A stretch of DNA of 64,000 nucleotides, from positions 124,001 through 188,000 of the forward strand of contig NZ_FUIC01000011.1 of NCBI RefSeq assembly GCF_900163695.1, in the 5' to 3' direction. The notes under the pieces were generated by a model. That model worked only from the letters and a program-made list of their open reading frames with translations, ran no database searches and was not told the origin of the DNA. Origin of the DNA: Gulosibacter sp. 10. GTDB lineage: Bacteria; Actinomycetota; Actinomycetes; Actinomycetales; Microbacteriaceae. This document shows positions 1 to 64,000 of the stretch, piece after piece (the first letter of the stretch is position 1; each line of letters begins with the position of its first letter). Both the position numbers and the translations under genes were made by a program.

Positions 1-1
1 C

Positions 2-70
2 TGGAATCGCTCGGCCGAGATCTTCTGCGACCTGGAGGAGCCTGCGGTGATGGGCGACGCATGGCGGTGA
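2..70 (+). CDS. C-terminus of probable VapB-like antitoxin (partial)
   Basis: The frame starting at base 2 stays open to a TGA at 68-70 and reads [22 protein letters not shown]. It overlaps the start of the PIN toxin by 10 bases, the usual arrangement of an antitoxin followed by its toxin. The DNA-binding part lies outside the window, so the antitoxin family cannot be named. The call rests on position, on the open frame, and on the tail having normal protein composition. Confidence 0.55.
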
Positions 71-480
71 CGAGCTGGCTGATCGACAAGTCGGCGTACG
101 TGCGGATGCAGGCCGGTCGGGCGTCGCACATCGACGAGTGGAACGCGCGCATCGAGCGCGGTCTGGTGCGGCTCTCGACGGTGACGAGGCTCGAGTTCGG
201 CTTCTCCATCCGGTCGGGAGAAGCCGGACGGGAAGCCTTCGGCTCGCCGCCGCTGTCGCTCATGCCGATCGAGCACCTCACGCCGGCGATAGAGGATCGG
301 GCCTTCGAGGTGCAGATGCTGCTCGCCGACCGCGGGCGGCACCGTGCGCCGTCCATCCCGGATCTCCTGATCGCGGCAACGGCGGAAAAGGCTGGACTCA
401 CGGTGCTCGCTGTCGACAAGGACTTCGACCTCATCGCCCGGATCACCGGGCAGCCGGTAGAGACGCTGGCGCTGAAGTAG
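61..480 (+). CDS. vapC: PIN-domain ribonuclease toxin, VapC family
   Basis: A 139-residue PIN-domain protein, the usual VapC length. The acidic metal-binding residues expected of the fold are visible: Asp9 in WLIDKS, Glu45 in TRLEFG, Asp101 in IPDLLIAA and Asp119 in AVDKDFD. Known VapC toxins are Mg-dependent RNases that cut tRNA or rRNA and are held inactive by the antitoxin encoded just upstream. The ATG at 61 overlaps the end of the upstream frame by 10 bases, which points to translational coupling. The target RNA cannot be predicted. The residue pattern is intact, so the toxin is probably functional. Confidence 0.85.
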
Positions 481-515
481 CGGAGAGAAACGGGCGGCCG
501 CGCAACCCGCGCCGG

Positions 516-1826
516 CTACGGCTGCAGGCGGTTGGGCCCGCGGAAGAGGTAGGTGACCTCGCGGAGGTTCGGCTGGTGCAGCATGAGCATCATCATGCGG
601 GCGAGGCCCATGCCGAAGCCGCCGTGCGGGGGAGCGCCGTAGCGGAAGAAGTCGAGGTAGAAGTCGAGTTCCTTGGGCTCGAGGCCCTTCTCGGCGATCT
701 GCTCGGTGAGCACGTCGATGCGGTGCTCGCGCTGCGCGCCCGTCGAGATCTCCACGCCGTTCCAGATGAGGTCGTAGGACTTCGTGATCGAGGGGTCCTG
801 CTCGTCCCGCATGTGGTAGAACGGCCGGATCGACGCGGGGTAGTCGGTGAGGAAGACGAACTCGGAGCCGTGCTCCTCGAGCGCCCAGCGGCCGATCTCG
901 CGCTCGCCCTCCGGGTCCATGTCGAGGTCGTTGCGCTCGAACTTGTGGCCGCGCGACTCCACGATCTCGCGGGCCTCGAGCAGCGGGATGCGGGGGATCG
1001 GGTTCTCGGGCACCACGACGTCCACGTCGAACAGCTCCGCGAGCTCCTCGCCGTGGCGCTCTTTCACCGCGGCGAGCGCGGTGCGCATGAGCTCCTCTTG
1101 CATGTCCATGACGTCGGCGTGCGAGTCGATCCACGAGATCTCCGCGTCCACGCCGGTGAACTCGGTCGCGTGGCGCGAGGTGAACGAGGGGTCGGCGCGG
1201 AAGACCGGCGCGATCTCGAAGATCTTGCCGAAGCCCGCCGACTGCGCCATCTGCTTGAAGAACTGCGGCGACTGCGCGAGGTAGGCGGTGCCGTCGAAGT
1301 ACTCGACCTTGAAGAGCTCGGCGTTCGACTCCGAGGCCGTGGCCATGAGCTTGGGCGAGAAGACTTCAATGTAGTCGCGCTCGTACCAGTAGTCGCGCAT
1401 CGCGTGCGTGAGCGTGGTCTGCGCACGGAACATCGCGTTGTTGCGGCGCGTGCGCAGGTCGAGGAAGCGCCAGTCGAGGCGCTTGTCGATCGAGGAGTCG
1501 TCGGCGATGGGCGTCTCGGGGTCGGCCTCCGACTCGACCCGGATCGAGGAGATCTTCACCTCGAGGCCGCCGAGCTTGACGCGCTCGTCGTGCTTGAGGT
1601 CGCCCTCCACGGTGAGCATCGTGCCCTGCGCGAGGCCGGAGATGACGTCGCTGATGTGCTCGCGGCCCTCGGCGCGCGGATTCACGAGCTGGAGGGCGCC
1701 GGTCTCGTCGCGGAGCACGACGAACTGCACCTTCTTCTGATCGCGGACGGTGTCGACCCAGCCCTGGATCTTGACCGGGCCGTCTTCGAGGGGGGCGAGG
1801 GCGTTAATCAGCGTACGTTCAGTCAC
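516..1826 (-). CDS. aspS: Aspartyl-tRNA synthetase, short archaeal-type
   Basis: A 436-residue class II aminoacyl-tRNA synthetase that charges tRNA with aspartate. It has an N-terminal OB-fold anticodon-binding domain (about residues 15-100). The catalytic domain shows motif 2 near 209-223 (FRADPSFTSRHATEF) and motif 3 near 402-411 (GGFGMGLARM). The usual bacterial enzyme has about 590 residues and a GAD insertion. This protein lacks that insertion and matches the archaeal/AspRS2 form, which in many bacteria also charges tRNA-Asn for the transamidation route. Whether this copy is discriminating cannot be settled here. The GTG start at 1824-1826 lies 6 nt after a TAAGCT box, suggesting a leaderless mRNA. 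Confidence 0.95.
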   Translation of the reverse strand: MTERTLINALAPLEDGPVKIQGWVDTVRDQKKVQFVVLRDETGALQLVNPRAEGREHISDVISGLAQGTMLTVEGDLKHDERVKLGGLEVKISSIRVESEADPETPIADDSSIDKRLDWRFLDLRTRRNNAMFRAQTTLTHAMRDYWYERDYIEVFSPKLMATASESNAELFKVEYFDGTAYLAQSPQFFKQMAQSAGFGKIFEIAPVFRADPSFTSRHATEFTGVDAEISWIDSHADVMDMQEELMRTALAAVKERHGEELAELFDVDVVVPENPIPRIPLLEAREIVESRGHKFERNDLDMDPEGEREIGRWALEEHGSEFVFLTDYPASIRPFYHMRDEQDPSITKSYDLIWNGVEISTGAQREHRIDVLTEQIAEKGLEPKELDFYLDFFRYGAPPHGGFGMGLARMMMLMLHQPNLREVTYLFRGPNRLQP

Positions 1827-1832
1827 CCGGAC

Positions 1833-1838
1833 AGCTTA
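1833..1838 (-). promoter_or_regulatory. -10 box of leaderless aspS promoter
   Basis: TAAGCT on the minus strand ends 6 nt before the GTG start of aspS. This places the transcription start at or next to the start codon. Confidence 0.55.
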
Positions 1839-1928
1839 CCGGCCGACGGGGGATGCCGCGCGGGCCCGGATGCGGCATTCCGCGCCGGGTCTCCGGCCGG
1901 GGCCGGGCGGCTCGGAAGTCCGGGCGCC

Positions 1929-1934
1929 TAGAAT
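1929..1934 (+). promoter_or_regulatory. -10 box of leaderless promoter for the cytochrome c maturation operon
   Basis: TAGAAT is followed by 7 nt and then the ATG at 1942. There is no ribosome-binding site, so the mRNA probably begins at the start codon. Confidence 0.65.
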
Positions 1935-1941
1935 GTGAGAC

Positions 1942-2616
1942 ATGCAGGCCCAGCGCATCCACATCGTCCGACACGGCGAAGTCTTCAACCCCGACGGGGT
2001 GCTCTACGGCCGACTCCCGAACTACGGGCTCAGCCGCCGGGGGCACCGGATGGCGGCGCTCGCGGCCGAGGACCTCGCCGAGCGCCAGGTGCCCGCCGCG
2101 CGCCTCGTGGTCTCCCCGCTGCAGCGCACGCGGGAGTCCGCCGCGCCGATCGCGGAGGCGCTCGGGCTCGAGCCCATCCTCGACGAGCGCGTCATCGAGC
2201 CCTGGAACACCTTCGAGGGCAAGCGGATGCACGGCGACAGGCCCGCGTGGCGCGAGCCGCGGAGCTGGTCGAGCCTCCTGCGCCCCTGGGTGCCGAGCTG
2301 GGGCGAGCCCTACGCCGAGGTCAAGGCGCGGATGCGCGAGGCCATCCTCGAGCACGCGGCCGACGCGAGCCGCGAGGCCCGGGCCGCGGGGCACGCGACC
2401 GCCGATGTTATCGTCGTGTCGCATCAGCTGCCGATCTGGATGGTGCATCGGGCGGTCTCGCAGCAGCCGCTGCCGCACAATCCGGCCAAGCGCCGCTGCT
2501 CGCTCTCGAGCATCACCGTGCTCGAATACCACCCCGCGACCGGCTTCGTCGAGGCCGACTACCGCGAACCCGCCGCGAGCGAACTCGCCGCCGCGACCGA
2601 TCAGGGAGCCGTGTGA
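1942..2616 (+). CDS. Histidine phosphatase family protein
   Basis: A 224-residue member of the histidine phosphatase (phosphoglycerate mutase-like) superfamily. The phosphate-accepting RHG motif is at residues 10-12 and a second catalytic histidine sits in VVSHQLPIW. Members hydrolyse small phosphorylated metabolites; the substrate here is unknown. It is the first gene of a tightly packed set and its stop overlaps the GTG start of the thioredoxin-like gene. A phosphatase of this kind ahead of resA/ccdA/resB/ccsB is a recurrent actinobacterial arrangement. That link is from general knowledge and gives no function by itself. Confidence 0.85.
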   Translation: MQAQRIHIVRHGEVFNPDGVLYGRLPNYGLSRRGHRMAALAAEDLAERQVPAARLVVSPLQRTRESAAPIAEALGLEPILDERVIEPWNTFEGKRMHGDRPAWREPRSWSSLLRPWVPSWGEPYAEVKARMREAILEHAADASREARAAGHATADVIVVSHQLPIWMVHRAVSQQPLPHNPAKRRCSLSSITVLEYHPATGFVEADYREPAASELAAATDQGAV

Positions 2617-3221
2617 ACCGCCGAATCCGCCGCCATCGCCGCGCCGGCGCCGCGCTCGTCGCGGCCGCCGCGCTGCTGCTCGTCGGCTGCTCGAACGAGG
2701 GCTTCGCCGAGCAGTACGCCGCCGACTCGGAGCAGGGCTACGTCGCCGGGGACGGCTCGTGGGAGGTCATCCCGCCCGCCGATCGGCAGGCCCCGGTCGA
2801 GTACTCGGGCGAGGACGAGCACGGCGAGACGCTCGGCAGCGAGCAGTTCGCCGGCGACGTCGTGGTCATGAACTTCTGGTACGCGGCCTGCCCGCCCTGC
2901 CGCCTCGAGGCCGCCGACCTCGAGCAGACCCATCAGGACTACCAGGACGAGGGCGTGCAGTTCGTGGGCGTCAACGTGTACGACCAGGCGCCCACCGCGC
3001 TCTCCTTCGCCGAGGAGTTCGGGGTGACCTACCCGTCCATCCTCGACGTCGAGACCGCCTCCGTCCGACTCGCCTTCTCGGACAACGTGCCGCCGCAGGC
3101 GATCCCCTCGACGCTCGTCATCGACCGCGACGGCGCGGTCGCCGCCGTCATCCGCGGCGTCGCCGACCCGTCGGTGCTCGCCTCGATGATCGACACGGTG
3201 CTCGAAGAGTCGTCCGAGTGA
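2613..3221 (+). CDS. TlpA/ResA-like thiol-disulfide oxidoreductase lipoprotein
   Basis: A 202-residue thioredoxin-fold lipoprotein. The GTG start at 2613 overlaps the previous TGA. It gives an Arg-rich n-region, a hydrophobic core and a lipobox LVGC with Cys26 as the lipid-anchored residue. The redox motif CPPC is at residues 93-96 in the context FWYAACPPC. Proteins of this family sit outside the membrane and keep the CXXCH cysteines of apocytochrome c reduced, fed with electrons by CcdA. The next gene is ccdA, overlapping by 4 bases, and resB and ccsB follow, so the cytochrome c role is well supported by context. Confidence 0.9.
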   Translation: MNRRIRRHRRAGAALVAAAALLLVGCSNEGFAEQYAADSEQGYVAGDGSWEVIPPADRQAPVEYSGEDEHGETLGSEQFAGDVVVMNFWYAACPPCRLEAADLEQTHQDYQDEGVQFVGVNVYDQAPTALSFAEEFGVTYPSILDVETASVRLAFSDNVPPQAIPSTLVIDRDGAVAAVIRGVADPSVLASMIDTVLEESSE

Positions 3222-4099
3222 CCCCCGCCTTGGCGCTGCCGGCGCTCACGTCCGCCACGGGGGTCGCGCTCGCCGCGAGCCCCGGCGAGACGATCATGAG
3301 CGGGCAGCTGCTCCTCGCGCTGCCGCTCGCGCTCGTCGCCGGCTTCGTCTCCTTCGCCTCGCCCTGCGTGCTGCCCGTCATCCCCGGCTACGTCGGGATG
3401 CTCGGCGCGGTCTCCGGGCCCCGCGCGGCGAAGGGCGCCGAGGAAGCGGACGCGGATGCGGGCGGGTCGCGGCCCGGAGGCACCCGCGTCGCCCAGGCCC
3501 GGCAGACGCAGACCCAGGCGCCCGCGCGCGGCCGAGTCGCGCTCGGCGCCGCCCTCTTCGTGCTCGGCTTCTCGGTGATCTACGTGCTCACCGGGGCCGT
3601 GTTCGGCCAGCTCGGCGTGTGGTTCATGCAGTACCAGAACACGATCATGCGCGTGCTCGGCGTCGTGGTCATCCTCATGGGCCTCGTGTTCATCGGCATG
3701 TCCGGACCCTGGCAGCGCACGCTCAAGCTCCGCGCGGCGCCGGCGGGGCTCGTCGGCGCCCCTCTGCTCGGCGCGATCTTCGCGCTGGGCTGGGCGCCGT
3801 GCCTCGGACCGACCCTCGTCGCCATCCAGTCGCTCTCCTTCGACTCCGCCTCCGCGGGCCGGGGCGCGCTGCTCGCCTTCGCCTACTGCATCGGGCTCGG
3901 CGTGCCCTTCATCCTCGCCGCGGTGGGCTGGAACGCCGCCACGACGTGGGTAGGCTGGCTCAAGCGCCACATCCGCACCATCAACCTCATCGGCGGCGGC
4001 ATCATCATCCTCATCGGACTGCTCATGGTGGCGGGCATCTGGCAGCGGTTCGTGTCCTACATCGGAGCAATGCTTCCCGGCTATGTCTCGCCCATCTGA
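3218..4099 (+). CDS. ccdA: Cytochrome c biogenesis transmembrane protein CcdA
   Basis: A multi-spanning DsbD-beta/CcdA family protein that carries reducing equivalents from cytoplasmic thioredoxin across the membrane to the TlpA-like protein. The two conserved membrane cysteines are visible: Cys50 in ASPCVLPVIPGY and Cys195 in GWAPCLGPT. The GTG at 3218 overlaps the tlpA stop by 4 bases and is preferred, giving 293 residues. A later ATG near 3296 is possible. The loop after the first cysteine segment is long and rich in Gln, Ala, Arg and Gly (roughly residues 70-108). That is longer than expected for the family and probably a lineage-specific cytoplasmic loop. Confidence 0.9.
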   Translation: MTPALALPALTSATGVALAASPGETIMSGQLLLALPLALVAGFVSFASPCVLPVIPGYVGMLGAVSGPRAAKGAEEADADAGGSRPGGTRVAQARQTQTQAPARGRVALGAALFVLGFSVIYVLTGAVFGQLGVWFMQYQNTIMRVLGVVVILMGLVFIGMSGPWQRTLKLRAAPAGLVGAPLLGAIFALGWAPCLGPTLVAIQSLSFDSASAGRGALLAFAYCIGLGVPFILAAVGWNAATTWVGWLKRHIRTINLIGGGIIILIGLLMVAGIWQRFVSYIGAMLPGYVSPI

Positions 4100-5744
4100 T
4101 CACATCGACGCGGGGCGCGAGGGCTACGAGCCCCACGACGCCCGACAGCGCAAGCACCCGGCCAAGAAGACCGGCCCCGTCGTCTCGATGGCGCGCGGGC
4201 TGTGGACCTGGCTCACGAGCATGCGCACCGCGATCATCCTGCTGCTCGTGCTCGCGATCGCCTCGGTGCCCGGGTCGATCTACCCGCAGCGCTCGAGCGA
4301 CCCGAACGGCGTCACGATCTACTTCGACGAGCACCCCGACCTCGCGCCGGTGCTCGACAGCATCGGCATGTTCGACGTGTTCTCGTCGTGGTGGTTCTCG
4401 AGCATCTACATCCTGCTGTTCGTGTCGCTCGTCGGCTGCATCCTGCCGCGCACCTCGCACCACCTCAGGGCGCTGCGCTCGCGGCCGCCGCGCACGCCCG
4501 CGCGGCTGTCGCGGCTCGACGACTACGCGAAGGTCTCGCTCGACGAGCGCTGGGCCGGCCGCGAGGGCGCGATCATCGACAGCGCGCGCCGCATCCTGCG
4601 CCGCAGCGGCTACCGCACCGAGCTCTTCGACGCCGGCAAGCGCGGCATCTCGGTCTCGGCCGAGCGCGGCTACCTGCGCGAGACCGGCAACCTGCTCTTC
4701 CACGTCGCGATGCTCGGCATCATCCTCTCGATCGGCGTGTTCTCGGGCTTCAACTGGCACGGCCAGCGCGTGCTCGTCGAGGGGCAGACCTTCGTGAACG
4801 GGCTCGTGAGCTACTCCTCGTTCAACCCCGGCCGCTTCTTCACCGAGGACGAGCTGAAGCCGTTCTCGCTGCGGCTCGACGACCTCGACGTCACCTACGA
4901 GGAGGAGAACCCGAACGCGATCGGCATCCCCCTCGACTTCAGCGCCCACGTCACGGTGCAGAAGCCCGGCGGGGAGCCCCGCGAGGAGCTCATCCAGGTG
5001 AACAACCCGCTGCGGCTCGACGGCATGGACACGTACCTGCTGACGAACGGCTACGCGCCCACCATCACGGTGCGCGATCCGGAGGGCAACGAGGTGTACC
5101 GCGAGTCGGTGGCCTTCATCCCGCAGGACGACTTCCTCACCTCCACCGGCGTCGTGAAGGTGCCCGACGGGCTAGACGAGCAGGTCGGGTTCCTCGGCTT
5201 CTTCTACCCGACCGCGGTCGAGCTCGACTCGGGCGCGCTCACCTCGGGGCACCAGGACATGCACAACCCCGTGCTCACGTTCAACGTGTACGTGGGCGAC
5301 CTCGGGCTCGACTACGGCACGCCCGTCTCGGTCTACTCGCTCGACACCACCGACCTCGAGCAGATCGCGGGCGGCGAGACCGGCGTGGCCGGGCTGCAGC
5401 TGCGGCCCGGCGAGACGGTGGAGCTGCCGAACGGCCTCGGCACCATGACGCTCGACGCCGAGGTGCCGCGCTACGCCTCCTTCGACGTGCACCGCGACTA
5501 CACGCGGGTGCCCGTCGCGATCTTCACGGGGCTCATGATCGCCGGGCTCGTGGTCTCGCTGTTCGTGCCGCGGCGCCGGATGTGGGTCAAGGCGAGCAGG
5601 CAGGGCGACGGCGTGCTGCTCGAGTTCGCGGGCCTCGCGCGCGGCGAGGATCCGAACATCGAGCGGGCGCTGAACGAGCTCGTGGAGGCCCAGACCAGGG
5701 CGCTCGTCTCGTGGAAGGCTGACGAACGGGAGGAATCGGCCTAA
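4083..5744 (+). CDS. resB: ResB-like cytochrome c biogenesis protein
   Basis: A 553-residue membrane protein of the ResB/Ccs1 family. With CcsB it forms the system II haem lyase that moves haem across the membrane and joins it to CXXCH motifs. Transmembrane segments near residues 40-60, 100-120 and 205-225 are followed by a large extracytoplasmic domain and a final segment near 480-500 (FTGLMIAGLVVSLFVP), the normal topology. The ATG at 4083 overlaps the end of ccdA by 17 bases. It is followed by ccsB about 90 bases downstream. Confidence 0.92.
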   Translation: MSRPSDHIDAGREGYEPHDARQRKHPAKKTGPVVSMARGLWTWLTSMRTAIILLLVLAIASVPGSIYPQRSSDPNGVTIYFDEHPDLAPVLDSIGMFDVFSSWWFSSIYILLFVSLVGCILPRTSHHLRALRSRPPRTPARLSRLDDYAKVSLDERWAGREGAIIDSARRILRRSGYRTELFDAGKRGISVSAERGYLRETGNLLFHVAMLGIILSIGVFSGFNWHGQRVLVEGQTFVNGLVSYSSFNPGRFFTEDELKPFSLRLDDLDVTYEEENPNAIGIPLDFSAHVTVQKPGGEPREELIQVNNPLRLDGMDTYLLTNGYAPTITVRDPEGNEVYRESVAFIPQDDFLTSTGVVKVPDGLDEQVGFLGFFYPTAVELDSGALTSGHQDMHNPVLTFNVYVGDLGLDYGTPVSVYSLDTTDLEQIAGGETGVAGLQLRPGETVELPNGLGTMTLDAEVPRYASFDVHRDYTRVPVAIFTGLMIAGLVVSLFVPRRRMWVKASRQGDGVLLEFAGLARGEDPNIERALNELVEAQTRALVSWKADEREESA

Positions 5745-5834
5745 ACTGGGGCAGCATCGGCGCCATTCCGCAGGAGCCTCCCGGCCTGCCGCGCCGACCC
5801 CGGCCTCACCCGTCGGATAGCGAAAGACTGGATA

Positions 5835-6938
5835 TTGACGGAATCTCTCTCGGACTGGTCCAATAACGCCCTCTACGTGGCGATCGTGCTCTACAGCGTC
5901 GCGTTCGTGCTCTTCACCTTCGACCTCGCGCTGCGGGGCCGCAAGACCGCCGTGAAGAAGACCGGCTCGGCGTTGGGCGCGACCGCGCGGTCGCGCGAGC
6001 TCGTCGGCGCGGGCGTCGGCGGGCCCGCGGACGGCGGGGCGGAGGCGGCGCCGTCGGCCTCGGCTTCGGATGCGGGCATCCTGAGCTCGAGCATCGCGGG
6101 CACCGACGGCGGCGACGCGTCGGGCATCAGGTCCGGCGGGGGATCGAAGGCCAAGGGCGAGCGCTGGCGCGACAAGCGCGGCACCGTGCTGCTGCCCATC
6201 GCGATGTGGATCACCGGCGTCGCGTTCGCCGCGCACCTCGTCGCGACGGTGCTGCGCGGCGTGGCGGCCGAGCGCGTGCCGTGGTCGAACATGTTCGAGT
6301 ACTCGCTCACCTCCTCGCTGCTCATCGTGGCCGTGTTCCTCGCGATGCAGCTCTGGCAGGACCTGCGCTTCCTCGGCACCTTCATCGTGGGCTTCGCGAC
6401 GCTCACGCTGCAGATCGCGACGATGGGGTTCTACGTCGACGTGGTGCCGCTGCAGCCCGCGCTGCAGTCGTGGTGGCTCGTGGTGCACGTGTTCGTCGCC
6501 TCGCTCGGCACCGGCTTCCTCGCGCTCGGCTTCGGGCTCTCGGTGCTGCAGCTGCTGCAGCAGCGCCGCGAGGCGGCGATCCGGGCGGGCGCCGATCGCC
6601 GGCGGAGCTGGCTGTCGGCCATGCCGAGCGCCGAACGGCTCGAGGATCTCGCGTTCCGCGTGAACGTCATCGGCTTCATCTTCTGGACCTTCACGCTCGT
6701 GGCCGGCGCGATCTGGGCCGAGCGGGCCTGGGGCCGCTACTGGGGCTGGGACACGAAGGAGGTGTGGACGCTCATCATCTGGATCGTCTACGCCGGCTAC
6801 CTGCACGCGCGCGGCACCCGCGGCTGGCGCGGCTCGCCCTCGGCCTGGCTGTCGATCGCGGGCTTCCTCACCATCGTCTTCAACTTCGGCATCGTCAACG
6901 TCTTCTTCGACGGCCTGCACGCCTACTCGGGGCTGTAG
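5835..6938 (+). CDS. ccsB: Cytochrome c biogenesis protein CcsB (ResC/CcsA-type haem transporter)
   Basis: A 367-residue membrane protein of the CcmC/CcsA haem-handling family. It has several hydrophobic segments and a haem-binding tryptophan-rich stretch ending WGWDTKEVW near residues 306-316. It pairs with ResB as the system II cytochrome c synthetase. The TTG start at 5835 matches the observed N-terminus (LTESLSDWSNNALYV). A low-complexity Gly/Ala/Ser-rich insert lies at about residues 35-115 between the first and second membrane segments. It is the last gene of the maturation operon, and a repeat-filled gap follows. Confidence 0.92.
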   Translation: MTESLSDWSNNALYVAIVLYSVAFVLFTFDLALRGRKTAVKKTGSALGATARSRELVGAGVGGPADGGAEAAPSASASDAGILSSSIAGTDGGDASGIRSGGGSKAKGERWRDKRGTVLLPIAMWITGVAFAAHLVATVLRGVAAERVPWSNMFEYSLTSSLLIVAVFLAMQLWQDLRFLGTFIVGFATLTLQIATMGFYVDVVPLQPALQSWWLVVHVFVASLGTGFLALGFGLSVLQLLQQRREAAIRAGADRRRSWLSAMPSAERLEDLAFRVNVIGFIFWTFTLVAGAIWAERAWGRYWGWDTKEVWTLIIWIVYAGYLHARGTRGWRGSPSAWLSIAGFLTIVFNFGIVNVFFDGLHAYSGL

Positions 6939-7067
6939 CGCGCCCGGGGTGCTTCGTGCTGGAGCGCTTCGCGGCGGCTTGCTTCGCAGCGGCCAGCTTC
7001 AGGGAGGCCTGCCTCGCGCCGGGCCGTTTCGCCCCGGACCGCTTCGCGTCGGGCCGTTTCGCGCCGG

Positions 7068-7123
7068 CTGCGGTGGCCCGGTCGCGGCGATGTGCCTGCG
7101 GTGGCCTGGTCGCGGCGATGTGC
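7068..7123. repeat. 28-bp tandem duplication
   Basis: Two head-to-tail units of 28 bp begin CTGCGGTGGCC at 7068 and 7096 and differ at one position. A third copy starts at 7124 and breaks off after five bases. Confidence 0.8.
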
Positions 7124-7185
7124 CTGCGATGACGCGGCGGCGCTGGTGCGAACGGGGCAAGTGGCGTGCGTGCTGTGGCGCGAAT

Positions 7186-7238
7186 GGGTCGGATAGCGGA
7201 GGCGAGGACGCATGCTCCTCCGCCCGGCTATCCGTCCC
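7186..7238 (+). repeat. 53-bp palindromic element, copy A
   Basis: The left arm GGGTCGGATAGCG and right arm GGCTATCCGTCCC are 27 bp apart. The usual GAATAG/CTATTC pair is changed on both sides to GGATAG/CTATCC, which keeps the pairing. Confidence 0.8.
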
Positions 7239-7334
7239 GTTTCAGTCTCTGCGCCCCGGCTCCGTCCGTCACCGGGCACGGGCCCGGGCCTGGCGGCAGG
7301 CGGTTTCGGCTCCCGGCCGGATGACGGACCGATC

Positions 7335-7367
7335 CTGGGTCTGGGTCTGGGTCTGGGTCTGGGTCTG
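7335..7367. repeat. Hexanucleotide tandem repeat (CTGGGT)5
   Basis: Five perfect CTGGGT units plus a partial one. It could vary in length by slippage. It does not lie inside a supported gene. Confidence 0.9.
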
Positions 7368-7445
7368 AGCCCGAGCCCGCACCGGGCGCTGTCGACGAAG
7401 CCGGTGTTCTCGGCAGGCCGGCGGCGGTTCCGGGAGTGCGCCGTC

Positions 7446-7498
7446 GGGGCGAATAGCGGCCGCGCGTTCGTGGGAGCGTTCGCGCGGCTATGCGTCCC
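7446..7498 (+). repeat. 53-bp palindromic element, copy B
   Basis: The left arm GGGGCGAATAGCG and right arm GGCTATGCGTCCC are in the same polarity as copy A. The 27-bp centre begins and ends with GC-rich pairing bases. Confidence 0.8.
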
Positions 7499-7564
7499 GA
7501 ACGCACCCGGCTCCCGAGCCGATACGCCGGGATCCGGCCTCCGCGCGGTCACGTCTCCGCTCGG

Positions 7565-7873
7565 TTACGTCTCCGGGTAGTCGCCCGCGATGGCGCGCAG
7601 GGCCGCGAGGTGGCTGGCGAATGCGCGCCGGCCCTTGGCGGTGGACGCGACCCAGGTGCGCGGCCGGTTGCCGACGTAGCCGCGAGTGGTGCGCACATAG
7701 CCGAGGCCCTCGAGCCGCGCGACAGCCTTGCTGAGCGCGGAATCGCTCGTGTCGAGCAGCTCCCGCAGCGTGCGGAAGTCCATCTCGGCGTCGCCTCGCA
7801 GCGCCGCCATGAGCGAGAAGCGGACCGGCGTCTGGAACGCCTCGTCGAGGCCGTGTCGTGGATGCGGGGTCAT
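7565..7873 (-). CDS. Small winged-helix transcriptional regulator (MarR/HTH_34-like)
   Basis: A 102-residue protein made of little more than one winged helix-turn-helix. Its helices run through FRTLRELLDTSDSALSKAV (recognition helix DSALSKAVARLE), followed by a wing around VRTTRGYVGNRP. It resembles the short MarR/DUF24-like regulators that often control a neighbouring membrane protein gene. The start overlaps the end of the upstream membrane protein gene by 4 bases, so the two are translated as a unit. A palindrome at the front of that gene (8834-8849) is the likely operator. The ligand is unknown. Confidence 0.8.
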   Translation of the reverse strand: MTPHPRHGLDEAFQTPVRFSLMAALRGDAEMDFRTLRELLDTSDSALSKAVARLEGLGYVRTTRGYVGNRPRTWVASTAKGRRAFASHLAALRAIAGDYPET

Positions 7874-8841
7874 CCGCGGTGCTCATCCGCCGAAGGCCGG
7901 GGTCCCGCGGTCGCGTCGGGGTCCACCGGATCGGCGCCGGTCGCGTCGCTATTGACGAGACCGGAGCCTGTCGGGTCGGCGCCGCCGGGCTCGGACCCGG
8001 ACGAGTCCTGCGGGGGTGCTCCCGGCGCCTCGGCCGCGCTGCGCCGCGGCGTGAATGCGGCGCTCGCGATCAGCAGCGCCGCGATCGCTCCCGACACGAT
8101 GCAGGCCGACGTCGTCAGCGCATCGGTGAAGCTGTCGAGCAGGATCGCCGCGTACAGGATTGCGAGACCCGCGCTGAAGGCCAACCAGTGCCTCGGCGCC
8201 CATTCGAATCCGGCGCGCTCCAGCCCCCAGCGGCTGCGGGACAGCAGGACCGTCGCGCCGGCGAGCACCGCGCCGAGCACCGGTATCGCCGTCGGAGCGT
8301 ACTGCCACTGGACCGCGGCGATCAGGAACCCGAGGACCAGTCCTGCGAGCACGGTCATGCATCGCACCGGCGTGCTCAGCGGCTGCGGCGCCCAGCCGAG
8401 CTCGCCGCCGCGAGTCCGGCGCAGCTGCCGCACGGGTTCGAAGAGGAGCGCGGCGAAGATCGCCGCGAGCACGAGCACATCGACCCATGCGGGATACCGC
8501 GTCTCCCCGACGCGCAAGATGCCCAGGAGCACGATCGCGGCGGCGAGCGCCACCCAGATCGCGTACCACCAGGGGCTCCGTCGCCGACGCACCGAGAACC
8601 GCTGCACTGCGCCCTCGAAGATGCTCCCGAGCAGCAGCATCGGCAGCACGAAGTGGAAGGGGCTGTCGTAGTGCGTCAGCGTCAGGAGCACCATCGCCGC
8701 ATAGGCGCACAGGATGATCGCCTGCCACAGCCCGAGCAGCGCGAACCCGCGGGACGGACCCCGCTGCAGACTGCGCTCGCGCAGCGTCTCGTAGTCCCGC
8801 AGCTGCTCCGCGGCTTCCTCGGCGCTCGGCTTGCTTTCCAT
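7870..8841 (-). CDS. Polytopic membrane protein of unknown function
   Basis: A 323-residue protein that I do not recognise. The N-terminal 35 residues are charged and helical. About eight hydrophobic segments follow in pairs (for example LLGLWQAIILCAYAAMVLL, AIWVALAAAIVLLGIL and LAFSAGLAILYAAILL). A Pro/Gly/Asp/Ser-rich tail of about 55 residues ends the protein. It is co-transcribed with the small winged-helix regulator that overlaps its 3' end. Such pairs commonly join a membrane protein with its own repressor. The ATG at 8841 lies 6 nt after a TACACT box and inside a palindrome. Confidence 0.75.
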   Translation of the reverse strand: MESKPSAEEAAEQLRDYETLRERSLQRGPSRGFALLGLWQAIILCAYAAMVLLTLTHYDSPFHFVLPMLLLGSIFEGAVQRFSVRRRRSPWWYAIWVALAAAIVLLGILRVGETRYPAWVDVLVLAAIFAALLFEPVRQLRRTRGGELGWAPQPLSTPVRCMTVLAGLVLGFLIAAVQWQYAPTAIPVLGAVLAGATVLLSRSRWGLERAGFEWAPRHWLAFSAGLAILYAAILLDSFTDALTTSACIVSGAIAALLIASAAFTPRRSAAEAPGAPPQDSSGSEPGGADPTGSGLVNSDATGADPVDPDATAGPRPSADEHRG

Positions 8842-8867
8842 CTGGAAAGTGTATGCCGTATGGAAAG
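8834..8867 (-). promoter_or_regulatory. Leaderless promoter with overlapping operator
   Basis: CTTTCCA-N2-TGGAAAG (8834-8849) is a palindrome that straddles the start codon of the membrane protein gene, and a third TGGAAAG half-site lies at 8861-8867. On the minus strand TACACT (8848-8853) is 6 nt before the ATG. Binding of a dimeric regulator would block the promoter. The downstream winged-helix protein is the natural candidate (inferred). Confidence 0.6.
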
Positions 8868-8962
8868 TTCGAGCAAGGCGGTGCGCCACCATACGGGAGG
8901 CCGTGGCTGCCCTGGCCGGATCGAGACGTGGAGCGCGGGCGCGGACATATGCGCGTTCGTCT

Positions 8963-8975
8963 GGCCATCCGTCCC
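8963..8975 (+). repeat. Degenerate half of a 53-bp palindromic element
   Basis: GGCCATCCGTCCC matches the right arm of the family at 11 of 13 positions, and the bases before it include ATATGCG as in other centres. No left arm can be found at the expected distance. Confidence 0.4.
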
Positions 8976-9318
8976 GATCGCGCGACTGGTCCAGCACTGG
9001 CCCGCGTTCCCGCGGTGTACTGGTAGGGGCGGTTGAGGGGGTTCGGGCCGAGACTGTCGCGCCGGTACTGACCAGCCGGGATAGCCGACTGCGGGGCTGC
9101 GCGGGCTGCTGGGGGTCCTGGGGCTGCCAGGAGTGCGGGGCCGCGGAGGCTGCCGGGGGTCTTGAGACTGCCAAGAGCGCAGGGCCGCCGGAGCTGCCGA
9201 GACCGCCGGAGTTGCCAAGGATCCTAGGGCTGCCGGGACCGGAGGAGCTGCCCAGACGGCCGGAGCCGCCGAGATCACGGGAACTGCCAGAGCTGCCAGC
9301 GGCGAACGACGACGCGGG

Positions 9319-9371
9319 CGGGATGCATAGCCTCGGCATCCGCATATGCTGTGCCGCGCGGCTATTCATCC
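9319..9371 (+). repeat. 53-bp palindromic element, copy D
   Basis: The left arm GGGATGCATAGCC pairs with the right arm GGCTATTCATCCC at 12 of 13 positions. The change at position 5 of the arm occurs on both sides, so pairing is kept. Confidence 0.85.
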
Positions 9372-9379
9372 CAGTTCAG

Positions 9380-9600
9380 GCACAGACACGGCCACAAGTA
9401 CAGGTAGGCACAGGCACGAGCCCAGGCGCAGGCACGAGTCCAGGCCGAGGTGCCGGCACAGGCCCGGGTACCGACACAGCCCAGGCCCCGGCACAGGCGC
9501 GGACACGGCCTCGGGCACAGGCGCGGACACGGTCGCGGCGACGGGCACAGGCACGGGCACAAGCGCGGCCACCGGCGCAGTTACGGGCATCAGCGCCTGC
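9380..9600. repeat. Degenerate low-complexity tandem array
   Basis: Repeating motifs of the type ACAGGC(A/G)CGG(A/G)C with irregular spacing. They yield Ala/Arg/Gln/Thr-rich translations in every frame. It is probably non-coding. Confidence 0.6.
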
Positions 9601-9725
9601 GACGGGCTCACCGACGTGCCACCCGACGCCCCACCGACGTCCCACCCGTCTCCTCCCAGGGATGCTGCAGCACCTCCCTCCGGAGGAGGTTGCGCGGGCG
9701 GACGCGCCCCGCGAGGATCGAGGCG

Positions 9726-10316
9726 ATGGTCCAGCGCATCCGCATCCCGCCGAACTACTCCGCCTTCCTCCCGCCGATCCTCATCTTCGCGGTGTTCGGC
9801 GTGCTCGCCCTGCTCACGGCGATGGGGGCATGGCCCGACGAGGACGCCGACGCGGAGACGCTGCAGCAGGGCTACTGGGTCGCCGTCGTGTGCTTCCTCG
9901 TGGCCGGGGGCATGCTCCTCGGCATGTGGATCGACGCCCGCCCCCGGTACTTCGTCATCGCCCCGGAGGGGATCGGCTACGAGGGCCGCAAGCCGCACGA
10001 ATCCTTCTTCGTCCCCTGGCCGCAGCTCGAGTGGGTCGGCATCGAGACCGCCAGGGTGCGCCCGCCCCGCACCCGGCTCGTCATGCTGCGCTTCTGGCGC
10101 ATCCGGGTGCTGTTCACCGGCGCGATCGACGGCTGGGAGCGCGCGCATCCCCCGCTCCGCTCCGGCACCTTCTCGCTGGGCGGCCGGACCCGCGCGATGA
10201 CCTTCGCGTCGAACCGCGCGCTCGTCGGCCCGCTCCGCTCCGCGCTCGCGATGTACGCGCCGGCCAAGTTCCGCGGCGTGTTCGAGCTCGGCAAGATCAT
10301 CGGCAGCCGGCTGTAA
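9726..10316 (+). CDS. Two-TM membrane protein with PH-like domain
   Basis: A 196-residue protein with two membrane helices near residues 14-33 and 49-70. A soluble part of about 125 residues follows, rich in beta strands (RPRYFVIAPEGIGYEG, FFVPWPQLEWVGIE). The layout of two helices followed by a domain that starts with a YFVIAPEGI-type strand is that of bacterial PH-domain membrane proteins. No enzyme motif is visible and the function is unknown. The ATG at 9726 is chosen because the sequence upstream is repeat-derived. It stands alone, downstream of the repeat gap and upstream of the sigma factor gene. Confidence 0.7.
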   Translation: MVQRIRIPPNYSAFLPPILIFAVFGVLALLTAMGAWPDEDADAETLQQGYWVAVVCFLVAGGMLLGMWIDARPRYFVIAPEGIGYEGRKPHESFFVPWPQLEWVGIETARVRPPRTRLVMLRFWRIRVLFTGAIDGWERAHPPLRSGTFSLGGRTRAMTFASNRALVGPLRSALAMYAPAKFRGVFELGKIIGSRL

Positions 10317-10383
10317 GCGCGCCCGCGGCGGCCGCCGGAAATCCGCATCTCACGTTTCCCCGGGCCGGCGCGTCTACCGTGCG

Positions 10384-10887
10384 ATGACGATGAAACAACC
10401 ATTCGAGCGGGCGGTGGAGCGGCACGGGGCGACCGTGCTGCGAGTCTGCCGCGCGGTGCTCGGCCCGGGCGCGGACGCCGACGACGCCTGGTCGGAGACG
10501 TTCCTGGCCGCGCTGCGCGCCTGGCCGGAGCTGCCGGAGAGCACGAACACGGAGGCGTGGCTGGTGCGGGTGGCCCGGCGGAAGGCGATCGACGTGGTCC
10601 GCCTCCGCGCCCGGCACGCGATCCCCGTCGACCGCGTGCCCGAACGGCCCTCGACGATCGGCAACCCCGGCCGCGACGACGAGGAGGTGTGGCTCGCCGT
10701 CGCGGCGCTTCCCGAGCGTCAGCGCCTCGCGGTGGCCTACCACTACCTCGGCGGGCTGCCGCACGCCGAGACCGCGGCGCTGATCGGCGGCACCCCGGAC
10801 GCCGTGCGCCGGGCAGCGGCCGACGGCATCAAGCGGCTGCGCCGGGTCTACGGCGCGGACGGGAAGCAGGAAGGAGCGACCCCATGA
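10384..10887 (+). CDS. ECF-type RNA polymerase sigma factor
   Basis: A 167-residue sigma-70 family protein with only regions 2 and 4. Region 2 spans about residues 8-80 (LRVCRAVLG, DADDAWSETFLAALR, EAWLVRVARRKAIDVVR). Region 4 spans about 100-155 (LPERQRLAVAYHYLGGLPHAETAALIG). The next gene, ogt, overlaps by 4 bases and is certainly co-translated, so this sigma factor probably directs a response to DNA alkylation or the expression of the repair gene itself. No anti-sigma factor gene is adjacent. The first of two close ATGs (10384 and 10390) is used. Confidence 0.88.
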   Translation: MTMKQPFERAVERHGATVLRVCRAVLGPGADADDAWSETFLAALRAWPELPESTNTEAWLVRVARRKAIDVVRLRARHAIPVDRVPERPSTIGNPGRDDEEVWLAVAALPERQRLAVAYHYLGGLPHAETAALIGGTPDAVRRAAADGIKRLRRVYGADGKQEGATP

Positions 10888-11525
10888 ACACAGACAACCC
10901 CATGAACACAGACGCCCCCATGAGCGCCGGCACCCGGCCGGCCGCCGAGCTGTTCCCCGTCGCGGACGCGCACCTCGACCGCCTCCGCGCCGGTATCGCC
11001 GCCCGCGCCGACGAGGAGGGCGTGCTCGACGTCGCCTACCGCACGCTCGGCACGCCCGTGGGCACGCTGCTGCTCGCGGCCACCGGTCGGGGCCTCGTGC
11101 GCGTCGCGTTCGAGCGGGAGGGATTCGACGCCGTGCTGGAGACCCTCGCCGAGCGGATCAGCCCGCGGGTGCTCGAGGCGCCGGCCCGGCTGGACGCGGC
11201 CGCCGCGGAGCTCGAGGAGTACTTCGCGGGCCAGCGGCGCGGCTTCGACCTGCCGCTGGACCACGCGTTGTCCTCCGGCTTCCGGGAGAGCGTGCAGCGC
11301 TTCCTGCCGCGCATCGGCTACGGCCGCACCCGCACCTACAAGGAGGTCGCGGAATCCGTCGGCAGCCCGAAGGCCGTGCGCGCGGTGGGCAGCGCGTGCG
11401 CGACCAATCCGCTGCCCGTGGTCGTGCCCTGCCACCGCGTGCTGCGCGCCGACGGCGGCCTCGGCGGCTACATCGGCGGCCTGGACGCGAAGACGGCGCT
11501 GCTGCGCCTGGAGCGCGCGGCATGA
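10884..11525 (+). CDS. ogt: Methylated-DNA--protein-cysteine methyltransferase
   Basis: A 213-residue O6-alkylguanine-DNA alkyltransferase. The alkyl-accepting Cys183 sits in the invariant PCHRV motif, and the DNA-binding helix-turn-helix precedes it (GRTRTYKEVAESVGSPKAVRAVGSA). The enzyme moves a methyl group from guanine O6 to its own cysteine in one irreversible step. The N-terminus before residue 50 is longer than in compact Ogt proteins, with Met/Asn/Thr/Asp repeats at its start, and the true start could be a later ATG (10902 or 10920). AAGGAG at 10871-10876 supports 10884. Confidence 0.9.
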   Translation: MNTDNPMNTDAPMSAGTRPAAELFPVADAHLDRLRAGIAARADEEGVLDVAYRTLGTPVGTLLLAATGRGLVRVAFEREGFDAVLETLAERISPRVLEAPARLDAAAAELEEYFAGQRRGFDLPLDHALSSGFRESVQRFLPRIGYGRTRTYKEVAESVGSPKAVRAVGSACATNPLPVVVPCHRVLRADGGLGGYIGGLDAKTALLRLERAA

Positions 11526-11615
11526 TCGGCGCCGGGGGGCGGGTCAAGGACGCGAGTGCAGTGGTTGATCACCGCTAGCCGAGAGCGGTTCCAGCGGGCC
11601 GGGGCATGCCGGCCA

Positions 11616-12806
11616 TCATCTCGGAGTCTCCGCAGGCTTCTCGGTGTAGGTCATCGGCATTTCCATGACGTTGAGGATCTCGGGTGCGTACCACCGCTCC
11701 CGCCCGCCGCGTCCGTGACTTCCGAGGCTCTTCAGCCAGCCATTACTCTCAGCCTTCTTGATCAGGTTTCGAGCCCCTTGATTCGTTAGTTCGAGTTGTG
11801 ATTGCACATATTTGACTGTCACGAACGGGTTTTTGATGATCAGATTGACAAGGCGGATGAGGCTCGAGCGTTCCTGGCTCGCGGTTTTCGTGTACCGCTC
11901 ACGGATCTGGATCAACTCTCGAGCCCTGCTGATGGCGTCTTGCGCCTGGGCTTGCACGGCTTCCAGAAAGAATCGAAGCCACCCGTCGATATCGCCTGTT
12001 TCCCGTACGTTTTGAAGCCTCTCGTAGTACCGGTCTCGGTGATTCTCGAAGTAGCTCGAAAGGTAGAGAAGAGGCAAGTTGAGTCGTCCTCGTTCCATCA
12101 AGACCAGGTTGATGAGTAGGCGTCCGATGCGTCCGTTGCCGTCCAGGAACGGGTGGATCGTCTCGAATTGGTAGTGCATTAGCGCTGCCTGAATCAGGGC
12201 GGGCAATCCGCGGCCGTCATCGTTCACGAATCGTTCCCAATCCGCAAGGAGATCGCCGAGATGTTTGGGTAGCGGCGGAACGTATATTGCGTTTTCCGGT
12301 GTTGCGCCGGCATGGCCGACCCAGACCGGCGTGCGTCGAAATTCTCCGGGTGACTTCTCTTCTCCGCGCACTCCTGTCAGCAACGTTTCATGTACCTGCA
12401 AGATGAGCCGCTGGGTGATGGGAAGCTTCTGCGCCAGTCGATATGCCTGATCGCTGGCCGCGAGGTACCGGTGTACTTCGGCGGTGTCATCGTTCGACGC
12501 GGACTCGTCGATTTCAGATTGGAAGATTTCTGAAAGCGAGGCTTGTGTTCCTTCGATACGGGAGCTGGCGAGAGCTTCGCGTCGTAGATAGGGGCCGATG
12601 AGCAGGCTTGGCTCGGTGATAATCGTTCCAAGCCCCTGGAGGTGGCCCAGGGAGGCGTCGGCCTCGGACAAGAGCCTGACGGTATCGGGCGGCAGCTCCA
12701 GCGACCGTGGGATCGGCTTCGGCAGGTAGTAGGTGAATGCCCACTTGTTTCCCGGCTCGATCGTCGCACTCCCGAAACGGGTGTCGCTGAACCTGCTTCC
12801 ATCCAT
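11616..12806 (-). CDS. Fic-domain protein with C-terminal winged helix
   Basis: A 396-residue Fic family protein. The catalytic motif HPFLDGNGRIGR is complete at residues 218-229. Proteins with this motif transfer AMP from ATP to a hydroxyl of a target protein. An inhibitory helix motif SSRIEG (residues 81-86, fitting S/TxxxE G/N) lies before the Fic core, so this is a self-inhibited class II Fic. The last 70 residues look like a winged helix (LELTNQGARNLIKKAE). Codon use is clearly more AT-rich than in the neighbours, and three 72-bp repeats sit just upstream, both consistent with acquisition. The target is unknown. Confidence 0.92.
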   Translation of the reverse strand: MDGSRFSDTRFGSATIEPGNKWAFTYYLPKPIPRSLELPPDTVRLLSEADASLGHLQGLGTIITEPSLLIGPYLRREALASSRIEGTQASLSEIFQSEIDESASNDDTAEVHRYLAASDQAYRLAQKLPITQRLILQVHETLLTGVRGEEKSPGEFRRTPVWVGHAGATPENAIYVPPLPKHLGDLLADWERFVNDDGRGLPALIQAALMHYQFETIHPFLDGNGRIGRLLINLVLMERGRLNLPLLYLSSYFENHRDRYYERLQNVRETGDIDGWLRFFLEAVQAQAQDAISRARELIQIRERYTKTASQERSSLIRLVNLIIKNPFVTVKYVQSQLELTNQGARNLIKKAESNGWLKSLGSHGRGGRERWYAPEILNVMEMPMTYTEKPAETPR

Positions 12807-12812
12807 CAGGTC

Positions 12813-12818
12813 ATATTA
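12813..12818 (-). promoter_or_regulatory. -10 box of leaderless fic promoter
   Basis: TAATAT on the minus strand ends 6 nt before the ATG of the Fic gene, and no Shine-Dalgarno is visible. Confidence 0.55.
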
Positions 12819-12856
12819 CAACTTCGGATGGTTGTTTGTTGGAAGTTGGCAGGAGG

Positions 12857-13065
12857 TTCCTAGTTGATGCGCTGTTCTGTTGGAAGTCGGGTGGGCATCT
12901 CCCACGTGCGTTGGAGCGTGCGCCGAACTTCCTAGTTGATGCGCTGTTCTGTTGGAAGTCGGGTGGGCATCTCCCACGTGCGTTGGAGCGTGCGCCGAAC
13001 TTCCTAGTTGATGCGCTGTTCTGTTGGAAGTCGGGTGGGCATCTCCCACGTGCGTTGGAGCGTGC
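12857..13065. repeat. Three 72-bp tandem direct repeats
   Basis: Near-identical units start TTCCTAGTTGATGCG at 12857, 12929 and 13001, a period of 72 bp. The third unit stops after about 65 bp. Each unit contains the hairpin GTGGG-CATCT-CCCAC. A degenerate piece (TGTTGGAAGTTGGC) at about 12837-12850 looks like a remnant of another unit. There are no spacers. The period is a multiple of three, so open frames run through the array, but none has support as a gene. The array ends about 50 bp from the Fic start. Confidence 0.92.
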
Positions 13066-13141
13066 ATAGCTTTTCCCGGCGGGAACCGATGAGAAGGACG
13101 ATGCGCGAGCCTGCGCGAATGCTCGTAGCCTGCGCTGCGGC

Positions 13142-14155
13142 TCAGCCTCCCAGCAGCGCGTGGCAGGCGCGGATGCGGTCCTGCCACCACGCGACGCGCT
13201 CGGGCGGCGCGGCGTGCTCGCGCAGCAGCGCCGCATCCGGCACTGCGGGGGCGAGGGAGACGGCGCCGCCGGCCGGGCGGCGCGGCTCGCGCAGCACGTC
13301 CGCGGCGAAGAGCGAGACCGTGCCGAGGCCCGCCGCGTAGCGCGGCTGCGGCAGCCGCGCCGCGAGCTGGGCGCCCATCACGATGCCCACCGAGGTGTCC
13401 AGGGCGCTCGAGACGGTCGCGCTCATGCCCGTCTCCTCGACGATCCGCACGGCCCGCCGCAGCCCGCCGAGCGGCTGCGCCTTGAGGATGAGATGGTCGG
13501 CCGCGGCGGCCCGCACGACGGCCAGCGGGTCCTCGGCCTTGCGGATGGACTCGTCCGCGGCGATGCGGACGGGGAGCCCGAGCGCGCGGATGCGCCCGCG
13601 CAGCTCGGCGAGCTCGGGCACGGTCGCGACGGGCTGCTCGGCGTACTCGAGCTCGATGCCGCGACCGGCGATCGCGCGCAGCGCCCGCTCCGCCTCCTCG
13701 AGGCCCCAGCCGCCGTTCGCATCGATGCGCAGCCCCGCATCCGGCGCCGCGGCGGCGACCGCCTCGAGCCGGGCGAGATCCTCCTCGAGCACCTGCCCGC
13801 GCTCCGCCACCTTGACCTTGACCGTGCCGCAGCCGTCGAAGCGGGCGAGCACCTCGGCCACGCGCTCGGGCGGCACGGCGGGCACCGTGGCGTTCACGGG
13901 CACCTCGCCCTCGACGAAGCGCTCGAGCTCCGGGTCGAAGCCGTACTCGAGCGCCGCCGCGAGCCAGTGACTGGCCTCGGCCGGCCCGTACTCGAGGAAG
14001 GGCGAGAACTCGGCCCACGCCGCCGTGCCGCCGATGCGCTGGTCGCCCTCGATGAGCGCGGCCTCGCGATGCGTCACGCCGCGGAAGCGCGTGTTCAGCG
14101 GCAGCGACACGATGCGGGTGCGGGCGAGGAGGTCGTCGAGCGCGGGGAGGAGCAT
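13142..14155 (-). CDS. menC: o-Succinylbenzoate synthase
   Basis: A 337-residue enolase-superfamily enzyme that dehydrates SHCHC to o-succinylbenzoate in menaquinone synthesis. The catalytic lysine motif VKVKV (about residues 116-120) and the metal ligands in RIDANGGW (Asp), EYAEQPV (Glu) and ADES (Asp) are visible. A late lysine in HLILKAQPLGG completes the active site. Together with menB, menE, menA, menD, menF and menG in this window it makes the pathway nearly complete, although menC stands apart from them. The ATG at 14155 is preferred, with GGGGAGG-type sequence close by. Confidence 0.9.
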   Translation of the reverse strand: MLLPALDDLLARTRIVSLPLNTRFRGVTHREAALIEGDQRIGGTAAWAEFSPFLEYGPAEASHWLAAALEYGFDPELERFVEGEVPVNATVPAVPPERVAEVLARFDGCGTVKVKVAERGQVLEEDLARLEAVAAAAPDAGLRIDANGGWGLEEAERALRAIAGRGIELEYAEQPVATVPELAELRGRIRALGLPVRIAADESIRKAEDPLAVVRAAAADHLILKAQPLGGLRRAVRIVEETGMSATVSSALDTSVGIVMGAQLAARLPQPRYAAGLGTVSLFAADVLREPRRPAGGAVSLAPAVPDAALLREHAAPPERVAWWQDRIRACHALLGG

Positions 14156-14249
14156 GCCCCCATCCTGCCCGACGCGGATGCGGGGCCGGGCGGGCGGGCT
14201 CCGGACGGATTTCGCGACGCCGTCGCGAAGGTGCGCTATGGTGGCTGCA

Positions 14250-14328
14250 GTGACACGGGGTGCCCCGCCTGGGGCTGAGAACACACCCGTCGAACCTGAT
14301 CCAGTTAGTACTGGCGAAGGAATTGTCA
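14250..14328 (+). promoter_or_regulatory. TPP riboswitch upstream of thiYXZ
   Basis: All core pieces of the THI box are present: GGGGTGCC, GGGCTGAGA, ACACCC, GAACCTGATCCAGTTAGTACTGG and GAAGGAA. TGACA and TGTCA close the P1 stem. It lies about 95 bases before the thiY start. It should shut off the importer when thiamine diphosphate is plentiful. Confidence 0.95.
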
Positions 14329-14423
14329 GCAGAACGTCCTCGCGCACCCCGCGGCAGCATCCTGTCCGCGGCGGCGCTCGCGGTGCATTCGGGTACTCCT
14401 TCGCCTCGAAGGGAGCCACCGAC

Positions 14424-15470
14424 ATGACCGCACCACGATCCGCGACCCCGCGCCGCCGCCGACGCCTCCTGGCGGCCGTCGCCGCCGTCTCCGCCCTCGC
14501 GCTCTCCGGCTGCGCGGCCGGCGCGTCCGAGGGCGAGGACGGCCTCACGACCATCCGCTTCGCGCTCGACTGGACCCCCAACACGAACCACACGGGGCTC
14601 TACGTCGCGATGAGCGAGGGCTACTTCGCCGAGGCCGGCATCGAGGTCGAGATCGTGCCGTACAACAACAGCAGCGCCGACGTGCTCGTCGACTCGGGCC
14701 GGGCCGAGTTCGGCATCGGCTTCCAGGACTCCACCTCGGTGACGATGGCCGCCGGCGCGGATCTCGTCTCGGTGCTCGCTGTGCAGCAGACCTGGACCAC
14801 CGAGGTGAGCGTGCTCGCGGACCGCGACGACATCCAGGGCCTGGACGACCTCGACGGGCTCGTCTACGGCGGCTTCGGCACGCCCGCCGAAGAGGCCATC
14901 ATGCGCGGCGTCATCGAGCGCGCGGGCGGCGAGGGCGAGTTCGAGACCGTCGTGCTCGGCACCACCGCGTACGAGGCGCTCTACAACGGCGATGTCGACT
15001 TCACGGTGCCGTTCGTCGCCTGGGAGGGCATCGAGGCCGAGCACCGCGGCGTGGAGCTGAAGAACTTCGCCTACACCGACTACGGCTTCCCCGACAACTA
15101 CCAGGTGATCATCACGGGCAACGGCACGTGGCTCGACGAGAACCCTGAGCTCGCGAGCGGCTTCGTGCAGGCCATCGCCCGGGGCTACGAGGACGCGATC
15201 GAGGACCCGGCCGGCGCGGCCGAGATCCTGCAGCAGGAGAACAGCGACGTGCTCACCGACCTGGACTTCCTGATCGAGAGCCAGGAGATGCTCTCCGAGG
15301 AGTTCATGCTCGACGAGCAGGGCGAGTTCGGCCTGCAGACCGAGGAGCAGTGGAGCGAGCTCGGCGCCTTCCTCTACGAGCACGACCTCCTCGCCGACGG
15401 CGAGGGCGCGCCGCTCGAGGAGGAGCCCGACTGGTCGAGCCTCTTCACGAACGAGTACCTCGGCGAGTGA
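14424..15470 (+). CDS. thiY: Thiamine-precursor ABC transporter substrate-binding lipoprotein (NMT1/THI5-like)
   Basis: A 348-residue periplasmic-type binding protein anchored by lipid at Cys30 (lipobox LSGC). The body is of the NMT1/THI5 family: FALDWTPNTNHTGLYVA, a GYFAEAGIEVEIVPY strand, then SGRAEFGIGFQDS. In this family, ThiY binds formylaminopyrimidine or related pyrimidine pieces. It sits directly behind a TPP riboswitch and is followed without a gap by the permease and ATPase genes. The TenA and ThiD genes nearby process the same type of compound. The ATG at 14424 has GGGAG upstream. Confidence 0.9.
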   Translation: MTAPRSATPRRRRRLLAAVAAVSALALSGCAAGASEGEDGLTTIRFALDWTPNTNHTGLYVAMSEGYFAEAGIEVEIVPYNNSSADVLVDSGRAEFGIGFQDSTSVTMAAGADLVSVLAVQQTWTTEVSVLADRDDIQGLDDLDGLVYGGFGTPAEEAIMRGVIERAGGEGEFETVVLGTTAYEALYNGDVDFTVPFVAWEGIEAEHRGVELKNFAYTDYGFPDNYQVIITGNGTWLDENPELASGFVQAIARGYEDAIEDPAGAAEILQQENSDVLTDLDFLIESQEMLSEEFMLDEQGEFGLQTEEQWSELGAFLYEHDLLADGEGAPLEEEPDWSSLFTNEYLGE

Positions 15471-16246
15471 TGCGCTCGGGCTCGCGGGTCTGGGCCCCGC
15501 TCGTCTTCCTCGCCGTCGCCCTTGTGGTGTGGGAGGCCGCGGTGCGCGTCACGGAGGTGCGGCCCCAGGTGCTGCCCGCGCCCTCGCGCGTGGCGAGCAT
15601 GGGCTGGGAGCATCGGGCCACGATCCTCGACCACACGCTCGCCACGCTCGGGGTCACGGCCGCCGGCTTCGGCCTCTCGCTGCTGTGCGCGTGGGTGCTC
15701 GCGATCCTCGCGGACTTCTTCCCGACGGTGCGCCGCGGGCTGATGCCGCTGCTCGTGGCCTCGCAGACGATCCCCGTCATCGCGATCGCCCCGCTCATGG
15801 TCATCTGGTTCGGCTTCGGGCTGTGGCCGAAGATGCTCGTGGTCGCGCTCGTGACCTTCTTCCCCATCGTCGTCGGCCTCGTGGAGGGATTCGCGAGCGC
15901 CGACGGCCAGGCCTCGGGGCTGCTGCGGAGCATGGGCGCCGGGAAGGTGCGCGGGTTCCTGCTCGTGCGGCTGCCCTCGGCGCTGCCGGGGTTCTTCACC
16001 TCGCTGCGCATCGGCATCACCTACGCGGTGACGGGCGCGATCTTCGCCGAGTACGTCGGCGCGCAGCAGGGCCTCGGCATCTACATGAGCGTGCAGAAGA
16101 ACGCTTTCCGCACCGACCTCGTGCTCGCGGCCGTGGCCATCACGGCGCTCGTCAGCGTCGCCCTGTACCTGTCCACCCACCTCCTCGAGCGCCTCGTGAT
16201 CCCGTGGCATCTCGAACAGCGAAAGGCGACCGCGAATGACGCATGA
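15470..16246 (+). CDS. thiX: ABC transporter permease for thiamine precursor
   Basis: A 258-residue permease of the SsuC/TauC/ThiX type with about six membrane spans. The EAA-type cytoplasmic loop lies at about residues 160-180 (ADGQASGLLRSMGAGKVRGF). The ATG at 15470 overlaps the stop of the binding protein by one base, and the 3' end overlaps the ATPase gene by 11 bases, so the three genes form a tight unit. By context it carries the pyrimidine fragment bound by ThiY. Confidence 0.9.
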   Translation: MRSGSRVWAPLVFLAVALVVWEAAVRVTEVRPQVLPAPSRVASMGWEHRATILDHTLATLGVTAAGFGLSLLCAWVLAILADFFPTVRRGLMPLLVASQTIPVIAIAPLMVIWFGFGLWPKMLVVALVTFFPIVVGLVEGFASADGQASGLLRSMGAGKVRGFLLVRLPSALPGFFTSLRIGITYAVTGAIFAEYVGAQQGLGIYMSVQKNAFRTDLVLAAVAITALVSVALYLSTHLLERLVIPWHLEQRKATANDA

Positions 16247-17024
16247 CGTCGTGCCGCGACTGCGGCTCTCGGACCTCGTCCGGACCTTCCCCGGCCGGCG
16301 CGGCGAGCCCCTCCGGGTGCTCGACGGCATCTCGCTCTCGGTGGCGCCGGGGGAGTTCGTCTCGGTCATCGGCCCCTCCGGCGCGGGCAAGAGCACGCTG
16401 TTCAACCTCATCGCGGGGCTGGATCGTCCGACCTCGGGGCGCATCGAGGTGGATGGCCGGGATGCGACGGGTTCGCCCGCGCACGCGGCGTACATGCCGC
16501 AGCGCGACCTGCTGTTCCCATGGCGCACCGTGCTGGCCAACGCCGCCCTGGGCCTGGAGGTGCAGGGCGTGCGGCGCGCCGAGGCGCGGGCGCGGGTGCG
16601 GGAGCTCTTCCCGCGCTTCGGGCTGGCGGGCTTCGAGGATGCGCACCCCTTCGAGCTCTCGGGCGGGATGCGGCAGCGCGCGGCGCTGCTGCGCACGGTC
16701 GCCCAGGGGCGGCCCACGCTGCTGCTCGACGAGCCCTTCGGCGCGCTCGACTCGCTCACCCGCATGGAGCTCCAGGCCTGGTTGCAGGAGGTGTGGGCCG
16801 AGCACTCGTGGACCGCGCTGCTCGTCACGCACGACATCCGGGAGGCGCTGCTGCTCTCGGACCGGGTGGTGGTGCTCAGCCCGCGGCCGGCCCGGGTGAC
16901 GCTCGCGCTCGAGGTGGCGCTGCCGCGGCCGCGCGGCATCGAGGCGACCACGGGGCCGGAGTTCGCGGCGCTCGAGCGGACGCTGCTCGAGCACCTCACG
17001 AGGGCGGGGCGGCCGGTCGGCTGA
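16236..17024 (+). CDS. thiZ: ABC transporter ATP-binding protein for thiamine precursor
   Basis: A 262-residue ATPase with Walker A GPSGAGKST (46-54), a Q-loop around MPQRDLLF, signature LSGGMRQR and Walker B LLLDEPFGALD, followed by the switch histidine in VTHDIREA. It belongs to the SsuB/TauB/ThiZ branch and energises uptake through the permease it overlaps. It is the last gene of the riboswitch-controlled operon and converges on tenA. Confidence 0.9.
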   Translation: MTHDVVPRLRLSDLVRTFPGRRGEPLRVLDGISLSVAPGEFVSVIGPSGAGKSTLFNLIAGLDRPTSGRIEVDGRDATGSPAHAAYMPQRDLLFPWRTVLANAALGLEVQGVRRAEARARVRELFPRFGLAGFEDAHPFELSGGMRQRAALLRTVAQGRPTLLLDEPFGALDSLTRMELQAWLQEVWAEHSWTALLVTHDIREALLLSDRVVVLSPRPARVTLALEVALPRPRGIEATTGPEFAALERTLLEHLTRAGRPVG

Positions 17025-17053
17025 GGGCGGCCCGCCCTCGGGCGGAGCCGCCC
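17023..17053. terminator. Inverted repeat between convergent thiZ and tenA
   Basis: GAGGGCGG-C-CCGCCCTC at 17023-17039 and the overlapping GGGCGGC/GCCGCCC pair (17025-17031 with 17047-17053) can form alternative strong hairpins in a 33-bp convergent gap. There is no T-run, so a simple intrinsic terminator is not certain. Confidence 0.4.
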
Positions 17054-17057
17054 CCGG

Positions 17058-17708
17058 CTACTGCGCGTCGACCGCCTGCTGCCAGAAGTCGGTCTCGAGG
17101 CGCGTGGCCGCGCGGAAGAGCCGGACGAGCTCGCCGAAGCGGCGCTCGGTGAGCGCGCCCTCGGCGAGCGAGTCGAGGCGCCGCACGGCCGCGGCGGCGC
17201 CGGCCTGGAACGCCTCGCCCGAGTATTCGGCGATCCACTCGCCGTAGGGATGGCCCTCGTGCCGCCGCGGCTCGAGCGCGGCGCCGATCTCGGCGTAGCC
17301 GATGACGCAGGGCGCGAGGGCGACGTGCAGATCGAGCAGGTCGCCCGACTGTCCCGCGTCGAGCACGTACCGGGTGTACGCCACCGTGGCCATCTTCTCG
17401 GGCGCCGCGTCGAGCTCCGGCTCTGGGATGCCCCAGCGCGCCGTGAGCCGCCGGTGCAGCTCGGTCTCCTCGAGGATCACCGACAGCGCCTCGGCGCCCT
17501 CGCGGATCTCGGCGAGCGTGCGCCCCTTGTAGGCGGCCAGGGCGTTGGCGCGGGCGAACTGCGTGAGGAAGCGGTAGTCCTGCACGAGGTAGTCCTGGAA
17601 CACCGGCAGGGGCAGGCTGCCCTCGCCGAGCCGGGTCACGAACTCGTGCCGCGTGTAGGCCTCCCAGGTCTCGCCGATCGCGGCCTTGAGGTCGTCGAAG
17701 AGCGTCAT
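17058..17708 (-). CDS. tenA: TenA family protein, cysteine type (TenA_C)
   Basis: A 216-residue all-helical TenA protein. It keeps the catalytic cysteine (Cys134 in LAPCVIGYAEIG), which marks the TenA_C group of aminopyrimidine aminohydrolases and thiaminase-II-like enzymes that recycle thiamine breakdown products. The YLVQDYRFL motif near residues 40-48 and an acidic YGEWIAEYSG stretch are typical. It overlaps the second tenA gene by 4 bases, and thiD lies upstream, so it shares the thiamine-repressed transcript. Confidence 0.88.
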   Translation of the reverse strand: MTLFDDLKAAIGETWEAYTRHEFVTRLGEGSLPLPVFQDYLVQDYRFLTQFARANALAAYKGRTLAEIREGAEALSVILEETELHRRLTARWGIPEPELDAAPEKMATVAYTRYVLDAGQSGDLLDLHVALAPCVIGYAEIGAALEPRRHEGHPYGEWIAEYSGEAFQAGAAAAVRRLDSLAEGALTERRFGELVRLFRAATRLETDFWQQAVDAQ

Positions 17709-18367
17709 GCCTTCCTCCCGCTCAGGGGCGCCTCGTAGCACGCGTCGAAGAAGTCGAGCTCGATCCGCACCGCGCGGGCGAAGAAGTCCTCGGCGATCTC
17801 GCGCCGCGCGGGCCCGACGCGGTCGAGCTCGGCGCGCAGGAAGGCCACGCGGTCGTGGAACTCGGGGAAGTCGTGGAGCTCGATCCACTCGTCGTGCACG
17901 AAGCGCTCCGGGCGCGGCGCGGAGGCGGTCGCGGCCCAGTCGAGGTACAGCCATTCCGCGACGAGCAGCACCGCGACCGCGGCCGCGTAGTCGCGGGTCT
18001 CCGCGGCCTCGCGGAACAGGGCCTTGAACGCGGCCGTCGCGGCGGTGTCCGGGGTCTCGGCGCGCAGCGCCTCGGAGACGCCGAGCTCGTCGAAGGCGCG
18101 CAGGAAGTAGGTGTTCTCGTCGCCCGCGATCTCGCCCGCGAAGGCCGAGAACGCGAGCCGGGCCTCGAGCGCGTCGGCGCTCGCGATCGCCGCGCCCACG
18201 AGGGCGAGGAAGCCGTCGAGGAACCGGTAGTCCTGCACCAGGTAGCCGGCCATGACGTCGTCGTCGATATCGCCGGCGAGCAGCTCGGCCACGAACCGGT
18301 GCCGCACGGCGGCGCGCCAGGTCTCGGCGTGGCGCTCGCGCAGGGCCTCGGAGAAGGACGCGGTCAT
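17705..18367 (-). CDS. TenA family protein lacking the active cysteine (TenA_E-like)
   Basis: A 220-residue TenA-fold protein, second of a tandem pair. It shares the YLVQDYRFL motif with its neighbour, but the segment aligning with the catalytic cysteine reads VAVLLVAEWLYLDWA with no cysteine (Glu138 nearby). This fits the TenA_E subgroup, whose members are thought to act at another step of pyrimidine salvage. It is flanked by thiD and tenA with 4-base overlaps on both sides. The exact reaction is unproven. Confidence 0.82.
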   Translation of the reverse strand: MTASFSEALRERHAETWRAAVRHRFVAELLAGDIDDDVMAGYLVQDYRFLDGFLALVGAAIASADALEARLAFSAFAGEIAGDENTYFLRAFDELGVSEALRAETPDTAATAAFKALFREAAETRDYAAAVAVLLVAEWLYLDWAATASAPRPERFVHDEWIELHDFPEFHDRVAFLRAELDRVGPARREIAEDFFARAVRIELDFFDACYEAPLSGRKA

Positions 18368-19200
18368 CGGATCGCCTCCTCCCGCTCGGGGCGGCGCGCC
18401 GCGGCGTCCCACAGCTCGTGGAAGTGGTGGACGGGGCCGCGGCCGCCGCCCACGTCGAGCTCCTCCGAGCGCTGCAGCGCGGCCGTGAGGTACGCCTTCG
18501 CGGCGCGCACGCTCTCGACCGCGTCCTGTCGGGGGAGCCTCGCGGCGATGGCCGCCGAGAGCGTGCAGCCGGTGCCGTGGTCGTTGACGGTGTCCACGCG
18601 CGGGGCGGTGAGCTCGACCGTGCGCTCGCCGTCGAGGATGTCGGTGCTCGTCTCGCCGCCCAGGTGGCCGCCCTTGAGCAGCACCCAGTCGGCGCCGAGA
18701 CGGCGCAGCGCGGGCAGCGCCTCGTACATGGCGTCGACGTCGTCCGGCCTCGCGGGCAGGTCGGCGAGCACGGCGGCCTCGGGGAGGTTGGGGGTGATGA
18801 CGGTCGAGCGGGGCACCAGCAGCTCGCGGACCGCGGCCACGGCGTCGTCCGCGAGCAGGTGGTCGCCGCTGGTCGCGACCATGACGGGGTCGAGCACGAC
18901 GGGGCAGCGCGCGTACTCGTCGAGGCCGCGCGCGATGGCCTCGGCGATGCCCGCGTTCGCGACCATCCCGATCTTCACCGCGTCGACGCGGACGTCCTCG
19001 AAGACCGACGCGATCTGCTCGAGCACGAAGGCCGGGTCGAGCGCGACGAAGCGCCGGACGCCGCGGGTGTTCTGCGCGACGACCGCGGTCACCGCGCTCA
19101 TGCCGTAGGCGCCCTGGGCCGAGAAGGCCTTGAGGTCCGCCTGGATGCCGGCGCCGCCCGTCGGGTCGGTGCCGGCGATGGTGAGCACATTGGGAATCAA
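18364..19200 (-). CDS. thiD: Hydroxymethylpyrimidine/phosphomethylpyrimidine kinase
   Basis: A 278-residue ribokinase-fold enzyme that phosphorylates HMP twice to HMP-PP for thiamine synthesis. Family motifs are the N-terminal TIAGTDPTGGAGIQADLKAF, VLDPVMVATSGD, and the anion-hole region DTVNDHGTGCTLSAAIA with its catalytic Asp/Gly-rich loop. The TTG at 19200 is chosen because AGGAAAGGGG lies just upstream and the protein then begins at the family's usual N-terminus. The upstream ATG at 19281 would start only about 13 bases downstream of the TPP riboswitch. First gene of the thiD-tenA-tenA operon. Confidence 0.93.
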   Translation of the reverse strand: MIPNVLTIAGTDPTGGAGIQADLKAFSAQGAYGMSAVTAVVAQNTRGVRRFVALDPAFVLEQIASVFEDVRVDAVKIGMVANAGIAEAIARGLDEYARCPVVLDPVMVATSGDHLLADDAVAAVRELLVPRSTVITPNLPEAAVLADLPARPDDVDAMYEALPALRRLGADWVLLKGGHLGGETSTDILDGERTVELTAPRVDTVNDHGTGCTLSAAIAARLPRQDAVESVRAAKAYLTAALQRSEELDVGGGRGPVHHFHELWDAAARRPEREEAIR

Positions 19201-19293
19201 CTGCTGCTGCCCCTTTCCTGGTTCTCGGAACCCGGAGACGAAGGGGCGCGCGCCTCGCGCACCGATACCGGTGCGGCACATGCTGCGTCCATC

Positions 19294-19377
19294 GACGACA
19301 TCCCTCCGCGAGTGCGAACTCGATCAGGTTCCCGGGTGTGATCTCAGCCCCCTCTGCGGGGCACCCCGTGTCTGCGG
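19294..19377 (-). promoter_or_regulatory. TPP riboswitch upstream of thiD
   Basis: On the minus strand the THI-box pieces GGGGTGCCCCGC, GGGCTGAGATC, CACCCGGGAACCTGATC and GCGGAGGGA occur in order, flanked by a GACAC/GATGTC closing stem. It lies about 95 bases before the TTG of thiD. It controls the salvage and kinase genes by thiamine diphosphate. Confidence 0.93.
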
Positions 19378-19472
19378 CCAAGCTACCACAACGCCGCGAC
19401 GGGGCGGCCCCGAGCTCCCCGGGGCGCCCCGCGCCTGCGCCGGCGTGCACGACGTCCCAAGTCGCGCGGCGC

Positions 19473-19478
19473 TAGACT
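19473..19478 (+). promoter_or_regulatory. -10 box for the small membrane protein gene
   Basis: TAGACT lies 55 bases before the ATG at 19533, implying a leader of about 48 nt. No clear -35 match is seen. Confidence 0.4.
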
Positions 19479-19532
19479 GACCGAATCGACGGCACGATCC
19501 GTCAGCAGGTTCATCGAACGGACATCCCACCC

Positions 19533-19958
19533 ATGACGCAAGCGCGAGTCACTCGGAAGCCCCAGGCCCCGCAGTATCGTCACGCCAGTGACGTGCCGGC
19601 GCCGTGGGTGGATCAGATGCTCAACCCCTTCGGGTGGAAGGTCGGCCACTGGGCGTTCTTCGGCGCGGTGCTCACCTTCGTCGCCGACCTCATGGCGGGC
19701 ATGTACCTGTTCAACGTCTTCGGCATCTCCCGCCAGTTCGAGCTGCAGATGTGGCTGCTCATCGCCGGCGTCCTCGGGTTCGCGAGCATCACCGCGTCCC
19801 TGTACGCGATCTTCTACCGGTCCGGCCGCGGCGCCGGCATCCTCTCGCTCATCTGCTCCTTCGTCGTGGGCGCCCCGCCCGCCTGGCTCGTGGGGAACAC
19901 CCTCATCCAGCTCATCGTCAACGGGGGCCAGCTCCCGCACGCGCCGATCGACTGGTAG
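19533..19958 (+). CDS. Small four-TM membrane protein, function unknown
   Basis: A 141-residue protein that I do not recognise. About 40 polar residues precede four hydrophobic segments (about 44-66, 72-94, 99-118 and 120-140). There are no charged motif residues inside the membrane and no catalytic pattern. It stands alone between the thiamine operon and menB. Codon use is that of a normal gene of this genome. Confidence 0.7.
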   Translation: MTQARVTRKPQAPQYRHASDVPAPWVDQMLNPFGWKVGHWAFFGAVLTFVADLMAGMYLFNVFGISRQFELQMWLLIAGVLGFASITASLYAIFYRSGRGAGILSLICSFVVGAPPAWLVGNTLIQLIVNGGQLPHAPIDW

Positions 19959-19986
19959 CCGCGGGCGCCGTCGAGGGGCGTCGCGG

Positions 19987-19992
19987 TAGCGT
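19987..19992 (+). promoter_or_regulatory. -10 box of leaderless menB promoter
   Basis: TAGCGT is followed by 6 nt and the ATG at 19999. No ribosome-binding site is present. Confidence 0.5.
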
Positions 19993-19998
19993 AGGCGC

Positions 19999-20910
19999 AT
20001 GAGCCACGACACCGTTTCGGACACCTTCGACCCGACGCGATGGCGCGAGGTCGAGGGCTTCGACTTCGACGACATCACGTACCACCTCGACACGACGGGG
20101 CGGATCGCCCGGGTCGCGTTCGACCGGCCCGAGGTTCGCAACGCGTTCCGGCCGCAGACGGTGGACGAGCTGTACCGCGCGCTCGACCACGCGCGGCAGA
20201 GCTCGAAGGTCGGCGTCGTCCTGCTCACCGGCAACGGCCCGAGCCCCAAGGACGGCGGCCACGCCTTCTGCTCGGGCGGCGATCAGCGCATCCGGGGCCG
20301 CGACGGCTACCAGTACGCGAGCGGCGAGACCGCCGAGAGCGTCGACCCCGCGCGCTCGGGCCGGCTGCACATCCTCGAGGTGCAGCGGCTCATCCGCTTC
20401 ATGCCGAAGGTGGTCATCTCGGTGGTCAACGGCTGGGCGGCCGGCGGCGGGCACTCGCTCTACGTGGTGACCGATCTCTCGATCGCCTCGAAGGAGCACG
20501 CGCGCTTCAAGCAGACCGACGCCGACGTCGGCTCCTTCGACGCCGGCTACGGCTCCGCGTACTTCGCGAAGCAGGTGGGGCAGAAGCTCGCGCGCGAGGC
20601 GTTCTTCCTCGCCGAGACCTACGACGCGCAGCGGGCCTACGAGATGGGCGCGGTGAACCGGGTCGTGCCCCACGCGGAGCTCGAGGCCGAGGGGCTGCGG
20701 ATGGCCGAGACCATCCTCGGCAAGTCGCCCACCGCGATCCGCATGCTCAAGTTCGCCTTCAACGCCGCCGACGACGGCCTGGCGGGGCAGCAGCTCTTCG
20801 CGGGCGAGGCGACCCGGCTCGCGTACGGCACCGACGAGGCCGTCGAGGGCCGCGACTCCTTCCTGGAGAAGCGCGACCCCGACTGGGCCCCCTTCCCCTG
20901 GCACTACTGA
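19999..20910 (+). CDS. menB: 1,4-Dihydroxy-2-naphthoyl-CoA synthase
   Basis: A 303-residue crotonase-superfamily enzyme that closes the naphthoquinone ring from o-succinylbenzoyl-CoA. Family features are DRPEVRNAFRPQTVDEL, the oxyanion-hole segment HAFCSGGDQ with RIRGRDGYQY, VNGWAAGGGHSLYVV, and the conserved late segment DAGYGSAYFAKQVGQKLARE. Length and motifs are those of actinobacterial MenB. Its stop overlaps the ATG of menE, the enzyme for the preceding step. Confidence 0.97.
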   Translation: MSHDTVSDTFDPTRWREVEGFDFDDITYHLDTTGRIARVAFDRPEVRNAFRPQTVDELYRALDHARQSSKVGVVLLTGNGPSPKDGGHAFCSGGDQRIRGRDGYQYASGETAESVDPARSGRLHILEVQRLIRFMPKVVISVVNGWAAGGGHSLYVVTDLSIASKEHARFKQTDADVGSFDAGYGSAYFAKQVGQKLAREAFFLAETYDAQRAYEMGAVNRVVPHAELEAEGLRMAETILGKSPTAIRMLKFAFNAADDGLAGQQLFAGEATRLAYGTDEAVEGRDSFLEKRDPDWAPFPWHY

Positions 20911-22175
20911 TGCCGCGCGAACTGCGGATCGTCTCGGCCGCCGACCCGCTCGCGGTCATGCGGGCGCTCGACGACGCGATGAGCGGCGCCGGGCCCGCCG
21001 TCATGCCGGTGCCCGCGGAGGGCTCCGCCGCGCTCGAGCCGCCCGCGGGCATCCCGGACGGCGCGCCCGCCGACGTCGCCGCCGTGGTCGAGACGAGCGG
21101 ATCCACCGCGCGGCCCAAGCGGGTCATGCTCACCGCGCGGGCGCTGCACGCCTCGGGCGCCGCGACCTACGAGCGCCTCGACGCGCTCGCCGCGGGCCGG
21201 GGCATCCGCGCCGGCTCGCCGTACCCCACGCGCCAGTGGCTGCTGTGCCTGCCGGCCAACTACGTGGCGGGGCTGCAGGTGCTCGCGCGCTCGCTGCAGG
21301 CGGGCACGCGGCCCGTCGTCGCCGAGGGCGGATTCGATCCGCTCGAGTTCGAGGCGCTCGCCGCGCGCATGGACGCGGAGCGGCGCTACGTCTCGCTCGT
21401 GCCGGCGCAGCTGATCCGGCTCGTCGAGGCGGTGTCGGGTGAGGACCGCTCGTGGGCCGAGCGCGAGCGGATCTCCGCGCGCCTGGGCCGGTTCGACGGC
21501 ATCCTCGTCGGCGGGCAGTCGACGCCGCGGCACATCCTCGAGCGGGCCCGGTCGTTCGGCTGGGCCGTGACGACCACCTACGGGGCGAGCGAGACCTCGG
21601 GCGGCTGCGTCTACAACGGCGTGCCGCTGCACGGCGTGCGGGCGCGGGTCGAGGCCGGGGAGCTGTGGCTGTCCGGGCCGGTGCTCGCGGCCGGCTACCT
21701 GGGCGAGGAGGCGCGCACCGCAGAGACCTTCGTCGAGGCGGACGGGCGGCGCTGGTACCGCACGAGCGACGGCGGCGCGGTGACGGAGACCGCCGAGTCG
21801 CTCGGCGCCCAGCGCATCGCCGTCACCGGCCGGCTCGATCACGTGCTCATCTCGGGCGGGGAGAAGGTCGACCTCGACGAGGTCGAGCGCGGCGTGCGCA
21901 GGCTCTCGGGCTTCGAGGAGGCGGTGGCGGTGGCGGTGCCGAGCGCCGAATGGGGCGAGTCGGTCGCGATCGTCTGCGCGGGCGAGGGCCCGGGGGATGA
22001 GGCCGCCGACCTGGCCGCGCTGCGGGACGCCGTGGTGCGGCTGGGGCGGGCCGCCAGGCCGGTCCGCCGCCTGCGCGTGGCCGAGCTGCCGATGCTGCCG
22101 AGCGGCAAGCCCGACCGCCGGCGCATCCGCGAGCTCGCGGCGGAGGCGGCCGGACGGCCGGACGGCGCGAGCTAG
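20910..22175 (+). CDS. menE: o-Succinylbenzoate--CoA ligase
   Basis: A 421-residue acyl-adenylate-forming enzyme that activates o-succinylbenzoate with CoA. The P-loop-like motif VVETSGSTARPKRV is at about residues 57-70 and the adenylate-binding motif TTYGASETSGG at about 222-232. The hinge/Asp motif YRTSDGG follows, and the catalytic lysine of the C-terminal domain is in LPSGKPDR. The sequence is short for the superfamily but normal for MenE. The ATG at 20910 overlaps the menB stop by one base. Its 3' end overlaps the stop codon of the convergent flavin oxidoreductase gene. Confidence 0.92.
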   Translation: MPRELRIVSAADPLAVMRALDDAMSGAGPAVMPVPAEGSAALEPPAGIPDGAPADVAAVVETSGSTARPKRVMLTARALHASGAATYERLDALAAGRGIRAGSPYPTRQWLLCLPANYVAGLQVLARSLQAGTRPVVAEGGFDPLEFEALAARMDAERRYVSLVPAQLIRLVEAVSGEDRSWAERERISARLGRFDGILVGGQSTPRHILERARSFGWAVTTTYGASETSGGCVYNGVPLHGVRARVEAGELWLSGPVLAAGYLGEEARTAETFVEADGRRWYRTSDGGAVTETAESLGAQRIAVTGRLDHVLISGGEKVDLDEVERGVRRLSGFEEAVAVAVPSAEWGESVAIVCAGEGPGDEAADLAALRDAVVRLGRAARPVRRLRVAELPMLPSGKPDRRRIRELAAEAAGRPDGAS

Positions 22176-23458
22176 GCGAGCACCCGCTCGCGGAGCGACT
22201 CCGCGCGGTACTCCTCGGGGTAGACGCCCATGGCCTGCAGCTCCGGCACCACGAGCTCGGCGAAGGGCTCCAGCCAGGTGCCCGCGATGTGCGGCACGAT
22301 GACGAAGCCGTCGGTGGCGCGCCGCTGCACGAGCTCGCTGAGCCGGCCCGCCACGGTCGCGGGGCCGCCCACGATCAGGTCGGTGCCGCTCGCGTGCACG
22401 ATGGTCTGCCGGGCGCCGAACCCGGTGCGGTCCTGCAGCGCGCGCAGGTGCTTCGCCGCCCGCCGCGCGTCGCCCTCCCAGTACATCCCGAGCAGCGATC
22501 CCACCGAGCCGGTCTCGGCGCCCTCGGGCGGGTCGGCGCTCGGGAGGCTGCCGTCCACGTCGAAGTCCTCGTAGCCGGGCCCCCACACGGCGCGGATCAC
22601 CGCGAGCACGGTGTCGGGATGCACCTGGAAGGGGAGGATGTCGCGCTCGAGCTCGCGCGCGTCGGCGTCGCTCTCGGCGGCGATGACCGCGACGCGGGAG
22701 AACACCTTGAACCGCTCGGGGTCGCGGCCGAAGCGGCGCAGGCGCTCGTGCATGTCGCGGGTGAACCGCGGCCCGTGCTCGAGGTTGGAGAAGTGGCTGT
22801 AGATCGCGTCGGCGTTCGCCGCGGCGAAGTCGCGGCTGCGGCCGGACCCGCCCGCGTAGAACACGAACGGATCGCTCGGGGCGCCGATGCGCAGCGGTCG
22901 CGCGTCGATGTCGAGGTACTCGCCGCGGTACTCGAACCGGTCGCCGCCGCCGAGGTAGCCGCGCACCGCCTCGAGCACCTCGAGCCCGTACCGGTAGCGG
23001 TCGAACGGCCCGTCGTCGGCGCGGATCGGCTCGGGCAGCGGGCGGTAGTTGCGGTAGGCGAGCGGGCTGCCCCCGAGCACGAGGTTCCAGCCCGCGCGGC
23101 CAGGGGCGATCGCGTCGAGGCTGCCGAGCCGCTTGGCGATGTCGAGGGCGTTGTTGTAGGTCGTGTTGATCGTCGAGACGAAGCCGAGATGCGGGTGCCT
23201 CGCCGCGAGGAAGGACTGCGCCGTGATGTTGTCCGCCCGCCCCGAGACGTTGGGCTCGAGCGGGCCGTCCGGCCCCTCGCCGATCGTGGAGGTCTCGGCC
23301 TGGAAGTAGAAGTCGAACAGCGCCCGCTCCGCCACTTCCGCGGCCCGCTCGAAGCTCTCGCGCGTGTTGATCGAGGGCAGGTGCTCGCGGTGCCAGATCT
23401 CGTGCGGATCCTCGGCGTTGTACTGCACGCCGATGTGCACCCGTCGCAGCTCGGTCAT
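22172..23458 (-). CDS. Luciferase-like (LLM) flavin-dependent monooxygenase
   Basis: A 428-residue TIM-barrel protein of the bacterial luciferase-like superfamily, closest in pattern to the NtaA/SnaA/DszA-type monooxygenases. These use reduced FMN to oxidise organic sulfur or nitrogen compounds. Visible features are an early FYFQAETSTI strand, FVSTINTTYNNAL, GRAGWNLVLGGSPLAYRNY and DPFVFYAGGSGRSRDFAAANAD, the last being the FMN phosphate region. It is the last gene of the minus-strand operon that begins with a MetQ-like protein, and its ATG overlaps the shorter LLM gene by 4 bases. The substrate is unknown. Confidence 0.88.
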   Translation of the reverse strand: MTELRRVHIGVQYNAEDPHEIWHREHLPSINTRESFERAAEVAERALFDFYFQAETSTIGEGPDGPLEPNVSGRADNITAQSFLAARHPHLGFVSTINTTYNNALDIAKRLGSLDAIAPGRAGWNLVLGGSPLAYRNYRPLPEPIRADDGPFDRYRYGLEVLEAVRGYLGGGDRFEYRGEYLDIDARPLRIGAPSDPFVFYAGGSGRSRDFAAANADAIYSHFSNLEHGPRFTRDMHERLRRFGRDPERFKVFSRVAVIAAESDADARELERDILPFQVHPDTVLAVIRAVWGPGYEDFDVDGSLPSADPPEGAETGSVGSLLGMYWEGDARRAAKHLRALQDRTGFGARQTIVHASGTDLIVGGPATVAGRLSELVQRRATDGFVIVPHIAGTWLEPFAELVVPELQAMGVYPEEYRAESLRERVLA

Positions 23459-24465
23459 CGTGTCGTCTCCGTCTCTTCGCGCGGGCCCGCCTCGCGTCCG
23501 TGCCCGCCGTGTCCGCCGTCGCCTCCGCCGTCTCCGTCCTGCGCGCCGAGCCCGAGTCGCTCGCGGAGCGTCCCGGCGCCGGGCGCGGCCGCGCCGAAGC
23601 GGTCGTCGAGCTCCGCGCCGCGGGCGCGGAGGAGCGCGAGCGCATCCTCCTCCGAGCGGGAGACGTCGACGACGATCCCCGCGGCGTCCCCGAGCACCTC
23701 GGGCAGCGGGCCGTCGCCGTCCACCGCGAGCAGCAGCCGCTCAGCCGCCGGCCGCGCCGGCCCGGGCTCCGCCTCTCGCCCGGCCTCCGGCCCCGCATCC
23801 GTCTCCCGCAGCCCGGTCAGCACGAGATCCGCGCGCTCCGTCCACCGGGGCAGCCGGTCGAGCCGCGCCTCGGCGAGATCGGCGAGCACCGGCAGCCGGC
23901 CCTGGGGCGAGCGCGGCGTGGCGGCGGGGCCGCGCACCGAGAGGTGCTCGCCCTCGAAATCGATGGGGCGCACCTTGGCGGCGTCGAGGAACCGGTTCCT
24001 CGACCAGTCCCGCGCCACCGCGTCCGGCTCCCAGCTGGTCCAGAGCGCGGCGACCACCTGCAGCGCCTCGTCGAGCCACTCCTCGGGGCGGTCGAGGTCG
24101 CGGTAGCGGAGGCCGACGCGGGCGTACCCGGCCGCGGGGCCGGGCGGCTGCACGGCGAGGCCCGCGAGGCCCCCCGAGAGGATGTCGAGGGTCGCGATCT
24201 CCCGCGCCGCGTTGAAGGGCTCGAGGCGCGCGAGATCGATCGAGGCGAGCACCCCGATCCCGTCGAGGGCGCGCAGGGCGGCGGCGATGAACGCCGGGGC
24301 CTTCGCGTCGTGCGCGTCCTGGCCGAGCTGCGAGTCGTCCTCGCGCACGACGAGGAAGCCGATGCCGGCGGCGCGCAGCTCGGCGCCGAGGTCGGGGCGC
24401 CGGGAGAGCTCGAGCAGCTGGGCGGCTCGGAGTCGGGCCCCGCGGAGGGGAGCGCTCGGGGTCAT
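23455..24465 (-). CDS. Divergent luciferase-like protein with Gly/His-rich tail
   Basis: A 336-residue protein related to the LLM flavoenzymes. The stretches FLVVREDDSQLGQDAHDAKAP, ARLEPFNAAREIATLDILSGG and RYRDLDRPEEWLDEALQVVAALWTSW match the usual middle of the barrel. The FMN phosphate-binding region is weak, and the C-terminus runs into a Gly/Asp/His-rich low-complexity tail (about residues 300-336). It could be the accessory partner of the full-length LLM enzyme whose start it overlaps by 4 bases, or an enzyme of its own. Function not assignable. Confidence 0.7.
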   Translation of the reverse strand: MTPSAPLRGARLRAAQLLELSRRPDLGAELRAAGIGFLVVREDDSQLGQDAHDAKAPAFIAAALRALDGIGVLASIDLARLEPFNAAREIATLDILSGGLAGLAVQPPGPAAGYARVGLRYRDLDRPEEWLDEALQVVAALWTSWEPDAVARDWSRNRFLDAAKVRPIDFEGEHLSVRGPAATPRSPQGRLPVLADLAEARLDRLPRWTERADLVLTGLRETDAGPEAGREAEPGPARPAAERLLLAVDGDGPLPEVLGDAAGIVVDVSRSEEDALALLRARGAELDDRFGAAAPGAGTLRERLGLGAQDGDGGGDGGHGGHGREAGPREETETTR

Positions 24466-24521
24466 GCGGATGCCTTTCGGGGGTGTCGGGAGCGGCCGCG
24501 CATCGGCGCGCGGGGGAGGGG

Positions 24522-25721
24522 TCAGCGGATCTCGCGCCAGGCGGCGCCGAGACGGTCGGCGCCGAGCCGCAGCGAGGCCTCGTCGAGCTCGCAGTACGAG
24601 AGCCGGAACGCGTTGCGCAGGGGCGCGGCGAGATCGGGGTGGGCCGCGAACCAGTCGCCGCGCTGGTAGGTGACCCCGCGCCGCTGCGCCTCGGCGAAGA
24701 GCGCGTCGAAGTCGACGTCCTCGTCGAGCCGGGCCCAGAGGAAGAACCCGCCCTCGGGCTCGACCCAGTCGATGCGCTCGCCGAACTGGTCGCGCAGCGC
24801 GCCCTTGAGCAGCTCGGCCTTCTGCCGGTAGCGCGCGCCCGCCTTGACGAGCGAGGGCACGTAGCCGGGGCCCGTGATGATGCGCCGCACCAGCTCCTGC
24901 ACGATGCCGCTGCTCTGGCCGTCGAGGCGGTTGCGGAGCTTCGCGTAGCGCGCCGCCTGCTCCGGCGGTACGCCGATCCAGCCGAGGCGGGTGCCCGTGC
25001 CGAGGGTCTTCGAGAACGAGCCGATGAGCACGGCGCGGTCGGTGTCGGTGAACGCCCGGCGCGAGCGGGGGCGCTCGCCCGAGAACGTGATCTCGCGGTA
25101 GGGGTCGTCGACGAGGATCGTGAACCCGTACTGCTCGGCGAGCTGCACGAGTCGGGCCTCGCGCTCCGCCGAGAGCGAGACGCCGGAGGGGTTGTGGAAG
25201 GTGGGCACCGTGTAGACGGCCCGCGGCCGCAGGCCAGCCCGCAGCTTCGCCTCGAGCGCGTCGGGGTCGATGCCGTCCACGTCCACCGGCACCGACTCGA
25301 CGTGCACGTTGACGAGGTCGAGGGTGCGCAGGAACAGCGGGTAGACGGGGTTGTCCACGACGACGGTGTCGCCGTCGTCGAGGCTGCCGAGCACCGCCAG
25401 CGCCATGCCCTGCGCGCCGCCCGTGGTGACGATCACGCGCGCGGGATCGATGCCCTCGTGCGCGCCGATGGCCTCCCGCAGCCCGTCGAAGCCCGCCGCG
25501 CCGGAGTAGTGCAGGACCGTGGTCGCCGTGCCGGGGTCGGTGAACAGGTCCTCCGTCGCCCGGTCGAACAGCTCGGCGGGCAGCAGCTCGCGGTCGGGGT
25601 TGCCGCCGCCGAGGTTGACGGTCTCGGCGTCCTGTCGGATGAGGGTGGCGTCGCCGAAGCCGCGGCGATCGGGGATGCTCGCGAGCAGTCGGCTGGCGGC
25701 GTCGTACGTGGTGGTCGTCAT
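24522..25721 (-). CDS. PLP-dependent aminotransferase, class I/II
   Basis: A 399-residue fold-type I aminotransferase of the MocR/2-aminoadipate (LysN-like) branch, without the N-terminal regulator domain. The PLP lysine is in SFSKTLGTGTRLGW at about residues 235-248. VDNPVYPLF, FHNPSG and VDDPYREI mark the cofactor pocket, and the substrate-carboxylate Arg is in FRLSYCE. Its start overlaps the FAD amine oxidase gene by 4 bases, so both act in one pathway. They probably remove nitrogen from an amino acid-like compound imported by the upstream ABC transporter (inferred). Confidence 0.88.
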   Translation of the reverse strand: MTTTTYDAASRLLASIPDRRGFGDATLIRQDAETVNLGGGNPDRELLPAELFDRATEDLFTDPGTATTVLHYSGAAGFDGLREAIGAHEGIDPARVIVTTGGAQGMALAVLGSLDDGDTVVVDNPVYPLFLRTLDLVNVHVESVPVDVDGIDPDALEAKLRAGLRPRAVYTVPTFHNPSGVSLSAEREARLVQLAEQYGFTILVDDPYREITFSGERPRSRRAFTDTDRAVLIGSFSKTLGTGTRLGWIGVPPEQAARYAKLRNRLDGQSSGIVQELVRRIITGPGYVPSLVKAGARYRQKAELLKGALRDQFGERIDWVEPEGGFFLWARLDEDVDFDALFAEAQRRGVTYQRGDWFAAHPDLAAPLRNAFRLSYCELDEASLRLGADRLGAAWREIR

Positions 25722-26725
25722 GGTTTCCTTCGGCGATGGGTCGGCTGCGGGGCAGCGTCGGGTCGGAACGGCGCGAAATCCGCGTCGGCGGTGCCGAGCA
25801 GCTCGTCGACCGCAGCGCGGCCGATGAGCGGGGCGAGGTTGACGCCGCTGTGCGTGATCGCCACGTAGATCTCCGGGGCCAGCAGGCCCAGCACCGGCAG
25901 CCCGTCAGGCGAGATGGGCCGCGGCGCCTCGTCGACGGAGATGATCGCATCCTCCCGCAGCGCGAGCCCGTACCGGCGGCCGATCCGCTCGGCGAGCGGC
26001 GCCCGGACCGCCGCCGCGCTTGCGCGGCGCCCCGTGCGCTCGAACTCGTGCTCGAGCGCCAGCGACTGGACGGCGAACCGTCCGGGGCCGTCCGGGCGGA
26101 CGCTCAGCTCGTGCTCCACCACCACGCGGTCCACGGGGCTCTCGCCGGAGACGCGCGCGAGAAACCCAGGCAGACCGGCGGTGGCTGCGAGACGAGGGGT
26201 GCGAAGACGCCCTGGGACGAGCTCCGAGGTGCCCGCCCCAGCGGCGATCGCGACGCGGTGAGCGGCGATGGCGCCCGCGGTGGTCTCGACCAGCACGGGG
26301 GCGCGGCCGGAGCCCGGCGTGATCGAGAGGACGCGCACGCCGCGCCGGATCCGCCCTCCGGCGGCCTCGAGCGCGGATGAGTGCGCCCGGCCGTACGCGT
26401 CGACGTCGACGTATCCCCAATCGGCATGGTGCTCGCCGAAGAAGTCGGCGCCGATGATGCGCAGCCAGGCGGCGCCGTCGCCGACGCGGCCGTCGAGCTC
26501 GTGATGCGCGGCGATGGCGCGGAGGTGCAGCCGCGTGTACGCCTCCGGCTGCTTCTCGTGCACGTTGATGCACGCGAACGATGCCGCGGAGACCGCCGTG
26601 CGGTCCCGCTCCTCGGCGGCGACGAGGAGCGTCTCCACGCCTCTCGTCGCGGCCTCCGCCGCGATGCTGAGGCCCAGGACCCCGGCTCCGATGACGAGCA
26701 GATCCGTCTGCGGCGCGTGGCTCAT
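25718..26725 (-). CDS. FAD-dependent amine/D-amino-acid oxidoreductase (DAO family)
   Basis: A 335-residue FAD protein. Near the N-terminus is the dinucleotide-binding motif LLVIGAGVLGLSIAAEAA, and in the C-terminal half RPISPDGLPVLG and YVAITHSGVNLAPLIGR, as in glycine/sarcosine/D-amino acid oxidases. It would oxidise a C-N bond of a small amine or amino acid. The start at 26725 (ATG overlapping the permease stop by 4 bases) is preferred over an in-frame ATG 45 bases upstream. The neighbours suggest that the substrate is brought in by the MetNIQ-like importer. Confidence 0.85.
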   Translation of the reverse strand: MSHAPQTDLLVIGAGVLGLSIAAEAATRGVETLLVAAEERDRTAVSAASFACINVHEKQPEAYTRLHLRAIAAHHELDGRVGDGAAWLRIIGADFFGEHHADWGYVDVDAYGRAHSSALEAAGGRIRRGVRVLSITPGSGRAPVLVETTAGAIAAHRVAIAAGAGTSELVPGRLRTPRLAATAGLPGFLARVSGESPVDRVVVEHELSVRPDGPGRFAVQSLALEHEFERTGRRASAAAVRAPLAERIGRRYGLALREDAIISVDEAPRPISPDGLPVLGLLAPEIYVAITHSGVNLAPLIGRAAVDELLGTADADFAPFRPDAAPQPTHRRRKP

Positions 26726-27384
26726 CGGGCCCCCTCGATGATTCTGCGAGCGATCCGGTTCCCTACCCATTGCACGAGCTGCACCAGCGCGATCAGCGTG
26801 ATGATGACGGCGATCACGACCGGGTAGTCGAATCGCTGATAGCCGTACGTGAGTGCGAGGTTACCAAGACCGCCGCCGCCGACCGCCCCCGCGACCGCGG
26901 TCGCGTCGATGAGCGCGACGAAGATGAAGGTCATCGAGAGGATGAGCGGTCCCAGCGCCTCCCTGACGACGAAGCCGAAGAGGATGTGAAGGCGCGAGGC
27001 GCCGGCCGCCTCGGCCGCCTCGATCACGCCGGGATCGACCGCGACCAGGTTGGTCTCGGCGACCCGGGCGATGCCCACGGCCGAGGCGATCGTCAGCGGC
27101 AGGATGGCCGCCGCGGGGCCTATGCTCGTGCCGATGAGGGCCCGGGTCATCGGCGCCACCGCGATCAGCAGGATCACGAACGGGATCGGGCGCACGAGGT
27201 TCACGAAGATGTTGAGCGCATTGTGGACGATCTTGTGCTCGAACACCTGCCCGGGCCGGGTGGCGTACAGGAAGATGGCGAGGCCGAGGCCGATGATCAC
27301 GGCGAAGAAGAACGCGACCGACGCCATGAAGAGGGTCTCTCCCAGCGCGGTGCCGAGCTTGGGCAGGACGACTCCGAAATCCAT
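26722..27384 (-). CDS. metI: MetI-type ABC transporter permease
   Basis: A 220-residue permease with five or six membrane spans. The family's conserved loop reads VDPGVIEAAEAAGASRLHILFGFVV in two pieces around residues 115-140. It matches MetI of the methionine importer family, whose members also carry other small amino acid-like substrates. It lies between metN (3-base gap) and the FAD oxidase (4-base overlap). The gene symbol reflects family, not a proven methionine role. Confidence 0.9.
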   Translation of the reverse strand: MDFGVVLPKLGTALGETLFMASVAFFFAVIIGLGLAIFLYATRPGQVFEHKIVHNALNIFVNLVRPIPFVILLIAVAPMTRALIGTSIGPAAAILPLTIASAVGIARVAETNLVAVDPGVIEAAEAAGASRLHILFGFVVREALGPLILSMTFIFVALIDATAVAGAVGGGGLGNLALTYGYQRFDYPVVIAVIITLIALVQLVQWVGNRIARRIIEGAR

Positions 27385-27387
27385 GGG

Positions 27388-28413
27388 CTACCACTCCGCA
27401 ATCTCGGCATAGCCGGTGAGGTCCTCGAGGAAGGCGTCGACGGCGGCGTCCTCGCCGTACAGGGCGAGGCTGATCTGCCCGTAGGGCTGCCCCTTGACAT
27501 GGGCGACGCCGCCCTGCACGAAGGTGAAATCGACGCTGTGCGCGCGTGCGATCCGCGAGATCACGGGGGAGTCCACGACGGCGCTCTCCACGCGGATCGA
27601 GATGAACCGGGCATCGCTCTCCATCCGGATCGCACCCTGCTCCTCGGCCGTCAGCGCGGTGCGGGCGTACGAGCCGACGAGCGATCCCGTGATCGGATGG
27701 TCGGGGCGGGAGAACACGCGCTCGAGCTCGCCGATCTCGACCAGCTCGCCCTTCGAGAGGATGGCGACGCGGTCGGCGAGGTGCGCCACGACATCCATCT
27801 CGTGGGTGACCGCGACGATGGTGATGCCGAATTCGCGATTGACGGATTTGAGCAGCTGCACGACCTCCTTCGTCGTCTGGGGGTCGAGCGCGCTGGTCAC
27901 CTCGTCGGCCAGGAGGATGTCGGGCCGCCCGGCGATGGCTCGGGCGATGCCCACGCGCTGCTTCTGGCCTCCGGACAGCTGCTTGGGATGCGCGAACGCC
28001 TTGTCGCCGAGCCCGACGAAGTCGAGCAACTCGGCCACGCGCGGCGCGATCCTGTCCTCCTTCCAGCCCGCGATCTTCAACGGGGCGGCGATGTTCCCGT
28101 AGACGGTGCGCGAGTTCCAGAGGTTGAACTGCTGGAAGACCATGCCGATGCGGTGCCGGAGCGTGCGCAGCTCGCCCTTGGGGAGCTTCTGCACCTCGAT
28201 GCCGTCGACCAGCACCGAGCCGGAGGTCGGCTTCTCGAGCCCGTTGATCATCCGCAGCAATGTGGACTTCCCCGCGCCGGAGGGGCCGATCAGGGTGAAG
28301 ATCTCTCCCGATCTCATGCTCAGGTCGATACCGCTCAGCGCCGACACCGTCTCGCGTCGTTGGCGACTGGGGTATTCCTTCGAGACCGAATCAAATCGGA
28401 TCCGTTCAGTCAT
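27388..28413 (-). CDS. metN: MetN-type ABC transporter ATP-binding protein
   Basis: A 341-residue ATPase with Walker A GPSGAGKST (43-51), signature LSGGQKQRVGIARAI, Walker B ILLADEVTSALDPQT and the switch His in VTHEMDV. After residue 265 comes a C-terminal NIL-type domain, which in MetN binds methionine and inhibits transport when the cell is full. Its presence supports the MetNIQ family call. Second gene of the seven-gene minus-strand operon. Confidence 0.92.
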   Translation of the reverse strand: MTERIRFDSVSKEYPSRQRRETVSALSGIDLSMRSGEIFTLIGPSGAGKSTLLRMINGLEKPTSGSVLVDGIEVQKLPKGELRTLRHRIGMVFQQFNLWNSRTVYGNIAAPLKIAGWKEDRIAPRVAELLDFVGLGDKAFAHPKQLSGGQKQRVGIARAIAGRPDILLADEVTSALDPQTTKEVVQLLKSVNREFGITIVAVTHEMDVVAHLADRVAILSKGELVEIGELERVFSRPDHPITGSLVGSYARTALTAEEQGAIRMESDARFISIRVESAVVDSPVISRIARAHSVDFTFVQGGVAHVKGQPYGQISLALYGEDAAVDAFLEDLTGYAEIAEW

Positions 28414-28470
28414 GGGTCTCCCGCGTAACGGGTCGGGCGCCGGAGGACCGGCGCCCGACCGGGCGTCGTA

Positions 28471-29415
28471 TTAGTCGTTGTACTCTTCGCTGATCGACGC
28501 GAGCGTGTCGCGCAGGTCCTCGGACGGGATCTCGACCAGCGTGGACAGCCCGTTCTTCTCCTCGATGAAGGCCTCTTCGACGCGCTCATCGCGGTAGGTC
28601 TTCTCGAGCGCATCCCATACCGGGTCGTCGGCGCGCTCCGCGGTGGTGGCCAGCACGATGGCGTACGGCTGCGAGGACTCGGCGGTCGGGTCCTCGAGCG
28701 CGAGGGCGTCGTCCCCGCGAAGCCCGAGCGCCGGGTCGAAGTCGTCGACGGCGATCACGACGCCGTCGATGGCGGGGTCGGTGTACGCCGTGTGGACGGA
28801 GGCGTAGGCCAGCGGGACGAGCTCGAGGTTCTTCGGGTTCGAGGTGATGTCCGCCTCGGTGGGGAACAGCCCCGCCGCGTCGTCGACCTCGATGAGCCCC
28901 GCCGATTCGAGGATGAACAGGGAGCGCGAGAAGTTCGAAGGGTCCTCGGAGATCGCGATCCGAGCGCCGTCCGGCAGGCTCTCCAGGCTGTCGTGCTTGT
29001 CGGAGAAGAGGCCGTAGGTGGTGATGGAGATGGCGAAGACCGGGGTGATGTCGGCATCGGACTCCGCGTTGAAGGTGCTCAGGAAGCCGAGGTGCTGGAA
29101 GGCGTTGGCGTCCACCTCGCCGTCGAGCACCGCGCGGTTGGGGATGTTCGGGTCGTCGAAGTTCACGAAGGAGATGTCGAGGCCGTTCTCGCGGCCCACC
29201 TCGATGACGGCGTCCTGGTACGTGCTCTGACTCGTGTCGGCGATCGAGATGGGGATGAGGTCCCCGTCTTCCGCCGAGGAGGAGCTGAGCAGGCGGGGGA
29301 CCAGGATCGCCGCGACGATGGCGATCACCACGACGGCCGCGGCGATGATCCACCAGCGCCTCCGCTTGCGTCGCTGGTCCCCGATCCGGTTCTCGATGGC
29401 TTCTTGAGTCGACAT
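28471..29415 (-). CDS. metQ: NlpA/MetQ-type binding protein with a membrane anchor instead of a lipobox
   Basis: A 314-residue substrate-binding protein of the NlpA family (IPISIADTSQSTYQDAV, VDANAFQHLGFL, DGARIAISEDPSN). Most MetQ proteins are lipoproteins. Here the N-terminus is a basic segment (RRKRRRWW, residues 16-23) followed by a hydrophobic helix (to about residue 41), and there is no cysteine at all in this region, so it should be held by an uncleaved helix. First gene of the operon metQ-metN-metI-FAD oxidase-aminotransferase-LLM-LLM. The ligand is not known; the enzymes suggest something other than plain methionine. Confidence 0.88.
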   Translation of the reverse strand: MSTQEAIENRIGDQRRKRRRWWIIAAAVVVIAIVAAILVPRLLSSSSAEDGDLIPISIADTSQSTYQDAVIEVGRENGLDISFVNFDDPNIPNRAVLDGEVDANAFQHLGFLSTFNAESDADITPVFAISITTYGLFSDKHDSLESLPDGARIAISEDPSNFSRSLFILESAGLIEVDDAAGLFPTEADITSNPKNLELVPLAYASVHTAYTDPAIDGVVIAVDDFDPALGLRGDDALALEDPTAESSQPYAIVLATTAERADDPVWDALEKTYRDERVEEAFIEEKNGLSTLVEIPSEDLRDTLASISEEYND

Positions 29416-29656
29416 GGCGCTGTTCCTGACTGTGGGGTGGGGAAGTAGGGGAGGAAGGACCGCCCCGGTCGATGCGATCGAGGGGCGAATGGCCGAACGC
29501 TATGCGGCGGCGCTCCGGTCGTGCGAGCGGCCCGGTCACGGGGAGTCACGGAAGCGCATATTTCGTAGCCGTGAGTCATCCGAGGACAAACGGGTGGCCT
29601 TGCGGATGGGGTGCTCGCATACTGGGGCGATTCGTCGAGCGACCTTTGGAGGAGCA
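29416..29656. other. Divergent regulatory gap between metQ and dipeptidase genes
   Basis: A 241-bp gap between two divergent operons. It contains GAGTCACGG and CCGTGAGTC arms at about 29544-29577 that may be an operator. A decayed left arm of the 53-bp palindromic family (GGGGCGAATGGCC) lies at 29482-29494. No known SAM riboswitch pattern was found. Confidence 0.5.
29482..29494 (+). repeat. Isolated left arm of the 53-bp palindromic element
   Basis: GGGGCGAATGGCC matches the family consensus at 12 of 13 positions and is followed by CTATGCGGCGGCGC, similar to other centres. The right arm is absent at the expected place (29522-29534). Confidence 0.4.
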
Positions 29657-30793
29657 TTGAGCACGGATGAACTGATCGTCATCGATGGCCACGCGGATGT
29701 GGCGGAATCCGATTCGGGATACTCCTTCCCGCTCGCGGAGGCGCTGCAGGGAGGCGTGGCCGCCGCGATCGTGCCCGTCCGTGCGAGCCGCATCCCGCGC
29801 GAGGCCGAGGCGGAGAGCGGTCTGCGGGAGTACGCGCAGACGTTCGAGGCGGTGGAGCGCGAGGCGTCCGCCTCGGAGGGGCGGGCGGCGATCGCCCGTT
29901 CGAGCGCGGAGATCGCGGCGAACGCCGAACGGGGCGTCTTCTCCTTCGTGCACTCGCTGCAGAACGCGCGTCCGCTGCGCGACCTCGCGGCGCTCGAGCA
30001 GTGGCTCGACCGGGGCGTCGCCATCGTGGACTTCGGCTTCATCGGCAACAACCAGTGGGCGCACTCCTCGCGCCCCTACGCGTCGGCGAACGCGGAGGAC
30101 GGCTACGACGGCCTGAGCGGGCTGGGGGAGCAGGGCATCGAGCTGCTCAACAGCCGCGGCGTCGTCATCGATACGGCCCAGGTCTCCGTCGCGGCCCGGC
30201 GGCGCATCCTGGACCGGTCGAAGGCGCCCGTGATCGCCTCGCACAACGGGCTCAAGGCGCGGGTGGGGGAGGCCGACCGCACGCTCGGCGACGAGGAGAT
30301 CGTCGCCATCGCCGAGGGCGGCGGACTCGTGCAGATCGTCGCGTTCGACGGCTACCACCGCTTCCGCGGCGAGGACCCCAAGGTGGTCGCGGACATCCGC
30401 GAGCTCCGGGAGCGGTTCGGGCTGCCCGGCTACCGGGGGCCCGCGGACTACTACGCGCTGCTCGATCCCGAGACCGCGGAATGGGACGAGCAGAAGTTCC
30501 AGGACTATTTCGGCGAATACCACGCCAAGGTCCGTAACGGATGGCCCAAGACCGACGTCGCGGATCTCATCGACTCGGTGGACCATGTCGTCCGGCTCGT
30601 CGGGGTCGATCATGTCGGCATCGCCTCCGATTTCCACCACGGCGGGGGAGTCGGCGGCTGGCTGGACTACACGCAGACGCCGAACGTGACCGCGGAGCTG
30701 CGCCGCCGATACGACGACGCCGAGGTCGCGAAGGTCTGGGGCGGCAATCTGCTGCGGGTCTGGGACGACGTCCGGAGCGCCGGCGATGCCTAG
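29657..30793 (+). CDS. Membrane dipeptidase-like amidohydrolase (peptidase M19)
   Basis: A 378-residue amidohydrolase of the M19 renal-dipeptidase family. It starts with the zinc-binding IDGHADV motif, continues with VIASHNGLKA (metal ligand His) and ends with VGIASDFHHGGGVGG. The family cleaves dipeptides, including those with D-residues or dehydro-amino acids. The TTG at 29657 is chosen for a strong GGAGGAG at 29648-29654 and because the family N-terminus begins there. It overlaps the next gene by 8 bases. It is divergent from the amino acid-type importer operon, so it may release amino acids from an imported peptide-like compound. Confidence 0.85.
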   Translation: MSTDELIVIDGHADVAESDSGYSFPLAEALQGGVAAAIVPVRASRIPREAEAESGLREYAQTFEAVEREASASEGRAAIARSSAEIAANAERGVFSFVHSLQNARPLRDLAALEQWLDRGVAIVDFGFIGNNQWAHSSRPYASANAEDGYDGLSGLGEQGIELLNSRGVVIDTAQVSVAARRRILDRSKAPVIASHNGLKARVGEADRTLGDEEIVAIAEGGGLVQIVAFDGYHRFRGEDPKVVADIRELRERFGLPGYRGPADYYALLDPETAEWDEQKFQDYFGEYHAKVRNGWPKTDVADLIDSVDHVVRLVGVDHVGIASDFHHGGGVGGWLDYTQTPNVTAELRRRYDDAEVAKVWGGNLLRVWDDVRSAGDA

Positions 30794-31718
30794 CGCCGGC
30801 GCAGCGCAGCCCGACGGCCCGGGGCGGCCGCTCGGCGCATTCGTGCTCGGCGGCAACGTACTGGGGTGGACCGTGCCGAGGGACGAGACGCCGGGGCTGA
30901 TCGACGCGTTCCTCTCCGGCGGCGGCGTCGCCGTGGACGTGGCCGACAACTACACCGAGTGGGTGGAGTCCAGCACGACGGGAGCCGCCGAGCGGGCCGT
31001 CGGCGATTGGATCGCCGGCTCCGGGAGGCGAGCCGACCTCCACCTGTCCAGCAAGGTCGGCTTCTCCGCCGTCCGGCCGGGGCTGAGCCGGGACAACATC
31101 CTCGCCGCCTTCGAGGAGTCGCTCGAGCGACTCCGCACCGATCACCTCGAGGTGTACTACGCGCACAAGGACGACCCCGAGACCGACCTGCTCGAGACGC
31201 TCGGCACGTTCCACGAGCTGAAGGAGCAGGGGCTGATCGGCGCACTCGGCTACTCGCACATCTCGCCGGATCGGTTCCGGGAGGCGCAGGCGCTCGTGCG
31301 CGAGCACGGGCTGACGCCGATCACCTATCTCCAGCATGGCTACAGCATCGTCAACCGGGAAGCGTTCGAGCGGGACTTCGCGGGGTTCGAAGGGGTGCGG
31401 TTCCTCGCCTACCACTCGCTCGAGTCGGGCTATCTCAGCGGCAAGTACTTCGAGAACCCGGGCCTGGTCACCGATCACACGCAGAAGATCAGGGACAGGC
31501 TGGACGACCCTCGATCGGCGGGCTTCCAGCGCAACCTGCATCGGGTCGCCGATCGGCACGGCGTTCCCGCGGCGGCGATCGCGCTGGCCTGGTTCGGGGC
31601 GCAGGAGGCCGATATCGTGCCGATCGCGAGCGCCAGGGACGAGCGGCAGCTGGCGCAGCTGTTCTTCGCGCGCGGTGTACGGCTGAGCGCGGAGGACCTG
31701 GAGCTGCTGGCCTGGTAG
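30786..31718 (+). CDS. Aldo/keto reductase
   Basis: A 310-residue AKR-superfamily NADPH oxidoreductase. The catalytic set is visible in order: Asp and Tyr in VDVADNY, Lys in LSSKVGF, His in YYAHKDD. The C-terminal cofactor stretch is VPIASARDERQL. It is translationally coupled to the M19 peptidase (8-base overlap). It would reduce an aldehyde or ketone formed by the linked pathway; the substrate is unknown. Confidence 0.88.
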   Translation: MPSAGAAQPDGPGRPLGAFVLGGNVLGWTVPRDETPGLIDAFLSGGGVAVDVADNYTEWVESSTTGAAERAVGDWIAGSGRRADLHLSSKVGFSAVRPGLSRDNILAAFEESLERLRTDHLEVYYAHKDDPETDLLETLGTFHELKEQGLIGALGYSHISPDRFREAQALVREHGLTPITYLQHGYSIVNREAFERDFAGFEGVRFLAYHSLESGYLSGKYFENPGLVTDHTQKIRDRLDDPRSAGFQRNLHRVADRHGVPAAAIALAWFGAQEADIVPIASARDERQLAQLFFARGVRLSAEDLELLAW

Positions 31719-31741
31719 CCCGATCCGTGTACCGCTCGCCC

Positions 31742-31747
31742 TAGAAT
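31742..31747 (+). promoter_or_regulatory. -10 box of leaderless menA promoter
   Basis: TAGAAT is followed by 7 nt and the GTG at 31755. No Shine-Dalgarno is present. Confidence 0.65.
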
Positions 31748-31754
31748 CGTCACC

Positions 31755-32708
31755 GTGGCCAAACAGAAGTCGAACAATCCGACCCAGCAACCCCGCGGCG
31801 GCGGCGTCAAGGGCGGTCGCGCGACCGTCGGCGACTGGATCGAGGGCGCGCGCCTGCGCACGCTGCCCCTCGCGCTGGTGCCGGTCATCCTCGGCACTGC
31901 GGCGGCGATCGCCGTCGAGCCGGGACAGTACCACTGGGTCCGCGCGCTCGCGGCCCTCGGAGTCGCGCTCGCGCTGCAGATCGGCGTGAACTACGCGAAC
32001 GACTACTCCGATGGCATCCGCGGCACCGACGACCACCGGGTGGGCCCGCCGCGGCTCACCGGCTCGGGCCGGGTGCGGCCCGCGGTGGTCCGCACCGTCG
32101 CCTTCGCCTTCTTCGGGGCGGCGGGGCTGCTCGGCCTGTGGCTGTGCTTCGCCACGCAGCAGTGGTGGCTGCTCGCGGTGGGCGCGGCGGCCATCCTCGC
32201 GGCGTGGTTCTACACCGGCGGCAAGCGCCCCTACGGCTACGCGGGGCTCGGCGAGGTGTTCGTCTTCATCTTCTTCGGCCTCGTCGCGACGATCGGCACG
32301 GCCTTCGTGCAGGTGCTGTTCGTGCCGCAGCCGGCCTGGTTCCTCGCCGTCGCGGCAGGGCTGTTCTCCTGCGCCGTGCTCATGGTGAACAACATCCGCG
32401 ACATCCCCACCGATACGCTCGCGGGCAAGCGCACCCTCGCGGTGCGGATGGGCGTGCGCGGCTCCCGGGTGGTGTTCGGGCTGTTCGCGCTGCTGCCGTT
32501 CCTCGTGACCGTCATGTTCGGCTTCGTCTACCCGAACGCGCTGTTCGCGCTGTTCGCGCTGCTGCTCGCCGTCCCGTCGGTGATCATCACCTCGACCACC
32601 ACGACCCCGAAGGACCTCGTCCTCGCCCTCAAGCTCATCTCGCTCGGCGCGCTGCTCTGGGCGCTGCTGATGGGCGTCGGGCTCGTGCTGCCGGGGTTCG
32701 TGCTCTAG
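31755..32708 (+). CDS. menA: 1,4-Dihydroxy-2-naphthoate polyprenyltransferase
   Basis: A 317-residue UbiA-superfamily membrane enzyme that attaches the isoprenoid chain to DHNA. The Mg/diphosphate motif NYANDYSDGIRGTD is at about residues 77-90, followed by RLTGSG. The second Asp-rich motif is NNIRDIPTDTLAGKRTL. It has eight or nine membrane helices. The GTG at 31755 fits a leaderless mRNA. It is separated from menD by two small genes. Confidence 0.95.
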   Translation: MAKQKSNNPTQQPRGGGVKGGRATVGDWIEGARLRTLPLALVPVILGTAAAIAVEPGQYHWVRALAALGVALALQIGVNYANDYSDGIRGTDDHRVGPPRLTGSGRVRPAVVRTVAFAFFGAAGLLGLWLCFATQQWWLLAVGAAAILAAWFYTGGKRPYGYAGLGEVFVFIFFGLVATIGTAFVQVLFVPQPAWFLAVAAGLFSCAVLMVNNIRDIPTDTLAGKRTLAVRMGVRGSRVVFGLFALLPFLVTVMFGFVYPNALFALFALLLAVPSVIITSTTTTPKDLVLALKLISLGALLWALLMGVGLVLPGFVL

Positions 32709-32762
32709 CGGGAGGTGCGGGAGCGCATCCCCTCGCGTGCGCGGGCCGCCGAGGAGCGAACG

Positions 32763-33218
32763 TCAGTCGCGCTTCCCACCATCCGGATTCCGCTCGGCGC
32801 CGTGTTCTGGCGCATCCGAGCGCTCGCGCCCTTCGTCGGCGTCGGCCGGGGATCCCTTGTCGGGGACGTCGCCCCCGGAGGTTTCGGGCGCCGGCGTGCC
32901 GGCCGCGTCGTCCCGCCCTGCGGCCTCGGCCTCCTGCGCGTCGAGGATCTCGTCCTCCTCGACGTCGATGGGGCGCCGGGTATCGATCCTGCCCCGTTCC
33001 CGGGCCTCCTGGCGGTCCTGGAACGACTTGGCGATCATCGTGCGGTGCTCGTGGAGGAAGATCTCGGTGACCGAGAGGTTCACGATCGTGGCGACGACCA
33101 GCCCGACGAGCCAGTTCCACTGCCAGCCGGGCAGCACCAGCATGATGATCGCGAACGGCACGATGAAGGCGAGGACGCGGACGATGGTGTAGATGACCCA
33201 GGCGCGGGAGGTGTTCAT
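32763..33218 (-). CDS. DUF4229-type two-TM protein with acidic tail
   Basis: A 151-residue protein with two membrane helices (about 8-30 and 35-52), then LSVTEIFLHEHRTMIAKSF. A long hydrophilic tail rich in Asp, Glu, Gly and Ala follows from about residue 85. This matches the small actinobacterial DUF4229 proteins that are often found beside menaquinone genes. No function is known. It points toward menA and is divergent from the PLDc_N protein. Confidence 0.75.
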   Translation of the reverse strand: MNTSRAWVIYTIVRVLAFIVPFAIIMLVLPGWQWNWLVGLVVATIVNLSVTEIFLHEHRTMIAKSFQDRQEARERGRIDTRRPIDVEEDEILDAQEAEAAGRDDAAGTPAPETSGGDVPDKGSPADADEGRERSDAPEHGAERNPDGGKRD

Positions 33219-33224
33219 CCGGCC

Positions 33225-33230
33225 AGTCTA
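33225..33230 (-). promoter_or_regulatory. -10 box of leaderless DUF4229 gene promoter
   Basis: TAGACT on the minus strand lies 6 nt before the ATG at 33218. Confidence 0.55.
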
Positions 33231-33268
33231 CGAAAGGGCCGTGACGGCGGTGATCAGTCGCCGCCAAG

Positions 33269-33274
33269 TAGACT
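33269..33274 (+). promoter_or_regulatory. -10 box of leaderless promoter for the PLDc_N-menD pair
   Basis: TAGACT is followed by 7 nt and the ATG at 33282. Confidence 0.6.
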
Positions 33275-33281
33275 GCCGTGC

Positions 33282-33746
33282 ATGGGACGTTGGATCATTC
33301 TCGGCATCGTCGTGGCCGTGGCACTCACCATCTACGCGGTGGTCGACTGCGCTATGACGGACGGCCGCCGCGCGCGGGTGCTGCAGAAGCCGATCTGGAT
33401 CATCGTCGTGCTGCTGATCCCCGTCATCGGGCCGCTGCTGTGGATCTTCATCGGCAAGGGCAACGGCCAGGCCAAGGCCCAGCGCATCCCGCCCGAGGAC
33501 TCGCAGGTCTACGGCGACACGATGACCGTCCGCAACGAGCACGACGACCGCATCGCGGAGCTCGAGGAGCAGATGCGCCTGCTCGACGAGGAGATCGAGC
33601 GCGACCGCCAGAACACGATGCGCAACCATCCCTCGAGCCACACGGGCGGCGCCTCGGTCGTCGACGGCGAGGACGACGAGGGCGACGACTCCGACGAGAC
33701 CACCGACTCCGAGTCGAACGGCGATGACGAGGGTCGCCGCCAGTGA
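33282..33746 (+). CDS. PLDc_N-domain membrane protein
   Basis: A 154-residue protein with two N-terminal membrane helices (about 4-24 and 37-58). They resemble the PLDc_N segment that precedes cardiolipin synthase catalytic domains (AVVDCAMTDGRRARVLQKPIW, LLIPVIGPLLWIFIG). The rest is a charged coiled-coil-like stretch (IAELEEQMRLLDEEIER) and an Asp/Glu/Ser-rich tail. There is no HKD motif, so it is not a phospholipase. Its TGA overlaps the GTG of menD, hence the two genes share one transcript. Function unknown. Confidence 0.82.
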   Translation: MGRWIILGIVVAVALTIYAVVDCAMTDGRRARVLQKPIWIIVVLLIPVIGPLLWIFIGKGNGQAKAQRIPPEDSQVYGDTMTVRNEHDDRIAELEEQMRLLDEEIERDRQNTMRNHPSSHTGGASVVDGEDDEGDDSDETTDSESNGDDEGRRQ

Positions 33747-35773
33747 CCCCGGGCGCGCCCGGCTCGCCCGCGCTTGACGCCTCCATCGAGCTGCTGCTCG
33801 CCGCGGTGGAGCGGGGAGTCCGCGACATCGTCGTGTGCCCCGGCTCGCGCTCGCAGGCCCTCGCGCTCGTCGCCGCCGAGCTCGAGCGGATCGGCGCGGC
33901 GCGGCTCCACGTCCGCATCGACGAGCGCTCCGCGGCCTTCTTCGCACTCGGCATCGCCCGCGAATCCGATCGGCCCGTGCCGGTCATCACGACCTCCGGC
34001 ACCGCCGTCGCCAATCTCGCCCCGGCGATGCTCGAGGCGCTGCACGCCGGGGTCCCGCTCGTCGCGCTGACCGCCGACCGCCCCGAGGAGCTGCAGGGCA
34101 CCGGCGCGAACCAGACCACCCGCCAGCCCGGGCTCTTCGGCCCGGAGGTGCCGGTGGTCTCTCTCCCCGCGCCGACGGGCGCGGAGCCGGACCTGTATCG
34201 CGCCGCGGGGGCGGCCATCGCGGATGCGCGGGGCGCCTGGCACTGCAACGTCGCCTTCCGCGAGCCGCTCTCGGGGCCGGTGCCGGATCTGTCCGCAAGA
34301 ATGGACGGCGCGGTGCGGCTGCTCGGCGCCGGCGGGGAGGACGCGGGCCTGCCGGCCCCGCGGACGCTCGAGGCATGGCCTGGGAAGGACGGCGACCGGC
34401 GCATCCGCGACGGGGAGCCCGGCCGCGGCCTGCCCGCGGAGCTCGCGGCAGCGATCTCGGACGACCTCGCGGCGCACGCCGGCCCCGGCGCCGTCGGGGC
34501 GCCCGCCGACGGCACCCCGGGGAGCGTCCCGGCCCTGGACGCGGCGCCGCTGCTCGAGTTCGGCGCGCTGCCGCCGCTCCGAGGAACCGCGACGGGCGGC
34601 GCCTCGGCGCCCGCTTCGGCGGAGCCCGCTCCCGCGATCGAGATCGACCCCGCCGAGTGGCCGGACGCCGTGGTGGTGGCGGGCGACCGGGCCGGGGAGC
34701 TCGGCGAGCGGCTCGCGCGCCAGGGCGGCTGGCCTCTCATCGCCGAGGTCTCGAGCGGATCCCGGTTCGGCCGCAACGCCATCGCGCACTACCGCGCGCT
34801 GCTCGGCGCGAACAGCCCCGTCCCCGCGCTGCGGGACGCGATCGAGCTCGTGATCGTCGTGGGCCATCCGACCCTGAGCCGCGAGGTGCCGGACCTGCTG
34901 GGCCGCGAGGGCGTGCGAGTCGTCGCGGTCGATCAGCCGGGGGCGCCGCGATTCCGGCCGCACGAGCGCGTCGAGGCGGCGTCCGAGGTGCGGGTCCTCG
35001 CATTCGGCTCGGCCCTCCCGGCCGGCTCCGCGAAGACGGCCCCGCTGCGGGAGGAGGCCGAGGCCCGGCTGCATGACTGGATCGCGGCCGACCGCAGGCT
35101 GCAGGTCGAGCTCGACTCGGATCCGGAGGCCCCCGACGTCCGGGCGTCGCGGAGCGCCGACTTCCGCGAGCGGGCGCGGTTCGGCCGCGCCGAGCTCGCC
35201 GTCTCGCGCGAGCCGGCGAGCCGGGAGATGCTCGTCGACTCGGTGTGGCGGCTCACGTGGCCGCACGACCGGCTGCACGTCGCGGCGTCGCGACTCATCC
35301 GCGACCTCGACTCGCGCGTGCCGGGCAAGCGCATCAGGGTGCACGCGAACCGCGGCCTCGCCGGGATCGACGGCACGATCGCCTCCGGCCTCGGCGTCGC
35401 GCACGCGAGCCAGCACGGCGAGCACGGTCCCTCGCGCACGGGCACGACCCGGGTGCTGATGGGCGACCTCGCGTTCCTCCACGACGCGGGATCGCTGCTG
35501 GTGGGCCAGGGCGGGGAGGACGCGCCGCGCATCCAGATCGTCGTCGGCAACGACGGCGGCGGCACGATCTTCGACTCGCTCGAGGTGGCGTCCTCCGCGC
35601 GGGCCGAGGCCTTCGACCGGGTGCAGTTCACGCCGCGCGAGGCGGACATCCGGGCGATCGCCGAGGCCTACGGCTGGGCCTACCGCCGGGCGACCACGCG
35701 CGGCACGCTCGAGGAGGCGCTGACCGACCGCACCGAGCGCCTGCTCGTGATCGAGGTACCGCTGCCGCGCTAG
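33743..35773 (+). CDS. menD: SEPHCHC synthase (MenD)
   Basis: A 676-residue thiamine diphosphate enzyme that joins isochorismate and 2-oxoglutarate, the first committed step to menaquinone. The N-terminal VVCPGSRSQALALVA, HVRIDERSAAFFALG, TTSGTAVANLAPAMLEA and TADRPEELQGTGANQT are characteristic. The ThDP/Mg site near the C-terminus reads LMGDLAFLHDAGSLL with VGNDGGGTIFDSL. It is about 100 residues longer than E. coli MenD because of extra loops in the middle. The GTG at 33743 overlaps the preceding stop by 4 bases. Confidence 0.95.
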   Translation: MTPGAPGSPALDASIELLLAAVERGVRDIVVCPGSRSQALALVAAELERIGAARLHVRIDERSAAFFALGIARESDRPVPVITTSGTAVANLAPAMLEALHAGVPLVALTADRPEELQGTGANQTTRQPGLFGPEVPVVSLPAPTGAEPDLYRAAGAAIADARGAWHCNVAFREPLSGPVPDLSARMDGAVRLLGAGGEDAGLPAPRTLEAWPGKDGDRRIRDGEPGRGLPAELAAAISDDLAAHAGPGAVGAPADGTPGSVPALDAAPLLEFGALPPLRGTATGGASAPASAEPAPAIEIDPAEWPDAVVVAGDRAGELGERLARQGGWPLIAEVSSGSRFGRNAIAHYRALLGANSPVPALRDAIELVIVVGHPTLSREVPDLLGREGVRVVAVDQPGAPRFRPHERVEAASEVRVLAFGSALPAGSAKTAPLREEAEARLHDWIAADRRLQVELDSDPEAPDVRASRSADFRERARFGRAELAVSREPASREMLVDSVWRLTWPHDRLHVAASRLIRDLDSRVPGKRIRVHANRGLAGIDGTIASGLGVAHASQHGEHGPSRTGTTRVLMGDLAFLHDAGSLLVGQGGEDAPRIQIVVGNDGGGTIFDSLEVASSARAEAFDRVQFTPREADIRAIAEAYGWAYRRATTRGTLEEALTDRTERLLVIEVPLPR

Positions 35774-35774
35774 G

Positions 35775-35856
35775 GGCTCCGGGCGCAGATGCGTCGAAGT
35801 CCGCGGTTATCGGGCCGTCCGAACAGCGATCTGCGACGCATCCGCGCGCCGGAGCC
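35775..35856. terminator. Long imperfect inverted repeat between convergent menD and menF
   Basis: GGCTCCGG...GATGCGTCG (35775-35796) pairs with CGACGCATC...CCGGAGCC (35834-35856), giving a stem of about 21 bp with one small bulge and a 37-nt loop. It fills nearly the whole convergent gap. It may end transcription from both sides. No T-run follows, so a different role is possible. Confidence 0.5.
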
Positions 35857-35862
35857 GCCGGC

Positions 35863-37140
35863 TCAGCCCAGCGCGTCGGCGATCGGCCGGAACTTCGGGA
35901 GCGTCTCGGCGAACTCCTCGTCGGGGTCCGAGCCGTCCACGATGCCGCCGCCCGCGTAGGCGGTGACGCCGCCGTCGGCCGCGACCTCGGCGCCGCGCAG
36001 CGCCACGACCCACTCGCCGTCGCCCGCCGCCGAGAGCCAGCCGGCCGGCCCGGCGTAGCGCCGCCGGTCGAAGGGCTCGAGCTCCTCGATCGCGGCCACC
36101 GCCTCGCGCCGGGGGGTGCCGCCGACCGCGGCCGTGGGATGCAGCGCCTCCACGAGGTCGAGCACGCTCGACCCCTCGGGGAGGGTGCCGCGGATGTCGC
36201 TCGCGAGGTGCCACACGTTCGGCAGCCGCAGCAGGAAGGGCTCGGGGGAGGCCGTGAGCCCGGTCTCCGGATCCTCGTGAGTGTCGAGCCCGCGGAGCGA
36301 GTCGATGGCCGAGTCGATCGCGAAGCGGTGCTCGGCGCGGTTCTTCTCGGAGGCGGCGAGCGCGTCGCGCGCGGCCAGGTCCGCGGCCTCGTCGGCGCCC
36401 CGCGGCAGCGTGCCCGCGAGCACGCGGGCCGTCACCGAGCGGCCGATCACCCGGACGAGCATCTCCGGGCTCGCGCCGAGGAGGCCGTCCACCGCGTACG
36501 TCCACGTCTCGGGGTAGGCCGCGGCGAGCCGGCGCACGATATGGCGCCGATCCGTCCCCTCCGGCAGGCGGCCGCGCTGGTCGCGCGAGACCACCACCTT
36601 CGTGAACTCGCCGGCGCGGATGCGCGCGATGGCCGAGGCCACCGCCTCGCGGTGGCGCTCCCGGCCCATGACGCCGGGCTCGAGTTCCGTGCGCGCGTCC
36701 TCGCCGTGCGGCAGGGGGACGGGCAGCCGCACGGGCACGGTCGGCACCGGGCCCGCGTCGGCGGCGTCGCGCGCGACGGAGATCTCGGTCATGAACGCGC
36801 GGCCGTCCACCCGGCCGATCACGATCTCCGGCACCTCGAGGACGCTCGCGGCGGCCGAGGACCCCGAGAACGCGAAGGCGCCGAAGGCGATCAGCCCGGA
36901 GCCGGGCAGCCGGATCGAGTCCTCCACCCGGGCCTCGGCCACGATCCGGGCCCACGCGCGGCGGGCGTCGCGGATGCGGGAGGGGCCCGAGAACTCGGCG
37001 CGCCAGGCCGAGCCGCGCCCGACCATCCCGTCGCCGCGCCGCAGCCAGGCCGAGGGGGAAAGCGGATCGGCGAATCGCAGCAGATCGCCCGGATCAGCGA
37101 TGGGGCGAGTGCGAGCTCGGAGTCGAGGGATGCCGTTCAC
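35863..37140 (-). CDS. menF: Isochorismate synthase
   Basis: A 425-residue chorismate-binding enzyme of the MenF/EntC/DhbC type that turns chorismate into isochorismate. The C-terminal catalytic domain shows FTKVVVSRDQRG, LLGASPEMLVRV, VLAGTLPRGAD, KNRAEHRF, LHPTAAVGGTPR and YAGGGIVDGSDPDEEF. It converges on menD, the enzyme that uses its product. The GTG start at 37140 follows a TAGGCT box by 8 nt. Because the gene is in the menaquinone block rather than beside siderophore genes, MenF is the better name. Confidence 0.93.
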   Translation of the reverse strand: MNGIPRLRARTRPIADPGDLLRFADPLSPSAWLRRGDGMVGRGSAWRAEFSGPSRIRDARRAWARIVAEARVEDSIRLPGSGLIAFGAFAFSGSSAAASVLEVPEIVIGRVDGRAFMTEISVARDAADAGPVPTVPVRLPVPLPHGEDARTELEPGVMGRERHREAVASAIARIRAGEFTKVVVSRDQRGRLPEGTDRRHIVRRLAAAYPETWTYAVDGLLGASPEMLVRVIGRSVTARVLAGTLPRGADEAADLAARDALAASEKNRAEHRFAIDSAIDSLRGLDTHEDPETGLTASPEPFLLRLPNVWHLASDIRGTLPEGSSVLDLVEALHPTAAVGGTPRREAVAAIEELEPFDRRRYAGPAGWLSAAGDGEWVVALRGAEVAADGGVTAYAGGGIVDGSDPDEEFAETLPKFRPIADALG

Positions 37141-37292
37141 GTCGTCTCAGCCTAGTCCTCTCCCGGAATCGCCCGCGCCGCCGGTCTTCGCCCCGGGAAC
37201 GGCCCGAGACCGCGGAGCAGCGCCGGGGGAGCCGGGGAAACGGCCCCGCCGACCCCCTCCTTCCGGAGGGGGTGCGTCTTGACGGCACGGGA

Positions 37293-37298
37293 TAGGAT
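37293..37298 (+). promoter_or_regulatory. -10 box of leaderless menG promoter
   Basis: TAGGAT is followed by 7 nt and the GTG at 37306. This spacing decided the start choice for menG. Confidence 0.55.
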
Positions 37299-37305
37299 GA
37301 AGGGC

Positions 37306-38034
37306 GTGACCAAAGTCGACCTCGAAAAGCGCCCCGCCGATGTGTCGAGCATGTTCGATCGCGTCTCGCGAAAGTACGACCTGACGAACGACGTGCTCAC
37401 CGCGGGCATCGCGCCCTATTGGCGCGCGCGGACGCGGCAGGCGATCGACCCGCGTCCCGGCCAGCGCGTGCTCGACGTCGCGTGCGGCACCGGCACGGTC
37501 TCGCGCATCCTCGCCGACCACGGCGCCGAGGTCACCGGGCTCGACTTCTCCAAGGGCATGATCGAGGAGGGCATCAGGCGCCACGGCGACCATCCGAACA
37601 TCGCCTTCCAGCAGGGGGACGCGACCGACCTGCCCTTCGAGGACGGCAGCTTCGACGTCACGACGGTGAGCTTCGGCATCCGCAACGTGCAGCGGCCCGA
37701 GAAGGCGCTCGCGGAGATGCTGCGCGTCACCCGGCCCGGCGGCCGGATCGTGGTGTGCGAGTTCTCGCGCCCCACGAACGCCGTGATCGGCTGGGGATAC
37801 GACACCTACATGAACGTCGCGATGCCCGGCATCGTCAAGCTCGTCTCCTCCGATCCGGAGGCCTACGACTACCTCTTCAAGTCCATCCAGGACTGGCCCG
37901 ATCAGCGCACCTTCGCGAGCTGGCTGCGCGAGGCGGGCTACGAGCAGGTCGCGCACCGCAACCTCGCCTACGGCATCGTCGCGCTGCACCGCGGCGTCAA
38001 GCCGATCCCCACGACCGCGCAGGAGAGCAATTGA
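37306..38034 (+). CDS. menG: Demethylmenaquinone methyltransferase
   Basis: A 242-residue SAM-dependent methyltransferase of the UbiE/MenG family, the last step of menaquinone synthesis. It begins with VSSMFDRVSRKYDLTND. The SAM site is VLDVACGTGTVSRIL (motif I), followed by GLDFSKGMIEEG, and the family signature near the middle is TVSFGIRNVQRPEKAL. The GTG at 37306 is preferred because it sits 7 nt from a TAGGAT box. ATG 37297 is the alternative. Its stop overlaps the TTG start of the polyprenyl synthase gene. Confidence 0.93.
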   Translation: MTKVDLEKRPADVSSMFDRVSRKYDLTNDVLTAGIAPYWRARTRQAIDPRPGQRVLDVACGTGTVSRILADHGAEVTGLDFSKGMIEEGIRRHGDHPNIAFQQGDATDLPFEDGSFDVTTVSFGIRNVQRPEKALAEMLRVTRPGGRIVVCEFSRPTNAVIGWGYDTYMNVAMPGIVKLVSSDPEAYDYLFKSIQDWPDQRTFASWLREAGYEQVAHRNLAYGIVALHRGVKPIPTTAQESN

Positions 38035-39152
38035 CCGCCCAGCCCTCGGCGACCCGCCGGCCCGCGCACGGCAACGTGAGCTCGAAGTTCGCGGGCAAGC
38101 TGTTCGGCCGCCCGGCCGAGCGCAAGCTCAAGGCGACCCTCGACGACGGCCTCGCGCGCGTGGAGGACACGCTGCTGGAGCAGGTGCAGTACGCGGACGA
38201 GGTGGCGCAGGTCACGACCTCCTACCTGCTCGGCGCCGGCGGCAAGCGCCTGCGGCCCATGCTCGTGCTGCTCAGCGCCCAGCTCGGCCCCGACCCGGAC
38301 GCGGATGCGGTGCTCACCGCGGCAGCCGCGACCGAGATCACGCATCTCGCCTCGCTCTACCACGACGACGTCATGGACGAGGCCACGCTGCGCCGCGGCG
38401 TCACCGCCGCGCACCTGCGCTGGAGCAACTCCACCGCGATCCTCGCGGGCGACCTGCTGTTCGCCCGCGCCTCGCAGATGTTCTCGCACCTGGGGGCCGA
38501 GGCCATCCGGCTGCAGGCCACCGTGTTCGAGCGGCTCGTGCTGGGGCAGATGCACGAGACCATCGGCCCCTCCGAGGACGAGGACCGCATCGAGCACTAC
38601 CTGCGCGTGCTCGCCGACAAGACCGGCTCGCTCATCGGTGCCGCCACCGAGTTCGGCATCATGCTCTCGGGCGCGCCGCAGGAGTACCGGCCCGCGCTGG
38701 CGGAGTTCGGCGAGGCGGTGGGCGTCGCCTTCCAGATCGTCGACGATGTGATCGACCTCTCGCCGAGCGCCGAGACCACCGGCAAGCGCGCCTGCACCGA
38801 CCTGCGCGCCGGCGTCGAGACCCTGCCCGTGCTGCTCCTCGAGCGCCGGGCCCAGGAGGGCGACGAGGAAGCGGCGGATCTGCTCCGGCGCATCCGCACC
38901 CGCGTCTCCGGCTCGGAGCCCGGCAGCGCCGACCCGACGCTCGCGCGCGAGGACGCCGCGGGCTCCAGCGATCCCGAAGAAGTGGATGCGATCATCGCGG
39001 AGCTGCGCGAGCACGCCGTGACCGCGCAGACCGTCGAGACGGCCCAGGAGCACGTGCGGCGGGCGACGGGCTCGCTCGACGTGCTGCCGAACGGCGTCGT
39101 GAAGACGGCGCTGCGCGAGTTCGCGGAGCGCCTCGTCACACGGGACTTCTAG
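38031..39152 (+). CDS. Polyprenyl diphosphate synthase
   Basis: A 373-residue trans-prenyltransferase that builds the long isoprenoid diphosphate, probably the menaquinone side chain given the overlap with menG. The first Asp-rich motif is YHDDVMDEA, the second is QIVDDVIDLSPSAETTGK, and GAGGKRLRPML is the diphosphate-binding segment near the front. The TTG at 38031 overlaps the menG stop by 4 bases and has AGGAGAG upstream. A region of about 60 residues near 285-325 contains an insertion rich in Ser, Pro, Gly and Glu. Chain length cannot be read from the sequence. Confidence 0.92.
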   Translation: MTAQPSATRRPAHGNVSSKFAGKLFGRPAERKLKATLDDGLARVEDTLLEQVQYADEVAQVTTSYLLGAGGKRLRPMLVLLSAQLGPDPDADAVLTAAAATEITHLASLYHDDVMDEATLRRGVTAAHLRWSNSTAILAGDLLFARASQMFSHLGAEAIRLQATVFERLVLGQMHETIGPSEDEDRIEHYLRVLADKTGSLIGAATEFGIMLSGAPQEYRPALAEFGEAVGVAFQIVDDVIDLSPSAETTGKRACTDLRAGVETLPVLLLERRAQEGDEEAADLLRRIRTRVSGSEPGSADPTLAREDAAGSSDPEEVDAIIAELREHAVTAQTVETAQEHVRRATGSLDVLPNGVVKTALREFAERLVTRDF

Positions 39153-39234
39153 CGCGCCCCGACCCGGGGCGCCCAGGCGGCGGGCCGTCGGCCCGCCGAG
39201 ACACGAGAGGGCCGCTGGCCCGGGGAGGTTACGA

Positions 39235-40596
39235 ATGTCGAAACTGCGCGTCGCCGTGGTGGGGGCCGGACCGGCCGGCATCTACGCGTCGGACATCCTG
39301 CGGAAGGAGGCCGAGGGCCGCCACGAGGTCTCGATCGACCTGTTCGACCGTCTCCCCGCGCCCTACGGGCTCGTCCGCTACGGTGTCGCCCCGGACCATC
39401 CCCGCATCAAGGGCGTCGTGAACGCGCTGCGCGACGTGCTCGACAACGGCGGCATCCGGGTCTTCGGCAACGTCGACTTCGGCCGCGACATCACGATCGA
39501 GGACCTCCGCGAGCGGTACCACGCGGTGATCTTCGCGACGGGCGCGATGCACGACGCGCCCCTCGACATCCCCGGCATTGAGGCCGAGGGCTCCTACGGC
39601 GCCGCCGACTTCGTGAACTGGTACGACGGGCATCCGGACGTCCCGCGCGAGTGGCCGCTCGACGCCGAGCACGTCGCGGTGGTCGGCAACGGCAACGTGG
39701 CGCTCGACGTCGCGCGCGTGCTCGCGAAGCAGGCCGACGACATGCTCCCCACCGAGATCCCCGAGAACGTGTACCGCGGGCTCGGCGACTCGAAGGTCAC
39801 CGACGTGCACGTGTTCGGCCGCCGCGGCCCGCTGCAGGTGAAGTTCACCCCGCTCGAGCTGCGCGAGCTCGGCGAGGTGCCGGACACCGACATGGTCGTG
39901 TACGAGGAGGACTTCGACCGCGATCCCGCCGCCGACGAGGAGTCGAAGCGCAACAAGCAGCTGCTCGTCATCAGCCGCATCTTCGGCAAGTGGCGCGCGG
40001 CGGATGCGCCGACCGGGGCGAGCCGCCGCATCCACCTGCACTTCTGGTCGCGCCCGCACGAGGTGCTCGCCGACGAGCGGGGGCGCGTGCGCGCGCTGCG
40101 CGTCGAGCGCACCGAGCCCGACGGCTCGGGCGGCGTGCGCGGCACCGGTGAGATGCGCGACTACGAGATCGGCCAGCTCTACCGCGCCGTGGGCTACTTC
40201 GGATCCCCGCTCGAGCAGGTGCCCTACGACCCCGAGCGCGGCGTCATCCCCAACGACGGCGGCCGCGTGGTCGACGCGGGCGGCGAGCAGCTGCCGGGCA
40301 TGTACGCCACCGGCTGGATCAAGCGCGGGCCGGTCGGCCTCATCGGCCACACGAAGTCGGACGCCAAGGAGACCATCGAGCACCTGCTCGCGGGCGAGGA
40401 GACCTGGTGGCGGCCGAGCATCGAGGACGAGAACGAGATCCTCGGGCTGCTCGAGGAGCGCCGGGTGCGCTTCACCGACCTCGAGGGCTGGCACAACCTC
40501 GACTCGCACGAGATCTCGCTGGGCGAGCCCCACGAGCGCGAGCGCATCAAGGTTGTGGACCGCGACGAGATGCTGCGCATCTCGCGCGAGGACTGA
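39235..40596 (+). CDS. fprA: FAD/NADPH oxidoreductase, ferredoxin-NADP reductase FprA type
   Basis: A 453-residue adrenodoxin reductase-like flavoprotein. It has an N-terminal FAD motif (VAVVGAGPAGIYASD), the FprA-typical DRLPAPYGLVRYGVAPDHP stretch, an NADPH-binding motif VAVVGNGNVALDVARVL, and TGWIKRGPVGLIGHTKSDA near the C-terminus. It moves electrons between NADPH and ferredoxins, for example for P450s or redox biosynthesis. It stands alone after the polyprenyl synthase gene. GGGGAGG lies at 39221-39227 ahead of the ATG. Confidence 0.95.
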   Translation: MSKLRVAVVGAGPAGIYASDILRKEAEGRHEVSIDLFDRLPAPYGLVRYGVAPDHPRIKGVVNALRDVLDNGGIRVFGNVDFGRDITIEDLRERYHAVIFATGAMHDAPLDIPGIEAEGSYGAADFVNWYDGHPDVPREWPLDAEHVAVVGNGNVALDVARVLAKQADDMLPTEIPENVYRGLGDSKVTDVHVFGRRGPLQVKFTPLELRELGEVPDTDMVVYEEDFDRDPAADEESKRNKQLLVISRIFGKWRAADAPTGASRRIHLHFWSRPHEVLADERGRVRALRVERTEPDGSGGVRGTGEMRDYEIGQLYRAVGYFGSPLEQVPYDPERGVIPNDGGRVVDAGGEQLPGMYATGWIKRGPVGLIGHTKSDAKETIEHLLAGEETWWRPSIEDENEILGLLEERRVRFTDLEGWHNLDSHEISLGEPHERERIKVVDRDEMLRISRED

Positions 40597-40665
40597 CCCC
40601 GGCTCGTACCCTGCCCCGTCTCCGGCCGCCCCGCCCCGTTTGCGGCAGGGCCGATCGGCGGGGCC

Positions 40666-40718
40666 GGGGCGAATACCCTCGCCATGCCGGTGGCCGGGTT
40701 CGCTCGGCTATTCGTCCC
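40666..40718 (+). repeat. 53-bp palindromic element, copy E
   Basis: The left arm is GGGGCGAATACCC (two mismatches to consensus, at positions 11 and 12 counting the pairing) and the right arm is the consensus GGCTATTCGTCCC. The centre ends GGGTTCGCTC, as in copy H. Confidence 0.85.
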
Positions 40719-40829
40719 GGTTGGGGGAGAGCGCAGCGCGTGCGCCGGACGGGCGCGGTGCTGGTAGCTCTGCTGGTAGCGGGGAGCGGATGAACCCGGC
40801 GCCGGCTGGGATGGCGGTTCGCCCGGTTC

Positions 40830-40882
40830 GGGGCGAATAGCCTGCTCGATCTTGTAGGCGCCGCCGCTCGGCTATTCGTCCC
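40830..40882 (+). repeat. 53-bp palindromic element, copy F
   Basis: Consensus arms GGGGCGAATAGCC and GGCTATTCGTCCC. The 5' flank GCGGTTCGCCCGGTTC is shared exactly with copy J. Confidence 0.9.
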
Positions 40883-40941
40883 GGATGCGGTGTGAACGGG
40901 CTCGGGTGCGGGCGGGGAGCGGTGTATGGGATGTCCGGTTT

Positions 40942-40994
40942 GGGGTGAATAGCCTATTCGGCGGAGTATGCGGTGCCGCCCGGCTATTCCTCCC
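40942..40994 (+). repeat. 53-bp palindromic element, copy G
   Basis: Arms GGGGTGAATAGCC and GGCTATTCCTCCC. The centre contains GGCGG...CCGCC, which would lengthen the stem. The 3' flank GATGCTGTCGGGGC recurs, from ATG on, after copies I and J. Confidence 0.88.
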
Positions 40995-41164
40995 GATGCT
41001 GTCGGGGCGGCGGACCGCTGAGCCGGTAGGAAGCTGGTTTGAGTGCCTGGGCTCCTGGGCTCCTGGGCTGCCGGTTCGAGTGGCTGAGCCCCTGGGCTGC
41101 TGGTTCGAATGGCCGGGCTGCCGGTCGGCTGGTTCGGCGGGCGGCCGGTTCTGGCACCCGGTTC

Positions 41165-41217
41165 GGGGCGAATAGCCTCACCGCGTCGGTGGGCGGGTTC
41201 GCTCGGCTATTCGCCCA
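41165..41217 (+). repeat. 53-bp palindromic element, copy H
   Basis: Arms GGGGCGAATAGCC and GGCTATTCGCCCA. The centre shares GGGTTCGCTC with copy E. Confidence 0.88.
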
Positions 41218-41414
41218 GTCCTGGCCCCGGTCGCCCACGATCGGTGCCCGCGCTCCGCCGAGGGCGCCCTCCGCAGCCCGGCATCCTGCGACCCACCTCC
41301 GCCACGGGCGCCTCTCCGCCGATGGCCTCCTGCCGAGGAGGTCCGGCGGCAGTAGTCCGGCCGGGGAAGTCTGCCGGGGAGGCCCTGCCGGGGGCATCCG
41401 GTCAAGGCAGGAGC

Positions 41415-41442
41415 TTTGCGTTCTTTGCGCAAAGAACGCAAA
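41415..41442. promoter_or_regulatory. Perfect 28-bp palindrome, probable LacI-family operator
   Basis: TTTGCGTTCTTTGC is followed directly by its exact reverse complement. The centre TTTGCGCAAA has the CG core usual for LacI-family sites. It ends 6 bases before a -35 box and so could block the promoter. The regulator gene is the third gene of the same operon. Confidence 0.7.
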
Positions 41443-41447
41443 TTTCA

Positions 41448-41476
41448 TTGTCGCGCCTTCGCTTCCTCCATAGGCT
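41448..41476 (+). promoter_or_regulatory. Promoter of the ggt-MHS-lacI operon
   Basis: TTGTCG at 41448-41453, a 17-bp spacer and TAGGCT at 41471-41476. The start of transcription should be near 41483, about 30 nt before the ATG. Confidence 0.6.
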
Positions 41477-41511
41477 CCCCGGACCTGCAACGGAGCGGAA
41501 GGAAGACCCGG

Positions 41512-43284
41512 ATGCATGCACATTCGACGGAGAGGCCGGCGATCGCGACTCGCGAGAATCGCGGCTCGGGAACAGTGGTGGCGCCGCACGACCAGGCGGT
41601 GCAGGCCGGGCTGGCCATGTACGAGCGAGGCGGCAACGCCGTGGATGCGGCAGTGGCCGCGGCGCTCGTGAGCGGGGTGATCGAGCCCACAGAGACGACC
41701 CTTGCGGGGAGCGGCTTCGCGATTCTCGCCGAGGAGGGCCGCGAGCCGGTCGAGATCGATTTCGGGCCGACGGCGCCCCTCGCCGCATCGCCCGGGATGT
41801 TCGAACTCGAGGAGCCGGGCCGGGGCGCCGAACCGGCCGTGCTCGGGCTCGCACCGGTGGTCGGCAACGCCAACGTGGACGGGCCGCTCGCCTCGGGCGT
41901 GCCCAGGACGCTGCTGGGGCTCACGACCGCGCAGGAGCGGTTCGGCGCGCTCCCGCGCGAGGCCGTCTTCGGCCCCGCCATCGAGGCCGCCCACTCGGGG
42001 TACCGACCGGACGCCTGGCACATCACGGCCGCGTTGAGCGATATCGAGCGGCTGCGCGCCGACCCGATGGCCCGCCGGGTGTTCCTCGACGACCGCGGTC
42101 TGCCGAAGGGCGCGGCCACGGCTGCCGGCTACGGGCGGACGTTCGGCGAGTACCCGCCGATCATGCAGCCGGAGCTCGGCCGCACCCTGGAGCTCGTCGC
42201 CGACCGCGGAGCGGATTGCCTCACCCGCGGGGAGATCGCAGAGGCGCTCGCGGCATCCTCGCGCGAGCGGGGCGGCATCCTCGCCGCCGAGGACCTCGAG
42301 CGCTCGGCGCCGCGAATCCGCGAGGCCCGCCTCCTGCGGTATCGGGAGGCGGTCGTCGCCGCCTCGCACGCGCCCTCGGGCGCCCTCACCGAGCTGCAGG
42401 CCCTCGCGATCTGGCAGCGCGCGAGGCCCGAGCCAGCCCTGCCGGCCGACTCGGGGGAGGGCCTGCGCGCCCTCTCCCTCGCCCTCCGGCACGCGTTCGC
42501 CGACCGCTATCACTGGCTCGGCGACCAGGCGCTCCGCCCCGTTCCCGTCGACGAGCTGCTCTCGGACGAGTACGCCGCGGAGCTCGCGCGACTCGTCGAG
42601 CAGGGCCAGGACGTCCTCGGCTGGGCCGCCGGCGCCCCCTGGCTCACGTACGCCTCCCACGCCGTGCACGATCCGTGGCGGCACGCGGGGGAGGATGCGG
42701 AGACGCCCGTCTGGCGTCCCGCCGGGGCGAACGGCCCGACGAGCGGTACCACCCACGTCTCGGCAGCGGATGCCGAGGGCAGGGTGATCAGCATCACTCA
42801 CACCGCGGCGAACCACTTCGGCAGCGGCATCGTCTGCCCCCGCACGGGGCTCCTCCTCGACTCGTCGATGGCCTGGTTCAACGCCGCTCCCGGCGCCGCG
42901 AACAGCATCGCCCCCGGTGCGAGGGCGCTCGCGAACATGGGCCCCGTCGTGGTGCTCCACGGCGACGGGACGAAGAGCGCGATCGGCGCCTCGGGCGGAC
43001 GGCGGATCGTCAGCGCCGTCGCGCAGCTCGTCATCGCGCTCGTCGACGGCGGGATGACGGCGGCGGACGCCCTCGCGACGCCGCGCATCGACGCGAGCGG
43101 CCCCTCGCTGATCCTGCCCCAGTCGCTGCAGCGGCACGCGGGCCGCGTCTCCGACCTCGGGCTGCGGATCATCCCCGAGTCGAACGACCCCTATCCCATG
43201 GACTTCAGCCGCCCGAACATCGCACGGGCTCTGGGCGACGGCCGCACGGAGTCCGCGATCGCGGCCTCGCAGCACAACTCGTAG
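41512..43284 (+). CDS. ggt: Gamma-glutamyltransferase-family Ntn hydrolase, no signal peptide
   Basis: A 590-residue GGT-family protein that should self-cleave before the catalytic Thr413, in the motif SGTTHVSAADAEGRVIS. It has the N-terminal VAPHDQAVQAGLAMYERGGNAVDAAVAAAL and late SSMAWFN and GPVVVLHGDGTKSAIGASGGRRI. Members cleave gamma-glutamyl bonds or act as acylases on related amides. There is no signal peptide, so the enzyme should work in the cytoplasm on an imported compound. The ATG at 41512 follows GGAAGGAAG. It is first in an operon with an MHS transporter and a LacI regulator. Confidence 0.88.
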   Translation: MHAHSTERPAIATRENRGSGTVVAPHDQAVQAGLAMYERGGNAVDAAVAAALVSGVIEPTETTLAGSGFAILAEEGREPVEIDFGPTAPLAASPGMFELEEPGRGAEPAVLGLAPVVGNANVDGPLASGVPRTLLGLTTAQERFGALPREAVFGPAIEAAHSGYRPDAWHITAALSDIERLRADPMARRVFLDDRGLPKGAATAAGYGRTFGEYPPIMQPELGRTLELVADRGADCLTRGEIAEALAASSRERGGILAAEDLERSAPRIREARLLRYREAVVAASHAPSGALTELQALAIWQRARPEPALPADSGEGLRALSLALRHAFADRYHWLGDQALRPVPVDELLSDEYAAELARLVEQGQDVLGWAAGAPWLTYASHAVHDPWRHAGEDAETPVWRPAGANGPTSGTTHVSAADAEGRVISITHTAANHFGSGIVCPRTGLLLDSSMAWFNAAPGAANSIAPGARALANMGPVVVLHGDGTKSAIGASGGRRIVSAVAQLVIALVDGGMTAADALATPRIDASGPSLILPQSLQRHAGRVSDLGLRIIPESNDPYPMDFSRPNIARALGDGRTESAIAASQHNS

Positions 43285-43295
43285 AAGGCGAAATC

Positions 43296-44603
43296 ATGCA
43301 CACGACCACAGACCACGACTCGACGAAACCGCTCACCGACGTCACAGCCACCAAGACGTTCCTCGTCTCGGGCATCGGCACGGCCCTCGAGTACTACGAC
43401 TTCCTCATCTACGGCCTCGCCGCCGGCCTCGTCTTCAACGTGGTGTTCTTCCCGGAGGTCGACCCGATCATCGGCACGCTCTACGCGTTCGCCGCCTTCG
43501 GCACCGGCTTCCTCGCCCGCCCGCTGGGCGGCGTCATCATCGGCCACTTCGGCGACCGCATCGGGCGGCGGCCGATGCTCGTGCTGACGCTCATCACGAT
43601 GGGCGTCTCGACGCTGGCGATCGGGTTCCTGCCGACCTACGCCACGATCGGCATCTGGGCGCCGATCCTGCTCGTGCTCCTGCGCCTCGTCCAGGGCTTC
43701 GCGGCGGGCGGGGAATGGGGCGGCGCGGCGCTGTTCGGCCTCGAGAACGCGCCATCGAACCGCCGCGGCCTGTGGGGCAGCTTCACCAGCATGGGCATCG
43801 GCCTCGGCACGCTCATCGGCACCGGCGTCTTCGCCATCACGAGCGCAGTCGCGGGCGGCGACCTCGTGGAGTTCGCGTGGCGCATCCCGTTCTGGCTCGG
43901 CGGCGTGCTCGTGATCATCGGTCTGCTGGCACGGCTCAGCATGCCGAGCGAGGAACCGGTCAAGACCTCGGATTCGGGCACCATCCCCTTCGTCGAGATG
44001 TTCAAGAAGCACCCCAAGCAGATCTTCCTCGTGCTCGGCGTCAGCTACGGCTACAACACGATCGCGTACATCGGCTTCACCTTCTTCCTGTCGTACCTCA
44101 CCTCGCTCGGCTACGACTCGACGCAGGCGCTCATCGGCCAGCTCGCCTACAGCGCGGTCCTCGTCGCGAGCGCGCCGCTGTGCGCGCTGTGGTCGGACGT
44201 GATCGGCCGCAAGAAGGTGATGGTGATCGGCGGCGTCTCGATGGCGGTGTTCCTGTTCATCTATTTCCCGATGGTGGGCACGATGAGCGTGGCGATGGCG
44301 ACGATCGCGTTCGGGATCACCGGCCTGCTGACGGGCATCACGCAGGGCCCCATCCCCACGTTCTCGGGCGAGCAGTTCCCCTCGCACCTGCGCTACAGCG
44401 GCATGTCCGCGGGCTACCAGATCGGCGCGGCGCTCGGCGGCGGCACGGCATCGTTCATCGCCACCTGGCTGCTCGTGGTGTTCGACGGCAACCCGGTCTC
44501 GGTGGCGGTGTACGGTGCATTCGTGATGCTCGTGCTGATCCTCTGCTCGCTCGGCCTGCGGGAGACGCATCGGGTACCGACGGAGGAGATCAACGCCGGA
44601 TAG
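43296..44603 (+). CDS. MHS-family MFS metabolite:proton symporter
   Basis: A 435-residue twelve-TM transporter of the metabolite:H+ symporter branch of the MFS. The family start is GIGTALEYYDFLIYGLAAGLVFN. The loop 2-3 motif is GHFGDRIGRRPMLVLTL and the TM4-5 region reads RLVQGFAAGGEWGGAALF. Substrates in the family are dicarboxylates, shikimate, betaines and similar. It lies 11 bases behind ggt, so it probably brings in the substrate for that enzyme. Confidence 0.9.
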   Translation: MHTTTDHDSTKPLTDVTATKTFLVSGIGTALEYYDFLIYGLAAGLVFNVVFFPEVDPIIGTLYAFAAFGTGFLARPLGGVIIGHFGDRIGRRPMLVLTLITMGVSTLAIGFLPTYATIGIWAPILLVLLRLVQGFAAGGEWGGAALFGLENAPSNRRGLWGSFTSMGIGLGTLIGTGVFAITSAVAGGDLVEFAWRIPFWLGGVLVIIGLLARLSMPSEEPVKTSDSGTIPFVEMFKKHPKQIFLVLGVSYGYNTIAYIGFTFFLSYLTSLGYDSTQALIGQLAYSAVLVASAPLCALWSDVIGRKKVMVIGGVSMAVFLFIYFPMVGTMSVAMATIAFGITGLLTGITQGPIPTFSGEQFPSHLRYSGMSAGYQIGAALGGGTASFIATWLLVVFDGNPVSVAVYGAFVMLVLILCSLGLRETHRVPTEEINAG

Positions 44604-44629
44604 CCCGGGCCCGGGCGCTGGGAGGGATG

Positions 44630-45613
44630 ATGGCGCATGCGCGACTCGCGGATGTCGCGGAGCACGCGGGGGTGTCGACGACGACCGCCTCGCAGGTCTT
44701 CTCCGGCAAGCGACCCGTGTCGGCGGACACGCGCAGGCGCGTGCTCGAATCCGCCGCGGCCCTCGGCTACCGGCCCAAGGGGCGCACCGGCACCATCGGC
44801 GTGCTGGTGCGCCCCGCCGAGGCGGTCACGAGCTTTCTCGCGGGGACGACCTCGTTCTCGACCATCACGGGCGCGGTGACGCTCGGACTCCTCAACGCCG
44901 GCTACACCGCGTTCGTCTCGAGCTCGCACGCCGAGTTGACCGCCATCGCCGCGAGGCTCGACGGCGCCGTGGTGCTGCACCCGAACTTCGAGGACGAGAC
45001 GCTGCACGAGCTCGAGTCCCGCCGCATCCCGGTCGTGGCCTTCGACCGGGACCCGTCCGGCTCGTCCTTCGAGTGGTGGGTCGGCATCAACTACTTCTCG
45101 TCCTTCATCCGACTCATCCAGCACATCCACGCCACGGGCGGCGACACCATCGGGCTCATCATCGGGGAGACCGACAACATGTACCGCCGCTCCATCCTGC
45201 AGGCCTACTCCGCGCTCGCGGTCTCGTCCGGCAACCGGCAGCTCATCCGGGTGGCCGACAACGACGAGGGCGTCGAGGGTGCGAGGGCCGCCGCCACGAG
45301 GCTGCTGGAGGCGAACCCCGACTGCAACGCCATCCTCACCTCGTCCAGCGTCTTCGCCGCGGGCGCCGAGGCGGCGGTGACGCGGCGCGGGCTCTCGGTG
45401 CCGGAGGACGTGCGCATCGCCTCGGTGCTCGACGGCGCGCCGGCCGAGACCGCCGCCTGTCCGATCACGAGCCTGCGGCTCGACACCACGGCGATCGCCT
45501 CGCGCGTGGTGGAGGTGCTGGAGGAGCGCTTCCGCGACGGCGAGCCTCCCGTGGTGCATCAGTGCATCCCGCTGGAGCTGGTCGTGCGCGGCTCCACGGC
45601 CCGCGCAGGATGA
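44630..45613 (+). CDS. LacI-family transcriptional regulator
   Basis: A 327-residue regulator with an N-terminal LacI helix-turn-helix (RLADVAEHAGVSTTTASQVFSG), hinge (RRRVLESAAALGYRPKG) and a periplasmic-binding-protein-like ligand domain. The second of two adjacent ATGs (44630) is better spaced from GGAGGG than 44627. As the last gene of the ggt operon it probably binds the 28-bp palindrome ahead of ggt and regulates its own operon. That link is inferred from position and the CG-centred site. Confidence 0.9.
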   Translation: MAHARLADVAEHAGVSTTTASQVFSGKRPVSADTRRRVLESAAALGYRPKGRTGTIGVLVRPAEAVTSFLAGTTSFSTITGAVTLGLLNAGYTAFVSSSHAELTAIAARLDGAVVLHPNFEDETLHELESRRIPVVAFDRDPSGSSFEWWVGINYFSSFIRLIQHIHATGGDTIGLIIGETDNMYRRSILQAYSALAVSSGNRQLIRVADNDEGVEGARAAATRLLEANPDCNAILTSSSVFAAGAEAAVTRRGLSVPEDVRIASVLDGAPAETAACPITSLRLDTTAIASRVVEVLEERFRDGEPPVVHQCIPLELVVRGSTARAG

Positions 45614-45669
45614 TTCGGCGCCTGACGCCCCGCGCCCGACATCGGCGCCCGGCGTCGGCCTGCTCTTCG

Positions 45670-45722
45670 GGGGCGAATAGCCGGGCGGGCAGGATATGCG
45701 CGGCCGCCCGGCTATTCGCCCC
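45670..45722 (+). repeat. 53-bp palindromic element, copy I
   Basis: Arms GGGGCGAATAGCC and GGCTATTCGCCCC. The centre begins GGGCGG and ends CCGCCC, so the stem can extend to about 19 bp. Confidence 0.9.
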
Positions 45723-45725
45723 AAT

Positions 45726-45761
45726 GCTGTCGGGGCTGTCGGGGCTGTCGGGGCTGTCGGG
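45726..45761. repeat. 9-bp tandem repeat (GCTGTCGGG)4
   Basis: Four exact 9-bp units start immediately after copy I, with a decayed fifth. The same GCTGTCGGGG follows copies G and J once. Confidence 0.9.
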
Positions 45762-45877
45762 GCGTCGGGTCGGTGGGCCGGCGGGCCGGCGGGAAGCCGG
45801 TTTGGGCGGCGGGACTGCCGGGATGCCGGTTTGCGTGGCCGGGATGCCGGGCGGCTGCTCGGCGGTTCGCCCGGTTC

Positions 45878-45930
45878 GGGGCGAATAGCCTGCTCGGTCC
45901 CGTATGCGCCGCTGCCCGGCTATTCGTCCC
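45878..45930 (+). repeat. 53-bp palindromic element, copy J
   Basis: Consensus arms. The flank and first part of the centre, GTTCGGGGCGAATAGCCTG, match copy F over its whole length. Confidence 0.9.
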
Positions 45931-45979
45931 ACTAATGCTGTCGGGGCCGGCACGGAGCGGGTGTGATGTGCAGCCGTTT

Positions 45980-46032
45980 CGGGGCGTAGAGCTCGGCAGA
46001 ACGGATATATGCCGCCGCCCGGCTATTCACCC
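45980..46032 (+). repeat. 53-bp palindromic element, copy K
   Basis: The left arm is GGGGCGTAGAGCT and the right arm GGCTATTCACCCT. It is the most decayed full-length copy, yet the outer length is still 53 bp. Confidence 0.75.
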
Positions 46033-46170
46033 TGATCCGGCACTCTCGGCCGTCCGCCCCGATCCGGCACTCCCGGCCGCCTGCCCCGATCCAGCACCGC
46101 GGCTGCTCAGCCCGATCCAGCACTCCCGGCCGTCCGCCCCGATCCGGCACCCTCGGCACTCCCGGCCGCC
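46033..46170. repeat. Tandem array of five 26-28 bp units
   Basis: GATCC(G/A)GCAC-type units start at about 46033, 46060, 46088, 46114 and 46141. The array begins directly at the end of copy K. Confidence 0.75.
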
Positions 46171-46219
46171 CACCCCGACCCGCCGAGCTCCGCGCGGCGC
46201 AGCCGAACGCCCCGGCGCC

Positions 46220-47740
46220 CTACTGGACCACCGAGGTCAGCCGGCACAGGTCGTCGAAGGCGACGTGCATCCGCGGCCGCGCGAGCCACTCGTCGAGGGT
46301 GAGCTTGCGGGAGTGCACGCGGTAGAAGTGCTCGACCCAGGCCATCCGCTCCGCGAAGCGCTGGCCGTACACGATGAGCATCATCTCGGCGTTGAGCGTG
46401 AACGAGCGCATGTCCATGTTGCTCGAGCCGACCATGCTCACCTCGCCGTCCACCGTCATGTGCTTCGAGTGCAGGATGTACGGCGCCCGGTAGAGCCACA
46501 CGTGCACGCCCACGCGCAGCAGCTCCTCGTAGTAGGACTGCTGCGCGTGCTGCGTGAACAGCTGGTCGCCCACCTCCGAGACGTGCAGGTGCACCTCCAC
46601 GCCCCGCTGCACGGCGGTGGTGATCGCGTAGCGCATCGAGTCGTCGGGGGCGAAGTAGGGGGAGGCGATGACCACGCGCTCGCGGGCCTGGTAGAGCAGC
46701 TGCGCGAAGAGGCGGAGGTTGTTCTCGTGCTCGTAGCCCGGGCCGGAGGGGACGAGCTGGCAGTCGTGCAGCTCGACCTCGTGGCCGGCCGCACGGTCGG
46801 AGGCGTCGAGATCGGCGAACTCGAGCGTCGTGGGGTCCTCGCCGTCCTCCGCGAGGTGCCCGGTCTCGACGTACCAGTCGGAGCGGAACACCGCGTCGAC
46901 GCCCAGCGCCATCGGCCCCGCCACGCGCAGCATGAGGTCCTGCCAGAGCATCTGCCCGTGCTGCCGGTTCGGCTTGCGGTGGTAGTCGCGGGCGATGAGG
47001 TTCTGCGAGCCCATCCACGCAACCCGGCCGTCGACGACGACGAGCTTGCGGTGGTTGCGCAGGTCGATGCGCTGCCAGCCGCTCTCCCAGGGCCAGATCG
47101 AGTAGAGGCGGTGCCATTCGCAGCCGATCGCGTCGAGCCGCCGCTTGAGCCGGCGGTAGCCCGGGTAGCGGAACGAGCCCACCTGGTCGTAGAGCACGCG
47201 CACCGTGACGCCCCGCCGCACGGCGCGCTCGAGGGCGTCGAAGAAGCCCTCGGTGACCTCGTCGTAGCCCATCGCGTAGAAGATGACGTGCACGTAGTCC
47301 TGCGCGCGGTCGATCTCGGCGGCCATGGCGTCGATCGTCTCGTCGTAGGAGGTCTTGATCTCGAGCCGGTTGCCCGACAGGTGGGGGATGGCGGTGAGGT
47401 TCTCCGCGAGCTGCGAGATGGGTCGCAGCTGCTCGGGGATGGGCGTCAGCCCCACCTCGTTGCGGAGCTGCTCGGTGGCGCTCCGCAGGATCTGCTCGAA
47501 CTCGGCCTGCCTGCGCCGACGGAACTTCGGCAGGTGGTTCGTGCCGAACAGCAGGAACAGCAGCAGCCCCACGTAGGGGATGAGGGCGATCGCGAGCAGC
47601 CAGGCCACCGAGGTCATCGGGCGCCGGTTGTGGCCGATCGTGAACAGCGTCACGATCACGATGAGGATGTTCACGGCGTAGAGCACGCCGATCGTCACGA
47701 GATTCGCGGTGTCGGAGAAGAACGCGAACGGACCGATCAC
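46220..47740 (-). CDS. cls: Cardiolipin synthase
   Basis: A 506-residue phospholipase D-family membrane enzyme that joins two phosphatidylglycerols. Two N-terminal membrane helices form the PLDc_N segment. Two HKD motifs follow: the first in LRNHRKLVVVDGRVAWMG and the second in LHSKHMTVDGEVSMVGSSNMD. Length is typical. The GTG start at 47740 is preceded by an AAAGG. It converges on the repeat-filled gap behind the LacI gene. Confidence 0.93.
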   Translation of the reverse strand: MIGPFAFFSDTANLVTIGVLYAVNILIVIVTLFTIGHNRRPMTSVAWLLAIALIPYVGLLLFLLFGTNHLPKFRRRRQAEFEQILRSATEQLRNEVGLTPIPEQLRPISQLAENLTAIPHLSGNRLEIKTSYDETIDAMAAEIDRAQDYVHVIFYAMGYDEVTEGFFDALERAVRRGVTVRVLYDQVGSFRYPGYRRLKRRLDAIGCEWHRLYSIWPWESGWQRIDLRNHRKLVVVDGRVAWMGSQNLIARDYHRKPNRQHGQMLWQDLMLRVAGPMALGVDAVFRSDWYVETGHLAEDGEDPTTLEFADLDASDRAAGHEVELHDCQLVPSGPGYEHENNLRLFAQLLYQARERVVIASPYFAPDDSMRYAITTAVQRGVEVHLHVSEVGDQLFTQHAQQSYYEELLRVGVHVWLYRAPYILHSKHMTVDGEVSMVGSSNMDMRSFTLNAEMMLIVYGQRFAERMAWVEHFYRVHSRKLTLDEWLARPRMHVAFDDLCRLTSVVQ

Positions 47741-47788
47741 GCGGTCGCCTTTCGGGAGCGGTCGATCACGGCCTCCTTCGGGGCCGGA

Positions 47789-48277
47789 TCAGCGGAAGTT
47801 GATGAACTGGAGGTCGATCTCGACATCGGCCCCCTTGAGCAGCTGGATGGCGGCCTGCAGGTCGTCGCGGCTCTTCGACTGCACGCGCAGCTCGTCGCCC
47901 TGGATCTGCGACTTCACCGATTTGGGCGCCTCGTCGCGGATGAGCTTGGACAGCTTCTTCGCGTTCGGCTGGTCGATGCCCTCCTTGATGCCCGCCTCGA
48001 TGCGGTACTCCTTGCCCGAGGCGTAGGGGTCGCCGCTGTCGAGCGACTTGAGGGAGATGCCGCGGCGGATGAGCTTGGACTGCAGCACGTCGAGCGCCGC
48101 CTTCACGCGCTCCTCGCTCACGGCCTTGAGCAGGATCCGGGTGTCGTTCAGGTCGATGGACGCGTTCGCGTCCTTGAAGTCGTAGCGCTGGGAGAGCTCC
48201 TTGGCCGCCTGGTTGACCGCGTTGGCGACCTCCTGGTGGTCGACCTTGCTCACGACGTCGAATGAAGAATCAGCCAT
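47789..48277 (-). CDS. yajQ: YajQ-family nucleotide-binding protein
   Basis: A 162-residue member of the YajQ (UPF0234) family. It starts [20 protein letters not shown], has [17 protein letters not shown], and ends with [15 protein letters not shown] and LQFINFR, all strongly conserved. Members bind nucleotides, c-di-GMP in some bacteria, and influence gene expression. Whether this copy binds c-di-GMP is not known. It is a single gene with a leaderless-type promoter. Confidence 0.93.
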
Positions 48278-48283
48278 GGGCAC

Positions 48284-48289
48284 ATGGTA
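48284..48289 (-). promoter_or_regulatory. -10 box of leaderless yajQ promoter
   Basis: TACCAT on the minus strand lies 6 nt before the ATG at 48277. Confidence 0.5.
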
Positions 48290-48407
48290 CGTGGCGCGCC
48301 CGGGGTTTGCGCGTGCGCGGCGGGTCGCCCGGCGGACGTACAGTTGCCCTGTCGACGCGGCGCTGCCCGTCGGGGTGCGAGCCACGGGCCGAGTGGGGAG
48401 GTCGAGG

Positions 48408-49196
48408 ATGAACGAGGTGCTGTTCGCGTTCCTGCTGACCCTCGCCGCGGGGCTGTCCACGGTGCTGGGCGCGGGCCTGGGGGTGCTCGGCAAGGGCACC
48501 TCGGTCAAGACGCTCTCGCTCGGGCTGGGCTTCTCGGCCGGTGTCATGATCTACGTCTCACTCATGGAGCTGCTGCCCGAGGGCCTCGCCTCGCTGCAGG
48601 GCGAGTTCGGCTCGGCGCCGGGCGCGTGGATCGGGCTCGCGTGCTTCTTCGGCGGCATCGCCGTGATCGCGATCATCGACAAGCTCGTGCCCGAGTCGGT
48701 GAACCCGCACGAGCCGTCCTCGATCGAGAGCTCGCAGCGCAGGCACGCGCTGATGCGCACGGGGCTGCTCACGGCCGCCGCGCTCGCGATCCACAACTTC
48801 CCGGAGGGGTTCGCGACCTTCATCGCCGCGCTGCAGGAGCCGGGCATCGCGATCGGCGTGGCCGTGGCCATCGCCATCCACAACATCCCGGAGGGGCTCG
48901 CGGTCTCGATCCCCGTCTACCAGGCGACGGGCTCGCGCAGACGCGGGTTCCTGCTCGCGGCGGCCTCGGGCCTGGCCGAGCCGGCGGGCGCGCTGGTCGG
49001 CTACCTCATCCTCATGCCGTTCATGTCGGATGCGCTGTTCGGCGGGGTCTTCGCCGCGATCGCGGGTGTGATGGTGTTCATCTCGCTCGACGAGCTGCTG
49101 CCGGCCGCGCACGAGTTCGGCGAGCACCACCTGGCCGTGTACGGGGTGATCGCCGGCATGGCGGTCATGGCCGTCAGCCTCGTGCTGTTCCTGTAG
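48408..49196 (+). CDS. zupT: ZIP-family metal transporter (ZupT-like)
   Basis: A 262-residue eight-TM ZIP transporter for zinc and related divalent metals. The metal-site helices are [20 protein letters not shown] and [20 protein letters not shown], both with the HNxPEG signature, plus SLMELLPEG and [16 protein letters not shown]. The ATG at 48408 follows GGGGAGGTCGAGG. No Zur site was recognised upstream. Confidence 0.93.
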
Positions 49197-49226
49197 CCGA
49201 GCCGGCGCATCCGCCGGGGGCCGGGG

Positions 49227-50099
49227 TCAGACCCGCGCCTCCTCGAGCGCGCGCAGGAAGTCGATGCTCCGCCGGACCGCGGCCTTGGGGCCGCCGTCGG
49301 CGCCGGGCTCCTCGGCGAGCATCGTGTCCTGCTCGAGCACCACCCAGCCCGAGTAGTCCACGCGGTGGATGCGGTCGAGGATGGCCGCGACGTCGAGGTC
49401 GCCCTCCCCGAGCGGGCGGAAGATGCCCCGGCCGACCGCGTCGAGGAAGTCCGTCTCGCCCGACTGCACCTGGCGGGCGAGCCCGGCGTCGGCGTCCTTG
49501 AGGTGCACGAGCGCGAGGCGGTCGCCGACGCGGTCGAAGAGCGCGGGCACGTCGTCGATGCCGGCGGCGAAGGCGTGGCCGGTGTCGACGCAGATGCGCA
49601 CCCGGCTGCCCTCGAGCACCCGGTCGATCTCGGCCTCGGTCTCGACCAGGCTGCCGAGGTGGTGGTGGACGGCGAGCGAGAGCCCCAGCTCCTCCTCGAG
49701 GTCGGCGATGCGGTCGAGGGCCGAGAGGATGCGGGCGCGGTCGTCCTCGTCGAGGCCGGGGTCGCCCGAGTAGTCTCCGGGCGCGGCGAGGACGGCGAAG
49801 ACGAGGGCGTCGCCGCCCAGCCGCCTGACGGGCTCGGCGGCGGCGCGGAGCGCCTCCTCCCAGCCGTCGCGGTGCAGCACGAGGCCGTCGTAGCTGCCGA
49901 CGGCGCGGAGCGTGTGGCGCTCGAGCACGGCGCGGGCGGCGTCCGGATCGGCGGGCAGGAACCCGGCGGGGCCCGTCTCGGCGGCGGCGATGCCGAGCTC
50001 GTGCATCTCGGCGAAGACCCGCTCGGGGTCGAGCTGCAGGCCCCAGTCGGGGACATCGCAGACGCCCCAGGAGATGGGCGCGGCGGCAAGCGAGTACAT
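49227..50099 (-). CDS. Sugar phosphate isomerase/epimerase-like TIM barrel (IolE-like)
   Basis: A 290-residue AP-endonuclease-2-like TIM barrel. Metal-binding residues appear in the usual strands: HHHLGSLVETEAEID, RICVDTGHAFAAGIDD, LVHLKDADAG and VVLEQDTM. The start PISWGVCDVPDWG is close to that of inosose dehydratase IolE. The ATG at 50099 has a strong GAGGAGGA before it. It is divergent from a zinc dehydrogenase of the polyol type, so a role in sugar or inositol breakdown is likely but the exact reaction is not established. Confidence 0.82.
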   Translation of the reverse strand: MYSLAAAPISWGVCDVPDWGLQLDPERVFAEMHELGIAAAETGPAGFLPADPDAARAVLERHTLRAVGSYDGLVLHRDGWEEALRAAAEPVRRLGGDALVFAVLAAPGDYSGDPGLDEDDRARILSALDRIADLEEELGLSLAVHHHLGSLVETEAEIDRVLEGSRVRICVDTGHAFAAGIDDVPALFDRVGDRLALVHLKDADAGLARQVQSGETDFLDAVGRGIFRPLGEGDLDVAAILDRIHRVDYSGWVVLEQDTMLAEEPGADGGPKAAVRRSIDFLRALEEARV

Positions 50100-50197
50100 G
50101 GTCCTCCTCGTCGAGTGCATGGGCGCGGTCCGCGACCGCGGAGCGCGCCGGGTCAACGTCTTCCCGCATATGGACTGATCGTCCAAGCTGTGGGAAT

Positions 50198-50210
50198 CTG
50201 ATGCTATCAG
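50198..50210. promoter_or_regulatory. Palindrome in the divergent polyol gene promoter region
   Basis: CTGAT-GCT-ATCAG is a perfect 13-bp palindrome between the IolE-like and dehydrogenase genes, with a second, GGAC-TGATC-GTCC, at 50172-50184. Both could be operators for a shared regulator; none is encoded next door. Confidence 0.35.
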
Positions 50211-50283
50211 GGGCGGCAACGGAGTCTGCGGGAGTCGGCGGACGGCGCTGCCGGCCGGAGCCGAGCACGAGAGGATGCGACGA

Positions 50284-51354
50284 ATGAAGGCGCTGCGCTA
50301 CTACGACAACCGCGATATCCGAGTCGAGGACATCCCCGCGCCGGCGGGGGAGCTGGGGCCGCACGAGGTGCTCGTGCGCATCACCCACTGCGGCATCTGC
50401 GGCAGCGACCTGCACGAGTACCTCGACGGGCCGCTCTACAGCCCGGGGGAGCCGCATCCGCAGACGGGCGCCTCGCGGCCCACCATCATGGGGCACGAGT
50501 TCTCGGGCGTCGTCGAGGGCGTCGGCGGGGCCGTGGCCTCGGTGGCGGTCGGCGACCGGGTCGCCGGCATGCCGCAGCGCTTCTGCGGCACCTGCCGCCA
50601 GTGCCTGCGCGGGCGGCAGCAGACCTGCGAGCGCCTCGCGGCCGTCGGCTACTCGACGCGCTGGGGCGGGCTGGCCGAGTACGGCGTCTTCGACGACGAT
50701 CAGGTGTTCGCGCTGCCCGAGGGCGTGTCGAACGTGCTCGGGGCGCTCGTGGAGCCCACCGCGGTGGCGGTGCACGCGGTCGAGGCCGCGCCCGTCGCGA
50801 TCGGGGACGTCGTGCTGATCACGGGCGGCGGGCCGATCGGGCTGCTCGTGGCGATGTGCGCCCGGGCGGCGGGCGCGGGGCGGATCCTCCTCTCGGAGCC
50901 GCACGACGCCCGGCGCGCCCGCGCGGAGGCGCTCGGCTTCTGCACCGCGGTCGACCCGCGCGTCGAATCGCTCGCGGAGGTCGTGGCGGCCGCCACCGAC
51001 GGGGCCGGCGCGGATGTCTGCATCGAGTGCTCCGGCAGCGCGCCCGCGGTGGCCTCGGCCTTCGAGGCGGTCCGGCTCGGCGGCACGATCGTCCAGACGG
51101 CGATGGCCTCGGCGCCGATCAGCATCGACACCTCGGCGCGCCTCACGATGCGCGACGTGATCTACAAGGGCGTGTACTGCTACGACGTGACGAGCTGGCC
51201 GAAGGTGATCGGCCTCATCGCCTCGGGCGCGATCGACCCGGAGCCCCTCGTCACGAGCCGGGTGCCGCTCGAGCGCGCGCCGGAGGCGTTCGACGCGCTG
51301 CTCGACCCGACCCGCGACGAGGTGAAGATCCTCATCACGGGCTCCGAGGCCTAG
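50284..51354 (+). CDS. Zinc-binding alcohol dehydrogenase, 2,3-butanediol dehydrogenase type
   Basis: A 356-residue medium-chain dehydrogenase. Catalytic zinc residues lie in HCGICGSDLHEY and IMGHEFSGVVEGVG. The structural zinc cysteines are partly kept (FCGTCRQCLRGRQQTCE). The NAD motif is ITGGGPIGLLVAMCARAAGA. It would oxidise a secondary alcohol or polyol. ATG 50284 is preferred over 50275 because GAGAGG is then 9 nt away. Its end overlaps the stop region of the convergent aldo/keto reductase by 4 bases. Confidence 0.88.
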   Translation: MKALRYYDNRDIRVEDIPAPAGELGPHEVLVRITHCGICGSDLHEYLDGPLYSPGEPHPQTGASRPTIMGHEFSGVVEGVGGAVASVAVGDRVAGMPQRFCGTCRQCLRGRQQTCERLAAVGYSTRWGGLAEYGVFDDDQVFALPEGVSNVLGALVEPTAVAVHAVEAAPVAIGDVVLITGGGPIGLLVAMCARAAGAGRILLSEPHDARRARAEALGFCTAVDPRVESLAEVVAAATDGAGADVCIECSGSAPAVASAFEAVRLGGTIVQTAMASAPISIDTSARLTMRDVIYKGVYCYDVTSWPKVIGLIASGAIDPEPLVTSRVPLERAPEAFDALLDPTRDEVKILITGSEA

Positions 51355-52178
51355 AACTCCTCGTAGGTGTTCGGGTCCTGACCCCAGATCCGGTCGCGCT
51401 CGAGCTCGTCGATCGAGGCGATCTGCGCCTCGGAGAGCTCGAAGCCGAACACGTCGAAGTTCTCGCGCTGCCGGGAGGGGGTCTTCGACTTGGGGATGGG
51501 CACGATGCCCTGCTGGAGGTGCCAGCGCAGCACGACCTGGCCGGCCGAGACGCCGAGCGCGTCGGCGACCTCGAGGATGCGCGGCTCCTGCAGCAGGTCG
51601 CCGCCGCGCCCGAGCGGGCTCCAGGCCTCGGTGACGATGCCGTGCTCGGCGTGGAAGGCGCGCTGCTCGCGCTGCTGGAAGTAGGGGTGCAGCTCGACCT
51701 GGTTGACGGCAGGCGTCACGCCGGTCTCGTCCTGCAGGCGGCGGATGTGGTCGGGTGTGAAGTTCGATACGCCGATCGAGCGGACCCGTCCCTCCTGCTG
51801 CAGGTCGATGAGCGCCCTCCATGTATCCACGTACTTGTCGAGCCGGGGCAGCGGCCAGTGGATGAGGAGCAGGTCGACGGTCTCGAGGCCGAGCGACTTC
51901 GCCGAGGTCTCGAAGGACTCGCGCGCGCCGTCGTAACCGTGGAAGCGGCCGGGCACCTTGGTGGTGACGACGAGCTCCTCGCGCGCCACGGGGGAGCGCC
52001 GAATGCCCTCGCCCACCTCCTCCTCGTTCTCGTAGCTGAGAGCGGTGTCGATGAGGCGGTAGCCGATCTCGAGCGCGTGCTCGGTGTTGGCCGCGGAGTC
52101 GTCGTTGTCGTGCGGGTAGGTGCCGAAGCCGATCGAGGGGATGGTCGTGCCGTCGTTGAGCGTGACTGTCGTCGTCAT
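51351..52178 (-). CDS. Aldo/keto reductase (2,5-diketo-D-gluconate reductase-like)
   Basis: A 275-residue AKR5-type reductase. The catalytic set is Asp and Tyr in RLIDTALSYENEEEVG, Lys in VVTTKVPG and His in LLIHWPLP. VSNFTPDHIRRL and the NADPH stretch VPIPKSKTPSR are also typical. The family reduces aldehydes and keto-sugars with NADPH. It converges on the zinc dehydrogenase gene, which may act on related polyols. Confidence 0.92.
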   Translation of the reverse strand: MTTTVTLNDGTTIPSIGFGTYPHDNDDSAANTEHALEIGYRLIDTALSYENEEEVGEGIRRSPVAREELVVTTKVPGRFHGYDGARESFETSAKSLGLETVDLLLIHWPLPRLDKYVDTWRALIDLQQEGRVRSIGVSNFTPDHIRRLQDETGVTPAVNQVELHPYFQQREQRAFHAEHGIVTEAWSPLGRGGDLLQEPRILEVADALGVSAGQVVLRWHLQQGIVPIPKSKTPSRQRENFDVFGFELSEAQIASIDELERDRIWGQDPNTYEEF

Positions 52179-52283
52179 TGGGCCTCATTTCGCGTTGCGT
52201 GCGGATGCGGGCCCTCGAGCGTACGCGGCGCGCTTGCGACCGGCATGGATGCGGGACGGGAAGCGAAGACGCGCGTCGGAAAA

Positions 52284-52321
52284 CGGAGCAGTCCGGAGCC
52301 GTTCGGCTCCGGACTGCTCCG
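52284..52321 (-). terminator. Intrinsic terminator of tRNA-Tyr
   Basis: A perfect 17-bp stem (CGGAGCAGTCCGGAGCC and its complement) has a GTTC loop. On the minus strand a TTTTC run follows the stem (bases 52279-52283). It starts 2 bases after the encoded CCA of the tRNA. Confidence 0.92.
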
Positions 52322-52323
52322 GG

Positions 52324-52408
52324 TGGTGGCGGGTAGAGGATTCGAACCTCTGAAGGCAGTGCCGTCTGATTTACAGTCAGATCCCTTTGGCCGCTCGGGC
52401 AACCCGCC
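52324..52408 (-). tRNA. tRNA-Tyr (GTA), CCA encoded
   Basis: A class II tRNA of 85 nt including CCA. The acceptor GGCGGGT pairs with ACCCGCC, the anticodon loop CTGTAAA carries GTA, there is a long variable arm, and the T-arm contains GGTTCGAATCC. The 3' CCA is in the DNA, unlike the two tRNAs at 54.4 kb. Confidence 0.95.
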
Positions 52409-52430
52409 GGGCGTGCTTGCGCACCGGGAA

Positions 52431-52436
52431 AGCTTA
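52431..52436 (-). promoter_or_regulatory. -10 box of tRNA-Tyr promoter
   Basis: TAAGCT on the minus strand (preceded by TGTG) lies 22 bases before the tRNA 5' end. Confidence 0.5.
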
Positions 52437-52662
52437 CACAAGATCGGGGGCGAACGCACATCGGGTGCGGTGTCCGACGGTGGCAGGTGGGGGTGCGGGC
52501 GGATCGACGCGCCGGACGGCGCTGCGGTTGGAGAGCGGCAGGCGGCGCGCTATCCTTGTCTCTGGCCTTCCCGCCGCCGACGTCGTGTCATCGAACCGTT
52601 ATCTTCGGTTATCTCGGCGAGTTCGTTCTGATCAGGGAAAATGTCGAAATCGTGATCAAGGG

Positions 52663-52692
52663 TTGCCTTTCCCGTAACCGTTTCGTTACACT
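52663..52692 (+). promoter_or_regulatory. Promoter of the M23 peptidase gene with GTAAC palindrome
   Basis: TTGCCT (52663-52668), an 18-bp spacer and TACACT (52687-52692). A GTAAC-N6-GTTAC palindrome (52674-52689) overlaps the spacer and -10 box, so a regulator bound there would block the promoter. Similar GTAAC half-sites are bound by the cell-wall regulator MtrA in actinobacteria, which is only a guess here. Confidence 0.5.
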
Positions 52693-52725
52693 TTTCTGGT
52701 GCCCAATCCCGAGGAGTTTTGCTGA

Positions 52726-54300
52726 ATGACGTCGCTTACCGAGCAGCAGTCCGCGCCGCTGACGCGACGCGAACTCCGCGAACTCGAACGAGAGGCCGAG
52801 CGTCGCGAGAAGCTCGCCCTCCTCGAGGCGCAGGCCGAAGCCGCGCGCCGCGCCGCCGCTGAGCGCGAGCGCCGGGAGGCCGAGCAGGCCCGGGCCGCAG
52901 CCCAGGCCGAGCAGTCCGCGACGACCGCATCCGTTGAGCCCGCCGCTCCGGTCGCCGAGTCGAAGCCCGAAGCCGCCGTCGAGCCCGCCGCTCCGGCGGA
53001 GCAGGCGCCCGCATCCGAGCCGGTCTTCATGTCGCGCCGCGAGCGTCGCGAGGCCGAGCGCGCCGCCGAGGCGAAGCGCCTCGCCGAGCTCGAGCGGCAG
53101 TCGCTAGCCGCGTCGAAGCTCGCCGTCGAGCGCAACCCCGAGCTGTTCGCGGGCTCGCAGGCCGCCGCCGCGCCCGAGGCGGCTGCCGCCCAGGCCGACG
53201 AGGCCGAGACCATCGCCTTCCCCGAGCAGGCCGCCGAGACGGTCGTCGACACGCTCGACCCCGTCACCGGGCCGATCGTGCTCGCGCCGGTCGTCTCGCT
53301 CGACGAGGTCCGCGCCGCTCGCGAAGAGGGTGCGGAGATCGTGCCGCAGGCGCCGGTCGACGAGCCCGAGGTCGAGATCCCCGAGTCCTTCAGCGCCTCC
53401 GACGAGGATGAGCAGGGCGACCGCCGCTCCTCGCGCGGACGCCGTTCCGGCCGCATCGGCGGCGGGATGTTCGCGCTGAGCTTCGTTGCGGGCGCCGTCG
53501 TGATCGGCAGCGGTACCGCCGCCGGCATCGCGATGGTCAACTCGCCCGACGAGGCGAGCGCCACCGCTGGGCTCGACGAGGAAGAGGTCGCGCAGGCGCA
53601 GTCGCTCGCGGTCGGCGCCGAGGTCGAGGTCTCGGCGGAGGTCGAGCGCAGCGACGAGATCACCGCGGTGACCTCGATCGGCACCGCGGCCGCCGCGAAC
53701 CTCGCGACCGGCGTGGAGCTGCCCGACTCGAAGGCGTACACCAACGACATCACCGCGAACGTGCAGTGGCCGTTCCCGATGGGCGTCGAGATCTCGAGCC
53801 CCTACGGCTTCCGCGAGGCGCCTACCGCTGGTGCGTCGACCTTCCACGGCGGCGTCGACTTCACGCCCGGCATCGGCACCCCCATCGGCTCGATGGCCGA
53901 TGGGCTCGTCACGAAGGTCGACGAGGCGGGCGGCTCGGGCTCGGGCGTGTTCGTCGAGGTGCAGCACATGATCGAGGGCGAGCGGGTCACGACCGTGTAC
54001 GCGCACCTCAAGCCCGAGACCATCGTGGTCGAGGAGGGCGACACCATCTCGGTCGGCGACGAGATCGCCCAGGTGGGCAACACCGGCATCTCCACCGGCC
54101 CGCACCTGCACTTCGAGGTGCACGTGCAGGGCAAGTACGTCGACCCGATCTACTTCCTCACCGAGATGAACGTCTCGGGCGTCAAGGTCGAGGTCCCCGA
54201 GACCGTCGGTCCCGACGTCGGGCTCGGCGGCGACGAGAAGCTTCCGGTCGAGGAGAGCCACGCGCTCGTCGACTCGGTGTTCGGCGGCAAGGCCGAGTAG
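52726..54300 (+). CDS. Membrane-anchored M23 (LytM-type) peptidase
   Basis: A 524-residue single-TM protein. The first 240 residues are charged Ala/Glu/Arg-rich and partly coiled coil, and should face the cytoplasm. A membrane helix lies at about 246-268, followed by a linker and the M23 domain. The zinc residues are intact: His374 and Asp378 in STFHGGVDF, and His460/His462 in TGPHLHFEVH, with VYAHLKPE between. It should cut peptidoglycan cross-bridges outside the cell. GAGGAG at 52711-52716 supports the ATG. Confidence 0.92.
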   Translation: MTSLTEQQSAPLTRRELRELEREAERREKLALLEAQAEAARRAAAERERREAEQARAAAQAEQSATTASVEPAAPVAESKPEAAVEPAAPAEQAPASEPVFMSRRERREAERAAEAKRLAELERQSLAASKLAVERNPELFAGSQAAAAPEAAAAQADEAETIAFPEQAAETVVDTLDPVTGPIVLAPVVSLDEVRAAREEGAEIVPQAPVDEPEVEIPESFSASDEDEQGDRRSSRGRRSGRIGGGMFALSFVAGAVVIGSGTAAGIAMVNSPDEASATAGLDEEEVAQAQSLAVGAEVEVSAEVERSDEITAVTSIGTAAAANLATGVELPDSKAYTNDITANVQWPFPMGVEISSPYGFREAPTAGASTFHGGVDFTPGIGTPIGSMADGLVTKVDEAGGSGSGVFVEVQHMIEGERVTTVYAHLKPETIVVEEGDTISVGDEIAQVGNTGISTGPHLHFEVHVQGKYVDPIYFLTEMNVSGVKVEVPETVGPDVGLGGDEKLPVEESHALVDSVFGGKAE

Positions 54301-54318
54301 AAAAAATCGTCACCGGAT

Positions 54319-54349
54319 TTGCACTCAGCGGTCGCACTAGTGCTAAGCT
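54319..54349 (+). promoter_or_regulatory. Promoter of the tRNA-Thr/tRNA-Met unit
   Basis: TTGCAC (54319-54324), a 19-bp spacer and TAAGCT (54344-54349) preceded by TGC, an extended -10 arrangement. It lies 43 bases before tRNA-Thr. Confidence 0.5.
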
Positions 54350-54391
54350 ATTCCGGTGCCGTCGGGGAGAAAAACCCTGAACGGCGGCCAC

Positions 54392-54463
<72 letters not shown>

Positions 54464-54496
54464 CTGGGTATCCGTTCTGTTGAGCGGGTGCATTGC

Positions 54497-54570
54497 GGCG
54501 GAGTAGCTCAGTTGGTGAGAGCGCACGACTCATAATCGTGAGGTCGCGGGTTCGAGCCCCGCTTCCGCTA
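54497..54570 (+). tRNA. tRNA-Met (CAT)
   Basis: 74 nt. The acceptor GGCGGAG pairs with TTCCGCT using G-T pairs at both ends, the anticodon loop CTCATAA has CAT, and the T-arm is GCGGGTTCGAGCCCCGC. The paired first base suggests the elongator form. CCA is not encoded. Confidence 0.93.
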
Positions 54571-54579
54571 CCGAATAGG

Positions 54580-54610
54580 AACGCCCCGGCGCCTCGTGCG
54601 CCGGGGCGTT
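54580..54610 (+). terminator. Intrinsic terminator after tRNA-Met
   Basis: A perfect 13-bp stem (AACGCCCCGGCGC) with a CTCGT loop is followed by CTTCGTTTTC. It ends the two-tRNA transcript. Confidence 0.9.
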
Positions 54611-54654
54611 CTTCGTTTTCCGCGAACCCTCGGCTTCCTGGCGGCCGCGTCCTC

Positions 54655-55671
54655 TCAGGTCGCCTTCGGCGCCGGCCCGGTGCTCTCGCGGACGCGGAGC
54701 TCCGGCGCGAGCCTGGTGCGCACCGGAACGCTCTCGGGGTGCTCGAGGCGCGTGGTCGCCTCGGCCACGGCCAGCCTCGCGAGCGAGGCGACGTCCTGGT
54801 GCAGGGTGGTGAGCTGCAGGCCCGACTGCGACGCGAAGCCGCTGTCGTCGAATCCCACCACCGACACGTGCTCGGGCACGTTGACCTCGCGGATCTTCAG
54901 GCCGAACACGACGCCCGCCGCGCATTCGTCGTTGTGGACGACCACCGCGGTCGGGCGCGGGTCGGCGCCGATGATCTCCCGGGAGGCGACGATCCCCGAC
55001 TCCATGGTCTCGCCGCCCGCGATCACGTGCACGAGGGAGGGGTCCTCGAGGGCGGCCATCGCGTCCAGGTACCCCTCGAGGCGGTCCCCGGTGCCGTCCG
55101 AGCCGGGGCCGCGGACGAACCAGATCCGGCGATGCCCGAGCTCCACGAGGTGCCGGACCGCGAGCTGCACGCCCTCGAATCCGTTCGCGCGGACCGAGCT
55201 CACGCCGTCGAGCGGCGCGTGTCCGCCGATGAGGATGGTGGGGGCAGTGCCCGCGATCTTCGCCTGGGTCCGCTCCTCGGTGGATGCGCCGATGAGCATG
55301 ATCGCCTGGCAGCGGCTGTCGATGAGGGATTCCGCCGCGGTGATCGCGGGCCGCTCGTCCGAGGTGGCGCTCAGCAGCAGCTCGTAGCCGGCAGCCGTGG
55401 ACGCGCGGTAGAGCTCCTCGACGATATGCGCGTGGAGCGCCCGCCGCAGCGCGAACACGACTCCGAGCCGGCGCACGCGCGTCTGGGCGAGCACGCTCGC
55501 CGCCTTGTTCGGCCGATAGCCGAGGTCGTCGGCCACCTGGCGGACGAAGGCCCGGGTCTCCTCCGCAGGGCCGGCCACGCCGCGCAGGCACATCGAGGCG
55601 AGGCCGATCGAGACCCCTGCCGCGCGCGCGACATCCGAGAGCGTGGGGCGGGAGGCGGAGGACCCGGTCAT
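54655..55671 (-). CDS. LacI-family transcriptional regulator
   Basis: A 338-residue LacI-type repressor with an N-terminal helix-turn-helix (TLSDVARAAGVSIGLASMCLRG), hinge (VADDLGYRPNKAASVLA) and sugar-binding-type domain (VSVVGFDDSGFASQSGLQLTTLHQD). It is divergent from the FAD oxidoreductase/ABC operon, whose promoter carries a CG-centred palindrome fitting a LacI site. A TAGGAT box sits 8 nt before its ATG. The effector is unknown but is probably the compound taken up by the operon. Confidence 0.9.
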   Translation of the reverse strand: MTGSSASRPTLSDVARAAGVSIGLASMCLRGVAGPAEETRAFVRQVADDLGYRPNKAASVLAQTRVRRLGVVFALRRALHAHIVEELYRASTAAGYELLLSATSDERPAITAAESLIDSRCQAIMLIGASTEERTQAKIAGTAPTILIGGHAPLDGVSSVRANGFEGVQLAVRHLVELGHRRIWFVRGPGSDGTGDRLEGYLDAMAALEDPSLVHVIAGGETMESGIVASREIIGADPRPTAVVVHNDECAAGVVFGLKIREVNVPEHVSVVGFDDSGFASQSGLQLTTLHQDVASLARLAVAEATTRLEHPESVPVRTRLAPELRVRESTGPAPKAT

Positions 55672-55781
55672 GGGGCCTCATCCTAGCCGCGGCGGATTCG
55701 TGCATCGTGTCCGAGATCCGCGCCCGCCGCACGATCCGGCGGCTGCGCCGGTCCGGTAGGCGGCGCGGGGGAACTTGGGTC

Positions 55782-55809
55782 TTGTGCGCGTCCCCGAACT
55801 CGGTACACT
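55782..55809 (+). promoter_or_regulatory. Promoter of the FAD oxidoreductase/ABC operon
   Basis: TTGTGC (55782-55787), a 16-bp spacer and TACACT (55804-55809). The operator follows one base downstream. Confidence 0.55.
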
Positions 55810-55810
55810 C

Positions 55811-55828
55811 ATTTGAAGCGTTTCAAAT
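55811..55828. promoter_or_regulatory. LacI-type operator
   Basis: ATTTGAAGCGTTTCAAAT is palindromic at 16 of 18 positions with a central CG. It sits over the expected transcription start. The divergent LacI gene is the likely source of the repressor. Confidence 0.75.
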
Positions 55829-55900
55829 GACGATGTGGTCAGCTCCGCTCGGCACGCATCGCATTGGGCGCTCCGACGATACGAACGCAAAGGATGTGCT

Positions 55901-58264
55901 GTGAAGACCGTTGAAGAAGATTTCGATGTCGTGGTGTGCGGCGGGGGACTCGCGGGGGTGAGTGCCGCGATCGCCGCGGCCCGCCACGGGGCCCGGGTTG
56001 TGCTCGTCCACGACCGGCCGGTGCTGGGAGGGGCCTCCTCCTCGGAGGTGCGGGTCACTCCGCACGGGTCGGCGGCGTTCCACGCCTACGCGCGCGAGAC
56101 GGGGATCATCGCCGAGACGCTCATCGAGGAGCGGTCGCGCAACCACGAGAAGATCCGCGAGAACGGGTGGACCAACAGCGTGTGGGACCTGACGCTGTAC
56201 GACTTCGTCATGCAGACGCCGGGGCTGACCCTCCACCTCAACACCCCGGTCGAGCAGGTCGAGGTCGAGGACGGCCGTATCCGCTCGGTCACCGCCCGCA
56301 CGCTCCAGGCGGAGCTGCTGCGCACGATCACCGGCCGGATGTTCATCGACTGCACCGGGGACGGGACGCTGGGCGACCTCGCCGGCTGCGAGTCCCGCCA
56401 CGGCATCGAGGCGCGGGACGAGTTCGACGAGCCCTCGGCCCCCGAGGAGGCGTCCGAGGGCACCATGGGCAGCTCGCTGCACTTCAAGACGGTCGACACC
56501 GGCGCGCCGGTCGACTTCACCCCGCCGCCGTGGGCGGCGAAGTACACCGACCCGGAGTTCTTCCGCTCCGGCGGACGCATCGCGAAGACGCTCGCGAGCG
56601 GCTACTGGTGGATCGAGATCGGGCCGCCGTGGAACACGATCGCCGACAACGAGGAGATCCGCCATGAGCTTACCCGGCAGGTGCTCGGCATCTGGGACTG
56701 GTACAAGAACCACGACCCCGAGTGGTCGCCGCGCGCGCGGAACATCGCCCTCGACTGGATCGGCCAGGTGCCCGGCAAGCGCGAGAGCCGCCGGCTGATG
56801 GGGCAGCGGCTCCTCACCGAGCACGACCTGCTCACCGCCCCCGCCTACGAGGACGAGATCGCCTTCGGCGGCTGGTACATCGACCTGCACTCCATCGGCG
56901 GGCTCTACGAGAAGGAGGCGGAGCCGCTCACGAGCGCCCGCCACGACGACAACTCGAGCTCGCTGGGCGAGACGAAGTACGTGGGGCCCTTCGGCATCCC
57001 GCTCGGCGCGCTCGTGAGCAAGGACGTCTCGAATCTGCTCTTCGCCGGGCGGAACATCAGCGCCACGCACGTGGCGCTCGGCTCGCTGCGGGTGCAGGGG
57101 ACCACGGCCGTGATGGGGCAGGCGGTCGGCACGTTCGCCGCCCTCGCGCACGACCGCGCCGAGGACGGCGCGCGGGCGGCGGCCGAGCGGGTCGTGCACG
57201 ACCTGCAGCAGACCCTCCTGCGGGACGGCTGCTTCCTGCCGCACGTGGCCGTCGACGACGCCGAGGAGCTCGCGAGCCGGGCCCGGATCACCGCGAGCTC
57301 GACCTTCGCCTCCTCGGGCGCGGGGCCCGACAGCACCACGGAGCTCGGCGGCCTCGACTACTGGCGCGACTACCCGATCTTCCCCCACGACGGCAGGCTC
57401 GAGCGCCAGCTCGGGCAGTTCGCGGCCGTGGGCGACGGGCAGGGGGTCGACTCGGTCTCGCTGTGCGTGACCAATCACGGCGCGGCCGAGCGCCCCATGG
57501 CCGTGACGATCTACGGGGCGCCCGATATCTGGACCTACGCCTCCGTCCCGGGCGAGGCCCTGCGCGAGCGCACGGTGACCGTCGAGCCGGGCGCGCAGCG
57601 CTGGATCGACGTGGACCTCGGCCTGCGTCCCGAGGAGCTCGAGAACGTGCACTACCTCCGCATCACGGCGGATGCCGCGGAGGACCTCGAATGGCTCGTC
57701 AGCCCCGCGGTGCTCCCCGGCCAGATCGCGACCTACGAGGTCGCGCCCGGCCGCCACCGCCGCTTCGGCGGGGGAGCCACCCTCAGCCACCGGGTGTCGC
57801 CGCCGCAGGAGGCCTACTCGGCCGAGCAGGTCGTCAACGGCGTCACCCGGCCGCACCGCGCCACGAACCTCTGGCGCTCGGCGGCCTCCGGCGCCGAGGA
57901 GTGGCTCGAGCTCGCCTGGGACGAGCCGCAGACCCTCGGCCAGGTGCAGCTGACCTTCGCGGGGCACCTGCTGCGCGAGTACCACGCCTGCCCGCCGCTG
58001 TACCGCGACCCGCAGTGCGTGCGCGACTACCGGATCGAGATCGACGGCGGCGAGGGCTGGCGGACCGTGGCGGCGGTGCGGGGCAACTACCAGACCCGTG
58101 CGGTGCACGAATTCCCGCAGCAGCGCGCCGATCGACTGCGGGTCGTGTTCGAGGCCACCAACGGCGACCCCTCGGCGGCGCTCTACGAGATCCGCGCGTA
58201 CGGCGACCCGGTCTGCACGACCGCGGGCGTCCTCACGGCAGGCGAGGGCCATGACGGAGATTAG
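55901..58264 (+). CDS. FAD-dependent oxidoreductase (FAD_oxidored) with C-terminal beta-sandwich
   Basis: A 787-residue protein. Residues 1-430 form an FAD_oxidored (PF12831-like) flavoprotein: DVVVCGGGLAGVSAAIAAARHG, VHDRPVLGGASSSEV, FIDCTGDGTLGDLAGCES and LLFAGRNISATHVALGS. From about 460 to 780 the sequence looks like one or two discoidin/F5-8C-type beta-sandwiches, which in other proteins bind sugars. The GTG at 55901 follows AAAGGA. It is first in an operon with a carbohydrate-type ABC importer and overlaps the first permease by 14 bases. The substrate is unknown and no glycosidase is present. Confidence 0.85.
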   Translation: MKTVEEDFDVVVCGGGLAGVSAAIAAARHGARVVLVHDRPVLGGASSSEVRVTPHGSAAFHAYARETGIIAETLIEERSRNHEKIRENGWTNSVWDLTLYDFVMQTPGLTLHLNTPVEQVEVEDGRIRSVTARTLQAELLRTITGRMFIDCTGDGTLGDLAGCESRHGIEARDEFDEPSAPEEASEGTMGSSLHFKTVDTGAPVDFTPPPWAAKYTDPEFFRSGGRIAKTLASGYWWIEIGPPWNTIADNEEIRHELTRQVLGIWDWYKNHDPEWSPRARNIALDWIGQVPGKRESRRLMGQRLLTEHDLLTAPAYEDEIAFGGWYIDLHSIGGLYEKEAEPLTSARHDDNSSSLGETKYVGPFGIPLGALVSKDVSNLLFAGRNISATHVALGSLRVQGTTAVMGQAVGTFAALAHDRAEDGARAAAERVVHDLQQTLLRDGCFLPHVAVDDAEELASRARITASSTFASSGAGPDSTTELGGLDYWRDYPIFPHDGRLERQLGQFAAVGDGQGVDSVSLCVTNHGAAERPMAVTIYGAPDIWTYASVPGEALRERTVTVEPGAQRWIDVDLGLRPEELENVHYLRITADAAEDLEWLVSPAVLPGQIATYEVAPGRHRRFGGGATLSHRVSPPQEAYSAEQVVNGVTRPHRATNLWRSAASGAEEWLELAWDEPQTLGQVQLTFAGHLLREYHACPPLYRDPQCVRDYRIEIDGGEGWRTVAAVRGNYQTRAVHEFPQQRADRLRVVFEATNGDPSAALYEIRAYGDPVCTTAGVLTAGEGHDGD

Positions 58265-59195
58265 GAACCACGCGCGGACGGCGCGGCCCGGCACCCGGGT
58301 CGCGCCGGCCCGGCGCCGGCCGATGTCCCGTCGCACCTTCGCGATCATCCTGATCCTGCCCGCGCTGCTCGTCTTCGCGGCGGTGATCGGCTACCCCTTC
58401 ATCCAATCCCTCATCTCCGGCTTCTTCCAGGGCTCCCTGCTCAACGACGAGCGGACCTTCGTCGGGCTCGACAACGTGGTCGGCATGGTCACGACCGGGA
58501 GCTTCTGGGCGATGGTCGCCCAGACCGGCATCTTCGTGGTCCTCTCGACCCTCGGCGCGCTCCTGCTGGCACTGGCGCTGGCTCTCGCGCTGAACACCAG
58601 GATCTCGGGCGCGGGCTTCTGGCGCACGACCTTCCTCATCCCGTGGATCGTCCCCGGCGTCGTGGTCTCGTTCCTCTGGTCCTGGATCTTCAACACCAAC
58701 TACGGCCTGCTCAACACCGTGGTCGGCGCGCTGGGCGGGCCGCAGGAGACGAACTGGCTGAACGACCCGGGCCTCGCGATGGCCGCGATCATCATCGCCA
58801 AGATCTGGCACTCCTTCCCCTGGATGGCGGTGCTGCTCATGGCGGCGATGCAGTCCATCCCCGCCGAGACGCACGACGCCGCGGCGGTGGACGGGGCGCG
58901 GGGCTGGCGCAAGCAGGTGCACATCATCCTGCCGCAGATCAAGGCCGCCATCGCCCTGACGGTGCTGCTCGAGCTCATCTGGGGCCTGCAGCACTTCGAG
59001 ATCCCCTACGTGATGACGGGCGGCGGACCGGTCGGCTCCACGACGACGCTGTCGATCGGCCTCTACAAGCAGGCCTTCACCAACTACGACCTCGGCCAGG
59101 CCGGCGCCATCGGCGTGGCGTGGACCGTGATCATGGCCGTGCTCGCCATCTTCTACGCCGTGTACTCGATCCGGGAAGAGAAGGCCTCGCGATGA
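58251..59195 (+). CDS. Carbohydrate-type ABC transporter permease 1
   Basis: A 314-residue permease of the MalF/UgpA class with six membrane spans after a basic N-terminal tail. The EAA loop is in AETHDAAAVDGARGWRKQVHIILPQ. Its start overlaps the FAD oxidoreductase gene by 14 bases and its end overlaps permease 2 by 4 bases. It pairs with permease 2 to form the channel. Confidence 0.92.
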   Translation: MTEIRNHARTARPGTRVAPARRRPMSRRTFAIILILPALLVFAAVIGYPFIQSLISGFFQGSLLNDERTFVGLDNVVGMVTTGSFWAMVAQTGIFVVLSTLGALLLALALALALNTRISGAGFWRTTFLIPWIVPGVVVSFLWSWIFNTNYGLLNTVVGALGGPQETNWLNDPGLAMAAIIIAKIWHSFPWMAVLLMAAMQSIPAETHDAAAVDGARGWRKQVHIILPQIKAAIALTVLLELIWGLQHFEIPYVMTGGGPVGSTTTLSIGLYKQAFTNYDLGQAGAIGVAWTVIMAVLAIFYAVYSIREEKASR

Positions 59196-60064
59196 CCGCT
59201 CCCGCAACCGCTATCCGCTCCGACTCCCCTCGCCCCGCCTCGAAGGCGCGGCGGACGCGGCCCTGGGCCGCCTACTGGACGATCGGGCTGCTGAGCCTGT
59301 TCGCCTTCATCCCCGTGGCGTGGATGCTCGTCACCGCGTTCACCGCCGAGGAGGGGATCTTCGAGCGCACGCTCCTGACCGACCGCCCCTGGACCCTCGA
59401 GAACTTCTCGGCGGTGCTCACCGACCCGACGCTGCTGCGGTTCATCGGCAACGGCCTGTTCGTCTCCATCACCACCGCGGTGGTGAGCCTGATGATCGGC
59501 TTCCTCGCGGGGTACTCGTTCTCGAAGTTCCGCTACCGCGGGCGCTCGATCGCGATGTACACGCTGCTGCTCGCGCAGATGGTGCCGGAGGTGCTCCTGC
59601 TGCTCACCCTGTTCAGCACGATGGCCGCCCTCGGGGTGCTCGACACCTATCCCGCGCTGATCGTCTCCTACACCACCTTCACGCTGCCGCTGTCGGTGCT
59701 CATGATGAAGAACGCGTTCGACTCCGTGCCGGACGAGCTCATCGAGGCCGGGCGCGTGGACGGCGCCTCGGAGTGGCGGATCATGAACTCGCTGGTGTTC
59801 CCCGTGGTGAAGACCTCCATGGTCGCCGTGTGCATGTTCGCCTTCATCCGCGCCTGGAACGACCTCGTCTACGCGCTCACCCTCGTCGACACGGCCAAGC
59901 AGACGCTGCCGGCGGGGCTCACGATGACGTACGTCGGCGAGTTCCAGGTGCAGTACGGCGAGATGATGGCCGCCTCGCTGCTCAGCTCGATCCCCGTCAT
60001 CGCCATCTTCCTGATCTTCCAGAAGCACTTCGTCAGCGGTGCGCTCTCGGGGTCAATCAAGTAG
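59192..60064 (+). CDS. Carbohydrate-type ABC transporter permease 2
   Basis: A 290-residue permease of the MalG/UgpE class with six membrane spans. The EAA loop is PDELIEAGRVDGASEWRIMNSLVFP. It forms the second half of the channel with the preceding gene, with which it overlaps by 4 bases. The substrate-binding protein gene begins 54 bases later. Confidence 0.92.
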   Translation: MTAPATAIRSDSPRPASKARRTRPWAAYWTIGLLSLFAFIPVAWMLVTAFTAEEGIFERTLLTDRPWTLENFSAVLTDPTLLRFIGNGLFVSITTAVVSLMIGFLAGYSFSKFRYRGRSIAMYTLLLAQMVPEVLLLLTLFSTMAALGVLDTYPALIVSYTTFTLPLSVLMMKNAFDSVPDELIEAGRVDGASEWRIMNSLVFPVVKTSMVAVCMFAFIRAWNDLVYALTLVDTAKQTLPAGLTMTYVGEFQVQYGEMMAASLLSSIPVIAIFLIFQKHFVSGALSGSIK

Positions 60065-60118
60065 CAGCCGTTGCGCGCATCCGTCGCGGACGGATGCCGA
60101 GCGAACAAAGGAGTTCCA

Positions 60119-61405
60119 ATGCAATCACGACCTGCGGGGCCGGGCCCGGACGGGGCGATGTCCCGCCGCTCCCTGCTCAAGCTGGCCGGCCTCGGGGCGC
60201 TCGGCCTCGGCGCCCTCTCCCTGACCGGCTGCGGGCGGAATCCCGCCGACCCGGCCGGCTCCGACACCTCCACCGTGTTCACGTCCTGGACGCTCGGCAA
60301 CGAGAACCAGGCGCCGCAGCTCACGGCGATGCTCGACGAGTTCGCCGCCGCCAACTCGGTGAGCGTGGGGACCACGAACTACCCCTACCACCAGTACCTC
60401 GACCAGATCGTGCTGAAGGCCCGCAGCGGCAAGCTCAGCGGCGTGCTGCACCTCGACGAGGAGTGGCTCTCGACGCTCGCGACGGCCGGGGTGCTCCGCC
60501 CCGTGGAGAGCCTCTACGACGCCTCGCTCTACCCCGACGTGGTCGACGACTCCGGCGTGTACCGCGGCCGGCGGCTCTCGATGCCGTGGGCCTACTCGGG
60601 CCTCGGGCTCGTGAGCAACGGCGAGCTGCTCGCCGAGGCGGGCGTCGGCGGGCAGGACCTCACCACGCCCGAGGGCTTCTACGGGGCGCTGAAGAGGATC
60701 AAGGCGCTGGACCCCTCGATCGTGCCCTATGCGCCGAGCACGCACGTGCAGCAGATCAAGGACATCATCCCCTGGATGTGGGCCTTCGGCGGCACGATCG
60801 TCCGGAACGGCACCGTCACGGTCGGGGACGAGGGCTCGCTCGAGGCGCTCGACTACTGGAAGCGGCTGCTCGACGAGGGGCTCATCCAGGCCGGGATGCT
60901 GCGCGAGGACGCGCGCACGCTGTTCGGGCAGGGCCGGGCCGCGATCTACGACGACGCCCCGCAGGCGATCCGGGTCATCCCCGACCAGTCGCCCGACGCG
61001 GGCATCGAGGCGAAGATGGCGCCCGTGCCGCGGCCCGGCGGGCTCTGCCTCTCGTGGAGCCAGCCGCTCGTCGTGCTCGACGACTCCCCGGCGAGCGCGG
61101 CCCTCGCCCAGTACCTCTCCACCGACGAGGGCGCGCTGCAGACGGCCTTCGAGGTGATCGGCCAGCCGCCCGCGCTCAGCAGCGCGTCGGCGCGGCCCTG
61201 GATCACCGGCAACGCCTTCCTCCAGCGGTGGAACGAGATGGTGCTGCCCCAGGCCCGGACGAACCCGCTGTGGACGTTCCCGGCCGCCACCGCCGCCCAG
61301 ACGCGGTTCAACGAGGAGGTCGAGGCGGCGCTCGCGGGCGCCAAGAGCGCGAGCAGCGCGATGCGCACGGCCCGCGAGGACCTCCAGACCATGCTCACCA
61401 TCTGA
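60119..61405 (+). CDS. Tat-exported solute-binding lipoprotein
   Basis: A 428-residue extracellular solute-binding protein of the carbohydrate type (family 1). The signal peptide carries a twin-arginine motif SRRSLLK (residues 15-21) and then a lipobox LTGC with Cys38, so export is probably by the Tat pathway followed by lipid anchoring. The mature part fits a periplasmic binding fold (VFTSWTLGNENQAPQLTAMLDEF near the start, TPEGFYGALKRIKALDP in the middle). AAAGGAG precedes the ATG. The ligand is unknown. Confidence 0.88.
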   Translation: MQSRPAGPGPDGAMSRRSLLKLAGLGALGLGALSLTGCGRNPADPAGSDTSTVFTSWTLGNENQAPQLTAMLDEFAAANSVSVGTTNYPYHQYLDQIVLKARSGKLSGVLHLDEEWLSTLATAGVLRPVESLYDASLYPDVVDDSGVYRGRRLSMPWAYSGLGLVSNGELLAEAGVGGQDLTTPEGFYGALKRIKALDPSIVPYAPSTHVQQIKDIIPWMWAFGGTIVRNGTVTVGDEGSLEALDYWKRLLDEGLIQAGMLREDARTLFGQGRAAIYDDAPQAIRVIPDQSPDAGIEAKMAPVPRPGGLCLSWSQPLVVLDDSPASAALAQYLSTDEGALQTAFEVIGQPPALSSASARPWITGNAFLQRWNEMVLPQARTNPLWTFPAATAAQTRFNEEVEAALAGAKSASSAMRTAREDLQTMLTI

Positions 61406-61433
61406 CCGACGCAGAAGAATCGAAGGACACACC

Positions 61434-62552
<1,119 letters not shown>

Positions 62553-62595
62553 CCAGGCGGGGCCGGCGGCGGGCGCCGCGCCGGCCCGAATGACC

Positions 62596-62642
62596 GGGCC
62601 GGGCCCCGCGGACCCCACAGACTCCTCCGCGGGGCCCGGCCC
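62596..62642 (+). terminator. Terminator-like hairpin after the ABC operon
   Basis: GGGCCGGGCCCCGCGGA pairs with its exact complement 13 nt later, a 17-bp GC-rich stem. There is no T-run. Confidence 0.6.
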
Positions 62643-62664
62643 TCATCCCCGCCCCGCCGCCGCA

Positions 62665-62670
62665 TACAAT
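62665..62670 (+). promoter_or_regulatory. -10 box of leaderless acetyltransferase promoter
   Basis: TACAAT is followed by 6 nt and the ATG at 62677. Confidence 0.6.
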
Positions 62671-62676
62671 CGGGCG

Positions 62677-63351
62677 ATGACAACGAATCGTCTCGTCGAG
62701 CTGTGGCCCGCCGCAGGCATCCGGGTGCGGGCCGGCGACCTCGAGCTGCGCTGGATCGACGACGAGCTGCTCCTCGACCTCGCAGAGCTCGCCGGCCGGG
62801 GCGTGCACGAGGAGCGCGCGATGCCCTTCGAGACGCCCTGGGCCCGTGGCGGCGCGCGGGAGATCGCGCAGCGCGTGCTGGTGTACCAGTGGGCGGCGCG
62901 CACCCGCGTCGACCGCGAGCGGCTGACGCTCGAGCTCGGCGTGCTGCTCGACGGGCGGCCCGTGGGCGTCCAGAGCGCCGCCGGCGCCGACTGGCCGACG
63001 CTCCGGGAGGTCGAGACCGGGTCGTGGCTCGGCCTGGAGCACCAGGGCCGCGGGATCGGCCGCCGCATGCGCGCGCTCATGCTCCACTTCTGGTTCGAGG
63101 CGATGGGCGCGGAGTGCGTGACCTCGGCGGCCTTCGCCGACAACTCCGCGTCCAACGCCGTCTCGCTGCGCACCGGCTACGAGCCGGACGGCCGTCAGCG
63201 CGTCGTGCGCGAGGGCTCGGAGGCCGTGCAGCACCGCTACCGGATGAGCCGGGCGCGCTGGCTCGAGGTGCGCGAGGCGAACCGGGCCCTCATCGGCGCC
63301 GAGGTCGAGACGGAGGGCGTCGAGGCGCTCCTCGCGCAGCTCGAGGCCTGA
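62677..63351 (+). CDS. GNAT-family N-acetyltransferase
   Basis: A 224-residue GNAT acetyltransferase. The acetyl-CoA site is in WLGLEHQGRGIGRRMRALMLHF (Q/RxxGxG/A signature QGRGIG), followed by the conserved ADNSASNAVSLRTGYEPDG segment. It resembles the RimJ/RimL-like group. The target amine is unknown. It is a single gene with a leaderless-type promoter directly after the ABC operon's hairpin. Confidence 0.88.
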   Translation: MTTNRLVELWPAAGIRVRAGDLELRWIDDELLLDLAELAGRGVHEERAMPFETPWARGGAREIAQRVLVYQWAARTRVDRERLTLELGVLLDGRPVGVQSAAGADWPTLREVETGSWLGLEHQGRGIGRRMRALMLHFWFEAMGAECVTSAAFADNSASNAVSLRTGYEPDGRQRVVREGSEAVQHRYRMSRARWLEVREANRALIGAEVETEGVEALLAQLEA

Positions 63352-63406
63352 GCGCGCCGGGCGGAAAGATCGGTGCGGGAAGGGGGCATCGCACGCACAG
63401 AATTCC

Positions 63407-63444
63407 GTATACGATAATCGGTGGTTTTTGTATACGCTATCGGT
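63407..63444 (+). promoter_or_regulatory. Direct-repeat operator and leaderless promoter of the toxin-antitoxin pair
   Basis: GTATACG-N3-ATCGGT (63407-63422) and GTATACG-N2-ATCGGT (63430-63444) are direct repeats 23 bp apart. The second contains TACGCT (63433-63438), 6 nt before the ATG at 63445. Antitoxin binding here would repress its own promoter (inferred from how such modules work). Confidence 0.6.
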
Positions 63445-63714
63445 ATGAGCGAGCATTTCCTGCACGGCAAGCCCGTGACCGACGAGCAGATCCAGGCCTG
63501 GGCGGATGAGGCCGAGCGCGGATACGATCCCGCAACGCTGTCGAAGCCGCGTCGCGGGCGTCCTCCGGTGGGTGACGGGCCGGGCGTCGTCGTGCCGGTG
63601 CGGCTCGATGCCGCGACGATCGAGGCGCTGACCGAGCGCGCAGAAGCCGAAGGCATCACCAACCGTTCGGACGCGATCCGCGCCGCGGTGCGCGCGTGGG
63701 TGCATGTCGCCTGA
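63445..63714 (+). CDS. Ribbon-helix-helix antitoxin
   Basis: An 89-residue protein. The C-terminal 45 residues form a ribbon-helix-helix DNA-binding unit (VPVRLDAATIEALTERAEAEG, ITNRSDAIRAAVRAWV). The N-terminal part (MSEHFLHGKPVTDEQIQAW) should contact the toxin. ATG 63445 is preferred over the upstream GTG because it fits a leaderless start and leaves the operator repeats outside the gene. It overlaps the next gene by 11 bases. Confidence 0.82.
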   Translation: MSEHFLHGKPVTDEQIQAWADEAERGYDPATLSKPRRGRPPVGDGPGVVVPVRLDAATIEALTERAEAEGITNRSDAIRAAVRAWVHVA

Positions 63715-63961
63715 TCTGCACCGGTCTGCACGAAAGCACTATCGCCGCGATCGGCTCGACGACGACGCAGTCCGATATGCCGCCCTCCATGTCTTCCACT
63801 CGCGCCCGCTCGACGACGAAGAAGACCCCCGGCGCTGGCTGATGATCGGTACGGATCCTTCCGGAAGACTCCTCGAACTCGTGACGCTGATCTACGACGA
63901 CGGCTACGAATTGATCATCCACGCGATGAAGGCGCGTCCCCGGTACCTCGACGAGCTCTGA
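63704..63961 (+). CDS. Small toxin-like protein (BrnT-like fold pattern)
   Basis: An 85-residue basic/acidic protein. The strand pattern is PRRWLMIGTDPSGRLLELVTLIYDD followed by GYELIIHAMKARPRYLDEL in two pieces, like the RNase-type toxins of the BrnT/RelE-related groups (a Gly-Arg-x-Leu-Glu-Leu strand and an IxxAMKAR ending). The start overlaps the ribbon-helix-helix gene by 11 bases, as expected for a toxin gene second in a module. No activity can be claimed from sequence alone. Confidence 0.72.
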   Translation: MSPDLHRSARKHYRRDRLDDDAVRYAALHVFHSRPLDDEEDPRRWLMIGTDPSGRLLELVTLIYDDGYELIIHAMKARPRYLDEL

Positions 63962-64000
63962 TCCCCGACGGCGTTTCGGTTCTGCACACTGCGGGGGATG

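Follow-up and report, generated by a model that had tools for sequence, protein, structure and literature searches.

Gulosibacter sp. 10, an actinobacterium of the Microbacteriaceae, carries a family of intergenic dyads of fixed length, whose two arms vary independently, whose arrays are phased with the DNA helix, which on placed contigs are restricted to the origin side of the chromosome, and which do not rise above background in the relatives searched. In our preferred reading, held at about even confidence, these elements are cooperative sites on double-stranded DNA for a putative symmetric protein that marks an origin-side domain, working like the sites of Noc, SlmA or RacA. The binding of a protein, the cooperativity of this binding and the role of the protein are what we infer from the arrangement of the sites.

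A dyad family of fixed length

The initial annotation of the window (the whole 64,000-nucleotide stretch of DNA that was analysed) described ten copies of a 53-bp element. All ten are present, each with an outer length of exactly 53 bp as claimed, and one more brings the window total to eleven; eight of the ten starts were as given and two were off by one (9319 and 45980, the true starts being 9320 and 45981). The copies, all on the + strand, occupy only four long gaps between our own gene calls, in agreement with the original description. The first gap (6939-7564) holds copy 1 at 7186..7238 (PWM 58.7 bits), which is the 53-bp core of a 67-bp dyad, and copy 2 at 7446..7498 (45.7 bits); the second (8842-9725) holds the additional copy 3 at 8923..8975, with a decayed left arm (41.1 bits; also recovered by the model search, at C16:132914-132983), and copy 4 at 9320..9372 (60.0 bits). 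An array of four, copies 5 to 8, lies in the third gap (40597-41574) at 40666..40718 (58.5 bits), 40830..40882 (59.4 bits), 40942..40994 (55.0 bits) and 41165..41217 (50.9 bits). The fourth gap (45614-46219) contains copy 9 at 45670..45722 (56.7 bits), which has 19-bp perfect arms and was also detected as an inverted repeat, copy 10 at 45878..45930 (55.2 bits) and copy 11 at 45981..46033 (54.2 bits).

The proposed scan of this genome and its relatives returned many copies here and background matches only in the relatives searched. The pattern GAATAGCC-N27-GGCTATTC occurs in this genome 43 times with at most two mismatches and 74 times with at most three, compared with 0 and 7 occurrences, respectively, of the reversed pattern; this excess shows that the copies are not due to chance. 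The analysed stretches of this genome hold 106 copies of the 53-bp core (family 1), and a sister family (family 2), whose arms are longer but equally set 27 bp apart, has 20 copies genome-wide, giving 126 sites counted in total.

The fixed length rests on a count of half-site pairs with a free gap, as a gapless PWM cannot itself show it. Among 1,091,376 bases of this genome, 45 pairs of CGNATAGCC/GGCTATNCG (at most one mismatch each) have a gap of 27, no other gap from 11 to 80 has more than two pairs, and more than two pairs are otherwise seen just at gap 9, with 8, and at gap 10, with 4. At a slightly different cut-off, 26 of the genome's own 27 pairs with gaps of 9-10 consist of an arm and the element's own centre. 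Such constancy of length counts against a mobile remnant, in which the copies would derive from a palindromic, MITE-like non-autonomous element that hopped locally and duplicated in tandem around the replication origin in this lineage, its transposase having been lost or being encoded elsewhere in the genome. In favour of this reading, the copies are intergenic and repeated and are bounded by inverted ends, and the relatives show no more than background matches. On the other hand, no target-site duplication emerged when the 106 copies were examined at offsets 0-20 for lengths 2-9, the highest z among the 168 combinations being 2.8.

Independent half-sites and helical arrays

In full, the conserved site is a 67-bp dyad of the form C - 6 bp - GGGRCGNATRGCC - 27 bp - GGCYATNCGYCCC - 6 bp - G, with the core CGNATR in both arms. 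The 27-bp centres, said to differ, are indeed variable but tend towards a common, related CGNATATNCG-like motif at the dyad centre. Beyond the positions used for picking the copies, 66 copies conserve C at -6 (90%), a purine at 19 (98%), a pyrimidine at 35 (96%) and T-A-T at 26-28 (65-80%); the orientation of this alignment was fitted, and its asymmetry may be partly overfit.

Facing arm bases vary independently, like half-sites read on double-stranded DNA. At the facing positions 19/35 the 66 copies combine A-C (23), G-C (22), G-T (10) and A-T (9), with 2 others, and in a non-redundant set of 44 copies the 24 facing pairs give 66.5% paired cells, as compared with 66.5 ± 0.8% after shuffling. 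Four out of five measures of covariation fall within the shuffles, and one lies above them (both-side changes 18 vs 15.3, reached in 6/500). In 13 copies of family 2, the left arm is invariant at 14 of 17 positions and at one further position in 12/13 copies, the A/T position 13/53 pairs in 5/13 copies, and the centres vary while the arms stay nearly invariant. Near-invariant arms round variable centres would not be produced by the neutral decay of a mobile remnant.

The independence of the arm bases leads us to reject the suggestion that these are REP-like hairpins. More broadly, we consider it very improbable that the elements act as RNA or single-stranded DNA hairpins (terminators, processing signals or REP-like elements). 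The arms are able to pair, and the median distance from a cluster to a flanking 3' end is 102 bp, shorter than the 172 bp to a 5' end. Against this, no overall pairing constraint is seen (the one measure in excess of the shuffles notwithstanding), and an Rfam scan at the gathering score gave no match at the elements (5 sources, 126,874 bases). Away from the elements, the same scan recovered two TPP riboswitches and three tRNAs. REP/BIME elements are intergenic palindromes that often lie at gene 3' ends and are sometimes clustered. In contrast to these, the arms here show no overall covariation, stem-loop pairing is not kept, and the Y1/RAYT transposase family (PF01797) has 0 matches in this genome, with control matches in 5 of 14 named genomes; a REP/REPIN assignment was rejected on these grounds.

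Neighbouring copies share the same orientation in 63 of 64 cases, and in 132 of 133 pairs from the same array the cores resemble each other more closely than the flanks do (medians 75% vs 59%; random 50%). For family-1 spacings under 190 bp, the best period in a scan from 5 to 20 bp is 10.5 bp, which is the helical repeat of DNA, and the signal holds after collapsing within arrays (n = 41, R 0.48, jitter null 4/4000, Rayleigh p 8e-5). Taken alone, spacings above 106 bp give a weak signal (n = 25, jitter null 313/4000), and those of 106 bp or less peak at 12.9 bp. The array spacing is in phase with the helix although the linkers of different arrays are unrelated (those with like spacing are 54% identical vs 53% shuffled), a combination that also counts against a mobile remnant. 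Taken with the common orientation of neighbours, this register implies that the bound proteins would lie on one face of the helix, probably binding cooperatively, each element being a putative double-stranded DNA site for a symmetric, multi-subunit protein.

Intergenic context and chromosomal position

None of 115 copies lies inside a called gene. The 50 copy-bearing gaps of both families comprise 21 convergent, 23 tandem and 5 divergent gaps and 1 contig edge, which corresponds to 21/69 of all convergent, 23/269 of tandem and 5/66 of divergent gaps. This distribution bears on the possibility that the elements are operators of one large transcription-factor regulon, with family 2 as its strong sites and many of these close to promoters. 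A double-stranded dyad with independent half-sites would suit such operators, and 7 of 13 family-2 copies precede a called gene start by 34-116 bp, with 3/13 in divergent gaps. The scarcity of divergent and the abundance of convergent gaps among those occupied argue the other way, and a regulon would not be expected to be confined to one half of the chromosome. Moreover, 23 of 30 flanking proteins match Pfam families, many of them unrelated (7/30 match none), the only recurring ones being GFO/IDH/MocA and LacI, twice each. With flanking genes of so many kinds, a single regulon was set aside as improbable. Cassettes sharing a transposase were likewise rejected: two 305-aa proteins, each flanked by family-2 sites, proved unrelated. 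So was an element polar with replication, its orientation showing no visible correspondence to GC skew (judged by eye).

The position of copies relative to conserved gene order lends some support to a mobile remnant. Copies are more often found beside changed than beside conserved gene neighbourhoods, both over all gap sizes (8/29 vs 1/37) and in gaps of at least 150 bp (6/15 vs 1/10) or at least 250 bp (5/9 vs 1/3), one of the "changed" cases (L020) reflecting no more than the insertion of a transposase gene in the relative. There are also genes with copies on both sides.

On placed contigs the elements are restricted to the origin side, with one family-2 site excepted (on contig C22, placed in the terminus half). 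Within the analysed stretches, all 44 clusters on placed contigs belong to the origin half, which accounts for 1557 kb, and the terminus half, with 1128 kb, has 0. Contigs were placed on the chromosome of a congener, the large ones by one part, and those of the terminus half were read in samples. Copy-bearing contigs make up 10/19 of those placed in the origin half vs 0/9 in the terminus half (p 0.007). Genome-wide, 36 of the 43 places with at most two mismatches are on firmly placed contigs, all of them origin-half, and the last three contigs, placed as a forward test, fell where the model predicts (3/3). The placed copy-bearing contigs extend from parB ~0.6 Mb in one direction and 0.76 Mb in the other; no copy is listed for 9 of the 19 contigs placed in the origin half, and the arc is therefore not evenly filled. 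Copy-free stretches have fewer of the long convergent gaps in which copies are commonest (2.0 vs 5.4 per 100 kb) and somewhat fewer gaps of at least 250 bp (12.1 vs 17.6 per 100 kb). The absence of clusters from the terminus-half contigs, although copy-free stretches have long gaps too, again disfavours a mobile remnant. Overall, the proposal of tiny non-autonomous transposable elements has been weakened by the lack of target-site duplications, the near-invariant family-2 arms and the helical arrays, and we now regard it as unlikely. By contrast, the independent arms, the helical phasing and the origin-side confinement all support the annotation's third suggestion, sites bound by a (putative) chromosome protein.

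Known systems, relatives and significance

RacA sites of B. subtilis are origin-side inverted repeats forming a centromere-like element, and differ from the sites described here in sequence and size. The SBS sites of SlmA differ in length and arrays, and a site of 67-79 bp is long for Noc- or SlmA-type proteins, which counts against the preferred reading. SBS motifs are described as occurring by the dozen round the E. coli chromosome except at the terminus, and SlmA as a TetR-family protein of Gammaproteobacteria (PMC6657595); our sites are also many, with the placed terminus-half contigs nearly free in the stretches read. Noc-binding sites of Bacillus and Staphylococcus share with them the presence of dozens of sites in the origin-proximal part, as in S. 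aureus, where the 41 loci described fall, with a single exception, between -700 and +700 kb (PMC5540599). Unlike Noc sites, those found here are 67-79 bp dyads whose spacer is always 27 bp and which often form arrays. Noc itself is related to ParB. A single ParB_N protein was detected in this genome, located at the origin, with no ParB paralogue of the Noc kind besides, and no cognate protein for the sites was found, which again counts against the preferred reading. The parS sites are described as inverted repeats clustered round oriC (PMC8872289). Ordinary parS cores are present here as well (3 TTTCACGTGAAA in the stretch that holds parB), and the new sites differ from them in sequence and spread further.

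Matches to the family stay at background level in 10 congeners and in 388 other genomes of the Microbacteriaceae, which is odd for a core chromosomal function. A crude count of inverted 8-mers by gap revealed no family in 8 stretches of one congener (G006), and equally missed the gap-27 family in 8 stretches of this genome. A search of genome contigs gave one stretch with the strict pattern, in a Bacillota MAG, which we take as chance, and searches of phages, plasmids and viral contigs gave no match to the family. No description of such elements appeared among the matches listed in a search of literature titles and abstract openings, mostly open-access.

Taking the chromosome-protein reading further, we tentatively propose, while considering it rather doubtful, a lineage-specific landmark system. 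In this system, the 126 sites would carry nucleoprotein arrays of a putative protein, ordered along the helix, and these would define the origin-side domain of the chromosome in an actinobacterium. The system would act in nucleoid occlusion, polar anchoring or domain insulation and would do so without Noc, SlmA or RacA. If so, its emergence would fall within a single genus, and it would have evolved together with a 67-79 bp site of its own. According to a 2021 source, functional homologues of the known nucleoid occlusion systems were still unidentified in Streptomyces (PMC7968930). Should the elements be remnants of a mobile element instead, it would be an unusual one, staying round the origin and keeping helical register. 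For a chromosome-organising system, the absence above background in the ten congeners searched would show how fast it can be gained or exchanged, and a dense origin-side family of sites in an actinobacterium offers a direct handle on it, with the DNA serving as bait for the putative protein.

Two families of fixed-length palindromes

All ten palindromic copies listed in the initial annotation were recovered as family-1 elements with an outer length of 53 bp, although two of the starts were wrong by one base; to these we add an eleventh, at 8923-8975 of the window, whose left arm has decayed. A search of the whole source genome (55 contigs totalling 3.65 Mb) for the arm pattern GAATAGCC-N27-GGCTATTC locates it at 74 places with up to three mismatches (versus 7 for the reversed pattern, used as a chance control) and at 43 with up to two (versus 0). 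A position weight matrix made from 44 non-redundant copies identified 115 copies above 14 bits (106 of family 1 and 9 of the second family) in 501,764 bases, a count that does not give a genome density, since both the matrix and the scanned stretches (the window and others fetched for holding copies) were picked from copies. No match above 8 bits appeared in the same bases reversed. The genome-wide copy total may be higher, as the sequence-model search scored 150 candidates only.

The family-1 consensus (66 copies) is GGGRCGNATRGCC - 27 bp - GGCYATNCGYCCC. Conservation extends to a C that lies seven bases beyond the left end (90%) and a G beyond the right end (83%), which makes the element a 67-bp dyad. 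Position 19 is a purine in 98% and position 35 a pyrimidine in 96% of these copies, and the centre leans to T-A-T (65-80%). None of these features played a part in picking the copies; 16 arm positions did, so that arm conservation comes partly from selection. The centre also bears a CGNATATNCG-like motif, whose similarity to the arm core explains why half-site pairs are slightly over-represented at gaps of 9 and 10. The slight asymmetry of the family may be overfit, because orientation was set by maximising the match.

The sister family 2, of the form CTGCYGTTCCGGATGCGWATRG - centre - CYATWCGCATCCGGAACRGCAG, has the same core spacing of 27 bp as family 1; when the gap was left free at 15 to 44, all 13 copies in the own sequence examined shared one gap. 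Read at full length, they show no variation at 14 of 17 left-arm positions and agree in 12 of 13 copies at another, around variable centres. Its fixed-gap pattern (up to three mismatches) occurs at 20 places in the source genome, at none in ten congeners and at none for the reversed control, and the window holds no copy. Seven of the 13 copies precede a called gene start by 34-116 bp. Family-2 sites lie on either side of L033:3614-4531, a gene with no Pfam match, at distances of 40 bp (upstream) and 56 bp (downstream).

With up to two mismatches, the family-1 pattern had no match in the ten congeners except for one in G010, where the control also gave one. A sequence model returned one to three weak matches in seven of the ten (rough E-values of 0.0045 to 0.1) and none in three, as against values reaching 7e-15 in the own genome, and the weak matches are taken as background. 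When one mismatch was allowed, the own genome had 49 places; among 397 other genomes of the taxonomic family (9 congeners and 388 others), 41 had one or two and the rest none, counts resembling the reversed control. A strict scan of genome contigs, which may omit records near the window's own, returned one stretch, from a Bacillota MAG, and no match was found in phages, plasmids or viral contigs.

Arm symmetry and helical phase

Arms that pair as RNA or single-stranded DNA would be expected to co-change at facing positions. Over 24 facing pairs in the 44 non-redundant copies, standard pairs made up 66.5% of cells (66.5 ± 0.8 when shuffled), and the covariation score was 0.159 versus 0.149, with 90 of 500 shuffles as high. 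Double-sided changes (18 versus 15.3; 6/500) were the sole one of five measures above the shuffles. Pairing exceeded the shuffles at 3/51, 9/45, 2/52 and 16/38 in the 66-copy count; 3/51 and 9/45 stayed above in the non-redundant copies, each through one or two copies, the former by way of the second family. Facing positions 19/35 combine as A-C (23), G-C (22), G-T (10) and A-T (9), and the A/T position 13/53 of family 2 is paired in 5 of 13 copies. An Rfam search of five sources gave no match at the elements. Judged from sequence, such arm-independent, position-specific tolerance is the trace expected of a protein that reads half-sites on double-stranded DNA.

Both families pooled, the copies form 51 clusters, 26 of them single and the largest of seven copies. 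Neighbours share orientation in 63 of 64 pairs, and the 67-bp core is more similar than the flanks in 132 of 133 within-array pairs. By eye, neighbour spacings cluster near 91, 102, 112, 122, 133 and 144 bp. When periods of 5-20 bp were scanned for family 1, with 3 of 63 spacings (≥190 bp) omitted, the best was 10.5 bp (60 spacings, R 0.478), and none of 4000 jittered sets was as high. Collapsing to distinct spacings per array left 41 spacings with R 0.48 (4/4000 jittered sets; Rayleigh p 8e-5), and the pooled families gave a period of 10.6 bp (5/5000 when collapsed). Collapsed spacings above 106 bp alone (n=25) have the same best period at weak significance (313/4000), and those up to 106 bp (n=16) peak at 12.9 bp. 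Linkers of similar length show no relation between arrays (54% identity versus 53% shuffled, 200 pairs), whereas those within one array are related (74%, 28 pairs), so the common phase does not come from one array having been copied about. A real share of the likelihood stays with the alternative that the elements are mobile, as they are lineage-specific and sit in changeable gaps, but such an explanation must account for the absence of target duplications, for arms that hardly vary around centres that do, and for spacings in step with the helix.

Gene context and chromosomal position

None of the 115 copies lies inside a gene called by our own codon-usage caller (437 genes, 82.7% coding). Of the 69 convergent gaps 21 carry copies, as do 23 of the 269 tandem and 5 of the 66 divergent ones; with one further gap at a contig edge, 50 gaps are occupied. 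Pfam matches were obtained for 23 of 30 flanking proteins examined (a subset of those bordering the gaps) and for none of the other 7; the families are diverse (GMP synthase, PurL-like AIR synthase, alkaline phosphatase, NucS, gamma-glutamyltranspeptidase), with GFO/IDH/MocA and LacI each occurring twice.

Several other features were observed. Simple tandem repeats (window 7335-7361, 45726-45761 and 9490-9586) share the long gaps; their units (GGGTCT-like, 9-bp GCTGTCGGG-like and 12-bp GGCACA-like) are unlike the elements. An operator-like, perfect 28-bp palindrome of two 14-bp arms without spacer occupies 41415-41442, in the gap that precedes the gamma-glutamyltranspeptidase gene. TPP riboswitches occur at 14246-14340 (+) and 19284-19378 (-), the latter barely exceeding the gathering score. 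The four-copy gap of stretch L020 has an orthologous gap in the congener G006 (L132, about 2,563,400-2,564,600), and there a transposase gene is present, IS630-type in appearance when read by eye. Two 60% identical proteins (L021:1661-2578 and L025:7350-8234) combine an AbiEi-like helix-turn-helix with a DUF559/Vsr-like nuclease domain; they are the only two in 1.09 Mb of own sequence examined, none was found in a 1.2-Mb sample of G006, and element copies flank each gene on both sides. They are possible partner proteins of the elements, or their position is due to chance.

The main contig of G006 (3.47 Mb, sampled to 1.2 Mb) served as a reference for chromosomal position. Its origin is marked by a GC skew that is negative before and positive after a turn between 2.55 and 2.60 Mb, by 6 DnaA-box and 13 parS cores (by what we take to be the motifs) at 2.600-2.620 Mb, by a GyrB/ParE-family match at 2.604-2.606 Mb and by parB at 2.620 Mb. 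The own parB is on contig C27, where 92 kb contain 15 copies. ORF matches were used to position the own contigs, large ones from one part; 25 contigs had at least three concordant matches, several possibly from one gene, and a few had single discordant matches as well. For C54 there are two candidate positions, both in the terminus half.

Of the 17 origin-half contigs (1431 kb), 8 carry copies, in 42 clusters, and of the 8 terminus-half contigs (930 kb) none does, with p 0.015 by contig-position permutation, 0.008 by Mann-Whitney and 0.026 by Fisher; the chance of 0/42 clusters in the far half by length alone is 7e-10, taking clusters as independent. Nine origin-half contigs are without a listed copy. 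Three contigs were placed later by one orthologous gene each. C2 (3.38 Mb) and C29 (2.03 Mb), which carry copies, fall in the origin half; the 198-kb C9, without listed copies, falls in the terminus half at 0.88 Mb. With them included, copies are on 10 of 19 origin-half contigs and on none of 9 in the terminus half (p 0.007), and all 44 clusters on placed contigs lie in the origin half. The placement of C12 (3 clusters) and C43 (1) on the origin side is weak, and C11, C33 and C45, with 1 cluster each, have no assigned position on G006. C22, one part of which is anchored in the terminus half, carries one family-2 site roughly 110 kb away from that part.

The genome-wide list of 43 places (up to two mismatches) is complete; they sit on C11, C12, C16, C21, C25, C27, C38, C41, C43 and C45, and the 36 on firmly placed contigs are all origin-half. 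Weaker copies on terminus-side contigs were sought in samples: 539,612 bases of contigs without listed copies, and a further 40,000 bases from four such contigs, yielded none. Gaps of at least 250 bp number 12.1 per 100 kb in copy-free stretches (including one 10-kb C11 stretch) versus 17.6 round copies, and convergent long gaps 2.0 versus 5.4.

A putative chromosome-protein site

No ParB paralogue was found in the own genome, and membership of the Noc system is thereby ruled out. The site is symmetric, double-stranded and of constant length, its half-sites vary independently, its arrays keep helical phase and it is restricted to the origin half; on these sequence features, the elements are best read as the binding-site family of a putative chromosome protein. 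They would work like RacA sites. They would also resemble in mode of working the sites of Noc and SlmA, for which an origin-side bias is on record in PMC5540599 and PMC6657595, respectively.
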